NCBI RefSeq assembly: GCF_009707365.1
Contig: NZ_CP046122.1
Span: 1,240,001 to 1,304,000, forward strand
DNA length: 64,000 bases
Source of the DNA: Microlunatus sp. Gsoil 973
GTDB lineage: Bacteria; Actinomycetota; Actinomycetes; Propionibacteriales; Propionibacteriaceae
Direction: 5' to 3'
Shown here piece by piece: positions 1 through 64,000 of the stretch. Position 1 is the stretch's first letter. Every line of letters begins with the position of its first letter. Under the pieces are notes generated by a model, which ran no database searches, was not told where the DNA came from, and saw only the letters and a program-made list of their open reading frames with translations. A program made the position numbers and the translations under genes.

Positions 1-508
1 GGGTGAGCATCCGGATGCCGCCCTTGGACACGCAATAGGCGAGGTCGGAGGGCATCGGCCAATCCTCGTGGACCGAGCTGGTGTTGATGATCACGCCGCC
101 GTCACCCTGTTTGCGCATCTGGTCCGAGGCCAGCTTGGTGCCGAACACCGCTCCCTTGAGGTTGATGCCCATCAGGAAGTCGTACCGATCCTCGGTGAGG
201 TCGGCGGTGGTCTGGCCGATCTCGACGCCGGCGTTGTTCACCATCACGTCCAACCGGCCGTAGTCGCTGACCGCGAAGTCGATCAAGGCCGCGAGTTGAT
301 CGACCTTGCTGACGTCCGCCTGGAAGCCGGACGCGGTGCCGCCGGCCTCGGCGATGTCGGAGACGATCTTGTCGGTGGCTTCGCCGTTGGTGACCCAGTC
401 GATCACCACCGCAGCACCCTGGGCGGCAGCCTCCCTTGCGATGCCCTCCCCGATGCCGGAGTTCGCTCCGGTCACGATCATCACCTTGCCGTCCAGTGGT
501 CGGTTCAT
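1..508 (-). CDS. SDR-family oxidoreductase, 3' part cut by window edge
   Basis: The minus-strand frame starts at an ATG at 508 (MNRPLDGKVMIVTGANSGIG) and runs off the left edge after 169 codons. It has the short-chain dehydrogenase cofactor motif TGANSGIG near residue 14, the NNAG motif (VMVNNAG) about residue 90, a catalytic-type Ser (NTSSV) and YCVSK, the active-site Tyr-Lys pair, just before the edge. It is a classical NAD(P)-dependent SDR of the 3-oxoacyl-reductase/glucose 1-dehydrogenase type; the substrate cannot be told. The gene lies 54 bp downstream of ligD on the same strand and could be read from the same transcript. Confidence 0.85.
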   Translation of the reverse strand, partial: MNRPLDGKVMIVTGANSGIGEGIAREAAAQGAAVVIDWVTNGEATDKIVSDIAEAGGTASGFQADVSKVDQLAALIDFAVSDYGRLDVMVNNAGVEIGQTTADLTEDRYDFLMGINLKGAVFGTKLASDQMRKQGDGGVIINTSSVHEDWPMPSDLAYCVSKGGIRMLT

Positions 509-562
509 CCGATGAATCCCTTCTGTGGTGGCACTTCTCGGCTGACTTCACTTCCGGCGAGA

Positions 563-3091
563 TCATTCCTCGACGACGACTTCTTCGGGACTCTTGTCCG
601 GTCGCCAGCCACGCCAGACCGGAAAGCGCAACCGACCGTCACCGGTCCACTCGGCATAGCTGACCTCCCCGACCAGGTCCGGGTCGATCCAGTGGGCGTC
701 CCGGGCATCCAGCCGCGGTACGTCCTCCAGGGGCGAGTCGTCCCGTCCCATGCCGGCGATGAGCTTGGTGATCCGACCGAGTTCGGCGTCGGAGAATCCG
801 CTGCCGACGCGGCCGATGTAGCGCAGCCGACCCTTGTGATCACCCGCGATCGGGACTCCGATCAGCAGTGACCCGACGGTTCCGGAACGCCTGCCGTTGC
901 CGGGCCGCCAGCCGCCGACGACGACCTCCTGGGTGTGGAAGTTCTTGATCTTGACCCAGGTCTGGCCACGTCCGCCGGGTTGGTAGGTGGAGCTGCGGCG
1001 CTTGGCGACCATTCCCTCCATACCCAGGCTGGTGCTGGCGATCTGGGCGGCCTCCTGATCACCGTCGAAACTCGGCGGCAGCTGAATCCTGCCTCCGGTG
1101 ATCAACTTCTCCAGTTCGGCACGTCGATCGTCGTAGGTCTGTTTCACCAGCGACCGGCCGTTGAGATACATGATGTCGAAGATGACCAGTTGGACGGGCG
1201 TTTCCCTGCGGGCCCGGCTGACATCTGCCGGCCCGCTCAGGTTGATCCGGTTCTGCAAGCGGGAGAAGCTCGGCCGGCCCTGCTCGTCCAGCGCGACGAT
1301 CTCACCGTCCAGCACGGCATTCCCGACGTCGAGCCGCGCGAGGGCGTCGGCGATCTCCGGATAGGTTCCGGTGACGTCGAGGCCGCGCCGGCTGAGAATC
1401 CTCGCGCGGCCGCCCGCCAGATAGCAGATCGCCCGGACGCCGTCCCACTTCATCTCGAATGCCCACTCGTCGGGTCTGGAGAAGGTGGGATTGTCCGACG
1501 AGCTGGCCAGCATGGGCTTGATCTCGGGCGGGAACTCCGGCTCGGTTCGCTCGGTGCCGGTTTCGTCGCCGTCCTCTTCGTTCCCGTCGCCGCGGTTGGA
1601 GTGCCAGACCATGGATTCGGAATGCTCGGCCTGTTCATGCAGCGCCTTCAGCTGCTCATCGGTCGCCGGCCGGGGTTCGGACGGGTTGCCCGACATCAGG
1701 TGCATCAGCCAATGGTTCTCCGGCTGCCCGCCGCGTCCGCCGGTGTGGATCAGCGCGACCTTGCAGTCGGTGCCGACGCCGCCGGGCTTGGTGCCCTTCA
1801 AGATCGCGATCACCTCCCGACCGTCCCGCCACTTCTCGACCGTGTACGTCCCGGTGTCGAAGATGATCACCTCACCACCGCCGTACTCGGCGTGCGGGAT
1901 GATCCCCTGGAAGGAGCCGTACTCGATCGGATGATCTTCGGTCTGGACCGCCAGGTGATTGGTGCGGGTGTCGATCGGCACACCCTTGGGCACGGCCCAG
2001 CTGACCAGCACACCGTCGTGTTCCAGACGGAAGTCATAGTGCAATCGCCGGGCGTGGTGTTCCTGGATCACGAAGGTCGGTTCACCGTCGGTCCGGGGAA
2101 CCGGTGGGGTGGCGGGCACCGGCTCGGGCGTCCTGTCCGGGTCGCGCATGCTCCGGTACTTGGTCAACCGGTCCGGCGCGGACGGTTGGGCAGGACCGCC
2201 CGGTGCAAGGGGCTGGAGAAGGTCGCCGAACTCCTCGACCCTGCGTAATGCCTCGTGGAAGTCGAGGTGCTCCAGATCCTCATCGAGTTCGTCCCAGCTG
2301 CGTGGTACGGCCACCATCGGCCGGGTGCGTCCGCGCAGCGAGTACGGCGAGATGGTCGTCTTGTTGCCGTTGTTCTGACTCCAGTCGATGAACACCTTGC
2401 CGGTGCGCTGGGCCTTGGCCATCTCAGCGACGACAAGATCGGGATGCTGCTTCTGCAGCGTCTCGGCGACCTCCTTGGCGATCTTGGAGGCGTCGGCCGA
2501 GCTGTAGTTGCCGTCCAGATGGGCGTACAGGTGCAGGCCCTTGCTGCCACTGGTCACCGGAAAGAGCTCCAGGCCGATCGCGTCCAGCAGGTCTCGTGCC
2601 CAGTGGGCCACCTCCGAGCACTCCGGCAGGCCGACCCCGGGTCCCGGATCAAGATCGAGGACCAGCCGGTCGGGATTGAGCGGATTGCCGTCGTCGTCGA
2701 ATCGCCACTGCGGGACGTGGATCTCCAACGATGCCAGTTGCGCCAGCCAGACCAGCGTCGCGGTGTCCTCGACGACCGGGTAGCTGTTGGTGCCGCCGCG
2801 ATGTTCGATCCGCCGCCGCAGTACCCAGTCCGGGACCCCGCTGGGCGGCAGGTTCTTCTGGAAGAACACCGGTCCCGGCTCGGCGTCGGTGCCGACCCCG
2901 TGCACCCACCGTTTGCGGGTCACCGGACGCCCGGACAAGTGCGGGACCATGTAGCGCGCGATCGCGGTGTAGTACGCGATCACCTCGCCCTTGGTGGTCC
3001 CGGTCTGCGGATAGAGGATCTTGTCCAGATTGCTGATCTTGAGCAGCCGACCGTCGACGGTGACCGTCTGGGTCTGCTCTGCCTGGGCCAT
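563..3091 (-). CDS. ligD: Multifunctional DNA ligase D (polymerase-phosphoesterase-ligase)
   Basis: This 842-residue protein acts in non-homologous end joining: it trims, fills and seals double-strand breaks together with Ku. The domain order is polymerase/primase (about 20-300, with the metal-binding DLD at 146-148), 3'-phosphoesterase (about 340-470, with the HHARRLHYDFRLEH histidine cluster at 345-358) and ATP-dependent ligase (about 525-842, with the adenylated Lys548 in EMKWDGVRA). The order Pol-PE-Lig is that of mycobacterial LigD. An acidic linker of about 50 residues joins PE and ligase. The ATG at 3091 gives the full polymerase N-terminus. No ku gene lies in the window, so its partner must be elsewhere. 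Confidence 0.97.
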   Translation of the reverse strand: MAQAEQTQTVTVDGRLLKISNLDKILYPQTGTTKGEVIAYYTAIARYMVPHLSGRPVTRKRWVHGVGTDAEPGPVFFQKNLPPSGVPDWVLRRRIEHRGGTNSYPVVEDTATLVWLAQLASLEIHVPQWRFDDDGNPLNPDRLVLDLDPGPGVGLPECSEVAHWARDLLDAIGLELFPVTSGSKGLHLYAHLDGNYSSADASKIAKEVAETLQKQHPDLVVAEMAKAQRTGKVFIDWSQNNGNKTTISPYSLRGRTRPMVAVPRSWDELDEDLEHLDFHEALRRVEEFGDLLQPLAPGGPAQPSAPDRLTKYRSMRDPDRTPEPVPATPPVPRTDGEPTFVIQEHHARRLHYDFRLEHDGVLVSWAVPKGVPIDTRTNHLAVQTEDHPIEYGSFQGIIPHAEYGGGEVIIFDTGTYTVEKWRDGREVIAILKGTKPGGVGTDCKVALIHTGGRGGQPENHWLMHLMSGNPSEPRPATDEQLKALHEQAEHSESMVWHSNRGDGNEEDGDETGTERTEPEFPPEIKPMLASSSDNPTFSRPDEWAFEMKWDGVRAICYLAGGRARILSRRGLDVTGTYPEIADALARLDVGNAVLDGEIVALDEQGRPSFSRLQNRINLSGPADVSRARRETPVQLVIFDIMYLNGRSLVKQTYDDRRAELEKLITGGRIQLPPSFDGDQEAAQIASTSLGMEGMVAKRRSSTYQPGGRGQTWVKIKNFHTQEVVVGGWRPGNGRRSGTVGSLLIGVPIAGDHKGRLRYIGRVGSGFSDAELGRITKLIAGMGRDDSPLEDVPRLDARDAHWIDPDLVGEVSYAEWTGDGRLRFPVWRGWRPDKSPEEVVVEE

Positions 3092-3119
3092 GAACCCATG
3101 ATGCCCAACCTGCGGTGCG

Positions 3120-3620
3120 TCAACCAGTGATCCGGGCCAGGACGCCGTCGGTGGCGGTGGCCAGATCGTCGGGGGCGAGCTCGACCTGGAGACCGCGCCG
3201 ACCGGCGCTGACCAGGACGGTGGGGAAGTTCCGACAGCTGCTGTCGATCACCGTGGGGAGCTTGGTCCGCTGCCCGATCGGGGAGATCCCGCCGAGCACG
3301 TACCCGCTGCTGCGGGCTGCCGCCTGCGGATCGGCCAGCTGCGCCTTCTTGACCCCGTACACCCGGGCCAGCGCCTTCAGATCGAGCTGTTCGGCGACCG
3401 GTACGACCGCCACGGCGAGCCCGCCACCCAGGTCTGCGACCAGCGTTTTGAAGATCTGCCTCCGGTCCACCCCGAGCTGCGCTGCGGCCTCGTTGCCGAA
3501 GTCGGTCACCAGGTCGTCGTGCCGGTAGGGGCGCAGGACGAAGCTGATCCCGGCCCTGGACAGCGCGACGGTTGCCGGAGTACCCCCGGAATCGGCCGCC
3601 GCCCGCTTCGATTTCGCCAC
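3120..3620 (-). CDS. YbaK/EbsC-type aminoacyl-tRNA deacylase
   Basis: A 166-residue protein of the YbaK/ProX deacylase family, which hydrolyses mischarged Cys-tRNA(Pro) or a related aminoacyl-tRNA. It shows the family pattern: FVLRPYRHDD near the start, GVDRRQIFKTLVADL, the conserved Lys (VKKAQLADP) and a GYVLGGISPIGQR loop typical of YbaK. The GTG at 3620 (VAKSKRA) is chosen because the protein then has normal family length and a TATCGT box lies 8 nt upstream; the frame stays open further upstream but only by overlapping hisD. It is divergent to hisD and ends 28 bp from the ligD start. Confidence 0.87.
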   Translation of the reverse strand: MAKSKRAAADSGGTPATVALSRAGISFVLRPYRHDDLVTDFGNEAAAQLGVDRRQIFKTLVADLGGGLAVAVVPVAEQLDLKALARVYGVKKAQLADPQAAARSSGYVLGGISPIGQRTKLPTVIDSSCRNFPTVLVSAGRRGLQVELAPDDLATATDGVLARITG

Positions 3621-3638
3621 AGCAGCCGACGATATCGA

Positions 3639-3669
3639 TTGCGGACGGTCGAACGCTCCCTCGTAGACT
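3639..3669 (+). promoter_or_regulatory. Leaderless promoter of the hisDCBH operon
   Basis: A TAGACT -10 box (3664-3669) ends 6 nt before the GTG of hisD, the spacing of leaderless actinobacterial transcripts. A poor -35 candidate, TTGCGG at 3639, lies 19 bp upstream. No Shine-Dalgarno sequence precedes hisD, which fits. Confidence 0.55.
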
Positions 3670-3675
3670 TCCCCT

Positions 3676-4995
3676 GTGCTCCGACGAATCGATCTTCGCG
3701 CTTCCGACGCGCCCGCCGACCCGGACCGGCTCCGGGCCGTGCTGCCGCGCGCCGCGTTCGACGTCGACGCCGCTGTCGAGGCGGTTCGACCGATCTGTGA
3801 GGACATCGCCGAGCACGGCATCCATGCGCTGACCAAGTACGCCGAGCAATACGATCACGTCGTCCCGGAGTCGTTCCGAGTCCCGGAGTCGGCGCTGTCC
3901 GACGCCCTGGCCGGTCTCGACCCGCGCTTGCGCCGCGCCTTCGACATCTCGATCGAACGGCGTCGCGCAGTCAGCCTCGACGAACTGGGCGATCAGCAGG
4001 TGACCACCGCCGTCGCTCCGGGCGCTCGAGTCAGTCAGCGGATGATCCCGGTCAACAGGGTCGGCCTGTACGCACCGGGTGGGGTCGCGCCGCTGGCGTC
4101 GTCGGTGATCATGAACGTGGTGCCGGCGCAGGTTGCCGGCGTCGCGTCGCTGGCGTTGGCCTCGACGCCGCAGCGGGAGTTCGGCGGCTTGCCGCATCCG
4201 AACATCCTGGCGCTGTGCGCCATGCTCGGTGTCGACGAGGTGTACGCGGTCGGCGGCTCCCAGGCCGTACCGATGTTCGCCTACGGGGTGCCGGGACTGT
4301 GCCGGCGGGTGGACATGATCACCGGTCCGGGCAACATCTACACGGTCGCGGCCAAGCGGCTGGTGAAGGGGCTGGTGGGCATCGACGCCGAGGCCGGCCC
4401 GACGGAGATCGCGATCCTCGCCGACGACAGCGCCGTGCCCGCCTTCGTCGCGGCGGATCTGATCTCCCAGTCCGAACACGACCCGGCTGCGGCGTCGGTG
4501 TTGATCACCGACTCCGAGTCCCTGGCCGCGGCGGTCGAGGACGAACTGGAGCGCCAGGTCCCGCAGACCAAGCACGCAGAGCGGATCACCGCCTCGCTGA
4601 TCGGCCAACAGTCCGGCGTGGTGCTCGTCGATGATCTTGATGCGGGCATTCTGGTCGCCGACGGCTATGCCGCCGAGCACCTGGAGATCCAGACCAGGAA
4701 CGCGGCCGAGGTGTCGACCAGGATCAGCAACGCCGGAGCGATCTTCCTCGGGTCGTGGTCGCCGGTCTCGCTCGGTGACTACGCGGCCGGAAGCACCCAC
4801 GTGTTGCCGACCGCGGGTTGCGCGTGCCACTCGTCCGGTCTGAACGTGAAGAGCTACCTCAAGGCGGTCCACGTGATCGACTACGACCAGCAGGCATTGT
4901 CCGAGATCGCGACCGATGTGGTGACCTTCGCCGAGGCCGAGGATCTGCCCGCCCATGGTCGGGCGATCTCCATCCGTCAGGAGGACGCGGGATGA
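3676..4995 (+). CDS. hisD: Histidinol dehydrogenase
   Basis: This enzyme catalyses the last two steps of histidine synthesis, L-histidinol to L-histidine with two NAD+. The 439-residue protein has the normal length and shows the NAD-binding YAPGG segment, the zinc-site region SQSEHDPAA, the [12 protein letters not shown] segment with the catalytic Glu-His pair, and the C-terminal HVLPTAG signature. The start is a GTG at 3676 directly behind a -10 box, so translation is probably leaderless. The stop overlaps the hisC ATG by 4 nt (ATGA). It is the first gene of hisD-hisC-hisB-hisH. Confidence 0.97.
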
Positions 4996-6107
4996 GCGGC
5001 ACTGCGCAACCTGACCTGTCCGACCTGCCGCTGCGTCCGGAACTGAAGGGCGAGGAGCCGTACGGTGCCCCGCAGTTGGACGTACCCGTGCTGCTGAACG
5101 TCAACGAGAATCCGTACCCTCCGGATGAGCAGGTGATCGCCGACATCGCACGGGCGGTCACCGAGGCAGCGGCCTCGATGAACCGCTATCCGGAGCGGGA
5201 CGCGATCGGTCTGCGTGATGATCTTGCCCGCTACCTCGGTCATGATCTTCGTGCCGAGAACATCTGGGCAGCCAACGGCAGCAACGAGGTGATGACCCAC
5301 GTGCTGGGCGCGTTCGGCGGTCCGGGCCGGAGCGGATTGACGTTCTCGCCGTCGTACTCGATGTATCCCGAGTACGCACGCAACACGCACACCGAATGGC
5401 TGACGGTGCCACGGAAGGCCGACTTCAGTATCGATGTCGATCTTGCTCTGCGGTCGATCGCGGAGATCCGGCCGGACGTGATCCTGGTCGCCAGTCCGAA
5501 CAACCCGACCGGGACCAGGGCGGGGATCGATGAACTCGAGGCGCTCTGCCAGGCCGCTCCCGGCGTGATCGTGATCGACGAGGCGTACGCGGAGTTCGCC
5601 AGGCCGGGCAGCCGGAGCGCCCTGGAACTGCTGCCGCGGTTCCCGCGGCTCGCGGTGAGCCGGACGATGAGCAAGGCGTTCGCGTTCGCCGGTGGGCGGC
5701 TCGGCTATCTGGCGGCGGCCCCGGCCTTCGTCGATGCACTGCGGATCATCAGGCTCCCGTACCATCTGTCGGCGGTCACCCAGGCCGTCGCCCGGGTGGC
5801 GCTGGCCCACGCACCCAGAATGCTCGCCCAGCTGGACGTGCTGCGCGCCGAGCGCGACAAGCTGCAGGACCGGCTCGTCACGGCGGATCTCGACGTCGCC
5901 GAGTCGGATGCTAACTTCATCCTGTTCGGTCGCTTCGCCGACCGGCACCGGGTCTGGCAGAGCCTGCTCGATCGGGGCGTACTGATCCGGGAGACGGGTC
6001 CGGCCGGCTGGTTGCGGGTATCGGTGGGAACACCCGAGGAGAACGCCGCGTTCACCGCCGCGCTGACCGAAGTACTGCCGACTGCCGAGAGGGCGAGCGA
6101 TGAGTGA
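4992..6107 (+). CDS. hisC: Histidinol-phosphate aminotransferase
   Basis: A PLP-dependent class I/II aminotransferase of 371 residues that converts imidazole-acetol phosphate and glutamate into histidinol phosphate. It has the N-terminal [10 protein letters not shown] substrate loop, the ASPNNPTGT motif, the VIDEAYAEF aspartate that contacts the PLP ring, and Lys228 in [17 protein letters not shown] as the PLP Schiff-base lysine. The ATG at 4992 is set by the ATGA overlap with hisD. The 3' end overlaps hisB by 8 nt, so the genes are translationally coupled. Confidence 0.96.
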
Positions 6108-6726
6108 TCAACAACCGCGGACCGCGCGGGTGGAACGCAGCACCTCCGAGTCGAGCGTCTCGGTGTTGATCAACCTGGACGGCCGCGGCGAGTCGGTGAT
6201 CAACACGGGCGTCGGTTTCTACGATCACATGTTGACCGCACTCGCCCGGCACGGCCTTTTCGATCTTGAGGTGCAGACCAAGGGCGACGTCTGGATCGAC
6301 GCCCATCACAGTGTCGAGGACACGGCGATCTCGCTCGGACAGGCGATCAGGCAGGCCCTGGGGGACAAGAGCGGGATCCGTCGTTTCGGCGATGCGATGG
6401 TGCCGCTGGACGAAACGCTCGCCCAGGCCGTTGTCGACGTATCGGGCCGGCCGTACTGTGTGCACTCCGGTGAGCCCGCCGGTCAGGAGTATGTGCAGAT
6501 CGGTGGCGGGACGGCCGGAGTGCCCTATGTCGGATCCCTCACCCGGCACGTGATGGAGAGCCTGGCCTTCCACGCCGGCATCTGCCTGCACCTGCGGGTA
6601 CTGGCGGGACGCGATCCGCACCACATCGTCGAAGCGCAGTTCAAGGCCGTTGCCCGGGCGTTGCGTGACGCGGTGGCGTTCGATCCGCGCGTGACCGGCA
6701 TTCCGAGCACCAAGGGCACGCTGTGA
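6100..6726 (+). CDS. hisB: Imidazoleglycerol-phosphate dehydratase
   Basis: A 208-residue monofunctional dehydratase that turns imidazole-glycerol phosphate into imidazole-acetol phosphate. The two Mn-binding His clusters of the family are present: [14 protein letters not shown] and [11 protein letters not shown] in the first half, and [11 protein letters not shown] and [12 protein letters not shown] in the second. There is no fused phosphatase domain, as usual in actinobacteria. It starts inside the end of hisC and its stop overlaps the GTG of hisH. Confidence 0.97.
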
Positions 6727-7397
6727 TCCCAGAGCTGTCCGAGACCGATCTGGCCGATACCCCTGGAGTCGTCGGCAAGTCGATCGTCGTGCTCGACTAC
6801 GGGCTCGGCAACATCCGCTCGGCCGAGCGGGCACTGGCCAGAACCGGTGTCCGGGTCACGGTGAGCGTCGATCCCGATGTCGCACTGGCAGCCGACGGTC
6901 TGGTGGTGCCGGGCGTCGGAGCCTTCGCGGCCTGCATGGACGGCCTGGTGTCGATCGGCGGTGACAAGATCATCGACGAACGGCTCGCCCGGAACAAGCC
7001 GGTCCTCGGCATCTGTGTCGGTGCGCAGATCCTGTTCGCCCAGGGTGTCGAACACGGACAGCCGGTCGACGGCTGCGCGCGGTGGCCCGGGGTTGTCGAG
7101 CAACTGCACGCCCACCGGTTGCCGCACATGGGCTGGAACACCGTCCAGGTGCCGGCCGCCACCGTGCTGTTCTCCGGGATCGAGCACGAGCGGTTCTACT
7201 TCGTGCATTCCTACGGGGTGCGCGAGCAGGGAACGGTTCGCGACTTCGGCGGTGCGGTGATCACCTGGGCCGAGCACGAGGGCGACCGGTTCGTCGCCGG
7301 AATCGAGCAGGGCCCGCTGAGCGCGACCCAGTTCCATCCCGAGAAGTCCGGCGCGGCCGGAGCCCGTCTGCTCGCCAACTGGGTGGCGAGTGTTTGA
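6723..7397 (+). CDS. hisH: Imidazole glycerol phosphate synthase, glutaminase subunit
   Basis: This is the class I glutamine amidotransferase subunit that supplies ammonia to HisF. The nucleophile Cys98 lies in [10 protein letters not shown] and the His-Glu pair in TQFHPEKSG; the GVGAF oxyanion segment is present. The GTG at 6723 overlaps the hisB stop, which gives about 19 residues before the conserved [13 protein letters not shown], longer than most HisH; a later start is possible. The partner gene hisF is not in the window, and the usual next gene, hisA, is 6.7 kb away. Confidence 0.95.
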
Positions 7398-7570
7398 CGC
7401 GCTGCCCTGCGGTGGCCGCGGGTAGTCCGGTTGTGTCGTCTCGTTGGTCATTGCGACGGACCCTGACGGACTGTCAGTACCTCGTGGTTGGCTGTTGCGT
7501 GGGGTAGTGGGTGACTCGTGTCTAGTGCTCGGAATCCCTTGTATATAAGGGAAAATGAGGCGTTCGGGTC

Positions 7571-7599
7571 TTGCATGGGAACGGGCGGTCGAATAGAAT
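7571..7599 (+). promoter_or_regulatory. Leaderless promoter of the DUF222-HNH gene
   Basis: TTGCAT (7571-7576) and TAGAAT (7594-7599) are separated by exactly 17 bp, and the ATG of the next gene follows the -10 box by 6 nt. This is one of the clearest promoters in the window and shows that the gene is not simply read from the his operon. A short inverted repeat, TCCCTT-N6-AAGGGA at 7535-7552, lies just upstream. Confidence 0.6.
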
Positions 7600-7605
7600 C
7601 CGGTC

Positions 7606-9216
7606 ATGGGATCCCAGTCGCCGCAGACCGGCCCGGACGGGCTGTCTGACGGGCTGTCTGACGGCACGTCTGCCGGCCGGGACCGGTGGGCTGACTATGG
7701 CCCTTCCTGGGATGACGATGAGGCCTGGGGTGAGCCACCGGATGAGGATGCGGGCCTCGAGGACGCCGTCGACATGGACGATGAGACCCTTGATGATCTG
7801 ATCCTCGATGATCTTGATCCTGGTCGGGTGTCGGTGCCGGATCAGGTGTCGGTGCCGGATCGGGTGGAGCAGACGTTGGCTGTGGCGGAGGCTGTGGTGG
7901 ATCAGCTGGCCCGCCTCCTGGTCGATCCGTGGGTGGTGTTGGCTGATCGGGATCGGTTGATCGGTTGGACCAGCCAGGTGGAGCGGCTGGGTAGGAAGTT
8001 GGCCGGTCCGGGTCAGGTGTTGATCAACCTGATGGAAGCAGCGGGGTGTCGGATTGATGGTCCGATCGGTTTGTTCGCCTCTCCGGAATCGTTCCTCATC
8101 GCCCTCCTCGGCATCCCCGCCGGTGAAGCGAAAGCCCGGGTGCGGGCGGCCGGCTTGTTGGCGCCAAGGTTCGGGATGGACGGGCATCGGGCCGACCCGG
8201 CGTATCCCGTGTTGGCGGCGGCGCAGGCTGCCGGGGAGATCGGTGCGGATCGGGTGGATCGGATCGGGAGGGCGATCACCGGCTGGGAGAAACTGGTCGG
8301 TGTCGAGGGCACCCAGGTCACCGCCGAAACCCTCGCCACGGCCGAAGAGGTTCTGGCCCGGCAGGGTCGGGTGTTCGGTGGTCGGGAGTTGGACGGGGTG
8401 ATCGACCGGGTCGGGGCGTATCTGAACCCGGACGGGATGGTGGACAACCGGCCCGCGCAGGAGGCGGCCCGGTCGGTGGAGGTCAAACCGGTCTGTCGCG
8501 GGATGCGGAAGGGCATGTATCACTTGGAGGGTTGGCTCACCGCTCAGGCCGGGGCCAAGGCCCAAACGGTGTTGGATCCGTTGTCCCGGCCCGAACCGGT
8601 CACCGACGACCACGGCCATCTGATTGAGGCCGACCGGCGGGACCGGGGAATGCGGATCCACGACGCCCTGGAAACCGTCCTCGACCGCACCCTGCAAGCC
8701 GGGGACCTACCCGCCCACGGTGGCACACCGACCACGCTGATCATCACCGCCCAGGCCGCAGACCTGGTGGCCGGGACCGGGGAGGGCGTGACAGAGACCG
8801 GTGACCGGCTACCGATGGACAGCATCCGGGCGTTGGCTGATGAGGCCGAGATCGTCCGGACCGTCTTCGCCAAGGAGACCGGCGAGGTCCTGTATCTGGG
8901 CCGGACGCGTCGGTTGGCGTCCTATCCGCAAACCCTGGCCCTGGCTGCCCGGGATGGTGGCTGCACCTTCCCCGGGTGCAGCAAAACGCCGAAATGGTGC
9001 CAACGCCACCACATTGTGGACTGGGTCAACGGGGGGAAGACCGACCTACCGAATCTGGCGTTGTTGTGCCCGTTCCACCATCACCGGTTCGCCCAGCACG
9101 GGTGGAGTGCCGAATACCGGCAGGGACGGGTCTGGTGGCGACCACCCGAGCATATCGACCCCGACCGGAAACCCATCCTGAACACCATCCACCGCAACCC
9201 ACCCCTGCGGACCTGA
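7606..9216 (+). CDS. DUF222 (13E12 repeat) protein with C-terminal HNH endonuclease domain
   Basis: A 536-residue protein of the DUF222-HNH family, present in many copies in actinobacterial genomes. Residues about 80-380 form the helical DUF222 part (VEQTLAVAEAVVDQLARLL, then the LGIPAGEAKARVRAAGLL stretch). The C-terminus has the HNH nuclease core: CTFPGC, then CQRHHIVDWVNGGKTDLPN and LLCPFHHHR, with paired Cys for zinc and the catalytic His. The first 70 residues are acidic, with a short SDGLSDG repeat. The family is suspected of mobile or repeat-driven behaviour, but no terminal repeats are seen here. The role is unknown. Confidence 0.9.
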   Translation: MGSQSPQTGPDGLSDGLSDGTSAGRDRWADYGPSWDDDEAWGEPPDEDAGLEDAVDMDDETLDDLILDDLDPGRVSVPDQVSVPDRVEQTLAVAEAVVDQLARLLVDPWVVLADRDRLIGWTSQVERLGRKLAGPGQVLINLMEAAGCRIDGPIGLFASPESFLIALLGIPAGEAKARVRAAGLLAPRFGMDGHRADPAYPVLAAAQAAGEIGADRVDRIGRAITGWEKLVGVEGTQVTAETLATAEEVLARQGRVFGGRELDGVIDRVGAYLNPDGMVDNRPAQEAARSVEVKPVCRGMRKGMYHLEGWLTAQAGAKAQTVLDPLSRPEPVTDDHGHLIEADRRDRGMRIHDALETVLDRTLQAGDLPAHGGTPTTLIITAQAADLVAGTGEGVTETGDRLPMDSIRALADEAEIVRTVFAKETGEVLYLGRTRRLASYPQTLALAARDGGCTFPGCSKTPKWCQRHHIVDWVNGGKTDLPNLALLCPFHHHRFAQHGWSAEYRQGRVWWRPPEHIDPDRKPILNTIHRNPPLRT

Positions 9217-9228
9217 GCCTTGTGCCGG

Positions 9229-9277
9229 CGCTCACTCGGACCTGCCGCTCACTCGGACCTGCCGCTCACTCCGATCT
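9229..9277. repeat. 17-bp direct repeat, about 2.7 copies
   Basis: The unit CGCTCACTCGGACCTGC occurs at 9229-9245 and 9246-9262, followed by a partial copy to about 9277. It fills the 72-bp gap between the ends of the convergent DUF222-HNH and methyltransferase-like genes. No function is evident. Confidence 0.8.
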
Positions 9278-9288
9278 ACTGGGTCGCG

Positions 9289-9765
9289 TCAGGGCAGGAG
9301 GACGAGACCGCGGTTCATCGGCCCGTCGAATTCGAGGGTCACCGGTTCGACCGAGCCGCCGTGCTCGACCTGATGTCGGCCGATGGCATCAAGCAGGGCG
9401 TCGCGGCCAAGCCGCGCCTCGCGATCCCAGAAGTTGCAGCAGGGCACGATCAACACCGGGACCCGGTCGGCCGATTCGACAACGGGCCGCAGCGCCTGAT
9501 CGGGATGCAGGCCGATCACGAGGTCGTAGAAATCTGCGAGCACAGCGTCATAGGCCATCGCCCGGTTCGACACACCGCGCAACGGCCATCCGCGCGGGTC
9601 GACGACCTCGGCCTGTTTGTTGTACCGCTTGGCGAGGATCCTCGCGAGCATGCCCTGCCCGCCCGCGACATCGGCCACGTACTGCGCCTCAGGAAACCGG
9701 TCGGCGACGAACCGGGCAGTCGCCTCGAACCGTCCCGGGGCGCCGTGGAACGTGTGGCGGGCCAC
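9289..9765 (-). CDS. Small SAM-dependent methyltransferase-like protein
   Basis: A 158-residue protein with the class I methyltransferase fold start: VADVAGGQGMLARIL matches the AdoMet-binding motif I, followed by an acidic residue (EVVDPR) at the expected end of strand 2 and by DLVIGLHPDQALRPVV, which resembles motif IV. IVPCCNFWDRE recalls the cysteine-containing loop of methyltransferase-like proteins acting on RNA or unknown substrates. The GTG at 9765 follows a TAGAGT -10 box by 6 nt, so the transcript is probably leaderless. It stands alone on the minus strand; the substrate is unknown. Confidence 0.75.
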   Translation of the reverse strand: MARHTFHGAPGRFEATARFVADRFPEAQYVADVAGGQGMLARILAKRYNKQAEVVDPRGWPLRGVSNRAMAYDAVLADFYDLVIGLHPDQALRPVVESADRVPVLIVPCCNFWDREARLGRDALLDAIGRHQVEHGGSVEPVTLEFDGPMNRGLVLLP

Positions 9766-9948
9766 AGCCCGACTCTAGCGGTCCGGAGCCGCAGCCGTCT
9801 CCCGATTGACGCCGCCCAGCTGACCCGGCCCGACTGACCCGCCGTGCCCCGCGACTGGCCGTCACCGGGGCCAAACATGTCGGATGAATTGTGAAGCGGC
9901 CATTCGTCGTACATCATGTCTGCAAGCAACCCTGCGGAAGGGGCAGAT

Positions 9949-10938
9949 ATGAGCGACGCGGCCAATGGCGGCAGCGACCGTACGTTCACGGACGTGATCT
10001 TCGATTTGGGCGGGGTGGTGCTCCGCTGGGAGCCGCACCGGGCGTACGAACAGGTGATGCCTCCCGACCAGGTCGGCGACTTCATGGACGAGATCTGCTT
10101 CAAAGAATGGAACCTCCGCCATGACGCCGGACGTGACTGGGACGAGGGCGAGGCCGAGCTGATCTCACGGATGCCCCATCGTCGCGAGGCCATCGAGGCC
10201 TACCGGCGCTATTTCGACCAAACCATCACCGGCATGGTGCCCGGCACCGGCGCGATCATGACCGAACTGCGACAGGCCGACAAGCGGATCCTTGCGCTCA
10301 CCAACTGGTCGGCCGACCTCTTCCATCCGACGCGGCGCCGTTTCGGTCTGCTGAATCGTTTCGCCGGGATCGTGGTGTCCGGCGAGGAGGGTATCGCCAA
10401 GCCGGATCCGCAGCTGTTCAAGATCGTCTTCGACCGCTACGGCGTTGACCCCGAGTCGGCGATCTTCATCGACGACAACCCGCACAACTGCGATACCGCT
10501 GAGGGACTCGGCCTGGAGGTGATCAGGTTCACCGACGCCACGGCCGCGCGCCGACGACTGGTCGAACTCGGGCTGCTCGGTGAGCGCCCGGTCGTTCCGG
10601 GACCGATGTACCACATCGCGAAGCGGAAGCAGTGGGAGGCGGCCAAGGAACACGGCAACTACTGCTGGTCCACCCGTCGGGTGACCTACGAGACGCAGGG
10701 TTTCGTGCATTGCTGCCGGGCCGCCCAAGTGGCCGACGTCCGGAAGCGGAGCTACAGCGATCTGGCCGACGACGAACTGGTCGTGCTGCAGTTGGACCCG
10801 TCGTCGGTGTCGGCCCCGGTGATCATGGAAACCGACCCGGCGACCGGTGAGGAGTATCCGCACCTGTACGGCGACCTCAAGCCCGCGGATGTCACTGCGG
10901 AGCTTCCTGTCTCCGCCGTCGTCGGCGCAGCCCTGTGA
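9949..10938 (+). CDS. HAD-superfamily hydrolase fused to a DUF952 domain
   Basis: The N-terminal 215 residues are a HAD hydrolase: the nucleophile motif DVIFDLGGVVLRW, motif II LTNWSAD, the GIAKPDPQLF lysine and the FIDDNPHN metal site identify the haloacid dehalogenase/epoxide-hydrolase-N type. Residues about 222-329 match DUF952, beginning MYHIAKRKQWEAA and containing GFVHCC; this small domain of unknown role usually exists as its own protein. I chose the ATG at 9949 because GGAAGGGG lies 5 nt upstream; an ATG at 9916 is also in frame. The fusion suggests that the two activities handle one substrate. Confidence 0.88.
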   Translation: MSDAANGGSDRTFTDVIFDLGGVVLRWEPHRAYEQVMPPDQVGDFMDEICFKEWNLRHDAGRDWDEGEAELISRMPHRREAIEAYRRYFDQTITGMVPGTGAIMTELRQADKRILALTNWSADLFHPTRRRFGLLNRFAGIVVSGEEGIAKPDPQLFKIVFDRYGVDPESAIFIDDNPHNCDTAEGLGLEVIRFTDATAARRRLVELGLLGERPVVPGPMYHIAKRKQWEAAKEHGNYCWSTRRVTYETQGFVHCCRAAQVADVRKRSYSDLADDELVVLQLDPSSVSAPVIMETDPATGEEYPHLYGDLKPADVTAELPVSAVVGAAL

Positions 10939-10993
10939 GCCGGTCGGCTGACTAGGACAGATCGGGCGTGCGCACCCGCTTGATCTTTATGTG

Positions 10994-12523
10994 TCAGCCG
11001 AGGTCGAGTTCGACGGTGGCGAAGGAGTGCGGCGGCAGCGTCACCTGAAGGCCACGCGGATGATCATCGACCGCCTGCCACTGCGTCGGGCTGACCTGAT
11101 CAGGTCCGTCCGGAGTGTTGTGATCCTGGAGCGCTCCGGAGGTCAGCAACCGTCCCGTGGCGCCACGAATCTCGCGGCCGCGCAGGTCGAGCACGATGGA
11201 CGCCTCGTTCGACGCGTCGACGTTGGTCAACGAGATCAATGCCCGGCCGTCCTTGCTGCTCGCCGAGGCTGACAGCAGATCGACCTGGTACCCGCCGGCT
11301 GGGCGTGCCTGTGGCCCCTCGACGATGTGGGTCGGCAGCCGGTGCGCGTCCTGGTGTCCCTTGTTCATCTCGAAGACGTGATAGGTCGGCGTCAACACCA
11401 GCGCACCATCCGGGCCGTCGTCGGTGAGGATCATCGCCTGCAGGACGTTCACCGTCTGGGCGATGTTGGCCATCATCAACCGCTCGGCGTGATCATGGAA
11501 GATGTCGAAGTGGCTGCCGGCCACCAGCGCGTCCCGGAGTGTGTTCTGTTGGAACAGGAAGCCCGGATTGGTGCCCGGTTCGACATCCCACCAGGTGCCC
11601 CACTCGTCCAGCACCAGACCGATCGTCCGGTCCGGATCGTAGGCGTCCATGATCGCGGAGTGCCCGCGGATGATCCGGTCGATGAACTGCGCCTTGCCGA
11701 GGGTGAGGTAGTAGTCCTCGTCGTCGAACTCGGTCGCCGAGCCCTTGTGATCCCACGGCCCGACGACCGTGTAGTAGTGGATCGACAGTCCTTGGAAGAT
11801 CTTCTTCGGCGTCCGGGAGCAGCCGAGGCAGCTGATCGCCTTCATCAGCGCCTCGGTCCACTCCAGATCCCCGTCGGCGGCGCCGGCCGCGATCCGGTAG
11901 AGCTTGTTGTCACCGTGATCACGGCAGAAGGTGGCGTACTGCCGGGCGAGATCGGCGTACGCCTCGGCCCGCATGTTCCCGCCACAACCCCAGGCCTCGT
12001 TCCCGATGCCCCAGAACGGCACCCGCCACGGCTCCTCGCGGCCGTTGGCCTTGCGCAACCGGACCATCGGGCTGTCGCCGTCCCGGGTCAGGTATTCGAC
12101 CCAGTCGCTCATCTCCTTGACGGTCCCGGATCCGACATTGCCGTTGACGTACGGATCGGCGCCGAGCAGTTCGCACAGCGCCATGAACTCGTGGGTGCCG
12201 AAGTGATTGTTCTCCTCGACATTGCCCCAGTGCGTGTTCACCATCACCGGCCGCTGGTCCTTCGGCCCGATGCCGTCGGTCCAGTGGTACTCGTCGGCGA
12301 AACAGCCGCCGGGCCAGCGCAGGTTGGGGATGTTCAGCCTGCGCAGCGCCTCGACGACATCGGTACGGATGCCTCCCTCGTTCGGCAGCGGCGAGTCCTC
12401 GCCGACGTAGAAGCCGCCGTAGATGCACCGACCGAGGTGCTCGGAGAAGTGTCCGTAGAGATGCCGGTTGATCACCGGACCGGGAACATCAAGATCGATG
12501 ACGATGCGGGCGTCGTAGGCCAT
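10994..12523 (-). CDS. Alpha-L-arabinofuranosidase, GH51
   Basis: A 509-residue cytoplasmic-type GH51 retaining arabinofuranosidase that releases arabinose from arabino-oligosaccharides. It starts with the family's [26 protein letters not shown] segment in shorter form, has the acid/base Glu176 in GIGNEAWG and the nucleophile Glu307 in [10 protein letters not shown], and ends with the beta-sandwich domain. No signal peptide is seen. An ATG at 12535 would add four residues (MIIR); neither start has a good Shine-Dalgarno sequence. No sugar transporter or LacI-type regulator is next to it. Confidence 0.94.
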
Positions 12524-12568
12524 GCGGATGATCATTCCAGTACGGCGGCTGATGTCGGCAGCGGGGTT

Positions 12569-12574
12569 TACCCT
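12569..12574 (+). promoter_or_regulatory. -10 box of the MmcQ/YjbR gene
   Basis: TACCCT ends 6 nt before the ATG at 12581, which has no Shine-Dalgarno sequence, so the gene is probably transcribed without a leader. No convincing -35 box is seen. Confidence 0.4.
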
Positions 12575-12580
12575 TCCCGC

Positions 12581-12934
12581 ATGACGGACTGGAAGGGCTA
12601 CGCCCTGGCCAAACCCGGTGCCTGGCCGGACGAACCCTGGGAGGGTGACCTGGTGGCCAAGGTCGGCGACAAGATCTTCGTCTTCCTCGGCGGTTCGGGA
12701 AACGGGCAGGTCACCAGCCTGGGGGTGAAATGCGGAGACCGGGAGGCCGCCGACGAATGGTTGCTGCGCTACCCGGATGACGCTGCCCGGATGGGCTACA
12801 TCGGCCAGCACGGCTGGAACACGTTGGCGGTCGGTTCGCGGATCCCCGACGATGAGCTGCGGGACGCGATCGACACGTCGTATGAGTTGATCGTCGCCAG
12901 ACTGCCCAAGCGGGTACGCGACACACTCGGCTGA
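12581..12934 (+). CDS. MmcQ/YjbR family protein
   Basis: A 117-residue protein of the MmcQ/YjbR group, small alpha/beta proteins with a cyanophage-like DNA-binding (CyaY-like) fold and no settled function. Typical segments are [20 protein letters not shown], the KIFVFLG strand, a [20 protein letters not shown] stretch and a C-terminal [17 protein letters not shown] helix. It is divergent to the arabinofuranosidase gene and lies 55 bp before the membrane-protein/TetR pair. Confidence 0.85.
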
Positions 12935-12953
12935 GACGGACCTGGCAACTGTG

Positions 12954-12997
12954 TTGACCGCACGGTCAATACGGCTCACTATTGACCACATGGTCAA
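12954..12997 (+). promoter_or_regulatory. Promoter with two palindromic operators for the adjacent TetR regulator
   Basis: Two copies of the same 16-bp palindrome, TTGACC-N4-GGTCAA, lie at 12954-12969 and 12982-12997, 28 bp apart. The first overlaps a -35 box (TTGACC, 12954-12959). A CACTAT -10 box follows after a 17-bp spacer (12977-12982), and the second palindrome covers the end of the -10 box and the ATG at 12990. Binding of a dimer to either copy would block RNA polymerase. The regulator is most likely the TetR protein encoded two genes on (13400-14062), giving autorepression. Confidence 0.75.
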
Positions 12998-13403
12998 TAA
13001 CAACACTGCTGATACCCGGAAGCCTGACCTGGCGCTGGCGAGCAAGGCGGTCTGGGGCTACGTCGGGTTGACGGTGGCCGCCCTCATCGCACCCGTGGTG
13101 ATGACGGGGCTGGCACCGCAGCTGGCCACCGACGAGGCCTGGGGGCACCAGATCATCGTCGCGGTCTTCGCCGTCCTCCTGCCGTTGCGGATGCGCGCCG
13201 CACGCCGCGGAAGTACCGGTGCGGTGCGCGCAGTGATGATCATCGCCGTCGTGGTCGGCGTGGTGAATCTGGTGGAGGCGGTGCTCCCGGTGTTCCCGCT
13301 CTGGATGCGGATCGTGATGCTGGTCGTCGTGGTCACGATGGCGGCCCTGGTCGCGATCCTCACCGGACGGATCGGCGCGCGCACGGCAGCAGTCACCAAG
13401 TGA
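12990..13403 (+). CDS. Small membrane protein controlled by TetR
   Basis: A 137-residue protein with about four predicted transmembrane segments: [54 protein letters not shown] and [17 protein letters not shown]. It ends with a short basic tail. No known family is recognised. The ATG at 12990 follows the -10 box by 7 nt, so it is read from a leaderless transcript, and the start codon lies inside an operator. The stop overlaps the GTG of the tetR gene, so the two are co-transcribed; a transporter subunit or a stress-related membrane protein are both possible. Confidence 0.82.
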
Positions 13404-14062
13404 CCGCTCCACCCGAAGACCCGGCGCCGCTCGAACCGGCGAGGGTAGCCAGAACGCGATTGGGCGTCGAGGAGCGTCGGGCCCAGATCGTCGCAGCGGC
13501 GCTCGAGGTGGTTGCCGAACGGGGTTACGCCCGGGCGTCGGCGTCCGCGATCGCCACAGCCGCCGGGGTGTCGAAGGGGCTGCTCTGGCACTACTTCGCC
13601 GACAAGGACGACCTGATGAAGCAGGCCGTCGTCTCGACGGTGGAGCAGATCGGCCGGGAGCTTGCCCGCGAGATCGACGTCTCGGCCCCACCGCCGGACA
13701 TCATCCGCGCCGGGATCGGGTGGATCGCCCGGTGGAGCGTCAGCCATCGTGGTGAGTTGCGGGCCATGGATGAGATCACCCGGGTGCTGCGCGACACCGA
13801 CGGGCAGCCGGCGTTCAGCCTGGCCGACTACGAACCCAACTATCAGCAGCAGGAGGCGCTGTTCCGGCGCGGACAGGAACTGGGCTACTTCCGGGCCTTC
13901 GACACCAGGGTCATGGCGGTCACCTACCAGGGGGCTGTCGACATGATGCTGTCCTACGTCGACAGCCACCCCGACACCGACGTGCAGCAGTACGCCGCGG
14001 CATTGGTCGACATCATCCTGGCCGCGGTCAGCGCACCCGCCCCGCCCCCGGCACGGAAGTGA
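13400..14062 (+). CDS. TetR-family transcriptional regulator
   Basis: A 220-residue one-component regulator. The N-terminal DNA-binding domain (about 20-70) has the TetR pattern: RRAQIVAAALEVVAERGY, the recognition-helix region IATAAGVSKGLLWHYFADKD, followed by a variable ligand-binding domain with the C-terminal dimer helices. A 20-residue Pro-rich extension precedes the domain. The GTG start overlaps the membrane-protein stop (GTGA). The paired palindromes upstream of the operon are its likely target; the ligand is unknown. Confidence 0.93.
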   Translation: MTAPPEDPAPLEPARVARTRLGVEERRAQIVAAALEVVAERGYARASASAIATAAGVSKGLLWHYFADKDDLMKQAVVSTVEQIGRELAREIDVSAPPPDIIRAGIGWIARWSVSHRGELRAMDEITRVLRDTDGQPAFSLADYEPNYQQQEALFRRGQELGYFRAFDTRVMAVTYQGAVDMMLSYVDSHPDTDVQQYAAALVDIILAAVSAPAPPPARK

Positions 14063-14082
14063 TTGCTACCGGCCTTCTCGGA

Positions 14083-14088
14083 TAGGGT
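14083..14088 (+). promoter_or_regulatory. -10 box of hisA
   Basis: TAGGGT lies 6 nt before the GTG at 14095, the same leaderless arrangement as at hisD, yebC, dop and cmk. It shows that hisA has its own promoter here and does not depend on readthrough from hisDCBH. Confidence 0.45.
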
Positions 14089-14094
14089 CGGGTG

Positions 14095-14859
14095 GTGCCC
14101 ATGCAGGAGAAGATCGTGTCGCGACTGGAGCTGCTGCCGGCCGTCGACGTCGCCGGTGGCCAGGCTGTCCAATTGGTCCAGGGCAGGGCGGGCAGCGAGA
14201 AGGTCTTCGGCGACCCCGTCGCCGCCGCGACCCGGTGGGCCGAGGCCGGCGCGGAGTGGATCCACCTGGTCGACCTGGACGCCGCCTTCGGGCGCGGCGA
14301 CAACGCCGAGGTGATCGGCCGGGTGATCGGGGAGATCTCGGCCTCCTGGGATCTGAAGTTCGAGCTGTCCGGCGGGATCCGCGACGACGCGTCGCTGGAC
14401 AGGGCACTGGCCACCGGGTGTCGCCGGGTCAATATCGGTACCGCCGCCCTGGAACGGCCCGAATGGTGTGAACAGGTGATCGTGGCCAACGGCGACCGCA
14501 TCGCGATCGGACTCGATGTCCGCGGCGAGACCCTCGCCGCCCGCGGCTGGACCACCGACGGTGGCAACGTCTACCAGACCCTTGCCCGGCTCGACGCTGC
14601 GGGCTGCGCCCGCTACGTGGTGACCGACGTGAACAGCGACGGCATGCTGTCGGGTCCCAATCTCGACCTGCTGCGCTCGATCTGTGCGCGCACCGACCGG
14701 CCGGTGGTGGCCAGCGGCGGCATCTCCACGCTGGACGACATCGCCCGGCTCCGCGACCTCGTCGATACCGGCGTGGAGGGCGCCATCATCGGCACCGCTC
14801 TGTACGTCGGCAACTTCACCCTGCAGGACGCGCTCCGAACGGCCGAGGTGAGCCGGTGA
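14095..14859 (+). CDS. hisA: Phosphoribosyl isomerase A (HisA/PriA)
   Basis: A (beta/alpha)8-barrel isomerase of about 254 residues acting on ProFAR in histidine synthesis. In actinobacteria this enzyme (PriA) usually also does the TrpF reaction. The catalytic Asp of the first strand is in [18 protein letters not shown], the second catalytic Asp in [14 protein letters not shown], and the phosphate-binding loops are ASGGIS and GAIIGTALY. In-frame starts at 14092, 14095 (GTG) and 14101 (ATG) exist; 14095 fits the -10 box. The next gene starts 4 nt before its stop, and hisF does not follow. Confidence 0.94.
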
Positions 14860-17381
14860 CCAGCTCAGCGGCGCCGGCGGAGGCGTTCGGCACCCCGCTG
14901 CACGGCGCAACCCAGGCCGAGCATCCTGCGCCGACCCTCGACGGCCGGCTTAAGGACCTGCTGGCCGGGAGAAAGATCCTGCTGACCGGGGTCACCGGGT
15001 TCATCGGGGAGCAGTTGCTGTGGAAGATCCTCAACGACCTGCCCGACACCTCGGCGGCGGTGCTGGTCCGGCGCAAGGGATCGGCCTCGGCCCGGGACCG
15101 GATGATCAGCGTGGTCAAGAAGAAGATCTTCCGGGACCTGGCCGAGCCGTACGGGGGACCGGAAGGACTGCTGGACGCCAAGGTCACCTGCGTGGAGGGG
15201 GACCTGCCCAATGTCCCGGAACTGCCGCGGGACATCGACATCCTGGTCCACTGCGCCGGCGATGTGTCGTTCGATCCGCCGATCGACCGGGCGTTCAACA
15301 CCAACCTGATCGGGACGGCCAACCTGATCGACCGGTTCCTTGAGTCCTGCACCGGGGCGGCCGGCGAGCTGGTCCGGACGCCGCACTACGTGCACGTGTC
15401 GACCGCCTACACCGCGGGCCGACGGCGCGGTGCCATCGGTGAGGCGCCACACGCCAACGACATCGACTACGAGGCCGAGATGGTGGCTGGTCTCAAGATC
15501 GCCGCGGAGATCGAGACCCAGTCCCGCACCGCTGATCAACTCGCCAGGTTCCGCAAGGCCGCCGAACGCGAACATCGGGCCGCCGGACACCTGATCACCG
15601 CCACCGACACCGAACGGCGCCGCAAGGAATGGGTCCAGCAGAAGCTGGTCCAGGCCGGCACCGAGCGGGCCCGGTCGCTGGGCTGGACGGACGCGTACAC
15701 CTTCACCAAGGCGCTCGGTGAGAAGGTTGTTGCGGACAAGTGCAAGAACATCCGGTCCTCGATCGTCCGGCCGGCGATCGTCGAATCCTCGATCAAACAT
15801 CCGTACCCGGGCTGGATCGAGGGCTTCAAGATGGCCGAGCCGATCATCCTGGCCTACGGCCGGGGTGAACTGCCGGAGTTCCCGGCGTCGCCCGAGGCGA
15901 TCTGCGACGTCGTCCCCTGTGACTACGTGGTGAACGCGACCCTGGCGGTCGCTGCGACCGAGCCGAAGGTCGGGGTCTGCGAGTACTACCACGTGTCCAG
16001 CGGCGCCCGGAACCCGATGAGCTTCCGGGAGTTCTACGGGTACGTCCGCGACTACTTCGTGGAGAATCCGCTGGTCGCCGGAGAGCGCGGCGCTCCAGCA
16101 CTGCCACAGTGGCAATTCCCGGGGGCCGCGTCCATCGAACGCTTCCTGTCCCGGTCCGAGCGCGGCCACCAGATCGCCAACACCTTGATCAGGTTCGCAC
16201 CGCGGTCTGAACGCACCCGGCAGGCCGCCCGTGATCTTGACCGGTTCCGGTCCCGGATCGACTTCCTGCGCGAGTATCTCGGCCTCTACAACGAGTATGC
16301 CCAGTCGGAGTTGCATTTCGTCGACGACAACACCCTCCGGCTGACCCGCTCGTTGCACCCCGATGATCAGGCGACCTTCGGGTTCGACACCGGCGACTTC
16401 GACTGGACCGAGTACATCCTGCGGATCCACATTCCGTCGGTGGTGGCGCCGGTCCGACGGCTGGAGGCGTTGCGGCGACGGCGCGGGAACCGGTCGACCA
16501 CCTTCGTCGACCTGAGCCGTACCAAGGACAAGCCGGGCGAGGTGCTGGCCGCTTTCGATCTTGACGGCACCGTCATGCAGACGAATGTGATCGAGCAGTA
16601 CCTGTGGACCAAACTTCCTGATCTTGCTCCGACCGGGAAGCTGCGTGAGCTGGCGACGATCGCCGGCAAGCTGCCCAGCTATCTGCGTGCCGACCGGACC
16701 GACCGTGGGATGTTCCTGCGCACCATCTACCGCCGGTACGCCGGTGCTGATCTTGCCGCGCTGGAGGAGTTCGTCGACACCGTGCTGGCCAGGGAGATCC
16801 TGTCCCGGCTTTCGCCCGAAGCTGTACGCCGGGCCCGGGAACACCGGGCCGCCGGCCACACCACGGTGCTGATCACCGGGGCGATCCGGCCGCTGACCCG
16901 GCCGCTGCGGCCGTTGTTCGACGTCATCGTGGCCAGCGATCTGGCCACCGACGCCAACGGCATCTGCACCGGGTTCCTGACCGGCCCACCGATGGTCGGG
17001 GAGAGCCGCGCCGCCTGGCTCAACCACTACGCGAATCTGCACGGCATCGACCTGAGCCGCAGCTACGCCTACGCAGACAGCCATCCGGACCTGGCGATGC
17101 TGTCGGTGGTCGGCCGGCCGGTGGTGGTCAGCCCGGACATCGCGCTGATGCGAGCCGCCTCGGCCAACGGCTGGAGCACCGTCGAGTGGACCAGCAGGTC
17201 CCAGGAGCCGCGATGGACGCGTCCGTTGCTGATCCGCGGCCGCGACGTCCCACCGGCATCGCGTCCTGATGCTGTCGGGCCTGATGCTGTCGGGCACGCT
17301 GCTGTCACGCACGTCGAAGGCGGAGGAGAATCAGTGGGCATCGCCGGCGGAACGTCGGACAACGTGAGGGAGGACCGCTGA
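14856..17381 (+). CDS. Fatty acyl reductase-like protein fused to a HAD-IB phosphatase domain
   Basis: An 841-residue two-part protein. Residues about 38-520 resemble NAD(P)H-dependent acyl-CoA reductases of the male-sterility family: the Rossmann motif [19 protein letters not shown], the [11 protein letters not shown] segment and the YTFTK Tyr-Lys pair. Residues about 560-770 are a HAD-IB hydrolase (FDLDGT with nucleophile Asp568 and acid/base Asp570; later [11 protein letters not shown]). Such fusions are known in actinobacteria. A membrane or wax-type lipid role is my inference, supported by the PlsC-like gene two places downstream. The last 60 residues are low in complexity ([10 protein letters not shown]). 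Confidence 0.85.
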
Positions 17382-18935
17382 ATGGCGCGCCCTGGATTCG
17401 TACTCGAGGTTGACGATCGGACACCGCCGCTGCTGGTGACCGACGGTCCCCGCGTGCGGCTGGAACGCTTCCCGCTGGGCACCGAGGTGCTCTACTCGGC
17501 CGAGGGTCTGCAGGCGGTGGACGACCTCATCTCCACCATCGACGCAGCGCTGGCCGCACCGCAGGATTCTGCGCCGCTGGGCGAACGGCTGCGACCGGGC
17601 ATGAAGCTGACAATCGTCTTCGACGGAGTGAACGGCACCCCGGCGCTGCGCACCCCGGATGTCCGGGGACGGATCATCGAGCGGGTGCTGATCCTCGCGG
17701 CAGCGGCCGGGGTGGATGACGTCCAGCTGATCTGCGCCACCGGACTAAGCCGGCGCAACACCGAGGGGGAGCTGCGTCAACTGCTCGGTGAGCGGGTGTT
17801 CCGCTCCTTCTATGCCGACGGCAACCTGACCAACCACGATGCCGAGGACACCGAGCGGCTGACCGTGATCGCCCCGGCCTCTGACACACATCCGGAGATC
17901 GCCGTCAACAGCCGTGTCGCCGAATCGGATCTGCTGGTCACGGTGCATCTCAGCCACGACCTCGGCCAGGGCGGACTGTCCGGCACCGGTCCCCGGGCGA
18001 TCGCCACCGGTCTCGGCTCGGTCCCGGTCATCGCAGCCATCCGCCGGCACGGCGCCGCGCCCGGACTGGCCGACGAGATCGGCGCCGCGGTCGCCGACGC
18101 CGTCCCGGTGTTCAGCGTGGAGGCCGTCCTGGACAACAACAACTACCCGCCGGGTCTGGACTTCCTCGCGGCCCGGGAATGGGAGTGGACGCTGAAATCG
18201 CAGGCCAAGCTGTTCGGCCTGCGCCGGGCCACGGCCCTGCCGTCCCGGTACACCCGGCTGATCAACGACCGGCTGGAGTCGGGCTACCGGGTCACCTCGG
18301 TGATCGCAGGATCGGCGGAGACTGTCGCCGCAGCCGGCCGGGCACGGATCATCGACCAGCAGCGGGTCGAGGTCTCCGGGCAGGCCGACGTGCTGGTTCT
18401 GGGTGTTCCTCCGGTCACCGCCTACAGCGTCGGATCGGTCACCGACCCTTTGCAGGCCGCCTGGCACGCCCTCGGCGTCGGATACAACTCGGTGACCGGC
18501 GGCCCGCTGGTGCGGCCGGGCGGGGCGGTGATCGTCTTCCACCCGCTGACCCAGGACTTCAGCACCCTCCAGCATCCGGCGACCATCGACTTCTTCGCCG
18601 ACGTGCTGCCGACAACGACCGACGCCGGTGAACTGGCCGACCGGTTCGAGTCGAAGTTCGCCGACGACCCCTGGTACACCGAGCTCTACCGGAGCTCGCA
18701 GGCCTTCCACGGGCTGCACCCGTTCCACCTCTGGTACCAGCTGGCTCCCGCAGCCGAACAGGCCGGGGACGTGGTGTTCGTCGGCGGCGACCGGCGTAGC
18801 GCCGACCGGCTCGGCTTCCGGGCGGCATCCACCCTGGCCGATGCCTTGGAGATCACCTCCGCGACCGTCGGTAGGACACCCCGGATCCGTTATCTCCACA
18901 CCCCGCCGGCCCTGCTGGGCGACGTACGTGAGTGA
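17382..18935 (+). CDS. LarA-like (DUF2088) domain protein
   Basis: A 517-residue protein whose N-terminal half resembles the nickel-pincer lactate racemase fold: LTIVFDGVNGTPALRTPD, then DVQLICATGLSRRNTEGEL and LLVTVHLSHDLGQGGLSGTG. The lysine that in LarA anchors the cofactor is not evident in that last segment, so racemase activity is doubtful. The gene starts directly behind the acyl reductase-HAD stop, and its own stop overlaps the acyltransferase start, so the three form one operon. The substrate may be a 2-hydroxy acid or its ester; this is a guess. Confidence 0.72.
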   Translation: MARPGFVLEVDDRTPPLLVTDGPRVRLERFPLGTEVLYSAEGLQAVDDLISTIDAALAAPQDSAPLGERLRPGMKLTIVFDGVNGTPALRTPDVRGRIIERVLILAAAAGVDDVQLICATGLSRRNTEGELRQLLGERVFRSFYADGNLTNHDAEDTERLTVIAPASDTHPEIAVNSRVAESDLLVTVHLSHDLGQGGLSGTGPRAIATGLGSVPVIAAIRRHGAAPGLADEIGAAVADAVPVFSVEAVLDNNNYPPGLDFLAAREWEWTLKSQAKLFGLRRATALPSRYTRLINDRLESGYRVTSVIAGSAETVAAAGRARIIDQQRVEVSGQADVLVLGVPPVTAYSVGSVTDPLQAAWHALGVGYNSVTGGPLVRPGGAVIVFHPLTQDFSTLQHPATIDFFADVLPTTTDAGELADRFESKFADDPWYTELYRSSQAFHGLHPFHLWYQLAPAAEQAGDVVFVGGDRRSADRLGFRAASTLADALEITSATVGRTPRIRYLHTPPALLGDVRE

Positions 18936-19970
18936 TCCGGATCGCAGGCCGGCGGCCTGGAGTCGGGCGCCGGTCCGACGGGGTCTGGGCGACCGGCTTC
19001 GTGAGGCCGCGGGGGACGTTCGGGCCCTGCGGGCAGGCTGGACGGCGGCGCATCGGGCCCCGGAGTCGAACCGCGATCGCCTGCCGGACGGCCGCCCGGC
19101 CGGGTTGAGCACCCAGTTGCGGGAGTTGCTGCCGCACAGCCCGAGGGTGGCCGGGCCGATGCCCGAGCACTGGACGCGGCGGGCGCCTGCCCGGAACCTG
19201 CGCCGACTGCTGCACGCCGGGGTGACCCGGCCGCTGCTGGTCTCCCAGGTCCAACTCGACATCGGCGGCATCGAGGAGTTGCCGAGCACCGGGGATCCGG
19301 TGCTGCTGGTGGCCAACCATGCCAGCCATCTGGACATACCGCTGCTGCTCGAGGCGCTGCCCGCCGCGTACCGCTGCCTGACCAGTGTCGCGGTGATCCC
19401 AGGTTCCGCGCTGACCTCACCTTGGCGGGCGATGGCGTCCGCTGCGGTGTTCAACACCGTGCCGCTGCGCGACGACGTCTGCCGGAAGTTGCTGCGGTCC
19501 GGCTGGAACGTCTTGTTGTTCGGCGAACCGAGCCGATCCGCCGACGGGTTCGTCGGCGAGTTCACCGACGACGCCGCCCGGCTGGCGGTCGAGGAGGACG
19601 TCCGGATCGCGCCGATCGGCATCCGGGGCAGCTTCGCCGCGATGCCACGCGGTCGGAACCGACCGGTCCTTGGCTGGCCCGGGGAGGCCGCTCGGGACCG
19701 GCCGGCCGGACCAGGCCGCGGGTGAGCGTGCGGTTTGGGCCGCTGCTGACGGCTGCCGACGGCGAGTCGGCCGACGATCTCACCCGACGTGTCAACCGTG
19801 CCGTGGAGAACCTGATCGCCGAGGACGTCACCACCTGGTGGCGCAGCCTGCGCGATCTTGGCGCCGACGCGCAGACCGCGCCGCCGGTCGGCAGTTGGCG
19901 GCGGATCTGGGCCCAGAGCCAGTCCGCCGAACCCGGCGGTCAGGCCCGCCGGCCACGCATCTGGCCCTGA
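18928..19970 (+). pseudogene. PlsC-like acyltransferase broken by one frameshift
   Basis: The first reading frame (GTG at 18928 to a stop at 19725) carries a glycerolipid acyltransferase domain: ANHASHLDIPLLLEAL is the NHxxxxD catalytic motif, and LLFGEPSRSADG stands where FPEGTRS is expected. The expected continuation RPRVSVRFGPLL and the C-terminal helices are found in another frame that ends at 19970. The frame change lies between about 19675 and 19715, in a G- and C-rich stretch that includes GGGG at 19680-19683, and equals one lost base. It is either a decayed gene or a sequence error; if mended, the protein is about 347 residues. Confidence 0.7.
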
Positions 19971-20012
19971 CCCCGGCCGGTCGCCGGATCAGGGGCAGAA
20001 GGTGTCCCGGGC

Positions 20013-20018
20013 TAGGAT
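20013..20018 (+). promoter_or_regulatory. -10 box of yebC
   Basis: TAGGAT ends 7 nt before the ATG at 20026. No Shine-Dalgarno sequence is present, so a leaderless start is likely. Confidence 0.45.
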
Positions 20019-20025
20019 GCAACCT

Positions 20026-20811
20026 ATGTCCGGACACTCGAAATGGGCGACGACCAAGCACAAGAAGGCTGTGATCGACGCCAAGCGCGGCAAGCTCTTC
20101 GCCAAACTCATCAAGAACATCGAGGTGGCGGCACGGGTGGGTGGCGGCGATCCCGCCGGTAACCCGACGCTGTACGACGCGATCCAGAAGGCCAAGAAGA
20201 ACTCGGTTCCCAACGACAACATCGACCGCGCCGTCAAGCGTGGTTCCGGTGCCGAGGGCGGCGGTGCGGACTACGAGACCATCATGTACGAGGCGTACGG
20301 CCCGGCCGGAGTCGCCATGCTGATCGAGTGCCTGACCGACAACCGGAACCGTTCGGCCTCCGACGTCCGGGTCGCGGTCACCCGCAACGGTGGCACGATG
20401 GCCGATCCCGGGTCGACCGCACGGATGTTCGACCGCAAGGGCGTTGTTGTGGTCGCCAAGGAACAGACCGTCGGCGAGGGACGCAACGAGACCACCCGGA
20501 CCGTCAGCGAGGACGACCTGCTGGAGGCGACGCTCGATGCCGATCCCGAGGACGTCAACGACCTGGGCGACTCCTTCGAGATCATCGCCGATCCGAACAA
20601 CGTGGTGAAGGTGCGCGAGGCGATCCAGGCGGCCGGCCTCGACTACGACTCGGCCGAGGTCTCCTTCGTGCCGCAGTACACCACCGAGATCGACGGCCCG
20701 ACCGCGGAGAAGCTCTTCAAGATCATCGATGCCCTGGAGGATTCCGACGACGTGCAGAACGTCTACTCCAACTTCGACGCATCCGACGAGGTGATGGCGG
20801 CAGCCGGCTGA
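20026..20811 (+). CDS. yebC: YebC/PmpR-family protein
   Basis: A 261-residue YebC/TACO1-family protein, a conserved factor long annotated as a transcriptional regulator and recently linked to translation of difficult proline stretches. It starts with the family signature [14 protein letters not shown], has [25 protein letters not shown] in broken form and ends with the [11 protein letters not shown] segment and an acidic tail. In many bacteria yebC precedes ruvC; here the next gene is DUF3054 on the other strand, so that neighbourhood is not kept. Confidence 0.95.
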
Positions 20812-21224
20812 CCGTCGTCGGTCCGATGTCTGGCCCGTCCAGACACCAGCCGGGCGAGCAGCCGCCAGCCCAGCAGCCCGATGCCGAGGGTGATGAACGC
20901 CACGATCCAGAACGGCCAGGCCGCGGTGCCGCCGGCGAGCAGCCGCAGCACCATGCCGAGCACGACGGTGGTCACCCAGACCACGAGCCCGGTGCGCCAG
21001 GCGTACGGGTGCCAGCGGGTCGGGCGCCGATGGTTCGGGCGCCGGCGGTTCGTACGTTGCCAACCCAGGGCGATCAGCGGCCCGACGACCGCTGCCACGA
21101 GATAGGGCCAGGCGGTGATCAGGATGCCGGCGACGGTGTCGCTCTCCGCGTGACTGCCGCGGCCCACCGCGGCGAAGACCAGCACAACGACGACATCCAG
21201 GCCGATCGCACCCAGGAATCTCAC
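20763..21224 (-). CDS. DUF3054 membrane protein
   Basis: A 153-residue protein with about four transmembrane helices of the DUF3054 family: [20 protein letters not shown] followed by GRGSH, a second segment at [19 protein letters not shown], a third at [19 protein letters not shown] and a fourth at [20 protein letters not shown]. Between helices 2 and 3 is a basic loop. The GTG at 21224 gives the usual family start. Its 3' end overlaps the end of yebC by 49 nt on the opposite strand, so the last 15 codons may be longer than in relatives. The function is unknown. Confidence 0.8.
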
Positions 21225-21281
21225 CCGCCCGAGCCTACGCGCCCGGTACCGGCGTTCCGCCGTCGGCGGCCCGCGGCCAAC

Positions 21282-21287
21282 TAGGCT
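21282..21287 (+). promoter_or_regulatory. -10 box of dop
   Basis: TAGGCT lies 6 nt before the ATG at 21294, again without a Shine-Dalgarno sequence, as expected for leaderless initiation. Confidence 0.45.
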
Positions 21288-21293
21288 CGTGGT

Positions 21294-23797
<2,504 letters not shown>

Positions 23798-23969
23798 GCG
23801 GTCTCGGATCATCGGCGTCGCAGCGCAGCCCGGTCGCGTATTGTGTGCCTTCCGGCGCGTCGTATTCGCAATCGTGGTGCGGTACTGCTCCGGGGCGAAC
23901 TACGCTTGAGGTATCCCGGCCGGAGTATCCGGCCGGGAACAGTCTTCACCGGACTGGAGAGGAGCGATG

Positions 23970-24176
23970 ATGGCCGAGTCAGAGCAGAAGGGGCGGCGTT
24001 CGCACAGTCGCGACGACGACACCGAGGAACTCGAGACGAGTGAGGCAGCGCTCGGCGGTGCCAAGAAGCCGGAGCTGGACTCCGAGGTCGATTCGCTGCT
24101 GGACGAGATCGACGACGTGCTGGAGACCAACGCCGAGGAATTCGTTCGTTCATTCGTTCAGAAAGGTGGTCAGTGA
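23970..24176 (+). CDS. pup: Prokaryotic ubiquitin-like protein Pup
   Basis: Pup is the small disordered protein that is attached to lysines to mark proteins for the proteasome. The 68-residue product has the charged N-terminal half, the helix-forming region recognised by the Mpa/ARC ATPase (LDSEVDSLLDEIDDVLETN) and the C-terminal GGQ, which Dop must deamidate. AGGAG lies 5 nt before the ATG at 23970; an ATG at 23967 is directly adjacent. The stop is 7 nt before prcB. Confidence 0.97.
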   Translation: MAESEQKGRRSHSRDDDTEELETSEAALGGAKKPELDSEVDSLLDEIDDVLETNAEEFVRSFVQKGGQ

Positions 24177-24183
24177 TCCACCG

Positions 24184-25050
24184 ATGACCGACAGTCGAGA
24201 CCTGATCGGCCTTTCCAGCACCTATCTGCGGGCGGGCACGTCTTCGTTCACCGAGTTCGTCCGGTTGATCGCACCCGAGACGTTGCCCGGGGCGCGCCTC
24301 GCCGCCGGCGGGCCGGCCACCGGCGCGTCGCCGGGTGGCGCGAGCCACCTCACCGCGCAGGCGACGACGATCGTCGCCCTGTGTTATGACGGAGGTGTGG
24401 TGATGGCGGGTGACCGCCGGGCCACCGCGGGCAACATGATCGCCCAGAACGACATCCAGAAGGTCTTCGCGGCCGACGAGCATTCCCTGATCGGCATCGC
24501 CGGCGCGGCCGGTGTCGGCATCGAGCTGATCGGCCTGTTCCAGCTGGAGCTCGAGCACTACGAGAAGATCGAGGGCGCTCCGCTGTCGACGATCGGCAAG
24601 GCGAACCGGCTGTCGACCATCCTTCGGCAGAATCTGGGTCTGGCGATGCAGGGCCTGGCGGTCGTGCCGTTGTTCGCCGGCTGGGACGACACCGAGAGCC
24701 GTGGCCGGATCTTCTCCTACGATCCGGTCGGCGGACGCTACGAGGAGCGGGCGTACCACGCCATCGGCTCCGGTTCGATCTTCGCCCGCGGCTCGATCAA
24801 GAAGCTCTACCGGGGCGACTTCTCCGCCGATCAGGCGGTCATCGCCGCACTGCAGGGCCTCTATGACGCAGCCGAGGACGATTCGGCGACCGGTGGCCCG
24901 GATCTCGCCCGGCGGATCTATCCCGTGGTCTGGACGGCGAGTGCAGACGGCGCCGAACGCGTCGGCGACGACCGGATCGGGGAGTTCGTCGATCAGATCG
25001 TCACGGCGCGCCGCAGCCGGCCTGATGGGCCGGAGGCACCCGTCGTCTGA
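24184..25050 (+). CDS. prcB: Proteasome beta subunit
   Basis: The catalytic 20S subunit, 288 residues. A propeptide of about 60 residues ends before TTIVALCYDGGVVMAGDRR; Thr61 should be the N-terminal nucleophile after self-cleavage. The LELEHYEKIEG segment and the DDDSATGGPD motif near the C-terminus, here EDDSATGGPD, are as in mycobacterial PrcB. The propeptide is followed by Gln-Ala rather than the His-Gly seen before the Thr in mycobacteria. AAGGTGG at the end of pup can serve as ribosome site. Confidence 0.96.
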   Translation: MTDSRDLIGLSSTYLRAGTSSFTEFVRLIAPETLPGARLAAGGPATGASPGGASHLTAQATTIVALCYDGGVVMAGDRRATAGNMIAQNDIQKVFAADEHSLIGIAGAAGVGIELIGLFQLELEHYEKIEGAPLSTIGKANRLSTILRQNLGLAMQGLAVVPLFAGWDDTESRGRIFSYDPVGGRYEERAYHAIGSGSIFARGSIKKLYRGDFSADQAVIAALQGLYDAAEDDSATGGPDLARRIYPVVWTASADGAERVGDDRIGEFVDQIVTARRSRPDGPEAPVV

Positions 25051-25170
25051 CGCCGGCCGTTCCGTTCGGCGGACGGGTGACCGCTCGCCACCGCGTGGGT
25101 GCGGTGTTCTCGTAAGGTTGACCCGCAGCTCCCGCTGAGCCTGCGTCCGATCCGGAAAGGGGATCTCCAG

Positions 25171-25959
25171 ATGTCGATGCCGTTCTACGTCGCGCCCGAG
25201 CAACAGATGAAGGACCGGGCCGACTATGCGCGGAAGGGCATCGCGCGAGGCCGGTCGGTGATCGTCCTGGATTACGCCGACGGGATCCTCTTCGTCGCCG
25301 AGAACCGATCCCAGGCCCTGCACAAGGTGAGTGAGATCTACGACCGGATCGGCTTCGCCGCGGTCGGCCGCTACAACGAGTTCGAGAATCTGCGGATCGC
25401 CGGCATCCGGCATGCCGATTTCCGCGGCTACAGCTATGACCGCAGCGACGTCACCGGCCGAGCGCTGGCCAATGCGTACGCCCAGTTGCTCGGCACCATC
25501 TTCTCCTCCGGCGCGGAGAAGCCGTACGAGGTCGAGCTGATCGTCGCCGAGCTCGGCGAGACCGCCGACCAGGACCAGATCTACCGGCTGACCTACGACG
25601 GGTCGGTCCAGGACGAGGACAACTTCGCCGTGATGGGCGGATCGGCCGAGGCCATCGCCCACGTCGTGGGCGAGCAGTATGCTCCCGGCCTTGGGCTGGC
25701 CGATGCGATCCGGCTCGCGGTGCGTGCCCTGGGCTCCGACGGTGGCGAGCAGCGGGAACTCGGCGTCGACGCGCTCGAAGTGGCGATCCTCGACCGCACC
25801 CGCAGCCAGCCCCGGAAGTTCCGCCGGATCTCCGGTACTCGGCTCGCCGAACTCCTCGGCGCCGGCTCGGAGCCCGCGGCGGCCGAGCCGACCGAGCGGA
25901 CCGCGAGCGAGGGCACCGACGCGGCGCCCGACGACAGTGATCGAGGCGCCGGGCAGTGA
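25171..25959 (+). CDS. prcA: Proteasome alpha subunit
   Basis: The non-catalytic outer-ring subunit, 262 residues, which forms the gated pore and docks the Mpa/ARC ATPase. Typical segments are the N-terminal gate [39 protein letters not shown] and [19 protein letters not shown]. The C-terminal 40 residues are a flexible acidic tail. GGAAAGGGGA precedes the ATG, and 120 bp separate it from prcB. The stop overlaps the GTG of tyrA. Confidence 0.96.
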
Positions 25960-27047
25960 GTGTCTCACCCGCCGTCGTGATCGGCGCCGGGTTGGTGGGA
26001 GCCTCCGTCGGCTGCGCGTTGAGCAAGGCCGGCCACCGGGTACATCTGGAGGATCGCAACGCCTCGCACGCCCAGGTCGCGGCGGGCATCGGCGCCGGAA
26101 CCACCGCCCCTGCCGATCCGGACGAGGTCGTGCTGGTCGTGGTCGCCGTACCGCCGGCCGCGCTGGCCGGCGTGATCATCGACGCCCTGACCAGGTTCGG
26201 GCAGGCCACCGTCACCGACGTCGGTTCGGTGAAGGCCGGCGTCCTGAACGCGCTGTGGGACAGCGGCGGTGACGTCACCCGCTACGTCGGCTCGCACCCG
26301 ATGGCCGGATCCCAGTTCAGCGGACCGCTGACCGCCCGGGCCGATCTGTTCACCGATCGGACCTGGGTGATCACCCCGCACCGCAAGTCCTCGGCGTCCG
26401 CCACCAGCACCGTCGGTGATCTCGTCGCGGTCTGTGGTGCCCACGCCGTGATCATGGACGTCGACGTGCACGATTCCGCGGTGGCCCGGGTGTCCCATCT
26501 GCCACACCTGATGTCGGTGCTGATGGCCGGCCACCTCAACGAGGTGCCCACCGACCAGCTGCAGCTGGCCGGGCAGGGTCTGCGCGATGTGACCCGGATC
26601 GCCGGCAGCGACCCGGGTCTCTGGGAACAGATCCTCGGTGCCAATTCGGCTGCCGTTCTGCCCGAGCTGCGCGCCGTACAACGACAACTTGATACGTTGA
26701 TCGCTGCGATCGAGAGCGACGGGACGACCGGCGCCCGGTCCCATCTTGAGCGGGGGGTGGCGGGCACCCGCCGAATCCCGGGCAAGCATGGGGCAGCGCC
26801 GGTTCAATATCGGCAACTCGTCGTCGAGATCCCGGATGCGCCGGGGTCACTGTCGCGGCTGTTCGCCGACGTCGCCGAGGCGGGCGTCAACGTCGAGGAT
26901 CTGTCCATCCAGCACGACCCGGATCGGCAGATCGGCTATCTGGCCCTTGCGGTCGCACCGGACCAGGCAGAAGTACTGATCACCAGGATGGCCACGGCCG
27001 GCTGGGCGATCGGCGACGCCGACCCGTCTGGGGACCGTCCGAGCTGA
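25956..27047 (+). CDS. tyrA: Prephenate dehydrogenase with ACT domain
   Basis: A 363-residue enzyme for tyrosine synthesis. The NAD-binding motif is [13 protein letters not shown], the substrate region includes [28 protein letters not shown] carries the catalytic His pair, and [16 protein letters not shown] is a family signature. Residues about 285-355 form an ACT domain ([14 protein letters not shown]), which implies feedback control by an aromatic amino acid. The GTGA overlap with prcA suggests co-transcription with the proteasome genes. In many actinobacteria tyrA is followed by cmk; here cmk is 31 kb away. Confidence 0.93.
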
Positions 27048-27080
27048 CCGTCGCATCTGACCGACCCGGCTTCGCCGCGG

Positions 27081-27242
27081 TCAGGTCAGTTCCCGCAACC
27101 ATTCCTCGATGTGCTGCAGGAGCTGTTCCGGGTCGCCGCAGGTCGTCACCGCCGGGCCGGCCTCACCGAGATCGGTAGACTCGGTGATCCTGGCGAGGAA
27201 CGATCGCTCGCCGTCCTGCTCCAGCCAGACCTTGATCACCAT
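27081..27242 (-). CDS. Small hypothetical protein
   Basis: A 53-residue acidic protein (MVIKVWLEQDGERSFLARIT ... EEWLRELT) with a beta-strand-like start and a C-terminal helix. No family is recognised. A start at 27275 would add eleven residues. The gene is divergent to the first SARP gene, and the SARP-type boxes at 27338-27377 lie in the shared upstream region, so it could be co-regulated. Confidence 0.5.
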   Translation of the reverse strand: MVIKVWLEQDGERSFLARITESTDLGEAGPAVTTCGDPEQLLQHIEEWLRELT

Positions 27243-27337
27243 GACGGCCGTTCGGCGACGGCCTCCGGGGTCCATCCGGCCAGAGTAGATCGCGGGCGTC
27301 TTCGAACCGTCACCGAGCCGGGCCACCTTCGCCGGGT

Positions 27338-27377
27338 CGTGACGCGCTGGTGACGGCTCTCTCACACAATGGTGACG
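27338..27377 (+). promoter_or_regulatory. Three SARP-type boxes upstream of the first SARP gene
   Basis: CGTGACG (27338-27344), GGTGACG (27349-27355) and GGTGACG (27371-27377) are direct repeats spaced 11 and 22 bp, that is, all on one face of the helix. SARP proteins bind heptamer repeats with 11-bp period. A CAGACT -10 candidate begins 11 bp after the last box, and the SARP start codon is 35 bp after it, so autoregulation is likely. Confidence 0.65.
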
Positions 27378-27412
27378 AAGGGTGCGGTCAGACTCTCTGC
27401 CTGGGAGCGGCG

Positions 27413-28174
27413 ATGGCGGACACACCGGCCGGAGGCTACCGGTTGACATTGCTCGGCGGATGGAAGATCACCCATGGTCCGCAGACGGTGCAGATGCCCG
27501 CGTCGGCCCAGCGGCTGGTCGCGTTCGTCAGCCTGAACGATCACGTCAGCAGGACCTACGTCGCCGGTACGCTCTGGCCGGAGGTCACCGATCAGCACGC
27601 CCAGGGCAGTCTGCGCTCCACGATCTGGCGGGTCTCCCGGCTCTGCCCGGATCTGCTGGTGAGCAGCGGTGAGACGTTGGCCGTGGCCGATGACGTGGTG
27701 GTCGACGTACGGGAACTGCGTGGGCTTTTCGCCGACCTGCTGTCGGCGACCCGGGGGACGAGGACCGATCCGTCGGACGCGCCGTCGCAGGCCATCGACG
27801 TCGGCTCGTTGCCCGATTGGTTGTGGGGCGATCTGTTGCCGGGTTGGTACGAGGACTGGGTGCTGCTGGAGCGGGAGCGGCTGCGGCAGATGCGGGTGCA
27901 CGCCCTGGAGGCGATGACCAGGAACCTGGCCGAGCTGGGCCGGTTCGCGGAGGCACTCGAGGTGGGCATGGTCGCGGTCGGCGTCGCGCCGCTCCGGGAG
28001 AGTGCCCATCGGGAGGTGATCAGGATCCATCTCGCCGAGGGCAATCTGGCCGAGGCGCTGCGGCAGTTCGAGGTCTGTGCCCAGTTGCTGCGGCAGGACC
28101 TGGGATTGGAGCCGTCGGAACTGATGATCGACCTGATGCGGCCGGTGATCGACGGTTCCCGGGCCGGACCGTGA
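27413..28174 (+). CDS. SARP-family transcriptional activator (SARP1)
   Basis: A 253-residue regulator with the two-domain build of small SARPs. Residues about 8-105 are the OmpR-like winged helix (YRLTLLGGWKI ... LVAFVSLNDHVSRTYVAGTLW ... GSLRSTIWRVSRLCPDLL), and about 120-250 are the BTAD helical domain (WYEDWVLLERERLRQMRVHALE ... ALRQFEVCAQLLRQDLGLEPS, quoted in part). GGGAG lies 5 nt before the ATG. Direct-repeat boxes upstream suggest that it controls itself and the lipid-synthase genes to the right. Its paralogue is at 31100. Confidence 0.88.
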   Translation: MADTPAGGYRLTLLGGWKITHGPQTVQMPASAQRLVAFVSLNDHVSRTYVAGTLWPEVTDQHAQGSLRSTIWRVSRLCPDLLVSSGETLAVADDVVVDVRELRGLFADLLSATRGTRTDPSDAPSQAIDVGSLPDWLWGDLLPGWYEDWVLLERERLRQMRVHALEAMTRNLAELGRFAEALEVGMVAVGVAPLRESAHREVIRIHLAEGNLAEALRQFEVCAQLLRQDLGLEPSELMIDLMRPVIDGSRAGP

Positions 28175-28201
28175 TCAAGGCCGGTCCCCCACCGGATCGC
28201 C

Positions 28202-28252
28202 GGTGACGCCGTGATGATTCAACGGTGACGCGCCGGTCACGGATCGGTGATC
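28202..28252 (+). promoter_or_regulatory. Three SARP-type boxes upstream of the Gly/Arg-rich gene
   Basis: GGTGACG (28202-28208), GGTGACG (28224-28230) and GGTGATC (28246-28252) are direct repeats exactly 22 bp apart, each preceded by C. The motif and phase match the boxes upstream of the first SARP gene. They lie in the 160-bp gap before the Gly/Arg-rich gene. Confidence 0.6.
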
Positions 28253-28334
28253 GGATGGCGATCGATCGGTCACGTCGGGGTGATGGTGCCCGAGGTTGAC
28301 TTGAGTCGGCATTCAACCCGGAAGGAGACCGATC

Positions 28335-28748
28335 ATGCCGTATGGAATGCGTGGAGGCCGCGGTCGGGCCGGCATCAGGGCCGGCGGGCGGCGTGGACTG
28401 GCCGGTGGCCGCCGAGGACTTGCCGGCGGCAGGCGTGGCCTGGCCCGTGGGCGTAGGGGATTCGGCCAACAGGGGCTGGGTCAACGGATGGGTCGTCGCG
28501 GTCTTGCCGGCGGCGGGCGTGGCGGTGGCGCTCTTGGCCAACGGCGTGGACTCGGCGGCCAACAGCTGGGACGTCAGGGAGCGATGGGCGGCGGAGGAAT
28601 GGGCCGGCGCGGTTTCGGGGCAGGCCGACCGATGCGCCGCGGCCAGGGGCTTCGGAGACAGGGTATGGGCAGGCAGGGCGCGGGCCGGCAGGGATTCGGC
28701 CAGGGCCGTGGCCGCGGCGTACGCCGGCTCGGCATGGCGAGGCGATGA
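28335..28748 (+). CDS. Gly/Arg-rich low-complexity protein
   Basis: A 137-residue, very basic protein made almost only of Gly, Arg, Gln, Ala and Leu, with imperfect repeats of RRGLAGG (residues about 18-70) and GMGRQGAG-like units (about 80-130). GGAAGGAG is a strong ribosome site 7 nt before the ATG, which argues that it is translated. There is no Cys, no acidic patch and no membrane segment. RGG-like chains commonly bind nucleic acids or phase-separate; I infer no more than that. It lies between SARP1 and the M4 protease. Confidence 0.6.
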   Translation: MPYGMRGGRGRAGIRAGGRRGLAGGRRGLAGGRRGLARGRRGFGQQGLGQRMGRRGLAGGGRGGGALGQRRGLGGQQLGRQGAMGGGGMGRRGFGAGRPMRRGQGLRRQGMGRQGAGRQGFGQGRGRGVRRLGMARR

Positions 28749-28768
28749 CCGGTCTTCGATAACCGGTC
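28747..28768 (+). terminator. Hairpin after the Gly/Arg-rich gene
   Basis: GACCGGT, an 8-nt loop and ACCGGTC form a 7-bp stem that starts inside the stop codon. No T-tract follows, so it may be a weak terminator, an attenuator or a 3' stabiliser. Confidence 0.35.
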
Positions 28769-28856
28769 GGGATGCGTTGCCGGGTCGGCTCGGTCGGGCC
28801 GGCAGCGCTGCCATCCGTGGATTTCCAGCGGACACAACGAGTGGAGGGGATTGATC

Positions 28857-29918
28857 ATGAACCGTCAGTCCGTGTGCCGACACGGCGTCCTGCCTCCGCA
28901 CATCCTGACGAACATCGCGCTGAACGGGAGTCGCCGGCAACGGGCGGCAGCTCTGGCCTCGCTGTCGGCCGACCAGTCGATCCGTACGGCGCGGGTCGGT
29001 TCGCAGCCGATCAGGCCGCCGGGTGCCCGCCCGCTCGGACTGGCCGGGCTGGCTCCGGTCAAGCAGGTCACCGTGTACGACGCCGAGCACGGCACCCGGT
29101 TGCCGGGACGCCGGGTGCGCGGAGAACAGGATCCGCCGACCGGTGATGTCGCCGTCGACGAGGCGTGGCAGTACATCTCCGACACCTGGGACTTCTACCT
29201 GGACGCGTACGAACGCGACTCCATCGACGGCAACGGCATGGCCCTCGACGGGTCCGTGCACTACAGCGTCGACTACGACAACGCCTTCTGGGACGGGCGG
29301 AGGATGGTGTTCGGAGACGGCGACCAGGAGATCTTCGAGCGTTTCACCAAGTGTGTCGACGTCATCGGTCACGAGTTGACCCACGGCGTGACCGACAACG
29401 AGGCGGGGCTGATCTATTGGGCGCAGTCCGGCGCCCTCAACGAATCGGTGTCCGACGTCTTCGGGTCCATGGTCAAGCAATACGTCAACGACCAGAAGGC
29501 CGACCAGGCCGATTGGCTGATCGGCGAGGGTCTCTTCACGCCCGAGGTCCAAGGTGTGGCGTTGCGGTCGATGAGTGCACCCGGCACCGCCTACGACGAC
29601 CCGGTCCTCGGCAAGGATCCGCAGCCGGCCGACATGGACCACTACGTCCGCGGCATCGACGACAACGGGGGCGTGCACATCAATTCCGGCATCCCCAATC
29701 ATGCCTTCTACCTGGCTGCCACGAACATCGGCGGATTCGCATGGGAGGGGGCGGGGCTGATCTGGTACGCAACCCTGACCAGTCCGTGGATCCGGCGGAC
29801 CACGCAGTTCCGCGGGTTCGCGATGGTCACTGCGCATCAGGCCGAGGCGCTGTTCCCAGGCACCGATGCCGGCGATGCAGTGCGAGAGGCGTGGGCAGAG
29901 GTCGGGATCCCGGTCTGA
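28857..29918 (+). CDS. M4 metallopeptidase, protealysin-like
   Basis: A 353-residue zinc protease of the thermolysin family. The zinc site is HELTH (His172, Glu173, His176) with Glu196 in GALNESVSD as third ligand, and the catalytic His lies in GGVHINSGIPNHAF. There is no secretion signal or long FTP propeptide; instead the N-terminus has VLPPHILTNIA, matching the short PPYIL-type precursor motif of protealysins, which act inside the cell. GGAGGGG precedes the ATG. The flanking genes encode unusual basic proteins, which may be substrates or partners. Confidence 0.92.
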   Translation: MNRQSVCRHGVLPPHILTNIALNGSRRQRAAALASLSADQSIRTARVGSQPIRPPGARPLGLAGLAPVKQVTVYDAEHGTRLPGRRVRGEQDPPTGDVAVDEAWQYISDTWDFYLDAYERDSIDGNGMALDGSVHYSVDYDNAFWDGRRMVFGDGDQEIFERFTKCVDVIGHELTHGVTDNEAGLIYWAQSGALNESVSDVFGSMVKQYVNDQKADQADWLIGEGLFTPEVQGVALRSMSAPGTAYDDPVLGKDPQPADMDHYVRGIDDNGGVHINSGIPNHAFYLAATNIGGFAWEGAGLIWYATLTSPWIRRTTQFRGFAMVTAHQAEALFPGTDAGDAVREAWAEVGIPV

Positions 29919-29951
29919 CTCGTACCGGATGAGGAGTGAGGAGTGGCAGCC

Positions 29952-30956
29952 ATGGCGAACAATCGTCGATTCGGTGGAGGGCGGCAGTCACGGCGCACCC
30001 GTCGCGGCGGGCGCCGCCCGGTCCGCGGTTCCCGGCCGCTGTGGCTCGAGCTGGGCGGTCAGCAACGCCTCCGGCGGCTGCACGCCGGACTACAGGTCAG
30101 GCGACAGCTGCTGCAACGCTGGTCGACCCAGGTCGACGACTTCGACGAGCGGGTGCTCGAGCGGTTGGACGAACTCGGCGCAGATCCTCGCGGCTATGAC
30201 CCCGACTCGGTCGACGAGGACCGCCGGGGCCGTCGGCGGGACTCCCGTCGCGGTCGGGGTTCGGCCGAAGCAGACGACAGCGACAGTGACGACAGCGATA
30301 GTGACGACAGCGACAGCGACGACAGCGACGACGAGGCCGACGATCAGACCGATGACGGGCAGACCGACGAGGACGCCGAGGAGGATGACGAGGAGGATGA
30401 CGAGGAGGGCGCCTATGACACCGGGGATGTCGACCTGGGCGGTCCGGGCGGACGACGACCGGTGCGCGGCGGCCGGGGTCGGCTGAACGGTCCGGGAAGA
30501 CTGACCCGGCGCCCGCCGGGTGCGCGGCGGGCCTCCCGTCTGAACCGGGCGGGCGAGAGCGGTTACGACATCGGTGAAGGTGATGTCAGCGGCCGCCGCT
30601 GGCTTTCGGATTCACTCGGCGGGAGCGGCCGTGGCGGCTCCGGACAACAGGATGGGCGGAATCGCACCGGCCAGTCCGCCGGCAAGTCGACGGCCGCCCG
30701 GGGCGCCACCAAGAAGAGCACCGCTAACCGGGGCACGGCCAAGAAGAGCGCGGCGAGCAAGAGCACAGCGAAGAAGAGCACAGCGAAGAAGAGCACAGCG
30801 AGCAAGAGCACAGGACGAGGGAGCGCAAGGAAGAGCACTGCCAAGAGATCCACCGCCGGTCGGACTGGCGGGACAACACGCCGCAACACCGGCAGATCCG
30901 GGACGGCGAAGAAATCCGCCTCTCGGCGAACCACCAACCGCAGACGGGAAGGCTGA
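29952..30956 (+). CDS. Charged low-complexity protein: RG-rich head, DSD acidic centre, histone-like Lys tail
   Basis: A 334-residue protein with no recognised family. Residues 1-25 are Arg/Gly-rich; about 28-75 could fold (LWLELGGQQRLRRLHAGL and an LLQRW..VDDFDERVLERLDE helix); about 95-155 are an acidic run of SDSDD repeats; about 240-330 are AKKST-type repeats like the tail of histone H1 and actinobacterial histone-like proteins. GAGGAG upstream favours the ATG at 29952 (a GTG at 29943 is possible). The layout suggests a nucleic-acid-binding or condensing protein. It lies 33 bp behind the protease gene. Confidence 0.65.
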   Translation: MANNRRFGGGRQSRRTRRGGRRPVRGSRPLWLELGGQQRLRRLHAGLQVRRQLLQRWSTQVDDFDERVLERLDELGADPRGYDPDSVDEDRRGRRRDSRRGRGSAEADDSDSDDSDSDDSDSDDSDDEADDQTDDGQTDEDAEEDDEEDDEEGAYDTGDVDLGGPGGRRPVRGGRGRLNGPGRLTRRPPGARRASRLNRAGESGYDIGEGDVSGRRWLSDSLGGSGRGGSGQQDGRNRTGQSAGKSTAARGATKKSTANRGTAKKSAASKSTAKKSTAKKSTASKSTGRGSARKSTAKRSTAGRTGGTTRRNTGRSGTAKKSASRRTTNRRREG

Positions 30957-31009
30957 TAGCCACTAGCGTTGAAATGTGGCCTCCGCGACGGCGCCCACAA
31001 ACCCCGAGG

Positions 31010-31030
31010 CCGGTACGACGGTCGTACCGG
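31010..31030 (+). promoter_or_regulatory. 21-bp perfect inverted repeat before the second SARP gene
   Basis: CCGGTACGAC and GTCGTACCGG flank a single G. As RNA it would fold into an 8-bp stem with a 5-nt loop (no T-tract follows); as DNA it is a full dyad suitable for a dimeric repressor. It is 54 bp after the stop of the charged protein gene and about 70 bp before the likely SARP start. Confidence 0.5.
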
Positions 31031-31099
31031 TTCTGGCAGCCGGGTGGTCGCGCGGGACCCCCCACCCACCCATATCCAACGAAGCGCCTCGGGGGAGTT

Positions 31100-32023
31100 G
31101 TGTACGATCTCGCGTCTTCACAGCCAGTTCACCCGCCCGGATCGGGCGGTCATCGTGCCGATGTTCGGCTGCTCGACGGATTCCGTTGCGTCGTCGAGGA
31201 CCAGGACATCGTTCTGCCACACAGCACGCAGCGGTTGGTGGCTCTGCTCGGACTCGGTGAGAAACCTGTCCCGCGGACCGAGCTGAGCCGAACCCTTTGG
31301 CCCGGTGTTGATCATGACAAGGCGTTGGCGGCGCTGCGGACGACGGTCTGGCGGCTCAATCGGGCATGTCCCGGTGTCGTCGCCCAGGATGCGGACTTCG
31401 AGCTCCGGCTGATCGCCGACGTCGACGTCAAGAACCTGGTCGCCGCGTCCCGGCTGGTGCTCGACCCCGGTCGTCGGATGGCGTCCGCCGACCTGCTCGA
31501 CGGCTCAGTACTGGGCATGTTCCGGTCCTGCGTCGATCTGCTCCCGGGCTGGTACGACGACTGGGTGATGTTCCACCGCGAACGCCTGGTGACCATCCGG
31601 GTCGAGGCGCTGCGGGCGGCCGCGACACGACTGATGGAGGACCGTTATCTGCCCGAAGCGCTGGACCTGGCACTGGCCGCGATCAGTGCAGAGCCACTGG
31701 ACGAGCGGACCCACATGCTGGTCGCAGCGGTGCATCTGGCGCAGGGCAACGTCTCCGAGGCCGTCCGGCAGTACCACTTGTGCGCCCGGGTCTTCGCCCG
31801 TGAGCTGGGTGTTCGCCCGTCGGAGCGGTTCCGCCGGATGATCCCCAACGGCCATCGCCGGGACCACAACCAGACGATGAACCGGGCGATCAACCAGGCG
31901 ATCAACCAGGTGACAGAGCAGGCAACCGACCGGGCAGCACGGACCGACGCCGCCCGCGAACCGACCAGCCCGATCAGCCCAATGCTGCCGAAAGAACCTG
32001 CCGGGTACGCGATGGCTCGATGA
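31100..32023 (+). CDS. SARP-family transcriptional regulator (SARP2)
   Basis: A 307-residue paralogue of the regulator at 27413. It has the winged-helix half (VRLLDGFRCVVEDQDIVL ... LRTTVWRLNRACPG) and the BTAD half (LLPGWYDDWVMFHRERLV ... AVRQYHLCARVFARELGVRPS). GGGGGAG lies only 2 nt before the GTG at 31100, so an upstream start (ATG at 30974) cannot be excluded. The tail beyond residue 250 is low in complexity (NRAINQAINQ) and its last 50 nt overlap the end of the convergent carboxyltransferase gene. No GTGAC boxes are seen before this gene. Confidence 0.82.
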   Translation: MYDLASSQPVHPPGSGGHRADVRLLDGFRCVVEDQDIVLPHSTQRLVALLGLGEKPVPRTELSRTLWPGVDHDKALAALRTTVWRLNRACPGVVAQDADFELRLIADVDVKNLVAASRLVLDPGRRMASADLLDGSVLGMFRSCVDLLPGWYDDWVMFHRERLVTIRVEALRAAATRLMEDRYLPEALDLALAAISAEPLDERTHMLVAAVHLAQGNVSEAVRQYHLCARVFARELGVRPSERFRRMIPNGHRRDHNQTMNRAINQAINQVTEQATDRAARTDAAREPTSPISPMLPKEPAGYAMAR

Positions 32024-33330
32024 TCTCGTCGACATGGCCGCAGGACAGCGCACGCCGCAGCCCGCCGGCGCCGTGCACGTAGCGCTGCGCCAGCGCGGCG
32101 CGTAACGCGTCGCGGTGCTGCGGCGGCGTGGCCGCGAGTTCCCGGCGGTGCAGGATGTCGATGGCGCCCGAGGGATACATCACACCGACCTCTGCACCCG
32201 GCCAGGCATAGACCGCGGTCGCGCCGAGGGACTTGGAGTTCATGGCGATGAACGCGCCGCCGTAGGCCTTGCGGATGATCACCGTGACCCGGGGAACATC
32301 GGCCAACGCGAAGGCATGCAGCAGCCGTGCGCCGCGGGTGACCACACCACCGGATTCCTGTTCCAGTCCTGGCAGATAGCCCGGAACGTCGACGAGCACC
32401 ACCAGCGGGATGCCGAGCGCGGTGCATTTGGCGACGAACGCCGCGGACTTCTCCGAGGCGGCACAATCCAGGCAACCGGCCAGCTGGCAAGGGTTGTTGG
32501 CCAGTACGCCGACGGTGCGGCCGCCCAGCCGGCCCAATCCGGTGATCATGTTCGGCGCCCAGCGGCGGTGCAACTCGACGAACGGCGAATGCTGATCGAG
32601 CAGCACAGCCACCAGCGCATGCATGTCGTACACCTGGCGCGGCGACGGCGGGACCACCAGCGCCGGCCGCGGATCCGGTTCGATGATCACCGGATGGGCG
32701 CGTGACCTGGCCCCGAGCAGGCCGACGAGTCGCCGAGCGTAGTCCAGCGCCGCGGCATCGCTGGGCTCGCCGGCATGCAGCACCCCACTGCGCACTGTGT
32801 GCAGTTCCGGTCCGCCGAGTCCCGCCGCGTCGACCTGCTCGCCGGTCACCCGCCGTACGACATCCGGCCCGGTCACGAAGATCCTGGCGTCGGGACCGCT
32901 GACCACGAAGTCGGTCAGTGCCGGGCCGTACGCCGCGCCGCCCGCCGCCGGGCCGAGCACCACCGAGACCAGGGGGAACGTCCGCGGTGACGATGGCCCG
33001 GAAGACCCGGCCCATCCCGTGCAACGATGACGTGCCGTCCTGCAGTCGGGCCCCGCCCGACTGCCAGATCCCCACAACCGGCGCATGATCACCGACCGCT
33101 TCGCCGATCGCGCCGACGATGACGTCGGCATCGTCTTCGCCGAGTGCGCCGCCGGACCGCCGCGGATCGGAGGCGAAGAGCACGATCGACCGGCCGTCGA
33201 CCGTGCCACGGCCGGCCCGGACCGACGAACCGGTGTCGGGAGCGACCCGGAGCGTGCCGGTGTCGGTGATCATCGTCATGCGGTGGAGCGGATCGGTGTC
33301 GAGGTGCTCATCCACTTCGATCGCTGACAT
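31974..33330 (-). pseudogene. Acyl-CoA carboxyltransferase (beta subunit) with one frameshift
   Basis: The N-terminal 120 residues (ATG at 33330, GAGGGGG ribosome site) and the rest lie in different frames that join at a run of five G at 32972-32976; removing one G restores ADVP-LVSVVLGPAAGGAAYGP. The mended protein of about 450 residues has both carboxyltransferase halves (GGARLQDG and SVVLGPAAGGAAYGPAL; VDVPGYLPGLEQE, IRKAYGGAFIAMNSK). The family moves CO2 from biotin to acetyl- or propionyl-CoA, making extender units, which suits its place divergent to the synthase operon. It is short against the usual 510-530 residues. True mutation or base-calling error cannot be told apart here. Confidence 0.75.
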
Positions 33331-33391
33331 CGCCGATTCCCCCTCGGTCGGTTCGACTGTCCGGTGCGCCACGAAGTTCCCTCGCCAGGCG

Positions 33392-33420
33392 TCACGTGGC
33401 AATCACTGGCGGATCACCGG
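33392..33420 (-). promoter_or_regulatory. Three SARP-type boxes facing the carboxyltransferase gene
   Basis: On the minus strand CCGGTGA (33420-33414), CCAGTGA (33409-33403) and CACGTGA (33398-33392) are heptamers separated by exactly 4 nt, an 11-bp period. They lie 62-90 bp upstream of the carboxyltransferase ATG. Heptamer plus 4-nt spacer is the published layout of SARP binding sites. Confidence 0.6.
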
Positions 33421-33485
33421 CATTGATCATGACGTGGCCGGCGACCGGCGGGTGGTGTTGCCGTGCAGGGCGGCGGAACGGCCGC

Positions 33486-33503
33486 CGTGACGATGTTGTG
33501 ACA
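33486..33503 (+). promoter_or_regulatory. Two SARP-type boxes facing the synthase operon
   Basis: CGTGACG (33486-33492) and TGTGACA (33497-33503) are direct repeats 11 bp apart, pointing towards the synthase gene whose ATG is 63 bp further on. A weak GAAGGT at 33514 could be the -10 box. Confidence 0.5.
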
Positions 33504-33566
33504 CCCTCCGGCCGAAGGTGAGGAGAGGTCGGACCGAGAGGTTGCGCCGACGACAGGAAGTGTGGA

Positions 33567-36500
33567 ATGCCTGGTCTCTGCATACCGTCGTTCGAAATCG
33601 TCTGTGTCTCGCCCGTGATGGCTCGGGTCACGCCGGAGATACCGATCGCGGCTCGTCGTGCCGGGGCAACGGGAATCCTGGATCTGACCCATCCGGGGAT
33701 CGGCGAGCTGCGCCGGGACCAGATGTCGGCTGTTCGCAGACTGCAGCAGCAACCCTCGGGAGGCTGGGGGATCCGGACCAACGAGCCGTACCGAGCCTCC
33801 TCGGTGCTCGCTCTCCTCGCCGGCTCGGAGATTCCCGAGCAGTCGGTGCCGACCCTGGTGGTGTCGCCGGCGGATGATCTTGTCGACGATCTGCCACGCG
33901 ATCATTCGGGTGATCATCCGGTAGGGGACGGCTGGCCTGCGGTGATCGATGCCTGGCGGGCTGCGGGCGGCCGGATCCTGGTCGAGGTGACCGGCCTCGA
34001 CGATCTGCGCCGGGCCGAGCTGCTGGAAGCCGACGCTCTGGTGGCGGTCGGCGCCGAGGCCGGCGGGTGGACCGGCGACGAGAACAGCTTCGTACTGCTG
34101 CAGCATCTGGCCAGGCTGACTCCGCTTCCGGTGATCGCGCGGGGCGGGATCGGACTGCATTCGGCGGCAGCCGCCTATGTGCTGGGAGCCGCCGGCGTGG
34201 TGCTCGACGCCCAGCTGCTGCTTACCCGGGAGGCTCCCACTCCTGCCGCGCTGCGTCGACGGTTCGAGCAATCCGACGGCAGCGAGACGATCAACCTTCA
34301 CCAGGGACGGCGTCACATCCGGCTGTTTCCGCCGGCAGGACCACCCGGCCAACAGTTCGTTGATGCAGCGTTGCTTTCCGAAGCCGGCCCAGACGTCGGC
34401 CTCGACGTCGGCCTCGACGTCGGGTCGCCGGTGATGGCCGGGCAGGACATCGGCCTGGCCGCCGGACTCGCCGGCCGTTTCCCGACGGTCGGCCGCCTGG
34501 TGCAGGGAATCAGAGATGCCGTCGGCGATCAGGTCGCGACTGCCGCGCGAGCCGGCACGCTGGTCGAGCAGACCGCGCTGGCCCGGCTGCACGGAACGCG
34601 TTATCCGATCGTCCAGGGGCCGATGACCCGGGTCAGCGACACGCCGGAGTTCGCCCGCGCCGTCGCCGACGCGGGCGCACTGCCGTACCTGGCGTTGGCA
34701 CTGTCACCCGCCCCTGTCGTGGATGAACTCCTGGCCCGAACAGCGGCCGAACTCGGCGACCGGCCCTGGGGTGTCGGCATACTCGGCTTCGTGCCGGACC
34801 GGCTGCGCGCCGCACAACTGGAGGTGATCATCCGGCACCGGCCGCCGTACGCTCTGATCGCCGGTGGGCACCCGGACCAGGCCAGACAGCTGGAGTCGGC
34901 CGGCATCCCGACCTATCTGCACGTCCCGTCGCCCGGACTGCTGCGGTTGTTTCTCGCTGCCGGCGCCCGCCGTTTCGTCTTCGAGGGCAGCGAATGCGGC
35001 GGCCACGTCGGGCCGCGAAGCAGCTTCGTGCTGTGGGACACCATGATCAGCGAACTGCTGCAGGCCGGCTCGGAGCTCGATCTGTCCGACGTTCGTGTGC
35101 TGTTCGCCGGCGGGATCACCGACGGCATCTCGGCTGCGGCGGTCGCAGCGTTGGCGGCGCCGCTGGTCGAGGCCGGAGCGGCGATCGGGGTGCTGATGGG
35201 TACGGCGTACCTGGCGACGACCGAGATCGTCGCAACCGGGGCGGTGACCCACGACTTCCAGCACGAGGCTCTCGACTGCCTCGGCACCGCGCTGCTGGAA
35301 TCCGGACGCGGCTATCTGACCCGGTGCGCCGTCACACCGATCGTCGACGCCTTCCACGCCGAAGCCGAACGGCTGCGGGCGGACGATCGAGGACCGGGCG
35401 AGGTGCTCGATGCGCTCGAGCAGTTCAACCTCGGCCGGCTGCGCATCGCAAGCAAGGGACTCAAGCACGGTGCCGACGGCCCGGAACCGGTGCCACCCGC
35501 TGTGCAACGCGCGGAGGGCCTGTACATGATGGGCCAGGCAGCGGCACTGCGCGACGCGACGACGACCTGTGCCCAACTGCACCAGGACGTGTCGGCGGGC
35601 GCCGAGGCGAGCCTGCGGGCGGCGCGCCGGCGCCTCGACCGCGACCAGCACCAAGATCAGGAAACGGGTCCACAAGATCAGCGGGAACGGCACGATCAAC
35701 AGGCGGCCCGGCACGGCGCCGACGGATACGCGATCATCGGCATGTCCTGTGTGCTGCCGGGGGCACCGGACCTCGACCACTACTGGGCGAACATCCTCGC
35801 CGGCGTCGACGCGGTCACCGAGGTCCCGCGGGACCGCTGGGATCCGGACCGGTACTTCGACGCCGACCCGACCGCACCGGACCACACCTACAGCAGATGG
35901 GGCGGGTTCCTCTCCGATGTGATCTTCGACCCGCTGGATTTCGGCATGCCGCCGAACTCCCTGCCGTACATCGAAAGCATGCAACTGCTGGCCCTGCACG
36001 CGGTCCGAGAGGCCGTGGCCGATGCCGGTTACGCCGGAGGCGGACTACCGCGGGAGACGACGTCGGTGATCTTCGGTGCCGGCGGCGGGGTCTCCGAGCT
36101 CGGCCAGCGGTACGCGGTCCGGTCGGCGTTGCCTGGACTGCTCGGCGGCGTGCCCGACGAACTGGCGAGCAGGCTGCCCGAGTGGACCGAGGACAGTTTT
36201 CCCGGTGTCCTGGTCAACGTCACCGCCGGACGGATCGCCAACCGGTTCGACTTCGGCGGGATCAATTTGACGGTCGACGCTGCCTGTGCATCATCCCTTG
36301 CCGCATTGGAGATCGGCTGCCGCGAACTGGATGTCGGGACCAGCGACGTCGTCGTTGTCGGCGGCGTGGACACCATGCAGAACTCCTTCGGCTACCTGGC
36401 CTTCGCCAAGACCCACGCGCTGAGTCCGAGTGGACGCTGCCGGCCGTTCGACAAGAACGCCGACGGCATCGCGATCAGCGAGGGCGTCGCGGTGGTGATC

Positions 36501-39500
36501 ATGAAACGGTTGGCCGATGCGGAGCGGGACGGTGACCGGATCTATGCCGTGCTGCGTGGAATGGGCGGATCCAGCGACGGTCGGGCACTCGGCCTGACCG
36601 CGCCGCGGCCCGAGGGACAGGCCAGAGCCTTACGCCGCGCGTACGCCGCAGCCGGATTCTCGCCGGGATCGGTCGGCCTGGTCGAGGCTCACGGAACAGG
36701 GACTGTCGCCGGCGATCGCGCCGAGGTGCAGACTTTGCGATCGGTGTTCGAGGCGGCCGGTGCCCCGCAGCGCAGGTGTGCGATCGGTTCGGTGAAGTCG
36801 ATGATCGGGCACACCAAGTGCGCTGCCGGACTTGCCGGGCTGATCAAGATCAGCAAGGCGCTGCATCATCGGACCCTGCCACCGACGATCGGCGTCGAGG
36901 AACCCAATCCGGACGCCGGCTTCCCGAGCAGCCCGTTCTACGTCAACACCAGGGCGCGGCCCTGGTACCGCTCGACGACGCCCCGCCGGGCCGCGGTCAG
37001 CGCGTTCGGATTCGGGGGCACCAACTTCCATGCGGTGCTGCAGGAGTACGACCCGGACCCGGTCCGTGACGCCGGGGTGTTGCCGGCCGAGGTCTTCCTC
37101 TGGTCCGGCGACGCCGCAGAGGTGTCCGCGGCAGTTGATCATCTTCTGCACCAGCTGGAACGGCGAGAGAACCACCCGTCGGCCGTGCCGCGGCTGTCGA
37201 CATTGGCGGCTGCCACCCGCGCTCAGGCCCGCGACCGTGCCGCGGCCGGGCGTGGCGGCCGGCTGGCCGTGATCGTCGCCGATCTCGACGAACTGACGAC
37301 CCGTCTGCGGCAGGTCAGACCGATGATCGCCACCGGCCCGGTGAACCTGCCCGGCGCATGGTGGTGCCCGGCTCTCGATGCCGGACCGATCGCGTTCCTC
37401 TACCCGGGGCAGGGGTCCCAGCGGGCCGGAATGTTTGGTGAACTCGCGATCCACGCGGAACCTGTCCGGGCCGCACTGGAGCGGGCATCAGACATACTTG
37501 ACGGGATCCTGCCGAAACGGCTCGTCGAGGTCGTCCAGCCGGTCGACACGTTCACCGAGCAGGAGCGTCGGACGGCCGAGGCCGAGCTGCGGGCGACCCG
37601 TTTCGCGCAGCCGGCACTGGGCGCCGCGGCGGTCGGCCTCACCCGGCTGCTTGCCGACCACGGGATACGGCCGAGGGCCGCGGCCGGCCACAGCTATGGC
37701 GAATACCCCGCGCTGTGGGCTGCCGGAGTGTTCGACGAGGACTCGCTGTATCGGATCTCGGAGCTGCGCGGCCGCTGCATAGCCGAGCTCGGCGGCGGTG
37801 GTTCGATGCTCGCCGTCCCGGCCGCGGCGGAGCAGGTCCGTGAGCTGCTGGATGCCGGTCCGGATCGGCTCGACGAGGTGTGGTTGAGCAATCGAAACTC
37901 GCCGCGCCAGACGGTGCTGTCTGGCACGGTCGCGGGGCTGGAGGAGGCCGAGCGGAGATTGGCCGGCGCCGGCATCGACTGCCGGAAGCTGAACGTTGCC
38001 GCCGCCTTCCACTCGCCGCTGGTTGCGCCGGCGGCCGAGGCTTTCAGCGCGGCCCTGGCCGAGGTTAATCTGGCAGACGTAGGCGTCGCCGACACACTTG
38101 CGCCGGGCGGCACCGCGCCCGACGGGTCGATGATCACGGTGTACGCCAACGCCACCGCGAGCAGCTATGCCGGCACCGACGTCCGGGCGATGTTGTCCGA
38201 ACACCTGCTGCGCCCGGTGCGGTTCGCCGAGGAGATCGAGGCGATGTACGCGGACGGCAGCCGCGTCTTCGTCGAGGTGGGTCCGGGTTCGGTGTTGACC
38301 GGGCTGGTCGACCAGATCCTCGGCGACCGGGAACACCTGGCGGTCGCCGTCGACGGAGGCGTACGGGGATTCCTCGGCGCCCTCGGCCGGCTGTGGTGCC
38401 ACGGGGTGCCGGTGCACTGGCAGTCATTCGACCGGGACACGGAACCGCCGGGCAGCGTCGACGACGTGCTTGCCGCGGTGCCCCGGCCGTCCCAGACCAG
38501 TTGGCTGGTCAACGGCGCCGGTGCCCGGCCGCTGCACACGTCGGCCTCGCCGGTCGAACCGGTCCCTTACGTGGCGGAGCAGCACTTGGCTACGCCCGAA
38601 CCGACCGTGGACCGAGCATCATCGTCAGCTCGGATATCGCAGCCGCCGAACCTGGGATCGCAGCTGGTGAGCAGCCTCCCGGCTGTCGACCGGAGCGCCG
38701 ACCTCGACCGGCGCGAACTGCTCACGGTCGGACCGGACGGCGACGGGGCGTCGCAGGTGGTACAGGACTTCCAGCGGGTGATGGACAGGTTCCTGACAAC
38801 CTCCCGCGATGTCATGATGCAATACCTTTCCCGACCCTCGACCGTGTCGGACGAAGATCACGCCGCGGTGATGAACCATGAACATGATGTCGACCACCGG
38901 TCCGACGTCGGCGTCCCGGACGCGGTGGATGATCACGCCGTCGACCCGGGACCGATCCTGCCTCGACTGCGACGACTGCTGGCCGAACGAACCGGGTATC
39001 CCGAGGAACTGCTCAATGACGACCTGGACCTGGAAGGCGATCTGGGCATCGATTCGATCAAGCGCACAGAGGTCGTCGGCGCACTGCTGCGTGATCTCGG
39101 TGGATCGGATGCCACCACCGCCGGTTCGGTGCGCAGCGTTCGGACCCTCTCCGAGCTCGCCGAGGCGTTGGAGAGGGTGACACTGCATCAGTCGGCAGGA
39201 CAGCAGCCGGATCCGCAGCAGCCAGACCCGCAGCAGCCAGACCCGCAGCAGCCAGAACCACAGCAGCCGGATCCGCAGCAGCCGGAACCACAGCAGCTGC
39301 CGGCAGTGCAGACAGCCGCACTGCAGACGAGCGGTGACCGAGCCCCCGCTGCGGACCTGCCCCGGCTGGTGGCGGAGGCGACGCAACTGCGGCCGGCCGT
39401 CGCCGAGCTGCGGCCCGCCGGATCGGTGCTGATCATCGACCGTGGCAGCACCCTGGCCGCAGCCGCGGTGGCGCGCGGCTTCGCCGACCGGGACACTGCG

Positions 39501-40922
39501 ACCCAGATCATCAGCGTCACCGACCCCGCCATCCTGCGGACCGCGTGCGCGTCGGCCCGGGATCGGCTCGGCGGGCCACCGGCCGGACTACTCTTCCTCG
39601 CCGATCTGGACGCCGAGGCTGATGTCGAGGACGATGCCGAGACGGCAGTCGTGCAGTCTCTGGCCGCGGCGGCCGGGAGTCTTGCGCCGTCGATGGCAGA
39701 CCTCGCCTTCGTGCTCGCCGCCGTGCCCGACGGGACACCGGTGGCTGCCGCCGTGGCCGGATTCCTGGTCACGCTGTCCGCGGAATGCCCGGGGGTCCGG
39801 GTCTGTACCGTCCATCTCGGGCCGACCATCGGCACCGAACAGCTCTCCGACCTGCTGTATGCCGAATGCGGTGACCCGGCGACCGCTGCCGAGATCCGCT
39901 ACCCGGATCGGGCCGGCGGTCCCGCCACCAACGGACGAACCGGCGATCACCGACCGCGCCGGACAACAACGCAGTTCCGGCAGGTGCCGCAGGCGAGGAA
40001 CGGCCATTCGCTGATCCGGGATTCTGTCGTCCTGCTCACCGGCGGAGCCCGGGGCATCACCGCCCGACTCGCCGAGGGTCTCGGACGTCGCGGTACGGCG
40101 CAGCTGGTGCTCGCCGGACGGACCGCACTGGCCTCGGATCCGGTCGTTGAGCAGGTCGCCGCCGACCTCGGCACGGTTACCGGCGACACGCTGCGGGCCG
40201 GACTCGCCCGTCGGCTGGCGACAACGGGAGAGCTGCCCACCGCCGCTCAGCTGGAACGCAGAGCGGTCCGGTGGGAGCGGCGACGTGAGGTGTTGGACAA
40301 CCTTGATCGACTCACAGCTGCCGGCATCCCGGCGGAGTACGTGGAACTCGACGTCACCGACGGGCAGGCGGTTGCTGCCGTGATCGACGGAATCTGTCAG
40401 CGACACGGTCGGCTGGACATCGTTGTACACGGCGCCGGAGTGCTGGCCGATCACCTGATCGCCGAACTGACTCCGGAGCAGATCGATCGCGTTCTGCGGA
40501 CCAAGATCACCGGCGCCCGGAATCTGGCCGCGGCGATCCGGAAGGACTCCCTGCGCCGGCTGCTGATGATCACCTCGGTCGCGGGCTGGTTCGGCAATCC
40601 CGGCCAGGCAGCCTACGCGGCCGCCAACCGCGTGCTGGACGGGCTGGCCGTCCAGTGGGATGCGGCCTGGCCGTGCCGGGTGACATCGATCAGCTTCGGC
40701 CCCTGGGACGGCTCGGGAATGGCCACCGAGGAGATCCGCCGGCAGTTCCAGCAGCGGGGCATCGAGGTGATCGATCCCGAGGCCGGTGTTGCGGCGTTCC
40801 TGGAGGAAGTTGATCAGACCACACCGAGCTCCCATGTGCTGATCGGTCGCGGGCCCTGGCTCGAGTCCGCTGATCACCCCACCGACCGGGAAGCGATGAC
40901 AGCAGCCGGGAGTCGATCATGA
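33567..40922 (+). CDS. Iterative lipid/polyketide synthase subunit 1: ER-ER-KS-AT-ACP-KR
   Basis: A 2451-residue multidomain synthase. Residues about 5-250 and 345-585 are two tandem nitronate-monooxygenase-type (PfaD/FabK-like) flavin enoyl reductases; the second keeps ECGGHVG with His480, the first has Trp168 at that place (AEAGGWTG). KS is about 719-1170 (Cys907, His1042, His1082), AT about 1273-1590 (Ser1376 in GHSYG), ACP about 1795-1875 (Ser1830 in LGIDSIKR, the form found in PUFA synthases), then a Gln-Pro linker (about 1878-1912) and KR about 2152-2440 (GGARGI, Tyr2350). AGGA precedes the ATG. The order KS-AT-ACP-KR is that of PfaA-type subunits, with the PfaD function fused in front. 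It overlaps subunit 2 by 4 nt. Confidence 0.92.
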   Translation: MPGLCIPSFEIVCVSPVMARVTPEIPIAARRAGATGILDLTHPGIGELRRDQMSAVRRLQQQPSGGWGIRTNEPYRASSVLALLAGSEIPEQSVPTLVVSPADDLVDDLPRDHSGDHPVGDGWPAVIDAWRAAGGRILVEVTGLDDLRRAELLEADALVAVGAEAGGWTGDENSFVLLQHLARLTPLPVIARGGIGLHSAAAAYVLGAAGVVLDAQLLLTREAPTPAALRRRFEQSDGSETINLHQGRRHIRLFPPAGPPGQQFVDAALLSEAGPDVGLDVGLDVGSPVMAGQDIGLAAGLAGRFPTVGRLVQGIRDAVGDQVATAARAGTLVEQTALARLHGTRYPIVQGPMTRVSDTPEFARAVADAGALPYLALALSPAPVVDELLARTAAELGDRPWGVGILGFVPDRLRAAQLEVIIRHRPPYALIAGGHPDQARQLESAGIPTYLHVPSPGLLRLFLAAGARRFVFEGSECGGHVGPRSSFVLWDTMISELLQAGSELDLSDVRVLFAGGITDGISAAAVAALAAPLVEAGAAIGVLMGTAYLATTEIVATGAVTHDFQHEALDCLGTALLESGRGYLTRCAVTPIVDAFHAEAERLRADDRGPGEVLDALEQFNLGRLRIASKGLKHGADGPEPVPPAVQRAEGLYMMGQAAALRDATTTCAQLHQDVSAGAEASLRAARRRLDRDQHQDQETGPQDQRERHDQQAARHGADGYAIIGMSCVLPGAPDLDHYWANILAGVDAVTEVPRDRWDPDRYFDADPTAPDHTYSRWGGFLSDVIFDPLDFGMPPNSLPYIESMQLLALHAVREAVADAGYAGGGLPRETTSVIFGAGGGVSELGQRYAVRSALPGLLGGVPDELASRLPEWTEDSFPGVLVNVTAGRIANRFDFGGINLTVDAACASSLAALEIGCRELDVGTSDVVVVGGVDTMQNSFGYLAFAKTHALSPSGRCRPFDKNADGIAISEGVAVVIMKRLADAERDGDRIYAVLRGMGGSSDGRALGLTAPRPEGQARALRRAYAAAGFSPGSVGLVEAHGTGTVAGDRAEVQTLRSVFEAAGAPQRRCAIGSVKSMIGHTKCAAGLAGLIKISKALHHRTLPPTIGVEEPNPDAGFPSSPFYVNTRARPWYRSTTPRRAAVSAFGFGGTNFHAVLQEYDPDPVRDAGVLPAEVFLWSGDAAEVSAAVDHLLHQLERRENHPSAVPRLSTLAAATRAQARDRAAAGRGGRLAVIVADLDELTTRLRQVRPMIATGPVNLPGAWWCPALDAGPIAFLYPGQGSQRAGMFGELAIHAEPVRAALERASDILDGILPKRLVEVVQPVDTFTEQERRTAEAELRATRFAQPALGAAAVGLTRLLADHGIRPRAAAGHSYGEYPALWAAGVFDEDSLYRISELRGRCIAELGGGGSMLAVPAAAEQVRELLDAGPDRLDEVWLSNRNSPRQTVLSGTVAGLEEAERRLAGAGIDCRKLNVAAAFHSPLVAPAAEAFSAALAEVNLADVGVADTLAPGGTAPDGSMITVYANATASSYAGTDVRAMLSEHLLRPVRFAEEIEAMYADGSRVFVEVGPGSVLTGLVDQILGDREHLAVAVDGGVRGFLGALGRLWCHGVPVHWQSFDRDTEPPGSVDDVLAAVPRPSQTSWLVNGAGARPLHTSASPVEPVPYVAEQHLATPEPTVDRASSSARISQPPNLGSQLVSSLPAVDRSADLDRRELLTVGPDGDGASQVVQDFQRVMDRFLTTSRDVMMQYLSRPSTVSDEDHAAVMNHEHDVDHRSDVGVPDAVDDHAVDPGPILPRLRRLLAERTGYPEELLNDDLDLEGDLGIDSIKRTEVVGALLRDLGGSDATTAGSVRSVRTLSELAEALERVTLHQSAGQQPDPQQPDPQQPDPQQPEPQQPDPQQPEPQQLPAVQTAALQTSGDRAPAADLPRLVAEATQLRPAVAELRPAGSVLIIDRGSTLAAAAVARGFADRDTATQIISVTDPAILRTACASARDRLGGPPAGLLFLADLDAEADVEDDAETAVVQSLAAAAGSLAPSMADLAFVLAAVPDGTPVAAAVAGFLVTLSAECPGVRVCTVHLGPTIGTEQLSDLLYAECGDPATAAEIRYPDRAGGPATNGRTGDHRPRRTTTQFRQVPQARNGHSLIRDSVVLLTGGARGITARLAEGLGRRGTAQLVLAGRTALASDPVVEQVAADLGTVTGDTLRAGLARRLATTGELPTAAQLERRAVRWERRREVLDNLDRLTAAGIPAEYVELDVTDGQAVAAVIDGICQRHGRLDIVVHGAGVLADHLIAELTPEQIDRVLRTKITGARNLAAAIRKDSLRRLLMITSVAGWFGNPGQAAYAAANRVLDGLAVQWDAAWPCRVTSISFGPWDGSGMATEEIRRQFQQRGIEVIDPEAGVAAFLEEVDQTTPSSHVLIGRGPWLESADHPTDREAMTAAGSRS

Positions 40923-43900
40923 ACGTGGCGAACGAGCCGGTCGCCATCGTCGGCATGGCGTGCATCTTTCCCGGTGCGCCCGATGTCGACAGCTACTGGA
41001 GCAACATCGTTGCCGGTGTCGACGCGATCGGGGAGCCGCCCGCCGACTGGCATGCCGATCGCTACCTCGACCCGTCGTCGGCCGACAACGATCGCGTCTA
41101 CACCAGCCGTGGCGGCTGGCTCGGCGAGCTCGCGACCTTCGACCCGTTGTCCTACGGGGTGATGCCGTCCTCGGTCGACGGCGGCGAACCCGACCAGTAT
41201 CTCGCGCTCCGGGTTGCCCAGGCCGCACTCGAGGACGCCGACCTGGCCGGCGCTGACCGCAGCCGAACCGGGGTGATCATCGGCCACGGCACCTACATCA
41301 ACCGCGGTTTCGGCAACGTCATGCAGCACGGGGTCGTGATCGACCAGACGCTGCGGATCCTGCAGCAACTGCACCCCGAACACGATGCGGCCTGGCTGCG
41401 CGGGCTGAAGGAACGCCTGATCGCCGAACTGCCGCCGTTCGACGCCGGGATGGCGCCGGGCCTGGTGCCAAACGTGATGAGCGGCCGGATCGCCAACCGG
41501 CTGGATCTGATGGGCCCGAACTTCACCGTCGACGCCGCGTGTGCGTCGTCGCTGGTCGCCGTCGATCTTGCCATGACCGAGCTGCTGGCCGGCCGGTCCG
41601 ACGTGATGTTGGCGGGGGAGTGCACACCTCGACACCGGCGCCGATCCTGCAGATCTTCTGCCAGTTGGAGGCCGTCTCCCGGTCCGGCCGGATCCGGCCG
41701 TTCTCCGCGGACGCCGACGGCACACTGCTCGGCGAAGGCCTCGGCTTCCTCGTCCTGAAACGGCTGGAGGCCGCCGAACGTGATCATGATCGGGTGTACG
41801 CCGTCATCCGGGCCGTTGGAATCGCCAGCGACGGCCGGGCGTCCGGCCTGCTGGCACCGCGGGTGGACGGCGAACGACTCGCGCTGGAACGGGCCTACCA
41901 GAGCGCCGGTGTCGACCCGTCGACGATCGGGCTGATCGAGGCCCACGGCACCGGAACACCGGCTGGAGATCAGGCCGAACTCGACGCGCTGGCCGCCGTG
42001 CTCGGCCCACCCGACGAGCACGGGCCCAACGTTGCGCTCGGCACTGTCAAGTCCATGATCAGCCACCTGTTGCCGGCCGCCGGGATGGCCGGCCTGATCA
42101 AGACCGCGTTGGCGCTCCATCACCGCGTCCTGCCACCGACACTGCACGAGGGTCCGACGCACCCGGCGCTTGCCGGCAGCCGGTGCTATCTCAACACCAG
42201 TACGCGTCCCTGGGTCCAGCCGTACGGCAGGCCGCGGCGTGCAGGGGTGGACGCATTCGGCTTCGGCGGCATCAACGCCCACGCGGTGCTCGAGGAATAC
42301 CGCGACCCGGTTCGCGACGGGACTCGGCCGGCCCGACGGCCACCGATGCTGCGCTGGCCGGCCGAAGTCGTCCTGCTGGCGGCCGACGACCGGGCCAGGC
42401 TGATCAACCGGTGCCGGGAACTCCTCCGAAGCCTCGACGCGGACCATCGCCCCGGCGCGACCGACGACCTGCTGACCCGGGTTGCGGCCGACGCGGCCCT
42501 GGCCTCGCAGTCGCTCGTTGGCGGCGGCGAGCGGCTCGCCATCGTCGCCGGGACGGTCGAGGAGTTCTGCACCCTGCTGGATGCTGCCATCAGGGCACTC
42601 GCCGATCCGGCACGCCACCAGATCACCGATCCGCGCGGCATCTACTACACCGACCAACCGATGGGACCCGGCCGGCTCGCGTTCCTGTTCCCCGGTGAAG
42701 GGTCGCCCTATCCCGGCATGCTGGCCGAGGTGACCGTCGCCGTGCCCGAGGCCCGCGACTGGTTCGACCTGATGGATGCGGCGTTCGATGATCATCCTCG
42801 GGGTCTGCGGCCGTCGCGGGCGGTCTTTCCACCGCCGGGCGGTCCCGATCATGACGTACTGCTCACTCGCATGGACCTCGGTCCGGAAAGCCTGTTCGCG
42901 GCCAGCCAGGGGTTGCTCGCGGTGCTGGGCCACCTGGGGATACGGCCGGATGCTGCCCTCGGGCACAGCAGTGGTGAATGGTCCGCCCTGATCGCCGGCG
43001 GGGTGCTGAACACGGCCGACCGCAGCCGGGTGGTTCGCGACGTGCTGGCGCTCAACCGGGTCTACGAGCAGTGCCGCGATGACGGGTCTATCGCTGCGGC
43101 AGGCCTGCTCGCGGTCGGCGCAGCGCGCCCCGACGAGATCAGCCAGGCGATCGCCGCGTCCGATGGCGAGCTGACGATCGCCATGGACAACTGCCCCCAC
43201 CAGATGGTGTTGTCCGGCTCGGATCGGGCGATCGCCGCCGCCGAGGCGGCCCTGTCCGCCGGCGGTGCCGTCTGCGAGCGGCTGCCCTTCGAACGTGCCT
43301 ACCACACCGGGGGATTCGCGCCCTTCGCCGACCGGGTCCGTGAGCATCTGGGTTCCTTGGACGTCGGCCCCGCCGCCGTACCGGTCTGGTCGGCCTGCTC
43401 GGCGGCGCCGTTCCCGAACGAACCGGAGGAGATCCGTGATCTTGCCGGGCGACAGTGGGCCAGTCGGGTGCGGTTCACCGAGACTGTGCAACACATGTAC
43501 GAGGCGGGGCTGCGCATCTTCCTCGAGGTGGGACCCGCCGCGCGGCTGACCGGCTTCGTCCGGGACATCCTGCACGGCCGCCCGTGCCTTGCGCTGGCCA
43601 CCGACCCTCCGCCCGGCGGGCTGCGCGCCCTGTTGGCGGCGGTGGGTCAACTGTTCGTCAACCGGGTCACCGTCGACACCGGCGTGTTGTTCCGGGACAG
43701 GGTCCGGCCCGAAGCACAGTCGGCGCCCCGTCTGGCGACCGCGCTGCCCGTGCTCGACGTTCCGGCAGATCTCGGTGCACAGTTCCGTGTGGCCGGTACC
43801 GCGGTCGGCCCCCGGTTCCCGGCCGGCGTCCCTGCCGTGGATGGCGCCGAGGATCGGACTGTCGATCCCGACGCGAACCGCGCACCGGCCGGAGCTGGGG

Positions 43901-46362
43901 CCGCTGCAGCGGTCAGCGCCCACCTGCGAACCATGGAACACTTCCTGCAGGTGCAGTCCGATGTGATGTCCGCCTTCCTAGGTGGGCGGATGGCAGCGGA
44001 GATCGCCGACCACGGCATGCAGAATCCGATCATGGTCGTGCCGCACGCGGCATCCCAGAAGGCGTCGCCACCGCGCGGACCGGCAGATCCATTGACCGAG
44101 GATGCCTTTGACGAGGCCGCCGGCCGTGCTGTCGAGAACACCATCGAAGACGTCGCGGACGAGCGTGATCAGGATGTCGACGTGCTCGACCTGCTGCGGT
44201 CGCTGATCAGCGACCGCACCGGCTACCCGGCGGCGATGATCACCGATGATCTCGACCTGGAAGCCGATCTTGGCATCGATTCGATCAAGCGCACTGAGAT
44301 CATCGGCGTGGTCAGGGACCGCGTCGGCGATCTTCGACCCGATGTTTCGGCAACACTCCGTTCCCTGCGGACGCTGTCGGCGATCGCCGCAGCGATCCGG
44401 GCTGCCCCGATCCAGGCTGCTCCGATCGAATCTGCTCCGATCGAATCTGCTCCGATCGAATCTGCTCCGATCGAATCTGCTCCGATCGAATCTGCTCCGA
44501 TCGAATCTGCCCCGATCGAAGCTGCCTCGACCCGAAATCAGGCGATCCAGCACCACCGACCAGAAGCGGGTGAGCTGCCGTGGATCGACGAGATCACCGA
44601 ACGTCAGCAGGAGCGGCTGGTGGCCCGCCACCGGTTCGACCTGGACCGCGACGCCTACCTGGCTGATCACACTGTCGAACGCCGTCGGCCCGGGCGTCGG
44701 GACAGCACGACGATGGGACTGCCGCTGGTGCCGCTGACCGCGAGTCTGGAACTTGCCGCCGAGGGTGCGGCGTCATTGATCGGCCACGGCGTGGTGATCC
44801 GGATCGAGGAGATCGCCGCATTGCGCTGGATCAGCCTGGAGCAGCACAGCCGAACAGTCCGGGTGGTGGCCGAACGCCGCGATCATCCGGCCTCCGACGA
44901 GGTCGCAGTCGCTGTTTCGATCACGGCCGACGATCCGTTCACCGCCGACCGGCCGATGCTCTCGGCGGTCGTGATCATCGCCGACGACTATCCGCCCGCG
45001 CCACCTCCGGTCGAATCCGATTCCCACAACGGCCGGGTCGCCAACGCCTCGGGACGGGAACTCTACGGTCCCGACGGGCTGTTCCACGGACCGACCTTCC
45101 AGGTGATCACGTCGCTGGACGCGGTCGGAGCACACCACGCCACAGCCGGGCTGACCGGGCCAGGAACAGCCGCCCTGACACCCGGGCGGCGGCTGCTGAC
45201 CGATGTCGCACTGCTCGACGGACCCGGCCAAGTAGTGGCGGTCTGGCTCCGGGAGTCGGCTACCGAACGATTCGACATCTTCCCGGTACGGGTCGATGCC
45301 CTGGAGCTCTACGCGGGACCACGCACCGCTCGCGCCGCCTATCGCTGCCGGGCCGCGATCCGCGAGCTGTCCGACGACCACATCCTCAGCGACCTCGACA
45401 TCCTCGAGACCCCCGCCGGCCACCACTGCGGCACCGACGGGCGGTTGGTTGCCCGGTTCTCCGGCTGGCTGGACGTCCGGCTCGGCCTCGACCAGCGGCT
45501 CCGCGACTTCCTCGGTCGGCCCGACGAGGCGAACCTGACCGACAGCTGGCAGCCGGCGATCCGGGAGGTGGCCCTCGCGGTGCACGGACGCCGGGTCGCG
45601 CTCGACGCCGAGCTGGCCAGGACCACCGGGGGTCTGTGGCTCGAGGTCCTCGCCTACGCCGTGCTCCGGCCCGACGAGCGGGCTGAATGGGGCAACCTGC
45701 GGACGGCGAGCGACGCGCGTCGCGCCGAATGGCTGGGCGGCCGGATCGCAGCGAAGGAAGCCGTACGCGACGTGCTGGCCGAGCGGGGTGCCGCGGCCGC
45801 TGCGAACGCGGATATCGGGATCGGCGTCTCCGAGGCGGGTGCACCGCAGGTGATCGCGCCGCCGGACGCGACGGACATCCGCGTCTCGATCAGCCACAGC
45901 GCAGGTGTCGCCGTCGCCATCGCCTCGGACCGGGCAGAGGCGATCGGCGTCGACCTGCAGACCCGAACCGAACTCGTCACCGGTCTCGGCCCGATCGCCT
46001 TCGCCCCCTCCGAACAGGCCTGGCTCGATTCGGTCCCCGCGAAGGTACGCGACGAATGGGCGACGCGGTTCTGGACGGCGAAGGAGGCCGCGGCCAAGGC
46101 GCTCGGCACCGGTCTCGGACTGGTCCCCGCCGAATTCGTCGTCGAACCGGCTGCAGTGGATCCGGGTAAATCTGTTCGGGCGACAGCGGGGCCGGACGGG
46201 CAGAGCACCGTCACCCTGCTGGTCCGCTGCCCGAACCGCACCGGCGACAGCGAACCTCTGCCGGTGGGGACGGTCATTGATCATGATCACCGATGCGTGG
46301 CCGTCTGCCTTGGGACGATCGCGCACGCCGCGTCACTGAGTCGTACGGACGGAGACCGATAG
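40919..46362 (+). CDS. Iterative lipid/polyketide synthase subunit 2: KS-AT-ACP-DH-PPTase (frame break in KS)
   Basis: The reading frame from the ATG at 40919 breaks at a run of five G (41614-41618); adding one G restores AGGVHTSTPAPILQ and an unbroken protein of about 1814 residues. KS has Cys208, His343 and His383, so it is a true condensing enzyme and not a chain-length factor. AT has Ser684 in GHSSGEW, ACP Ser1122 in LGIDSIKR, followed by a tandem-repeat linker. The DH hot-dog domain starts near LADHTVE (His1251). The C-terminus is a phosphopantetheinyl transferase (SISHSAGVAVAIASDR, GVDLQ, FWTAKEAAAKALG), so the synthase can activate its own ACPs. Because all motifs on both sides are intact, I favour an active gene with a base-calling error. 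Confidence 0.85.
44403..44522 (+). repeat. 15-bp tandem repeat coding for an APIES linker
   Basis: The unit GCTCCGATCGAATCT is repeated six times without change (44418-44507), with one degenerate unit on each side. It encodes (APIES)n between the ACP and DH domains of synthase subunit 2. Because copies are identical at DNA level, the number should vary easily between strains. Confidence 0.93.
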
Positions 46363-46652
46363 TGCAGACCGAACCGAAACAGGCACGCGAGCTCGTCCTC
46401 GGACTGATCACCGAGATAACCCGGGATGTCGACACCCGGCCGGTGACCTGGGATCGCAGGCTCGGTGATCTCGGGCTCGAATCGATCAGCCTGGTGTACC
46501 TGATCGCCGAACTGCAGCAGCAGTTGTCGCTGGGTGATCGGCTGGTCCGGGAGCTCCGCATCCGTTCCCGGGTCGAGCTGCCGATGATCACGGTCGGCGA
46601 ACTCGCCGACCTGGCGGCATCGCTCAGCCAACCGACAAAGGCACGATCATGA
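46362..46652 (+). CDS. Stand-alone acyl carrier protein
   Basis: A 96-residue carrier protein with the phosphopantetheine Ser41 in LGDLGLESISLVYLIAEL. Helices 1 to 4 are covered. The GTG start shares its first base with the last base of the subunit 2 stop, and the stop overlaps the next ATG, so it is translationally coupled on both sides. It differs from the ACPs inside the synthase (LGIDSIKR), so it probably takes the finished chain or a starter for the tailoring enzymes. Confidence 0.9.
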   Translation: MQTEPKQARELVLGLITEITRDVDTRPVTWDRRLGDLGLESISLVYLIAELQQQLSLGDRLVRELRIRSRVELPMITVGELADLAASLSQPTKARS

Positions 46653-48166
46653 ATCCGGTCATCCTGATCGGGCTGGACGGTGCGACGTTCGACCTGCTCG
46701 ATCCGCTGATCGCAGACGGCGCCATGCCCTGCCTGGGCAACATGATCTTCAGCGGGATGCGCAGGACACTGACCTCGACCAGACATCCGCTGAGCCCGCC
46801 GGCGTGGGCATCGATCATCACCGGCCGGGAGCCGGGGGAGCACGGCGTCTTCGACTTCGTCCGGGTCGATCACTCCACCGGAAACCCTGCCTACACACTG
46901 ATCTCGTCAGCCGATCTCCGCGCACCGTCGATCTTCGAAAGGGCCGACGCGTCGGGATTCACCGTGACCGCGCTGAACTTCCCGGCGATGTTCCCGCCGC
47001 CGCAGGTCCGGGGATCAGTGATTCCCGGCTATGTGCCGGCCAGCTATCTTGCCCGCGCCTGCCGGCCCCGCGAGTTGTACCCGGAGCTGGTGGCGGCCGG
47101 CGTCGAGATGGCCCGGCTGGCCGTCGACTGGGAACTGGAACGGACCGCTGTCCAGGGGCTTGCCGCCGACCAGTTGTTGCACTGGGTCGAACTGCACATC
47201 GAGCGGGAGGCCGAGTGGGCCGAGATCGTCCTACAGCTGATGCGGAACCGGCCCGCTGACCTGACCGCAGTCGTGTTCGACGGTGTCGACCGGATCCAGC
47301 ATCTTTGCCTTCATCTGCTGCGTGCCGATCCTCAAGAGCTGACGCCCGAGGAGCGACGGACCAGGTCGCGCTGTGTGGACTACTTCCGGCTGGTCGACCG
47401 CATCCTTACCAGGATCAGCGCGGCGGCAGCCGATGACAGCAGGATGATCATCGTTTCCGATCACGGCGCCCAGCAGGCCGGTCCGCGGATCTTCTACGCC
47501 AACACCTGGCTGGAGAGCCGGGGCCTGCTGCGTTGGGCCGAGAAGACACAGGTCGATCACGCGAGCCGGCTGGCACTGAACGGAAACTCCGAAAGCGGCA
47601 CCCTGTTCGACTGGTCACACACCAAGGCAGCGGCGCTCACCTCGAGCAGCAACGCGATCATCGTGCACCGGGCTGCAGGTCCAGGTCAGCCGGGTGTGAC
47701 GGCGGAGGAGTATCCGCGGTTCTGCCGGCGGCTGGCCGATGATCTACTGACGGCGCGGGATCCGGTGACCGACGAGCCGATCGTCGACGAGGTGCTGTTC
47801 GGTCGGGACACGTTCCCGGGTGCGTACGCCGACGAGGCGCCGGACCTCACCCTGGTGTTGCACCAGCCGGGCTTCCTGTCGGTGCTCCGTGGGCCGGAGA
47901 TCACCGCGGTCCGGAGCGGGCCGTACGGCACCCACCACCCGGATGGGATCCTGGTGGCAACGGGGCCCGGCATCGCCGACACCGCGCTGGCCGACGATCG
48001 GCGGCTTTCGGTCGTCGACATCGCACCGGCCGTTCTGCAACTGCTCGGTGCCGCCGAACCGGCGACCGTACCCGCCGGTGCACGCGGGACCTCCGCACCG
48101 GCCTTCGACGCCGACGGCGAGGCCGAGATCATCGAGCGACTCCGACGACTCGGGTATCTGGACTGA
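46649..48166 (+). CDS. Alkaline-phosphatase-superfamily phosphodiesterase 1
   Basis: A 505-residue protein of the type I phosphodiesterase/nucleotide pyrophosphatase group. Asp10 in ILIGLDGATFD is the first metal ligand, the nucleophile position is Ser49 in HPLSPPAW, FDGVDRIQH gives further ligands and IIVSDHGAQQ the Asp-His pair. PYGTHHPDGILVATGPGI near the end is the usual C-terminal metal His region. No signal peptide is seen, so it should act in the cytoplasm. It could cleave or transfer a phosphate- or sulfate-ester head group. A paralogue closes the operon (55746). Confidence 0.88.
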   Translation: MNPVILIGLDGATFDLLDPLIADGAMPCLGNMIFSGMRRTLTSTRHPLSPPAWASIITGREPGEHGVFDFVRVDHSTGNPAYTLISSADLRAPSIFERADASGFTVTALNFPAMFPPPQVRGSVIPGYVPASYLARACRPRELYPELVAAGVEMARLAVDWELERTAVQGLAADQLLHWVELHIEREAEWAEIVLQLMRNRPADLTAVVFDGVDRIQHLCLHLLRADPQELTPEERRTRSRCVDYFRLVDRILTRISAAAADDSRMIIVSDHGAQQAGPRIFYANTWLESRGLLRWAEKTQVDHASRLALNGNSESGTLFDWSHTKAAALTSSSNAIIVHRAAGPGQPGVTAEEYPRFCRRLADDLLTARDPVTDEPIVDEVLFGRDTFPGAYADEAPDLTLVLHQPGFLSVLRGPEITAVRSGPYGTHHPDGILVATGPGIADTALADDRRLSVVDIAPAVLQLLGAAEPATVPAGARGTSAPAFDADGEAEIIERLRRLGYLD

Positions 48167-48179
48167 GGTTGGATGCACG

Positions 48180-49061
48180 ATGCCGATCATCGACGTCGAC
48201 GGACTCCCGTTGCACTACCAGCAGCTCGGGCGGCTCGGGCCGGCCGGACGCGATCTGCTGCTGATCCACGGCCTGGCCGCCGATCTGGCGTTCTGGTATC
48301 TGGGTGCCGCGCCCTACCTCGCCGCGCCGGGGGATCGAGTCACGATGTACGACCTGCGCGGCCACGGCCTGAGCGGCACCGCCGATCATGGCTACACGAC
48401 TGCAGCGCTTGCCGGTGAACTCCTTGCGCTGCTTGATCGGCTCAGGTTGCGCCGTCCGGTGCTGATCGGTCACAGCTACGGCGCCGCGGTCGCCCTGCAC
48501 GCCGCGGTGCTCAGCCCGCCGCAGGTCGCCGGTGTCGTGGTTGCCGACGGCTACCTCCCGTGTTTCGAACGCGGTCGCGGCCGACGCGATGATCACCGGG
48601 CCGACCGGGTGGCGCGCTCCCTGCGCCGGCGCGGACTGGCCGTGCCGGACAATCTGCCGCGGGTCGCGTACGGGTTGATCGATGATCTTGCCGTGGCACC
48701 CGGTCGCGGACCGATGCCGTCGCAGGTGGCCCTCCGCCGATGGGAGTCGTTGCGTCGCACCACCAGCGCCGTACCGGACATCGCCGTCCGATCGCTGTCC
48801 CGGCAGAAACTGCGCAGCGGCCCGATCCGTCGCATGCCGTTGCTGGCCGTGTACGGCGACCGCACACCCTGCCGCTCGACACTGCGCGGGCTGCAGCGGG
48901 TCCGGCCCGACGTCCAGCTGGCCCGGATATCCGGGGCGGGGCATCTGCACCCGTACCGCCAGCCGGGCGCCTTCGCCGACCGGGTACGCCCGTTCCTTGA
49001 TCAACTCTCTCCGGCAGGACCGGACCAGTCACCTCGTCCGGTGGTGATGTCAGGTGGTTGA
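48180..49061 (+). CDS. Alpha/beta hydrolase, possible thioesterase
   Basis: A 293-residue hydrolase with LLLIHGLAADLAFWY (oxyanion HG), nucleophile Ser99 in LIGHSYGAAVALHAA, an acid at AVYGDRTPC and the catalytic His in ISGAGHLHPYRQP. No thioesterase domain is present in the two synthase subunits, so this protein is the best candidate for chain release; that is inference from position. The start is 13 nt after the phosphodiesterase stop and its 3' end overlaps the next gene by 8 nt. Confidence 0.87.
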   Translation: MPIIDVDGLPLHYQQLGRLGPAGRDLLLIHGLAADLAFWYLGAAPYLAAPGDRVTMYDLRGHGLSGTADHGYTTAALAGELLALLDRLRLRRPVLIGHSYGAAVALHAAVLSPPQVAGVVVADGYLPCFERGRGRRDDHRADRVARSLRRRGLAVPDNLPRVAYGLIDDLAVAPGRGPMPSQVALRRWESLRRTTSAVPDIAVRSLSRQKLRSGPIRRMPLLAVYGDRTPCRSTLRGLQRVRPDVQLARISGAGHLHPYRQPGAFADRVRPFLDQLSPAGPDQSPRPVVMSGG

Positions 49062-51627
49062 CCTCAAGCCCACCGGAGCCCCGAGGTCACCGGGCGGGTT
49101 GACCAGGCCCGACTTCGTCCGGATCGCCGGCCAGGGATTCGGTGACCCCACCAATTCCTATGTGCACTGCCTCGCCGGCTATCGGGGCTATGTGTTTGCG
49201 GGTACCTCGCGGAACTCGATGGCGTTGCTCAAGCTGTTCCCGCCTCCCGAACCACCGGCCCTCGACCCGTGGCCCGTGTCGGTTCCGGGCGACGTCGCAG
49301 ACCTCGACATGCACGGTCAGATCTGGCGGTTGGACTCGCATCGGGACGGTCGTCCCGCCGGCAGGACGCTGGGCCGGCGTTGGCGGCTGGTGCACACCTC
49401 ACCGGACATTCTGGGCAAGGACGGTTCGCTGGTGCCACGGGATCTCGGGTACCGCGGAATGACCGTCTTCCGCGGTGCATCGGATTCCGCTCCTGCTCTG
49501 TACGTCGGTTCGATCTCCACCGTCCTGCGCGGCTGTGCTGCCCGCCTGCTGCGGAGCACCGACGGGGAGACCTTCGATCCGGTCGGCGAACCCGGACTGG
49601 GCAATCCGCACGTCTCGACCCTGCGAGCGATGACGGGATTCGATGATCAGCTGTGGGTGCCACCAGCCGGTCAAGGCATCACGTTGAACAGCAACTCGGC
49701 GTCGGTGATCATGCGGTCCGATGATCCCGCCGTCGGCCCGTGGCGAGAGGCCTGCGAGCCGGGATTCGGCGATGCCACCAACACCGGCGTCTTCGAACTC
49801 TGCGTCTTCGCCGGACACCTCTACGCGGGAACATTCAATGCCGAACACGGTTACCAGGTCTGGAAGACACCCGCGACCGGACCTGGTGAACCACGATGGA
49901 CGCGGGTCATCGCCGACGGTGCCGGACGTGGGCCGCACAACGAGATCGCGATGAGCATGTGCGTGTTCGGCGATGCGCTCTATGTCGGAAGCGGGATCCA
50001 GAACGGCGGCTACGATCGGGTCAGCCGGGTAGGGCCTGCGTCATCGGAGCTGATCAGAATCCATCCCGACGACCGCTGGGACCTGATCATCGGCCAGCCC
50101 AGGCAGACGCGGGACGGATGGAAAGACCCTCTGTCGGGGATCGGTCCGGGCTTCGGCAATCCCTTCGCCGGCTACTTCTGGCGAATGGTCAGCCACGACG
50201 GCTGGCTGTATCTGACCACCTTCGACTGGACGGTGTTCCTTCCGTGGGCCGGCAAGCCCTCCAGGGCCGCGCAGACCGTGATCGAGGCCGTTGGCGCGAA
50301 CGAGGCCGTCCGGCGGGCCGGCGGCTTCGAGCTCTGGCGCAGCCGCAACGGTATCGACTGGTTCCCGGTGACAACCACAGGTTTCGGCAATCCGTACAAC
50401 TACGGCGGACGGACTCTGCTCTCCACCCCGTACGGCCTACTGGTCGGAACCGCCAATCCTTTCGCACCCGAGTCTCCGGACTTGACCGCCCACGGCTGGC
50501 GCTACCGGCGTAATCCCGACGGCGGCAGCGAGGTCTGGCTCGGTACGCCGTGTTCGTCGACGCGGACGGTGCACAGCCGTCGCATCGCGCGGCACGCCGC
50601 GGGCGCAGACATGCTGATCACCGGAGCAACGGGTTTCCTCGGTTCGCGGCTCGCCGACGAGCTGACCCGTCGCGGGACCCGACTGCGGATCCTTGCCCAG
50701 CCGGGAACCGAGGATGCCGCTCGCCGGTCGAGTACCGACGTCGTCGTCGGTGCTCTCGACGACCGGGCGGCTGTGCAACGGGCAGTGCGCGGGAGCGAGA
50801 TCGTCCTGCACCTGGCCGGGGTGCTACCGGGAGCCGATCCCGGCGACCTGCACAAGATCAACATCGAGGGCACCGACCTGTTGTTGTCTGCCTGCCGCGA
50901 CGACCCGCCGCGGCGCTTCGTGCTGATGAGCTCGACAGCGGTCTATGCCGACACTCTCGACCGGTCCCGATGGCCGCTCACCGAGGCAGCTGCGCTCGGA
51001 CCGACCGGACCCGGGCCGGCAGTCGCCTACGGCTGGTCCAAGGTTGCTGCCGAGCGCCTCCTCCAGCGGCGGGCAGCAGAAGGCGGATTCGAATGGCTCG
51101 TGCTGCGGCCGGCGACCTGCTACGGGTCGGGCAGCAACAGTGCCGAGAAGTTGATCAAGGCCGCCCAGATCGGAGCCGTTCTGGATCGGAGCTCCCGAGT
51201 GCTGCAGTACCTGCACGTTGATGATCTTGCCTCGATGGCGGCGACGCTGATCTGGTCGGCCGCCGATCGGGACACGGTGCACCTCGCCGGGCCGGACGCC
51301 TTGTCCTGGGCCGCTGTCCAGACGCTGGTCCGCCGAGTCATGAAGCGCCACGGCATGGGTCGGTCCGCGACGGGTGAGGACCCCGTCGACCGTCCGCCGA
51401 TGCCGCTGGCCAGGTTCGAGTTTCCGTACGACCTGACGCACGCGTTCGAGCTGGGTGCGATGCCGCGGATCGGCCTGCGGGAAGGGCTCACCGAGGCCGC
51501 GGTGGAACTTCGCGGGGCGAAGGCCGGTCCGAGATCGTCAGCGGCGATCACCCGTCGTGGTCGCCGAACAGGTGTTGGAGACGCCACAACCCGTCGAGAG
51601 GTGGAACGGCCATGGATGTCGCGGTGA
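49054..51627 (+). CDS. Beta-propeller-like protein fused to an NAD-dependent epimerase
   Basis: An 857-residue fusion. Residues 1-510 contain at least five copies of a G(F/L)G(D/N)P-type motif at about 27, 181, 237, 366 and 444, each followed by a strand pair such as LYAGTFNAEHGYQVW; this looks like blades of a propeller. From about residue 520 an extended SDR begins (MLITGATGFLGSRLADEL), with STAVY and YGWSK as catalytic Ser and Tyr-Lys, as in sugar or sterol epimerases/dehydratases. No stop or ribosome site separates the parts. I know no family with this arrangement. The substrate is probably a sugar nucleotide or the lipid itself. Confidence 0.82.
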   Translation: MVDLKPTGAPRSPGGLTRPDFVRIAGQGFGDPTNSYVHCLAGYRGYVFAGTSRNSMALLKLFPPPEPPALDPWPVSVPGDVADLDMHGQIWRLDSHRDGRPAGRTLGRRWRLVHTSPDILGKDGSLVPRDLGYRGMTVFRGASDSAPALYVGSISTVLRGCAARLLRSTDGETFDPVGEPGLGNPHVSTLRAMTGFDDQLWVPPAGQGITLNSNSASVIMRSDDPAVGPWREACEPGFGDATNTGVFELCVFAGHLYAGTFNAEHGYQVWKTPATGPGEPRWTRVIADGAGRGPHNEIAMSMCVFGDALYVGSGIQNGGYDRVSRVGPASSELIRIHPDDRWDLIIGQPRQTRDGWKDPLSGIGPGFGNPFAGYFWRMVSHDGWLYLTTFDWTVFLPWAGKPSRAAQTVIEAVGANEAVRRAGGFELWRSRNGIDWFPVTTTGFGNPYNYGGRTLLSTPYGLLVGTANPFAPESPDLTAHGWRYRRNPDGGSEVWLGTPCSSTRTVHSRRIARHAAGADMLITGATGFLGSRLADELTRRGTRLRILAQPGTEDAARRSSTDVVVGALDDRAAVQRAVRGSEIVLHLAGVLPGADPGDLHKINIEGTDLLLSACRDDPPRRFVLMSSTAVYADTLDRSRWPLTEAAALGPTGPGPAVAYGWSKVAAERLLQRRAAEGGFEWLVLRPATCYGSGSNSAEKLIKAAQIGAVLDRSSRVLQYLHVDDLASMAATLIWSAADRDTVHLAGPDALSWAAVQTLVRRVMKRHGMGRSATGEDPVDRPPMPLARFEFPYDLTHAFELGAMPRIGLREGLTEAAVELRGAKAGPRSSAAITRRGRRTGVGDATTRREVERPWMSR

Positions 51628-52439
51628 TCGGTCAACCCAGTGGGCTGCTCGAAGAGGTCGAAGAACGGCTCGCCAAGGATGGACATCGGGTGGTGATCAG
51701 CGATGAGGGGGATACCGGTGACGGCCGTGGTCGCGGTGGGATGAGGTCCGGGGAACGAAAGGGGCGGACCGCCGATGTCGTGATCGACATCGCCGAACCG
51801 GGCGCCGGAGATCACGTGGACCGCGCCGAACAGGTCGTGACCCTGTTGGACCGCTTCCACCCCGCTCGATTCGTATTGATCAGCACCGTGCTGGTCTACG
51901 CCCCGGTTCCCGATCCGCGCCGGTGGCCGATCCTGGAAGGGTTTCCGCGCCGGGCCCATGGTGAGCCGGCAGGCCGGGCCTATGGCCAGGCCTGCATCGA
52001 TGCCGAGGATGCCCTGGTCGACGAGGCCGGCCGCCGCGGTGTCGAGTACGTGATCTTGCGGCCGACGGTGATCCTGGGGTCTTCGGCCGACGGGTTCGGC
52101 GAACGGGTGCTCACCGACCTGTCGGAGCGTCCCTGGATGGCCGCCGGTCGGTACCAGGGCGCCGGGACGATGCAATGGGTCGATGCGCGCGATGCGGCCG
52201 CCGCGGTGACGCTGGCCGCGGTGGAACCGGCCGCAGCCGACGAAGCGTTCACCATTGCCGGCCCGGCGGCGTTCACCTCCGGTGATCTGGCGCGGTTGGC
52301 GACCGGTCGGCTGGACGACCTGGGGGACGTGTCGGACCCCAAGTTCGACACCACGAAGGCCGAGACGATCCTCGGCTGGCGTCCCGCGTATCAACTGGTA
52401 GCGGCAGAACCCGGACCATCGGGGTGGTGGTCGCCGTGA
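51612..52439 (+). CDS. NAD(P)-binding epimerase-like protein
   Basis: A 275-residue protein resembling extended SDRs: VVIDIAEPGAGDHVDRA and RFVLISTVLVYAP match strands 4-5, AYGQACIDAEDAL stands where YxxxK is expected (Tyr present, Lys not), and VILRPTVILGSS is the usual downstream strand. The N-terminal glycine motif is degenerate (VIGQPSGLLEEV). It may therefore be a non-catalytic partner of the fusion protein upstream, which it overlaps by 16 nt. A short disordered insert lies at about 33-52. Confidence 0.78.
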   Translation: MDVAVIGQPSGLLEEVEERLAKDGHRVVISDEGDTGDGRGRGGMRSGERKGRTADVVIDIAEPGAGDHVDRAEQVVTLLDRFHPARFVLISTVLVYAPVPDPRRWPILEGFPRRAHGEPAGRAYGQACIDAEDALVDEAGRRGVEYVILRPTVILGSSADGFGERVLTDLSERPWMAAGRYQGAGTMQWVDARDAAAAVTLAAVEPAAADEAFTIAGPAAFTSGDLARLATGRLDDLGDVSDPKFDTTKAETILGWRPAYQLVAAEPGPSGWWSP

Positions 52440-53308
52440 TCCGACCCTTCCTGCAGTCCCAGGTCGCGCTGATCACCGGCGCCGGGCGCGGGATAGGCGC
52501 CGCGACCGCCGAGCTACTGGCCCGGGCCGGAGCACAGGTGGTGGCGGTGGCCCGGTCGAAGCACGAACTGGACCAGCTCGGCCGACGGATCAACCAGGAG
52601 TTGGCCGGCCGCCCGGCTGCGGTCCGGGGCGGGATCCTGGCGGATTCGGCCGATGTGGCTGATCGCCGTGACGTGCAGGAGGTCGTTTCGCGTACCCGGA
52701 ACCGGTACGGCGGGATCGACCTGTTGATCAACGTCGCCGGCATCGTCGACCCGCTCGGCAGGCCGCTGTGGGAAGTCACCGAATCGGAATGGGCCTCCTG
52801 CCTCGCCACCAACCTGGCTGGGCCGTTCCACACGATGGCGACCGTGATCCCGGCCATGCTGGACGACGGTGGCGGCCGGATCATCAGCGTCTCGTCCCGG
52901 GCAGCGATCATCCCGGTCACCAACGCCGCTCCGTACAGCGCCGCCAAGGCGGGTCTTGATCATCTCACCCGCACTGTGGCCGCCGAGCTGGACGGCACCG
53001 GGGTCACGGCGGTCACCGTCGATCCCGGGCCGACCGACACGCCGACCTTCGATCGGGTGATCGACAACCTGTTCCCCGACGCACCGGCCTTCGCCGTCGA
53101 TCGGCGTCGCCGCCCGGTCGAGGATGCAGCGGTTCTGCTTGCCTGGCTGTGCTCGCCGGCCACCGCCGGATTGACCGGAGTGCATATCACCTGGAACGAC
53201 CCGCGGGTCGCGCGCAGAGTCGCCGGGTTCGAACAGTGGTTGACCGTTTGGGGAGGCGGCGTACCGACCCGGCCGGCCGGTCGGATCCGCGGCGGGCGCT
53301 ATGGCTAG
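52436..53308 (+). CDS. SDR-family oxidoreductase
   Basis: A 290-residue classical SDR: ALITGAGRGIGAATAELLA binds the cofactor, NVAGIVDPLG is the NNAG-type motif, ISVSSRAAIIPVTNAAPYSAAKAG gives the catalytic Ser, Tyr and Lys in broken form. After the usual core it has a 40-residue extension ending RPAGRIRGGRYG. The GTG at 52436 overlaps the previous stop (GTGA). A keto-reduction or alcohol oxidation on the operon's product is likely. Confidence 0.9.
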   Translation: MIRPFLQSQVALITGAGRGIGAATAELLARAGAQVVAVARSKHELDQLGRRINQELAGRPAAVRGGILADSADVADRRDVQEVVSRTRNRYGGIDLLINVAGIVDPLGRPLWEVTESEWASCLATNLAGPFHTMATVIPAMLDDGGGRIISVSSRAAIIPVTNAAPYSAAKAGLDHLTRTVAAELDGTGVTAVTVDPGPTDTPTFDRVIDNLFPDAPAFAVDRRRRPVEDAAVLLAWLCSPATAGLTGVHITWNDPRVARRVAGFEQWLTVWGGGVPTRPAGRIRGGRYG

Positions 53309-54212
53309 CCCGGCTCCGGTCGGGCCCGTCTTCGTGCTCGCGCCACACAGGTCGTACACCTCTGTCGTCGTGATGGTTCTCGGGCAGCACCCGATGCTGT
53401 TCGGGCTGCCGGAGACGAACCTGTTCGTGACGCCGACGATCGGGCAATGGCTGCGGGTCTACCGGGGCGGACGGCATCCAGGCGGTCACGGGCTGCTTCG
53501 GGCACTGTCCGAGGTGCTGTACGGCGCACAGGGCCCGGAACCTGTCACATGGGCACGGCATTGGCTGTTCGGTCACCGTGACTGGCCCGGCGAAGCCGTC
53601 TTCGCCCTACTTGCTGCCCGGATCAGTCCGTTGGGCGTCGTCGAGAAGAGTCCTCAGGTCTGCTATCGACCGGGCCGCCTGCAGCGTCTTGCCGGGGCCT
53701 GGCCAGGGGCGCGATACCTGCACGTCACGCGTCATCCGTACAGCCAGGGCAGCTCCATGCTCTCTTCGCTGGCCGACATCGGAATTCCGCCGCGGCTGGT
53801 CGACCGCTGGCTGGGCGAAGGCGGCGATCCGCAGCGGAGTTGGCTCGCCGCTCAGAACAACATCCTCGCGTTCGAGCAGTCGGTACCGACCGACCACTGG
53901 CTGCGCATCCGCGGTGAGGATCTGGTGGCCGACCTGCCCGCAGCGGCGGCGGCGCTCTGCGACTGGCTCGGGCTTCCCGGGTCTGCCGAGGTCGTCGAGC
54001 GGATGCTGCACCCGGAGCGGTCGCCGTTCGCGGCACCGGGCCCGCCCGGCGCCCGACTGGGCCTCGATGCCGGCTTCCTTGCCCATCCCCAACTGTCGGC
54101 CGGCGCCGGCGAGGTCGCGCTCCCGTCGATGGACGACCCGCCGCCCTGGGCGGCCGACCGGGCGGTCGATCCCCAGGTCCGGCAGGTCGCCATCGAGCTC
54201 GGATACTCATGA
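53301..54212 (+). CDS. Sulfotransferase-family protein
   Basis: A 303-residue protein of the PAPS-dependent sulfotransferase fold. VFVLAPHRSYTSVVVMVLGQ occupies the place of the 5'-phosphosulfate loop (usually PRSGTT), ARYLHVTRHPYSQGSSML is the 3'-phosphate motif with Arg and Ser, and HWLRIRGEDLVADLPAAAAAL is the typical late helix. The first loop lacks the usual Gly-Thr pair (Ser-Tyr-Thr-Ser instead), so activity needs proof. It implies a sulfated product. It overlaps its neighbours by 8 and 4 nt. Confidence 0.83.
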   Translation: MASPAPVGPVFVLAPHRSYTSVVVMVLGQHPMLFGLPETNLFVTPTIGQWLRVYRGGRHPGGHGLLRALSEVLYGAQGPEPVTWARHWLFGHRDWPGEAVFALLAARISPLGVVEKSPQVCYRPGRLQRLAGAWPGARYLHVTRHPYSQGSSMLSSLADIGIPPRLVDRWLGEGGDPQRSWLAAQNNILAFEQSVPTDHWLRIRGEDLVADLPAAAAALCDWLGLPGSAEVVERMLHPERSPFAAPGPPGARLGLDAGFLAHPQLSAGAGEVALPSMDDPPPWAADRAVDPQVRQVAIELGYS

Positions 54213-55741
54213 TCAGCAACGCCGCGACCAAGAAGCGTACGATCGGCGCACCCCGTCAGCCGGAGCCCGACCTGCGGCCGGACCTGCCCGGATGCCCGAT
54301 GTCCCACGCCAACCCTCAGCTGACGTCGGCTCAGGATCTGGTCGCGCCCGAGCGCGTTGCCGAAGTCTCCCGGATCGACCCTGTAGGAGTGGTGTCCGCC
54401 CGGTCAGGTTTCCACTTGGGGGCGTTCACTGCGCCAGGACGTCTGCTCACCGTTCACCCGGATCCGCTGCATCCCGCGATCGCGGCCTACGATCCGACGA
54501 GTCTCCAACTGCTCTGGACATCACCGCGCTCGGATCTCCCGGCAGATCGGACCGGGCGCCGCCGGCTTGCCGCACCACTGCTGTTCCGCTCGGCGACGGA
54601 CGACGACCCGACGTCCAGATTCGGTGTGATCACCGGCAACCCGACCGATCTGATCGCCTACGACAATCGGGGTCGGGAACTCTGGCGGCGGCCCAATGTG
54701 CTTCCCGGTCCGACCGCTGGCCCCAACGGCAGACCGTCATTTGGTGGCAGGAGCCGGTCCGCGGGCGGACCGATCTGCCTGAACCAGACCGATTCCGGCC
54801 ACCTGGTCACCGTGACCGATGACGGCTGGTTGATCACGATTGCTCCGGCCACCGGCCGGCGGCTGATGACCTGTCCACTTCGGGATCCGACCTCTCCCGG
54901 CCGACCCGGCGCTGTCCGACTGGGCACAGGCAAGTCCGTAGCGGTGGTCGGTCAGGTGCTGTACGCGCTCGTCTCGCCCCCCGGTCCGCGGGTGCCGGTG
55001 TTCTTGGCACGGTGCGAGATCGCCCACGACGGCCGACGCCTGGTCGGCGAACCGGAATTGATCATGGTCGGCCGCGACCGGGCGGGCGGATCGCCCTGTG
55101 TGCTCGCCGGGAATCACGGCACGAACCTGATCATCACCAATGCCGAGATCGGCCGGCCGTCGGTGCCGATCATGATGGTCATCGAGGACGTACCCGGTAG
55201 GGGCCTGCGAACCCGTTGGTGGTCGGTTATCCCCGGCCGACCGGGCGACCTGCTGCATACGTCGCCGGCGATCGAGCCGGGCACCAACCGGCTGCTGGTC
55301 ACCACCCGCGATCAGTTGGTGATCTTTCCGCCCGTTGATCAACTGGAGGGACGGGTGATCGCCCCCGCACCGGTCCGCGCCGATGAACTGTTGCCCGGGG
55401 AACTCCGCGGTGTGCCGGTCGGCAGCCTGGGGCTCGGCAGCCCGCTCACGCTGGCACGGGGTCGCAGCACGGCCACAGTGGTGATCACCAATCTGCGACT
55501 GCAGTCCCGCGCGGGAACCTTCGGGTACCTGGTGGCGGCCGCCTTGCCCGACCTGCTCCGGGGCGGTCGGCGGCCAGGGCTTCGACCATTGTGGGCTGTG
55601 CCGCTGAGTGACCCACCGACACCCGGCCCCGGCACCTTCGGCCAGGCGGCAGTGTTCAGCGACTCCGCCGGCCGCAGCGGCGTTCTGGTCACCACCGCGC
55701 GAAACGGAGCCTTCTGCATCAAAGGACCGGACAGGAGATGA
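54209..55741 (+). CDS. PQQ-like beta-propeller repeat protein
   Basis: A 510-residue protein with repeats of the YDPTSLQLLW and YDNRGRELWRRP kind, typical of PQQ-like propeller blades, and SDSAGRSGVLVTTARNG at the end. No signal peptide, lipobox or membrane segment is seen, so it is predicted to be cytoplasmic, unlike most proteins of this fold. It may be a scaffold for the tailoring enzymes, like the propeller half of the protein at 49054; this is inference. It starts with an ATGA overlap and ends 4 nt before the next ATG. Confidence 0.75.
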   Translation: MISNAATKKRTIGAPRQPEPDLRPDLPGCPMSHANPQLTSAQDLVAPERVAEVSRIDPVGVVSARSGFHLGAFTAPGRLLTVHPDPLHPAIAAYDPTSLQLLWTSPRSDLPADRTGRRRLAAPLLFRSATDDDPTSRFGVITGNPTDLIAYDNRGRELWRRPNVLPGPTAGPNGRPSFGGRSRSAGGPICLNQTDSGHLVTVTDDGWLITIAPATGRRLMTCPLRDPTSPGRPGAVRLGTGKSVAVVGQVLYALVSPPGPRVPVFLARCEIAHDGRRLVGEPELIMVGRDRAGGSPCVLAGNHGTNLIITNAEIGRPSVPIMMVIEDVPGRGLRTRWWSVIPGRPGDLLHTSPAIEPGTNRLLVTTRDQLVIFPPVDQLEGRVIAPAPVRADELLPGELRGVPVGSLGLGSPLTLARGRSTATVVITNLRLQSRAGTFGYLVAAALPDLLRGGRRPGLRPLWAVPLSDPPTPGPGTFGQAAVFSDSAGRSGVLVTTARNGAFCIKGPDRR

Positions 55742-55745
55742 CTCG

Positions 55746-57131
55746 ATGAGCACACCACGCCGGGTTGCGGTGATCGGGCTGGACTGTGGCACGCCACGGC
55801 TGCTGTTCGACGAGCTCGCCGGGCAACTGCCGAATCTGGCGGCACTCCGCGCCGCCGGCAGTTGGGGCCCCCTGCGGAGCACCGTGCCGCCGATCACCGT
55901 GCCGGCCTGGTCGTGTCTCTACTCGGGCCGCACGCCGGGCGAGCTGGGCATCTACGGCTTCCGGAACCGTGCCGACCACAGCTACGCCGGCTTGACAACG
56001 GCCGGCTCGCAGGACGTCCGGGTGCCGCGGCTGTGGGACATGCTGGGCGACGACGGCAGGCGATCGGTGCTGATCGGCGTACCCGGCACCTATCCGCTGC
56101 CCAAGGTCAGGGGCACGGTGATCGGTGATTTCCTGACGCCCTCGTCGGCCGAGGCGTGGGCGTCTCCGGCGGAGATCGGCCGGCGCATCGAGCGCGAGCT
56201 GGGACCATACCTGTTCGACGTCGACGACTTCCGTACCGACGACAAGGAACGGATCGCGCAACGGCTCTTCGATCTCACCGAGCAGCGGTTCGCGGTTGCC
56301 CGGCAACTGGCGGTCGCGGGGGAGTGGGATCTGTTCGCCATGGTCGACATGGGCCCTGACCGCCTGCACCACGGCTTCTGGTCGACCTACGATCCCGGGC
56401 ATCCGCGGCATCAGGTTGGCGGCCGCTACGCCGGCCTGTTCGCCGACTACTACCGGGCGCTGGATGATCATCTTGGCCGCCTGGTCGAGCTGTTCGACGA
56501 CGATGTCGCGGTACTGGTGGTCAGTGATCATGGTGCGCAGCCGATGATCGGCGGTTTCTGTATCAACGAATGGCTGCTCCGCGAGGGCCTGCTGGCGCTG
56601 AACCATCGGCCGGACGGACGGGTGCGGATCGCCGAGGCCGACATCGACTGGGCCAACACGACCGCCTGGGCCGACGGCGGCTACTACGCACGGCTGTTCC
56701 TGAACGTCGCGGGTCGGGAACCCAACGGCGTTGTGCCGATGAGCCATTACGAGAGCGTACGGGACGACCTGATCGAACGCGTGGAGAAGGTTGTCGATCA
56801 CCGTGGCGCGCTGATGGGGAACCGGGCGTTCCGGCCGGAGGACGTCTACCCCGAGGTCAACGGGATCGCCCCGGATCTGATCATCTATCTCGGTGACCTG
56901 CGCTGGCGGTCGGTCGGCACGCTCGGACTGCCGGACGGCCTCTACACCTTTGACAACGACACCGGACCCGACGATGCCAACCATGCCGAACTCGGCGTCT
57001 ATCAGTTGACCGGCGACGGGCTGCCGACGGGGGAGTTGGCGGACGCGTCGATCTACGACGTCGCTCCGACGCTGCAACGAGTGCTCGGGCTGCCTGCCGT
57101 CGACGGGCAACGCGGCCGGGTCCTGGTCTGA
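55746..57131 (+). CDS. Alkaline-phosphatase-superfamily phosphodiesterase 2
   Basis: A 461-residue paralogue of the protein at 46649. VAVIGLDCGTPRLL gives the first metal ligand Asp13, Thr51 in VPPITVPAW is at the nucleophile position (Ser in the paralogue), FAMVDMGPDRLHHGFW holds Asp and His ligands, and LVVSDHGAQPM the Asp-His pair. GDLRWRSVGTLG and the DDANHAELGVY segment close the site. It is the last gene of the eleven-gene operon; the next gene is on the other strand. It probably hydrolyses a phosphoester formed or used in the pathway. Confidence 0.88.
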   Translation: MSTPRRVAVIGLDCGTPRLLFDELAGQLPNLAALRAAGSWGPLRSTVPPITVPAWSCLYSGRTPGELGIYGFRNRADHSYAGLTTAGSQDVRVPRLWDMLGDDGRRSVLIGVPGTYPLPKVRGTVIGDFLTPSSAEAWASPAEIGRRIERELGPYLFDVDDFRTDDKERIAQRLFDLTEQRFAVARQLAVAGEWDLFAMVDMGPDRLHHGFWSTYDPGHPRHQVGGRYAGLFADYYRALDDHLGRLVELFDDDVAVLVVSDHGAQPMIGGFCINEWLLREGLLALNHRPDGRVRIAEADIDWANTTAWADGGYYARLFLNVAGREPNGVVPMSHYESVRDDLIERVEKVVDHRGALMGNRAFRPEDVYPEVNGIAPDLIIYLGDLRWRSVGTLGLPDGLYTFDNDTGPDDANHAELGVYQLTGDGLPTGELADASIYDVAPTLQRVLGLPAVDGQRGRVLV

Positions 57132-57165
57132 TCAACCGGCCCCGGCGGCTCCAACCCCGAACCGA

Positions 57166-57387
57166 TCAGCCGTGCGGCGGGTAGGGATCGTCCTGGTAGG
57201 TCCGCTCGTCCTCGATGGTGCCGTCGGCACGATGGATGAGCACCTGACTCGGCTGGTGGCCGCGGGCCATCGCCACCGCGGCTGCGATGGCCGCCTCCTT
57301 GGTGGCATAGGTCGACGGGTTCGGCGGTGGTGTGGTGATCTTCCAGGCATCGCCTTCGGGCACCACGTCGTACCGGATGCGTTCCAT
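57166..57387 (-). CDS. DUF2188 protein
   Basis: A 73-residue protein that matches the DUF2188 pattern: RYDVVPEGDAWKITTP, a central helix TKEAAIAAAVAMARGHQ and a strand LIHRADGTIEDERTY. GGGAGGAAG lies upstream of the ATG at 57387. Such proteins are common, small and uncharacterised. It is convergent with the end of the synthase operon, 34 bp away. Confidence 0.85.
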   Translation of the reverse strand: MERIRYDVVPEGDAWKITTPPPNPSTYATKEAAIAAAVAMARGHQPSQVLIHRADGTIEDERTYQDDPYPPHG

Positions 57388-57526
57388 GATGATCTTCCTC
57401 CCGGACTCCATCCAGGACGGCGATCCGGTCGACCGGCCGACCGTCCCTTGCCATGCTGGCCCGGAAATCGTCACCGGGGCGTCACCGGTGATGCCACGCC
57501 GGGTCGGTGAGGTGATCCGCCAGTGA

Positions 57527-58276
57527 TCAGCGGGCCAGGAAACCACCGTCCACCGGGAGGTCGGTGCCGTTGACCATCAACGAGGCGTCCGATGCCAGGA
57601 ACAGCGCGGCCGCGGCGATCTCCTCCGGCTCGGCGAACCGTCCCGCCGGGACGAGCTTCTTGAACGCGTCCCCCTCCGGTCCCGACCAGGCGTAACGGCC
57701 GAGTTCGGTCATCACCACCGTCGGAGAGATGGTGTTGGTCCGGACACCGCGGCCGCCCCATTCCAGGGCGAGCACCCTGGTCAGTCCGACCACACCGGCC
57801 TTGGATGCGCAGTAGGCGGCGTGCTTGTCCAGTCCTGCGCTGGCCGCCTGGGACGCAAGGTTGATGATGCTCCCCGAACCGTTGGCCAGCATCAGCCGGC
57901 CGACGGCCTGGGCGACCAGGAAGGTGCCGCGCAGATTGACCGCAAGGGTGGGATCCCAGATGTCGAGTCCGAGTTCCTCCGCGGGCGCCAGCGGGGCGAT
58001 CCCCGCCGAATTGACCAGGACGTCGATCCGGCCGAAGTCGGCCGCAACCCGGTCGACGGTCCTGGTCACCGAGTCCGGGTCAGTGACGTCGAGGTCGTAC
58101 GCGACGGCCCGGGTTCCCAGCGTTGCGGCCCGTTGCGTTGCGGCACCGCTGTTCAAGTCGGCGATCGCGACCCGGGCACCCTTGGCGAGGAAGAGCTGAC
58201 AGATCGCCCAACCAATCCCGGAGGCTCCTCCGGTGACCAGAGCCGTCTTGTCGTTGAGGCTGAAGTCGATATCCAT
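57527..58276 (-). CDS. SDR-family oxidoreductase
   Basis: A 249-residue classical SDR: ALVTGGASGIGWAICQLF, DVTDPDS for adenine binding, VLVNSAGIAPLAPAEE, LASQAASAG, YCASKAGVVGLTR and the C-terminal LPVDGGFLAR. The pattern is close to polyol dehydrogenases of the galactitol/threitol type and to 3-oxoacyl reductases; the substrate is unknown. It is divergent to cmk; the two starts are only 17 bp apart, so their promoters overlap. Confidence 0.93.
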   Translation of the reverse strand: MDIDFSLNDKTALVTGGASGIGWAICQLFLAKGARVAIADLNSGAATQRAATLGTRAVAYDLDVTDPDSVTRTVDRVAADFGRIDVLVNSAGIAPLAPAEELGLDIWDPTLAVNLRGTFLVAQAVGRLMLANGSGSIINLASQAASAGLDKHAAYCASKAGVVGLTRVLALEWGGRGVRTNTISPTVVMTELGRYAWSGPEGDAFKKLVPAGRFAEPEEIAAAALFLASDASLMVNGTDLPVDGGFLAR

Positions 58277-58281
58277 GCAGG

Positions 58282-58287
58282 TAGTCT
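58282..58287 (+). promoter_or_regulatory. -10 box of cmk
   Basis: TAGTCT ends 6 nt before the GTG at 58294, as for the other leaderless starts in this window. It gives cmk-plsC-der its own promoter. No clear -35 box is seen at the right distance. Confidence 0.45.
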
Positions 58288-58293
58288 GACCCC

Positions 58294-59025
58294 GTGCCCG
58301 ATCCGACGAACCGACCCCCACGACCCGACGAGAACAATGAGCTTTTCGTCGTCGCGGTGGACGGACCGAGTGGGTCGGGTAAGTCGTCGGCGTCCCGCGG
58401 TGTCGCCCGGCGGCTGGGGTTCGCCTACCTCGATACCGGGGCGATGTATCGGGCGGCGACCTGGCTGGTGCAGAACTCCGACGTCGAGAAGGATGATCCC
58501 GAGCTGGTGGCCAAGCTGGTCGCCGAGGCCGACTTCGGCGTCGGCACCGATCCGTCGGCGCCGGTGTTCGCCGTCAACGGCGCCGATGTCACAGCAGCGA
58601 TCCGGGAGCCGGTGATCAGCGCGTCGGTGAGCAAGGTCGCGACCAATCTCGCGGTCCGCAAGCTGTTGATCGAACGACAGCGGGAGATCATCGCCGGCTG
58701 CCGGCCGGGAATCGTCGTCGAGGGCCGGGACATTACCACCGTCGTCGCACCCGACGCGCAGGTACGCGTGCTGTTGATCGCCGACCCCGCTGCCCGCGTC
58801 GCGCGACGCAAGAGCGAACTCGGCGACCGGGTCCACGAGGCCGAGGTTCATGATCAGGTGATCCGCCGGGATCGCGACGATTCCACCGTCGCCCAGTTCC
58901 ACGCTGCGGCACCCGGGGTCACGGTGATCGATTCGACCGAGCTGTCTCTGGACGACGTGATCGACCGGATCACTGAGTTGGTCACAGCTGCCCGGCACGA
59001 GCGACCCACGGGCGAGGGACAATAG
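58294..59025 (+). CDS. cmk: Cytidylate kinase
   Basis: A 243-residue kinase that phosphorylates CMP and dCMP. The P-loop is DGPSGSGKSSASRGVA, followed by FAYLDTGAMYRAATW; the CMP-binding region has VVEGRDITTVVAPDA and the lid has ARVARRKSELG. The N-terminus carries 18 extra polar residues. The GTG follows a -10 box directly. It heads cmk-plsC-der, a conserved actinobacterial group. Confidence 0.95.
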   Translation: MPDPTNRPPRPDENNELFVVAVDGPSGSGKSSASRGVARRLGFAYLDTGAMYRAATWLVQNSDVEKDDPELVAKLVAEADFGVGTDPSAPVFAVNGADVTAAIREPVISASVSKVATNLAVRKLLIERQREIIAGCRPGIVVEGRDITTVVAPDAQVRVLLIADPAARVARRKSELGDRVHEAEVHDQVIRRDRDDSTVAQFHAAAPGVTVIDSTELSLDDVIDRITELVTAARHERPTGEGQ

Positions 59026-59030
59026 CGTCT

Positions 59031-59828
59031 GTGACGCTGGAAACGCTGGCGGGACTCCCGCACACCGAGCAGCTGCCTCGTCGGCGGCATTGGGTCTTCC
59101 GGACCGTGCGTCGCCCTGCCCGGTGGCTGATGACCCGGTATTGGACGGTACGGATCCACGGCCGGGAGTTGCTGCCGCCGCGCGGCCCGATGATCTTGGT
59201 CTCCAATCATCTCGGAGTCATCGACGGGCCGCTGATCATCGCCGTACATCCCCAGCCGGCGTTCGCGCTGGCCAAGGTCGAGCTGTTCACCGGCGCGCTG
59301 GGCAAGGCGCTGGCCTACATCGGCCAGATCTCCATCGACCGCCGTCGCGCCGACCTGCGCGGTGTCACCCGGGCGATCCACCTGCTGCGCAGCGGCGGGG
59401 TGCTGACCATCTTCCCGGAGGGCAAGCGGACCGGCGGCGAGGTCGCGTACGCCCACCGCGGGGCGGCCTACCTGGCCATGGTCACCGGGGCTCCGGTGGT
59501 TCCGGTTGCGCTCTTCGGAACACGCGGCCCGGGGCGTACCACGGGGCACATTCCCGGCTATCGGTCCCCGATCCACGTCTGCTACGGCCGGCCGATGCAG
59601 ATTCCGGCAGTACCCTGGCCGCGGACAAAAATTGCTGTCGCGGAATGGACCGAGAAGATCCGTACGACACTGGCCGAGCACATCGTCTCGTCCCGGGAGC
59701 TGACCGGCATGGAGTTGCCGGGGCCGCCGGGGCAGCGTACGCCGAAGTCACCGCGACGTCGGCGACAGCTGTCCACGCGTATCCAACCGCCCCAGGGGCG
59801 GCCGAAACTTCCGACAGGTGACAGATGA
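59031..59828 (+). CDS. plsC: 1-acyl-sn-glycerol-3-phosphate acyltransferase family protein
   Basis: A 265-residue PlsC-type acyltransferase. The catalytic NHxxxxD is [25 protein letters not shown] is the phosphate-binding motif, and [11 protein letters not shown] the last core strand. The C-terminal 40 residues are basic and Pro-rich. The GTG at 59031 lies 5 nt after the cmk stop and the stop overlaps der by 4 nt. It should make phosphatidic acid from lysophosphatidic acid at the membrane. Confidence 0.93.
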
Positions 59829-61216
59829 CCGACACGACCGACGCCAACACGATCGGTGTCAGCGCGATCGACGACGCAACCGGGGGCAGCCCGGTCACCC
59901 CGCCGCCGGTGGTCGCCGTCGTCGGCCGGCCCAATGTCGGCAAATCGACGCTGGTGAACCGGCTGATCGGCCGCCGTGCCGCTGTGGTCCAGGACACACC
60001 GGGCGTGACCCGCGACCGGGTGTCGTACGACGCCATCTGGAACGGTCGGCAGTTCGTGGTCGTCGACACCGGTGGCTGGGCACCCGACGCCAAGGGCATG
60101 GCCGCACAGATCGCCGAACAGGCCGAACTGGCCATCGGGGCGGCCGACGCCGTGGTCTTCGTCGTCGACACAAATGTCGGGATCACCGACGACGACGAGG
60201 CAGTAGTCCGGGTCCTGCGGCGCAGCAAGAAGCCGGTGCTGCTGGTGGCCAACAAGGTTGACGACCAGCGGGCAGAGGCCGAGGCGGCGGCGATGTGGAA
60301 TCTGGGCCTCGGCGAACCGCACGCGGTCTCCGCGCTGACCGGGCGTGGCAGCGGTGACCTGTTGGACGCGATCCTGGACATCCTGCCCAAGGCGCCGCAG
60401 GAGATCGTCGAAGAGGGTGGGCCTCGGCGGGTGGCGATCGTCGGCCGGCCGAATGTCGGCAAGTCCAGCCTGCTCAACAAGCTCGCCAACCAGCAGCGTT
60501 CGGTGGTCGACAACGTCTCCGGCACCACGGTCGATCCGGTCGACGAACTGGTCGAGATCGACGGCACGCTCTACCGGTTGATCGACACCGCCGGGATCCG
60601 GCGCAAGGTCAAGGAGGCCAGCGGCCACGAATACTACGCCAGCCTGCGGACCCAGGGCGCCATCGAGCGGGCCGAGGTGTGCATCGTGGTGATCGACGCC
60701 AGCGAGCCGCTGACCGAACAGGACCTGCGGATACTGACCAACGTCGAGGAGTCCGGTCGGGCACTGCTGATCGCCTTCAACAAATGGGATCTGACCGACG
60801 AGGAGCGCCGTCGGTACCTGGGCCGTGAGATCGAACGCGACCTGGTGCAGTTCGGCTGGGCCGGACAGGTCAACATGTCCGCGCTGACCGGCAGGCACCT
60901 GGACCGGCTCGGCCCGGCGATCGAGGAGGCACTGGCAGGCTGGGAGACCAGGGTCTCCACCGGCAAGCTGAACGCCTTCCTCGGTCGGCTCGTGGCATCG
61001 CATCCGCATCCGGTGCGCGGCGGCAAGCAGCCACGGATCCTTTTCGGTACGCAGGCCCAGGCCGCACCGCCGACCTTCATCCTGTTCACCAGCGGGCGGA
61101 TGGACGCCGGCTACGTACGCTTCATCGAACGCCGGTTGCGGGAGGAGTTCGGCTTCCACGGCAGCCCGATCCATCTGCAGATCCGGCCGCGGGAGAAGCG
61201 TAAGGACAGGTCCTGA
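59825..61216 (+). CDS. der: Ribosome biogenesis GTPase Der
   Basis: A 463-residue protein with two GTPase domains in tandem: [10 protein letters not shown] (about 38) and [10 protein letters not shown] (about 209), each with its DxxG (DTGGW, DTAGIR) and NKxD-type motif (NKVDD, NKWDL), then a KH-like domain ending [10 protein letters not shown]. Der (EngA) is needed for assembly of the large ribosomal subunit. It is the last gene of cmk-plsC-der. Confidence 0.97.
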
Positions 61217-61282
61217 CGCGTCCGGGTCGGCCCGGGCGTCAACCGGGCCGGTGCGGATGTGATGGTGCTCCGCGGCCTGTAG

Positions 61283-61288
61283 TAGTGT
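61283..61288 (+). promoter_or_regulatory. -10 box of tRNA-Pro
   Basis: TAGTGT lies 26 nt before the first base of the tRNA, leaving room for a short leader that RNase P would remove. Confidence 0.4.
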
Positions 61289-61314
61289 TGCTCTCCGGCC
61301 TGTGACGGGCCGAT

Positions 61315-61390
61315 CGGGCTGTGGCGCAGTTGGTAGCGTGCCGGTCTGGGGGACCGGAGGCCGCGGGTTCAAGTCCCGCCAGCCCGACCA
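61315..61390 (+). tRNA. tRNA-Pro (anticodon GGG), CCA encoded
   Basis: A full cloverleaf can be drawn: acceptor CGGGCTG paired with CAGCCCG, D-stem GCGC/GCGT, anticodon stem CCGGT/ACCGG with loop CTGGGGG (anticodon GGG), variable loop AGGCC, T-stem GCGGG/CCCGC with TTCAAGT. The discriminator base is A, and CCA is encoded at 61388-61390. It reads proline codons CCC and CCU. Confidence 0.97.
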
Positions 61391-61404
61391 TTTCAACGCC
61401 CTTC

Positions 61405-61466
61405 CCGCACCGCCTGCTGCACCGCGCACCCTGTGTACAGGGTGCGGCGTGCAGCAGCTGGTGCGG
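61405..61466 (+). terminator. Long imperfect hairpin after tRNA-Pro
   Basis: Three stems of 7, 9 and 9 bp, separated by 2x2 internal loops, close a TGTA loop: CCGCACC/GGTGCGG, CTGCTGCAC/GTGCAGCAG and CGCACCCTG/CAGGGTGCG. It starts 15 nt after the tRNA. No T-tract follows. It may terminate the tRNA transcript or be a palindromic repeat element. The rest of 61391-61618 shows no gene that I can support. Confidence 0.55.
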
Positions 61467-61618
61467 CAGGAGTGTGGAGCTGGCGGGTGGGAGGTCGATG
61501 CCGACTGAGGCCGCCGGGATGGCAAGGATTGACGCGTACTCCTCGGTCTAGTTGACTCCTCTGCACCGCGGTTCCGCGGATATCCCGCGATGGAGCAGGG
61601 CGATCGAACGGAGCGACC

Positions 61619-62545
61619 ATGACAGCACCAAGGTCGGGTACCACGTCCCGGACGAATACGACCGGCGGCAACGGCGTCAGTATCCAGACCAACATCCAGG
61701 CCAAGCTGGACGATCTGGCCCCTTCGATGCGTCGGGTCGGCCTGGCGATCCTGCAGCACCCGCCGATCGTCGTCGAGAAGTCGATCACCGAACTCGCCAG
61801 GTTGTGCGACACCTCTGAAACCTCGATCGTCCGGTTCTGCCGCAAGCTCGGCTTCACCGGCTACGCCCAGTTCAAGCTGACCATGGCCGCGGAACTGGCC
61901 ACCGAGTCCGCACAGTCCTTCGGCGATGTCGGCCATGGCGCCGACATCGGTACCGACGACAGTCTGGGCGACGCCGTCGCCAAGATCGCGCGCGCGGAGA
62001 GCCTCGGCATCCAGGAGACCACCGCCAATCTTGATCTTGGCGCGCTGGAACGGATCGTCGATGCGATCGACAGCTCCAGCCGGGTGATCATCTACGGCAT
62101 CGGGGCCAGCAACGCCGGCGCCCAGGACCTGGTGCAGAAACTGCTGCGGATCGGTCGCGTCGCGATCGGGTTCCACGACGCCCACGAGGCGGTTGTCTCC
62201 GCCTCGCTACTGCAGGCCGGCGACGTCGCGATCGCGATCTCCCACAGCGGTCGCACCAGAGAACCCATCGAGCTGCTGCGTGCCGCCCGGCACGCCGGAG
62301 CATTCACCGTCGCGATCACCAACGTCGACGACTCGCCGATCACCGAGTTCGCCGACGATGTCTTGCGCACCGCCGTCCGAGAGACGACATTCCGGTCCGG
62401 GGCGATGGCCAGCCGGATCGCCCAGTTGGCGTTGATCGACTACATCTTCGTCGGCGTGGCCCGGAAGAACTTCCAGCAGACCGTCGGCGCCCTCGAGGTC
62501 ACTTACGACAGCGTCCGGGCGCTGCGCGACGACCGCGGCCGATGA
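61619..62545 (+). CDS. MurR/RpiR-family transcriptional regulator
   Basis: A 308-residue regulator. After a 20-residue polar start it has the RpiR helix-turn-helix domain (LARLCDTSETSIVRFCRKLGF at about 58-78) and from about 130 a SIS sugar-phosphate-binding domain (IYGIGASNAGAQDL, AISHSGRTREPIELL). CGGAGCG lies before the ATG. Its stop overlaps the namZ-like gene by 4 nt, so the likely ligand is MurNAc-6-phosphate or a related cell-wall sugar phosphate. Confidence 0.92.
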   Translation: MTAPRSGTTSRTNTTGGNGVSIQTNIQAKLDDLAPSMRRVGLAILQHPPIVVEKSITELARLCDTSETSIVRFCRKLGFTGYAQFKLTMAAELATESAQSFGDVGHGADIGTDDSLGDAVAKIARAESLGIQETTANLDLGALERIVDAIDSSSRVIIYGIGASNAGAQDLVQKLLRIGRVAIGFHDAHEAVVSASLLQAGDVAIAISHSGRTREPIELLRAARHAGAFTVAITNVDDSPITEFADDVLRTAVRETTFRSGAMASRIAQLALIDYIFVGVARKNFQQTVGALEVTYDSVRALRDDRGR

Positions 62546-63741
62546 ACGTTTCCACCAAGCCAGACCGTCGAGGGATACGAACCGGGGTCGCTGCCCTTTG
62601 TGACGACCCGGCCCTCGTCGGCGACGGGCGTTTCGGTCTGGTGACCAACTTCACCGGAACCCTTCCCGACCTCAGTCGCAACGTCGACGGGCTGTTGGCG
62701 GCCGGGGTGCCGATCACGGCGCTGTTCGGTCCCGAACACGGGCTGCGCGGCAGTGTGCAGGCTGGGCAGACAGAGTCGCTGGCCGACGATCCGGACACCG
62801 GGCTGTCGATCCACGAGACCTATCTGCGGACCGATGAGGAACTGGACGAGATCGTCAGCGGGACGGGAGTCGACGGCCTCATCTTCGACATCCAGGACAT
62901 CGGCAGCCGCTTCTACACCTACATCTGGACGATGTACGACGTGATGCTCAGCGCGGCCCGGACCCGCAAGCGCTTCGTCGTTCTCGACCGACCCAACCCG
63001 CTGGCCGGACTGAATGTCGCCGGTCCCGGTCTCGATCCGGAATACCGGAGTTTCGTCGGCCGGGTCGACATCCCGCTGCGGCATGGACTGACCATCGGTG
63101 AGCTGGCGCGATATCTCAATCTGCACCACGTCCCGGCGGCGGCAGGTCGCGCGGTTGACCTGACCGTGATCGCGATGGACGGCTGGACGCGGGCGATGGA
63201 TTTCGACGCCACCGGGCTGCCGTGGACCCCGCCGTCGCCCAACATGCCCAGTGTGGCCACCGCATTCGCCTTCGCCGGTACGGCGTTGTTCGAAGGTACG
63301 ACGGTCAGCGAAGGACGCGGGACGACCAAACCCTTCGAGCAGGTCGGCGCGCCGTGGGTCGACGGCCGATTGTTGCCCGTCCTGCGCGCGTCCGGATTGC
63401 CGGGGGTGCTGTTCCGCGAGGCCTGGTTCACCCCGTCGTTCCACAAGTACGCCGGCGAGCAGGTCCGCGGCATTGCGCTGCATGTGACCGACCGGCAGCT
63501 CTTCGATCCGGTCCGCACCGCCGTGACGATGATCGCCGCGCTCGCCGACCTCTATCAGGAGTTCGGCTTCTCGGCTCCCGGTGAACGGGTGGACGCTCCG
63601 GACCGGGGATACGCGATCGATCGGCTGTGGGGGTCGGCCAGCCTTCGCCGGGTGGTCGAGGAGGGTCGCGATCCACGATCGCTTCTCCAGCCACCCGGCT
63701 CGGTCGAGACCCACTTTCCGGGCGGCGTGCTGCTCTACTGA
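62542..63741 (+). CDS. DUF1343 exo-beta-N-acetylmuramidase (NamZ-like, GH171)
   Basis: A 399-residue protein of the DUF1343 family, whose member NamZ removes terminal MurNAc from peptidoglycan fragments. Signatures are FGLVTNFTG, LFGPEHGLRG, DDPDTGLSIHETY, the acidic DGLIFDIQDIGSRFYTY in broken form, VLDRPNPLAG and SVATAFAFAGTALFEGTTVSEGRGT. No signal peptide is seen at the ATG (62542), so it may work in the cytoplasm or lack an annotated leader. It is coupled to the MurR-type regulator in front. Confidence 0.92.
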   Translation: MNVSTKPDRRGIRTGVAALCDDPALVGDGRFGLVTNFTGTLPDLSRNVDGLLAAGVPITALFGPEHGLRGSVQAGQTESLADDPDTGLSIHETYLRTDEELDEIVSGTGVDGLIFDIQDIGSRFYTYIWTMYDVMLSAARTRKRFVVLDRPNPLAGLNVAGPGLDPEYRSFVGRVDIPLRHGLTIGELARYLNLHHVPAAAGRAVDLTVIAMDGWTRAMDFDATGLPWTPPSPNMPSVATAFAFAGTALFEGTTVSEGRGTTKPFEQVGAPWVDGRLLPVLRASGLPGVLFREAWFTPSFHKYAGEQVRGIALHVTDRQLFDPVRTAVTMIAALADLYQEFGFSAPGERVDAPDRGYAIDRLWGSASLRRVVEEGRDPRSLLQPPGSVETHFPGGVLLY

Positions 63742-63787
63742 GCTGGATTGTTCACCGAAGGAAACGACGCCACCCAAAATACCCACT

Positions 63788-63823
63788 TGACAACATGCTG
63801 TCATATATGACAGCATGTTGTCA
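63788..63823 (+). promoter_or_regulatory. 36-bp perfect palindrome over the promoter and start codon of the last gene
   Basis: TGACAACATGCTGTCA (63788-63803), TATA, and TGACAGCATGTTGTCA (63808-63823) form a dyad without mismatch. It includes most of a TTGACA -35 box (63787-63792) and ends on the first base of the ATG. Each arm also contains the smaller TGACA/TGTCA inversion. A tightly regulated, leaderless promoter is the simplest reading. Confidence 0.75.
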
Positions 63824-64000
63824 TGAATGGATCCGTACCGCGGGTAGCTCACCTCGCCGTCTACGACACCGTCGCCGACTGGGAATACGGTCACCTGGTT
63901 GTCGAACTGAACACCGGCCGGTTCACCGGCGTGCCGTACCAGGTCCGGACCGTCGCCGAATCGCCCGGCCCGGTCACCACCATGGGCGGGCTGCGGCTGC
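63823..64000 (+). CDS. DJ-1/PfpI-like glutamine amidotransferase family protein, 5' part
   Basis: The frame opens at the ATG at 63823 (MNGSVPRVAHLAVYDTVADW) and is cut by the window edge after 59 codons. The start VAHLAVYDTVADWEYGHLVV and the later VRTVAESPGPVTTMGGLRL are typical of the YdeA/YoaZ-type branch of the DJ-1/PfpI family, which acts as chaperone-like or protease-like proteins. The nucleophile Cys would lie beyond the edge. There is no Shine-Dalgarno sequence; a 36-bp palindrome covers the promoter. Confidence 0.7.
   Translation, partial: MNGSVPRVAHLAVYDTVADWEYGHLVVELNTGRFTGVPYQVRTVAESPGPVTTMGGLRL

What the first reader, a model, noticed from the sequence alone, without database searches (positions are those of the whole stretch)
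33567..57131. Eleven-gene operon for an unusual reduced and probably sulfated lipid/polyketide
Eleven genes in one direction overlap or are separated by at most 13 nt. The two synthase subunits have PUFA-type ACPs (LGIDSIKR), tandem PfaD-like reductases, KR and DH, so iterative, fully reducing chain building is possible. The tailoring set (free ACP, two phosphodiesterase paralogues, alpha/beta hydrolase, epimerase fusion, second epimerase, SDR, sulfotransferase, two propeller proteins) does not match a PUFA, enediyne or heterocyst glycolipid cluster that I know. This is the best candidate for an undescribed system in the window.
Basis: partly seen in the sequence, partly recalled or inferred. 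Interest (0 to 1): 0.93.

Follow-up and report, generated by a model that had tools for sequence, protein, structure and literature searches.

The report
Imported lipid-synthase operon with sulfotransferase
A bacterium, apparently an actinobacterium, carries an imported gene island that looks like a factory for an unusual, probably sulfated lipid; its core recurs in several bacterial phyla with no product known to us, and in this genome two of the island's genes are read out of frame.

Summary
The eleven-gene operon is real: S1 (ER-ER-KS-AT-ACP-KR), S2 (KS-AT-ACP-DH-PPTase), free ACP, two metal phosphodiesterases, alpha/beta-hydrolase, propeller-epimerase fusion, epimerase, SDR, sulfotransferase and a PQQ-type propeller. 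Two corrections. (1) As assembled, S2 is split by a frameshift inside its KS; the divergent acyl-CoA-carboxylase gene just upstream is split too. (2) The operon lies in a ~30.5-kb island: in two close congeners the flanking genes are contiguous. It is not unique. S1/S2 belong to the PfaA/hglE-like "secondary lipid" synthases (types M-T of Shulse & Allen by PPTase motif). S1, S2, phosphodiesterase, hydrolase and propeller share a contig in 17 of 80 relative loci, over eight phyla; nearly the whole set, with the sulfotransferase fused to the second propeller, is in Rhodovulum and Lamprocystis. A related sulfotransferase was found in 12 of 36 synthase-bearing genomes tested, each of which also has the propeller. 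Best reading: a PUFA-synthase-type iterative FAS/PKS makes a reduced acyl chain that is off-loaded, adjusted by reductases and sulfated. Product, chain length and headgroup are unknown; integrity in this strain is uncertain. New variant of a known kind.

The parts
27048..57526 (.). inserted island between prephenate dehydrogenase (25977-27047) and SDR/cmk (57527-59025)
   Evidence: empty site in two close congeners, L166 and L167; GC3 slightly lower in operon genes
27413..28174 (+). BTAD-domain (SARP-like) regulator, possible part
   Evidence: PF03704 65.6 bits; link to operon inferred from position only
30974..32023 (+). second BTAD-domain regulator, possible part
   Evidence: PF03704 50.7 bits; link inferred from position only
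31974..33402 (-). acyl-CoA carboxylase carboxyltransferase gene, divergent from S1, in two frames (frame break near 32.98 kb)
   Evidence: PF01039 profile 44-128 in one frame, 132-474 in the other; frame switch; same divergent arrangement in L021, 44% identity, 1 of 92 loci compared
33567..40922 (+). S1 synthase subunit: PfaD-like ER x2, KS, AT, ACP, KR
   Evidence: Pfam; motifs; best NCBIfam TIGR02813, below its cut-off
40919..41758 (+). S2 first frame: N-terminal part of KS, with active-site Cys
   Evidence: PF00109 2-199; DAACASS
41539..46362 (+). S2 second frame: rest of KS, AT, ACP, DH, PPTase
   Evidence: Pfam; coding signal begins ~41.62 kb
46293..46652 (+). free acyl carrier protein (start may be 46362)
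   Evidence: PF00550; free ACPs in relatives
46649..48166 (+). PDE1, alkaline-phosphatase-superfamily phosphodiesterase
   Evidence: PF01663; putative metal ligands invariant in A3
48180..49061 (+). alpha/beta-hydrolase (putative thioesterase/acyl transfer)
   Evidence: PF12697/PF00561; in 36 of 80 relative loci
49054..51627 (+). F: seven-repeat propeller domain (about 1-500) fused to epimerase-type reductase (about 518-765)
   Evidence: Epimerase; repeats; family A1
51612..52439 (+). G: epimerase-type reductase
   Evidence: PF01370; relatives in L020, L050, L067
52424..53308 (+). H: short-chain dehydrogenase
   Evidence: PF00106; 34% relative in the Lamprocystis cluster
53301..54212 (+). I: sulfotransferase
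   Evidence: PF13469 74 bits; family alignment A2
54209..55741 (+). J: PQQ-type propeller protein
   Evidence: weak PQQ_2; homologue fused to the sulfotransferase in Rhodovulum and Lamprocystis
55746..57131 (+). K: PDE2, second phosphodiesterase
   Evidence: PF01663 154.6 bits; 47-59% relatives within 7 kb of S1 in L014, L036, L056

Best explanation
The operon is a horizontally acquired member of the PfaA/hglE-like 'secondary lipid' synthase class, of a lineage that joins the synthase with a propeller protein and a sulfotransferase. Shown by sequence: S1 and S2 together hold every domain of an iterative reducing cycle (two KS with active-site Cys, two AT, one ACP each, KR, DH, two PfaD-like ER) and their own PPTase. 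Inferred: the carboxylase supplies malonyl-CoA; S1 and S2 extend a chain by C2 units; the free ACP and the alpha/beta-hydrolase carry and release it; the epimerase/SDR enzymes set keto or hydroxyl groups; the sulfotransferase, held by J's propeller (they are one protein in two relatives), adds sulfate from PAPS to a hydroxyl; PDE1 and PDE2 remove or transfer a phosphate-linked group. The product would be an anionic long-chain membrane or secreted lipid. In this strain, as assembled, S2 and the carboxylase gene are out of frame, so the pathway may be silent, or the assembly may err there.
For: Domain content and active-site motifs. Closest curated model is omega_3_PfaA TIGR02813, 933 bits against a cut-off of 1010. 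PPTase has P1a and P1b' but no P0, as in types M-T of PMC3098273. The neighbours recur beside S1: PDE1 in 21 of 80 loci, hydrolase in 36, F propeller in 15 within the fetched stretch and in 8 more on the same contig; 17 of 21 PDE1 loci have F on the contig, and all 17 have S1 KR and a separate S2 KS and DH-PPTase. Sulfotransferase in 10 of 15 genomes with F in the fetched stretch and 1 of 20 without (Fisher p 1.5e-4, kinship not corrected). Sulfotransferase-J fusion in two genomes. Empty site in two congeners.
Against: No product, expression or enzyme activity is known for any of these clusters in what I searched. S2 is split inside its KS. Single ACPs are unlike classical PUFA synthases. F is often present without the sulfotransferase: 16 of 24 sulfotransferase-negative genomes have F, so the sulfation step is at most one branch. 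Nine other genomes of its phylum with S1 showed the hydrolase but no PDE1 or sulfotransferase in the stretches held. The sulfated atom is not shown; the enzyme could serve an activating step or act on another molecule. The genome holds further PF13469 proteins.
Confidence: 0.57

Rival explanations
1. The island is decaying or cryptic in this strain: the synthase and carboxylase genes are pseudogenes and no product is made.
For: Two genes of the island change frame; the syntenic site is empty in 2 close congeners and 8 more have prephenate dehydrogenase beside cmk; F has no match at E<=1e-10 in the 393 other class genomes sampled.
Against: The other reading frames of the operon are long, intact and carry coding signal; assembly slips could explain both breaks, and reads could not be seen. 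Two breaks in about 30 kb against no equally clear one in about 33 kb of flank means little. A split S2 is also seen in L079 while its near twin L082 has it whole, so such breaks can be isolated or artefacts.
Confidence: 0.35
2. The sulfotransferase is an activating enzyme as in CurM and the cyanobacterial olefin synthase: it sulfates a beta-hydroxyl, and the alpha/beta-hydrolase then drives decarboxylation to a terminal alkene, so that the end product is unsulfated (mechanism recalled).
For: The only solved relatives of I at E<=1e-5 are CurM ST and an olefin-type polyketide-synthase ST; a hydrolase is in the operon.
Against: Nearest-solved means little where few relatives are solved. The His of the CurM/Ols segment before 'DPNF' (catalytic role recalled) has no counterpart in nine of ten cluster sulfotransferases; Rhodovulum's has a His there, but not at the same spacing. 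The hydrolase occurs in many clusters where no sulfotransferase was found, and the 60 solved relatives shown of 240 do not include a CurM thioesterase.
Confidence: 0.08
3. The operon makes a soluble polyketide (enediyne-like or antibiotic) rather than a lipid.
For: KS-AT-ACP-KR-DH-PPTase content is shared with iterative enediyne synthases (recalled).
Against: Two PfaD-like ERs and PUFA-type ACPs; the best curated match is PfaA; some relatives have HlyD-type or outer-membrane efflux proteins or ABC exporters nearby.
Confidence: 0.1

Closest known systems
Secondary lipid synthases of Shulse & Allen 2011 (types M-T)
   Same: KS/AT/ACP/KR/DH/ER/PPTase set; PPTase motifs P1a and P1b'; patchy spread over phyla
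   Different: 'sulfotransferase' and 'phosphodiesterase' do not occur in the paper's main text; here two ER domains stand before the KS in one protein and each subunit has one ACP. Which letter type it is was not tested (figures not held; no typed reference sequences at hand)
PUFA synthase PfaA-E
   Same: PfaA-like KS-AT-ACP-KR order, PfaD-like ER, LGIDSI ACP motif
   Different: single ACPs, both KS keep the Cys so no CLF was seen, PPTase without P0, extra tailoring genes; below the TIGR02813 cut-off
Heterocyst glycolipid (hgl) island
   Same: related PfaA-type synthase; epimerase-type enzymes
   Different: hgl island has CLF, thioester reductase, glycosyltransferase and ABC transporter (PMC11804610, passages); none of these in the window operon
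Streptomyces plasmid cluster NZ_CP108492.1 (type I PKS, KS protein, ACP, alpha/beta hydrolase, glycosyltransferase, methyltransferase)
   Same: S1-S2-ACP-hydrolase start
   Different: sugar and methyl tailoring instead of PDE, propeller and sulfotransferase
Rhodovulum adriaticum (L067) and Lamprocystis purpurea (L020) clusters
   Same: S1, S2, ACP, PDE1, hydrolase, full-length F fusion, a G-like epimerase match, sulfotransferase with J
   Different: sulfotransferase and J fused and on the other strand; HlyD-type exporter present; no close PDE2 seen
CurM / olefin-synthase sulfotransferases
   Same: closest solved sequences; shared PAPS-site segments
   Different: stand-alone here; His segment not conserved in nine of ten

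Membership tests
Secondary lipid synthase, types M-T (PMC3098273) | at least KS, ACP and KR | tested here: met
Secondary lipid synthase, types M-T (PMC3098273) | PPTase P1a x(G/D)xP and P1b' hShxH, no P0 | tested here: met
   AGAP, VSISH, no hRxhLS
Secondary lipid synthase, types M-T (PMC3098273) | multiple tandem ACPs (usual; the authors do not require it) | tested here: not met
   one ACP motif in each subunit
Secondary lipid synthase, types M-T (PMC3098273) | KS groups with typed references | not tested
   no typed reference sequence was in hand; own KS tree only
PUFA synthase (PfaA) | TIGR02813 over curated cut-off | tested here: not met
   932.8 bits against 1010.1
Heterocyst glycolipid island | thioester reductase, CLF, glycosyltransferase, ABC exporter | tested here: not met
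   no such match over cut-off in the operon; TIGR01746 thioester reductase only far below its cut-off on F and G
Enediyne synthase | KS-AT-ACP-KR-DH-PPTase in one protein (recalled) | tested here: not met
   domains on two proteins, with two ERs
CurM/Ols decarboxylating sulfotransferase | catalytic His as in CurM (recalled) and linked thioesterase | tested here: inconclusive
   His segment absent in nine of ten cluster enzymes; no structure made
PF13469 sulfotransferase | score over gathering cut-off; PAPS-site segments | tested here: met
   74 against 27 bits; RS, KSP, RHP and GE conserved in ten with single exceptions
Sulfated lipid pathway | sulfated product dependent on the synthase | not testable with these tools
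   needs LC-MS

The most novel reading that the evidence does not exclude
S1-S2-PDE-hydrolase-propeller, usually with a free ACP, is a pathway spread over at least eight phyla for an undescribed class of long-chain lipids whose synthesis needs an unnamed seven-repeat propeller family; one branch of it (seen in Rhodovulum, Actibacterium, Lamprocystis, Neptuniibacter, Scalindua, Brocadia, Tectomicrobia and this bacterium) makes sulfated members in which the sulfotransferase works on a propeller scaffold.
Probability: 0.33. Interest if true: 0.75.

Novelty: new variant of a known kind. Interest (0 to 1): 0.5.

Why it matters
It would turn an orphan but recurrent lipid-synthase class into a testable system with a named core, a propeller family tied to it (no Pfam family over cut-off and no PDB sequence match in the members searched) and a sulfation branch, and would help to say what lipid various Planctomycetota, Acidobacteriota and marine proteobacteria make. 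It also shows entry of the pathway into one lineage with an identifiable empty site.

Tried and rejected
Uniqueness of the gene set: rejected, the core recurs. Descent from other genomes of its phylum: not settled. 10 of 396 phylum genomes, own included, have the S1 N-terminus at E<=1e-40; stretches around the nine others show S1, DH-PPTase and hydrolase in 9 of 9 and a second KS in 7 of 9, but no PDE1 or sulfotransferase at E<=1e-4 and one weak F match. Against a clean split, two named actinobacteria do carry relatives: L021 (Solirubrobacteraceae) has PDE1 and F, and L056 (Micromonospora) has PDE1 and the closest PDE2, 59%. No donor can be named: the window KS is a long branch in no starred group. 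Plasmids: F had no match at E<=1e-20 in 72,556 records; S1 had 15 partial matches at E<=1e-100. Promoter and terminator scan of 45000-57700 only: nothing above shuffles. Literature: eight searches of an open-licence library gave no characterised cluster with this set; subscription journals are mostly missing. Papers seen: PMC3098273 (abstract, section 7, passages); PMC13291983 (abstract, passages); PMC11804610, PMC8396431, PMC12800573 (passages; abstract starts in listings); PMC12135136 (sulfated adipostatins) in the listing only. 'Actinobacterium, perhaps Propionibacteriales' is inferred: genomes of its class group tightly with a named Streptomyces plasmid in the KS tree, and genus and family sizes look right; no tool named it.

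That split was not consistent (L074 and L086 have F at only 30-36% and had been picked partly for their sulfotransferase), so it is withdrawn for the locus-based count, and confidence went from 0.60 to 0.57 and the novel case from 0.35 to 0.33. The repeat test used overlapping segments; one search repeats it without overlap.

Limits of the counts: the 80 loci are the best 80 of 248 confirmed relatives and many end at contig ends, so absences are soft; presence thresholds are in the script. Sulfotransferase was sought in 36 genomes: 15 with F in the fetched stretch (10 positive), 20 chosen by me from the rest (1 positive, L069), and L071, taken because its locus already held the gene (with it 2 of 21, p 8e-4). 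Six of these loci were known to hold the gene before the search. At whole-genome level all 12 positives have F and so have 16 of 24 negatives (p 0.03). Several genomes are close kin (three Neptuniibacter). Of 14 congener loci, 2 have PDH-SDR-cmk contiguous, 8 have PDH beside cmk, and 4 (L168, L171, L172, L175) show no PDH in the stretch held; L168 is the third close congener. In one search rows with stop codons or without a nearby NPD hit were dropped; 93 rows were used.
Full report
What is there. The window is G000:C1:1240001-1304000 of a 4.9-Mb single-contig genome. From 33567 to 57131 a run of + strand genes overlaps by a few nt or is spaced by at most 13 nt. S1 (2451 aa) reads as two nitronate-monooxygenase-type (PfaD-like) domains, KS, AT, ACP and KR; S2 as KS, AT, ACP, DH and PPTase; then a free ACP, a PF01663 phosphodiesterase, an alpha/beta-hydrolase, a protein with an epimerase-type C-terminal domain, a second epimerase, an SDR, a PF13469 sulfotransferase, a protein with no Pfam family over cut-off and a second PF01663 protein. 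Both KS keep the active-site Cys, HGTGT and the KSMIGH/KSMISH motif, both AT keep GHSxGE, and each subunit has one LGIDSI ACP. In an alignment of 12 phosphodiesterases the residues D10, D214, H218, D271, H272 and H429 of PDE1 are invariant (their roles as metal ligands are recalled).

The KS of S2 changes frame: PF00109 2-199 is in the frame 40919-41758 and 198-252 in the frame 41539-46362, and the coding signal switches at about 41.61 kb. An acyl-CoA carboxylase gene, divergent just upstream of S1, is also in two frames, PF01039 44-128 and 132-474, switching at about 32.98 kb. A frame scan of the window gives no equally clear break in the core genes on either side; weaker switches at 19641, 30019 and 51510 were seen and may be gene ends or poorly scored stretches. 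Intact S2 homologues exist as single ORFs of about 1,600 aa in many relatives; S2 is in two pieces in L079 although whole in the close relative L082, and its KS match is in two pieces in L047. Whether the breaks here are real cannot be told without reads.

An island. Upstream of 27048 lies prephenate dehydrogenase, downstream an SDR, cytidylate kinase, an acyltransferase and Der. In two congeners with 75% identical cmk, prephenate dehydrogenase, SDR and cmk are contiguous, and in 8 of the other 12 loci prephenate dehydrogenase lies beside cmk; 4 show no dehydrogenase in the stretch held, the third close congener among them. About 30.5 kb therefore sit in the gap. The F propeller has no match at E<=1e-10 in the 393 other class genomes sampled; in the order search the listed matches of other genomes fall almost all on the epimerase part, with one short propeller stretch (G231, 423-497), the list being cut. 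Besides the operon the island holds two BTAD-type regulators, an M4 peptidase and the carboxylase. A homologous carboxylase lies divergently beside S1 in a Solirubrobacteraceae genome (L021), 1 of 92 loci compared.

Relatives. A scan of the genome collection with S1 confirmed 248 stretches and kept the best 80, from Planctomycetota, Acidobacteriota, Chloroflexota, Pseudomonadota, Actinomycetota, Myxococcota, Melainabacteria and others (labels). PDE1 relatives are in 21 of 80, the hydrolase in 36, F's propeller in 15, PDE2 relatives over 40% identical in 3, the sulfotransferase in 5, G in 3 and J in 1. Free ACPs were called in 20 of 80, 17 of one sequence family and 3 of the window's. Many loci end before the region of interest. 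Further along the same contigs, F-like genes lie 0.6-6.2 kb beyond the hydrolase match in 8 more loci. Thus 17 of 21 PDE1 loci have F on the contig, and all 17 have an S1 KR and a separate S2 KS and DH-PPTase; the hydrolase is seen in all 17, in L011 only as a partial match, and a free ACP was called in 11. The 17 span Planctomycetota, Acidobacteriota, Myxococcota, Chloroflexota, Pseudomonadota, Actinomycetota, Thermodesulfobacteriota and Tectimicrobiota; those with a called ACP span the first seven except that Tectimicrobiota is missing. The nearest gene sets are in Rhodovulum adriaticum, Actibacterium atlanticum and Lamprocystis purpurea: ACP, PDE1 at 46-49%, F fusion at 45-46% over its length, a G-like epimerase match. 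In Rhodovulum and Lamprocystis the sulfotransferase and J are one protein.

The sulfotransferase. A homologue of I at E<=1e-20 is present in 10 of 15 genomes whose fetched stretch holds F and in 1 of 20 chosen others (Brocadia, which also has F, on another contig); L071, chosen for its sulfotransferase, has F too. Fisher p is 1.5e-4, or 8e-4 with L071, without correction for kinship. At genome level all 12 positives have F, but so have 16 of 24 negatives (p 0.03). So the sulfotransferase was not met without F, while F is often met without the sulfotransferase. The ten aligned sulfotransferases share the RS, KSP, RHP and GE segments with single exceptions. The only solved relatives at E<=1e-5 are CurM and an olefin-type sulfotransferase, but the His before 'DPNF' has no counterpart in nine of ten. 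I therefore prefer ordinary sulfation of a hydroxyl to alkene formation, with low certainty.

The propellers. F has seven copies of a repeat, 51-103 residues apart, around an 'LYxGT'-like core; without overlap the pairs score 30.4 on average against 20.3 (sd 4.2) for shuffled copies, 14 of 21 pairs lying more than 2 sd above (anchors chosen by eye). The window's F has no Pfam match at E<=0.1 in its propeller; relatives give weak Kelch or other propeller matches (best E 0.012-0.072, 5 members scanned). J is PQQ_2-like: its Rhodovulum homologue passes the cut-off, the Lamprocystis one and J do not. That both act inside the cell, as scaffolds, is inferred from their fusions to a reductase and to the sulfotransferase; signal peptides were not tested with a program.

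Mechanism. Shown by sequence: a full iterative reducing domain set with its own PPTase. Inferred: malonyl-CoA supply by the carboxylase; chain extension on S1/S2; hand-over to the free ACP; release by the hydrolase; redox adjustment by F, G and H; sulfation by I with J; phosphodiester removal or transfer by PDE1/PDE2. Some proteobacterial relatives have a HlyD-type protein and, in Neptuniibacter, an outer-membrane efflux protein nearby, which would fit an exported or outer-membrane lipid; none was seen in the window operon.

Comparison. By PPTase motifs the system falls in types M-T of Shulse & Allen (PMC3098273). It is not PfaA by the curated cut-off and lacks the CLF, thioester reductase and glycosyltransferase of the hgl island (PMC11804610 passages). 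A Streptomyces plasmid cluster has the same S1-S2-ACP-hydrolase start followed by a glycosyltransferase and a methyltransferase, and a Beijerinckia plasmid has an S1-like synthase with KS III-type genes, a glycosyltransferase and an ABC exporter: the synthase core is shared and the tailoring genes vary.

Verdict. A real operon, in an inserted island, of a known kind of synthase with an unusual and recurrent tailoring set; product unknown; the synthase is interrupted in this assembly.

Noticed in passing
window 31974-33402: Acyl-CoA carboxylase gene split over two frames, divergent from S1; similar divergent neighbour in L021.
   Followed up: partly
window 27048-57526: Whole island sits between prephenate dehydrogenase and an SDR that are contiguous in two congeners.
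   Followed up: yes
L024:13916-16249, L025:21582-23349 (F homologues): Propeller domain followed by what looks by eye like a SAM-methyltransferase sequence instead of an epimerase.
   Followed up: no
L149:535-3327, L067:1719-4646, L151:15826-18912: 930-1028 aa protein, HlyD-type C-terminus in the one scanned, recurs in sulfotransferase-bearing proteobacterial clusters.
   Followed up: partly
L189 (G987:C229:28309-35321): Three successive F-like matches beside the synthase in a Caldilineae genome.
   Followed up: no
L079:18311-23067, L047:18866-22974: S2 also appears in two pieces in these two records.
   Followed up: no
window 28851-29918: M4 (thermolysin-type) peptidase inside the island, apart from the operon.
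   Followed up: no
window 51500-51627: C-terminal tail of F has poor codon signal and the next frame is open; exact F/G boundary unsure.
   Followed up: no
L162 (Beijerinckia indica plasmid pBIND02): S1-like synthase followed by two KS III-type genes, PPTase, glycosyltransferase and ABC exporter.
   Followed up: no
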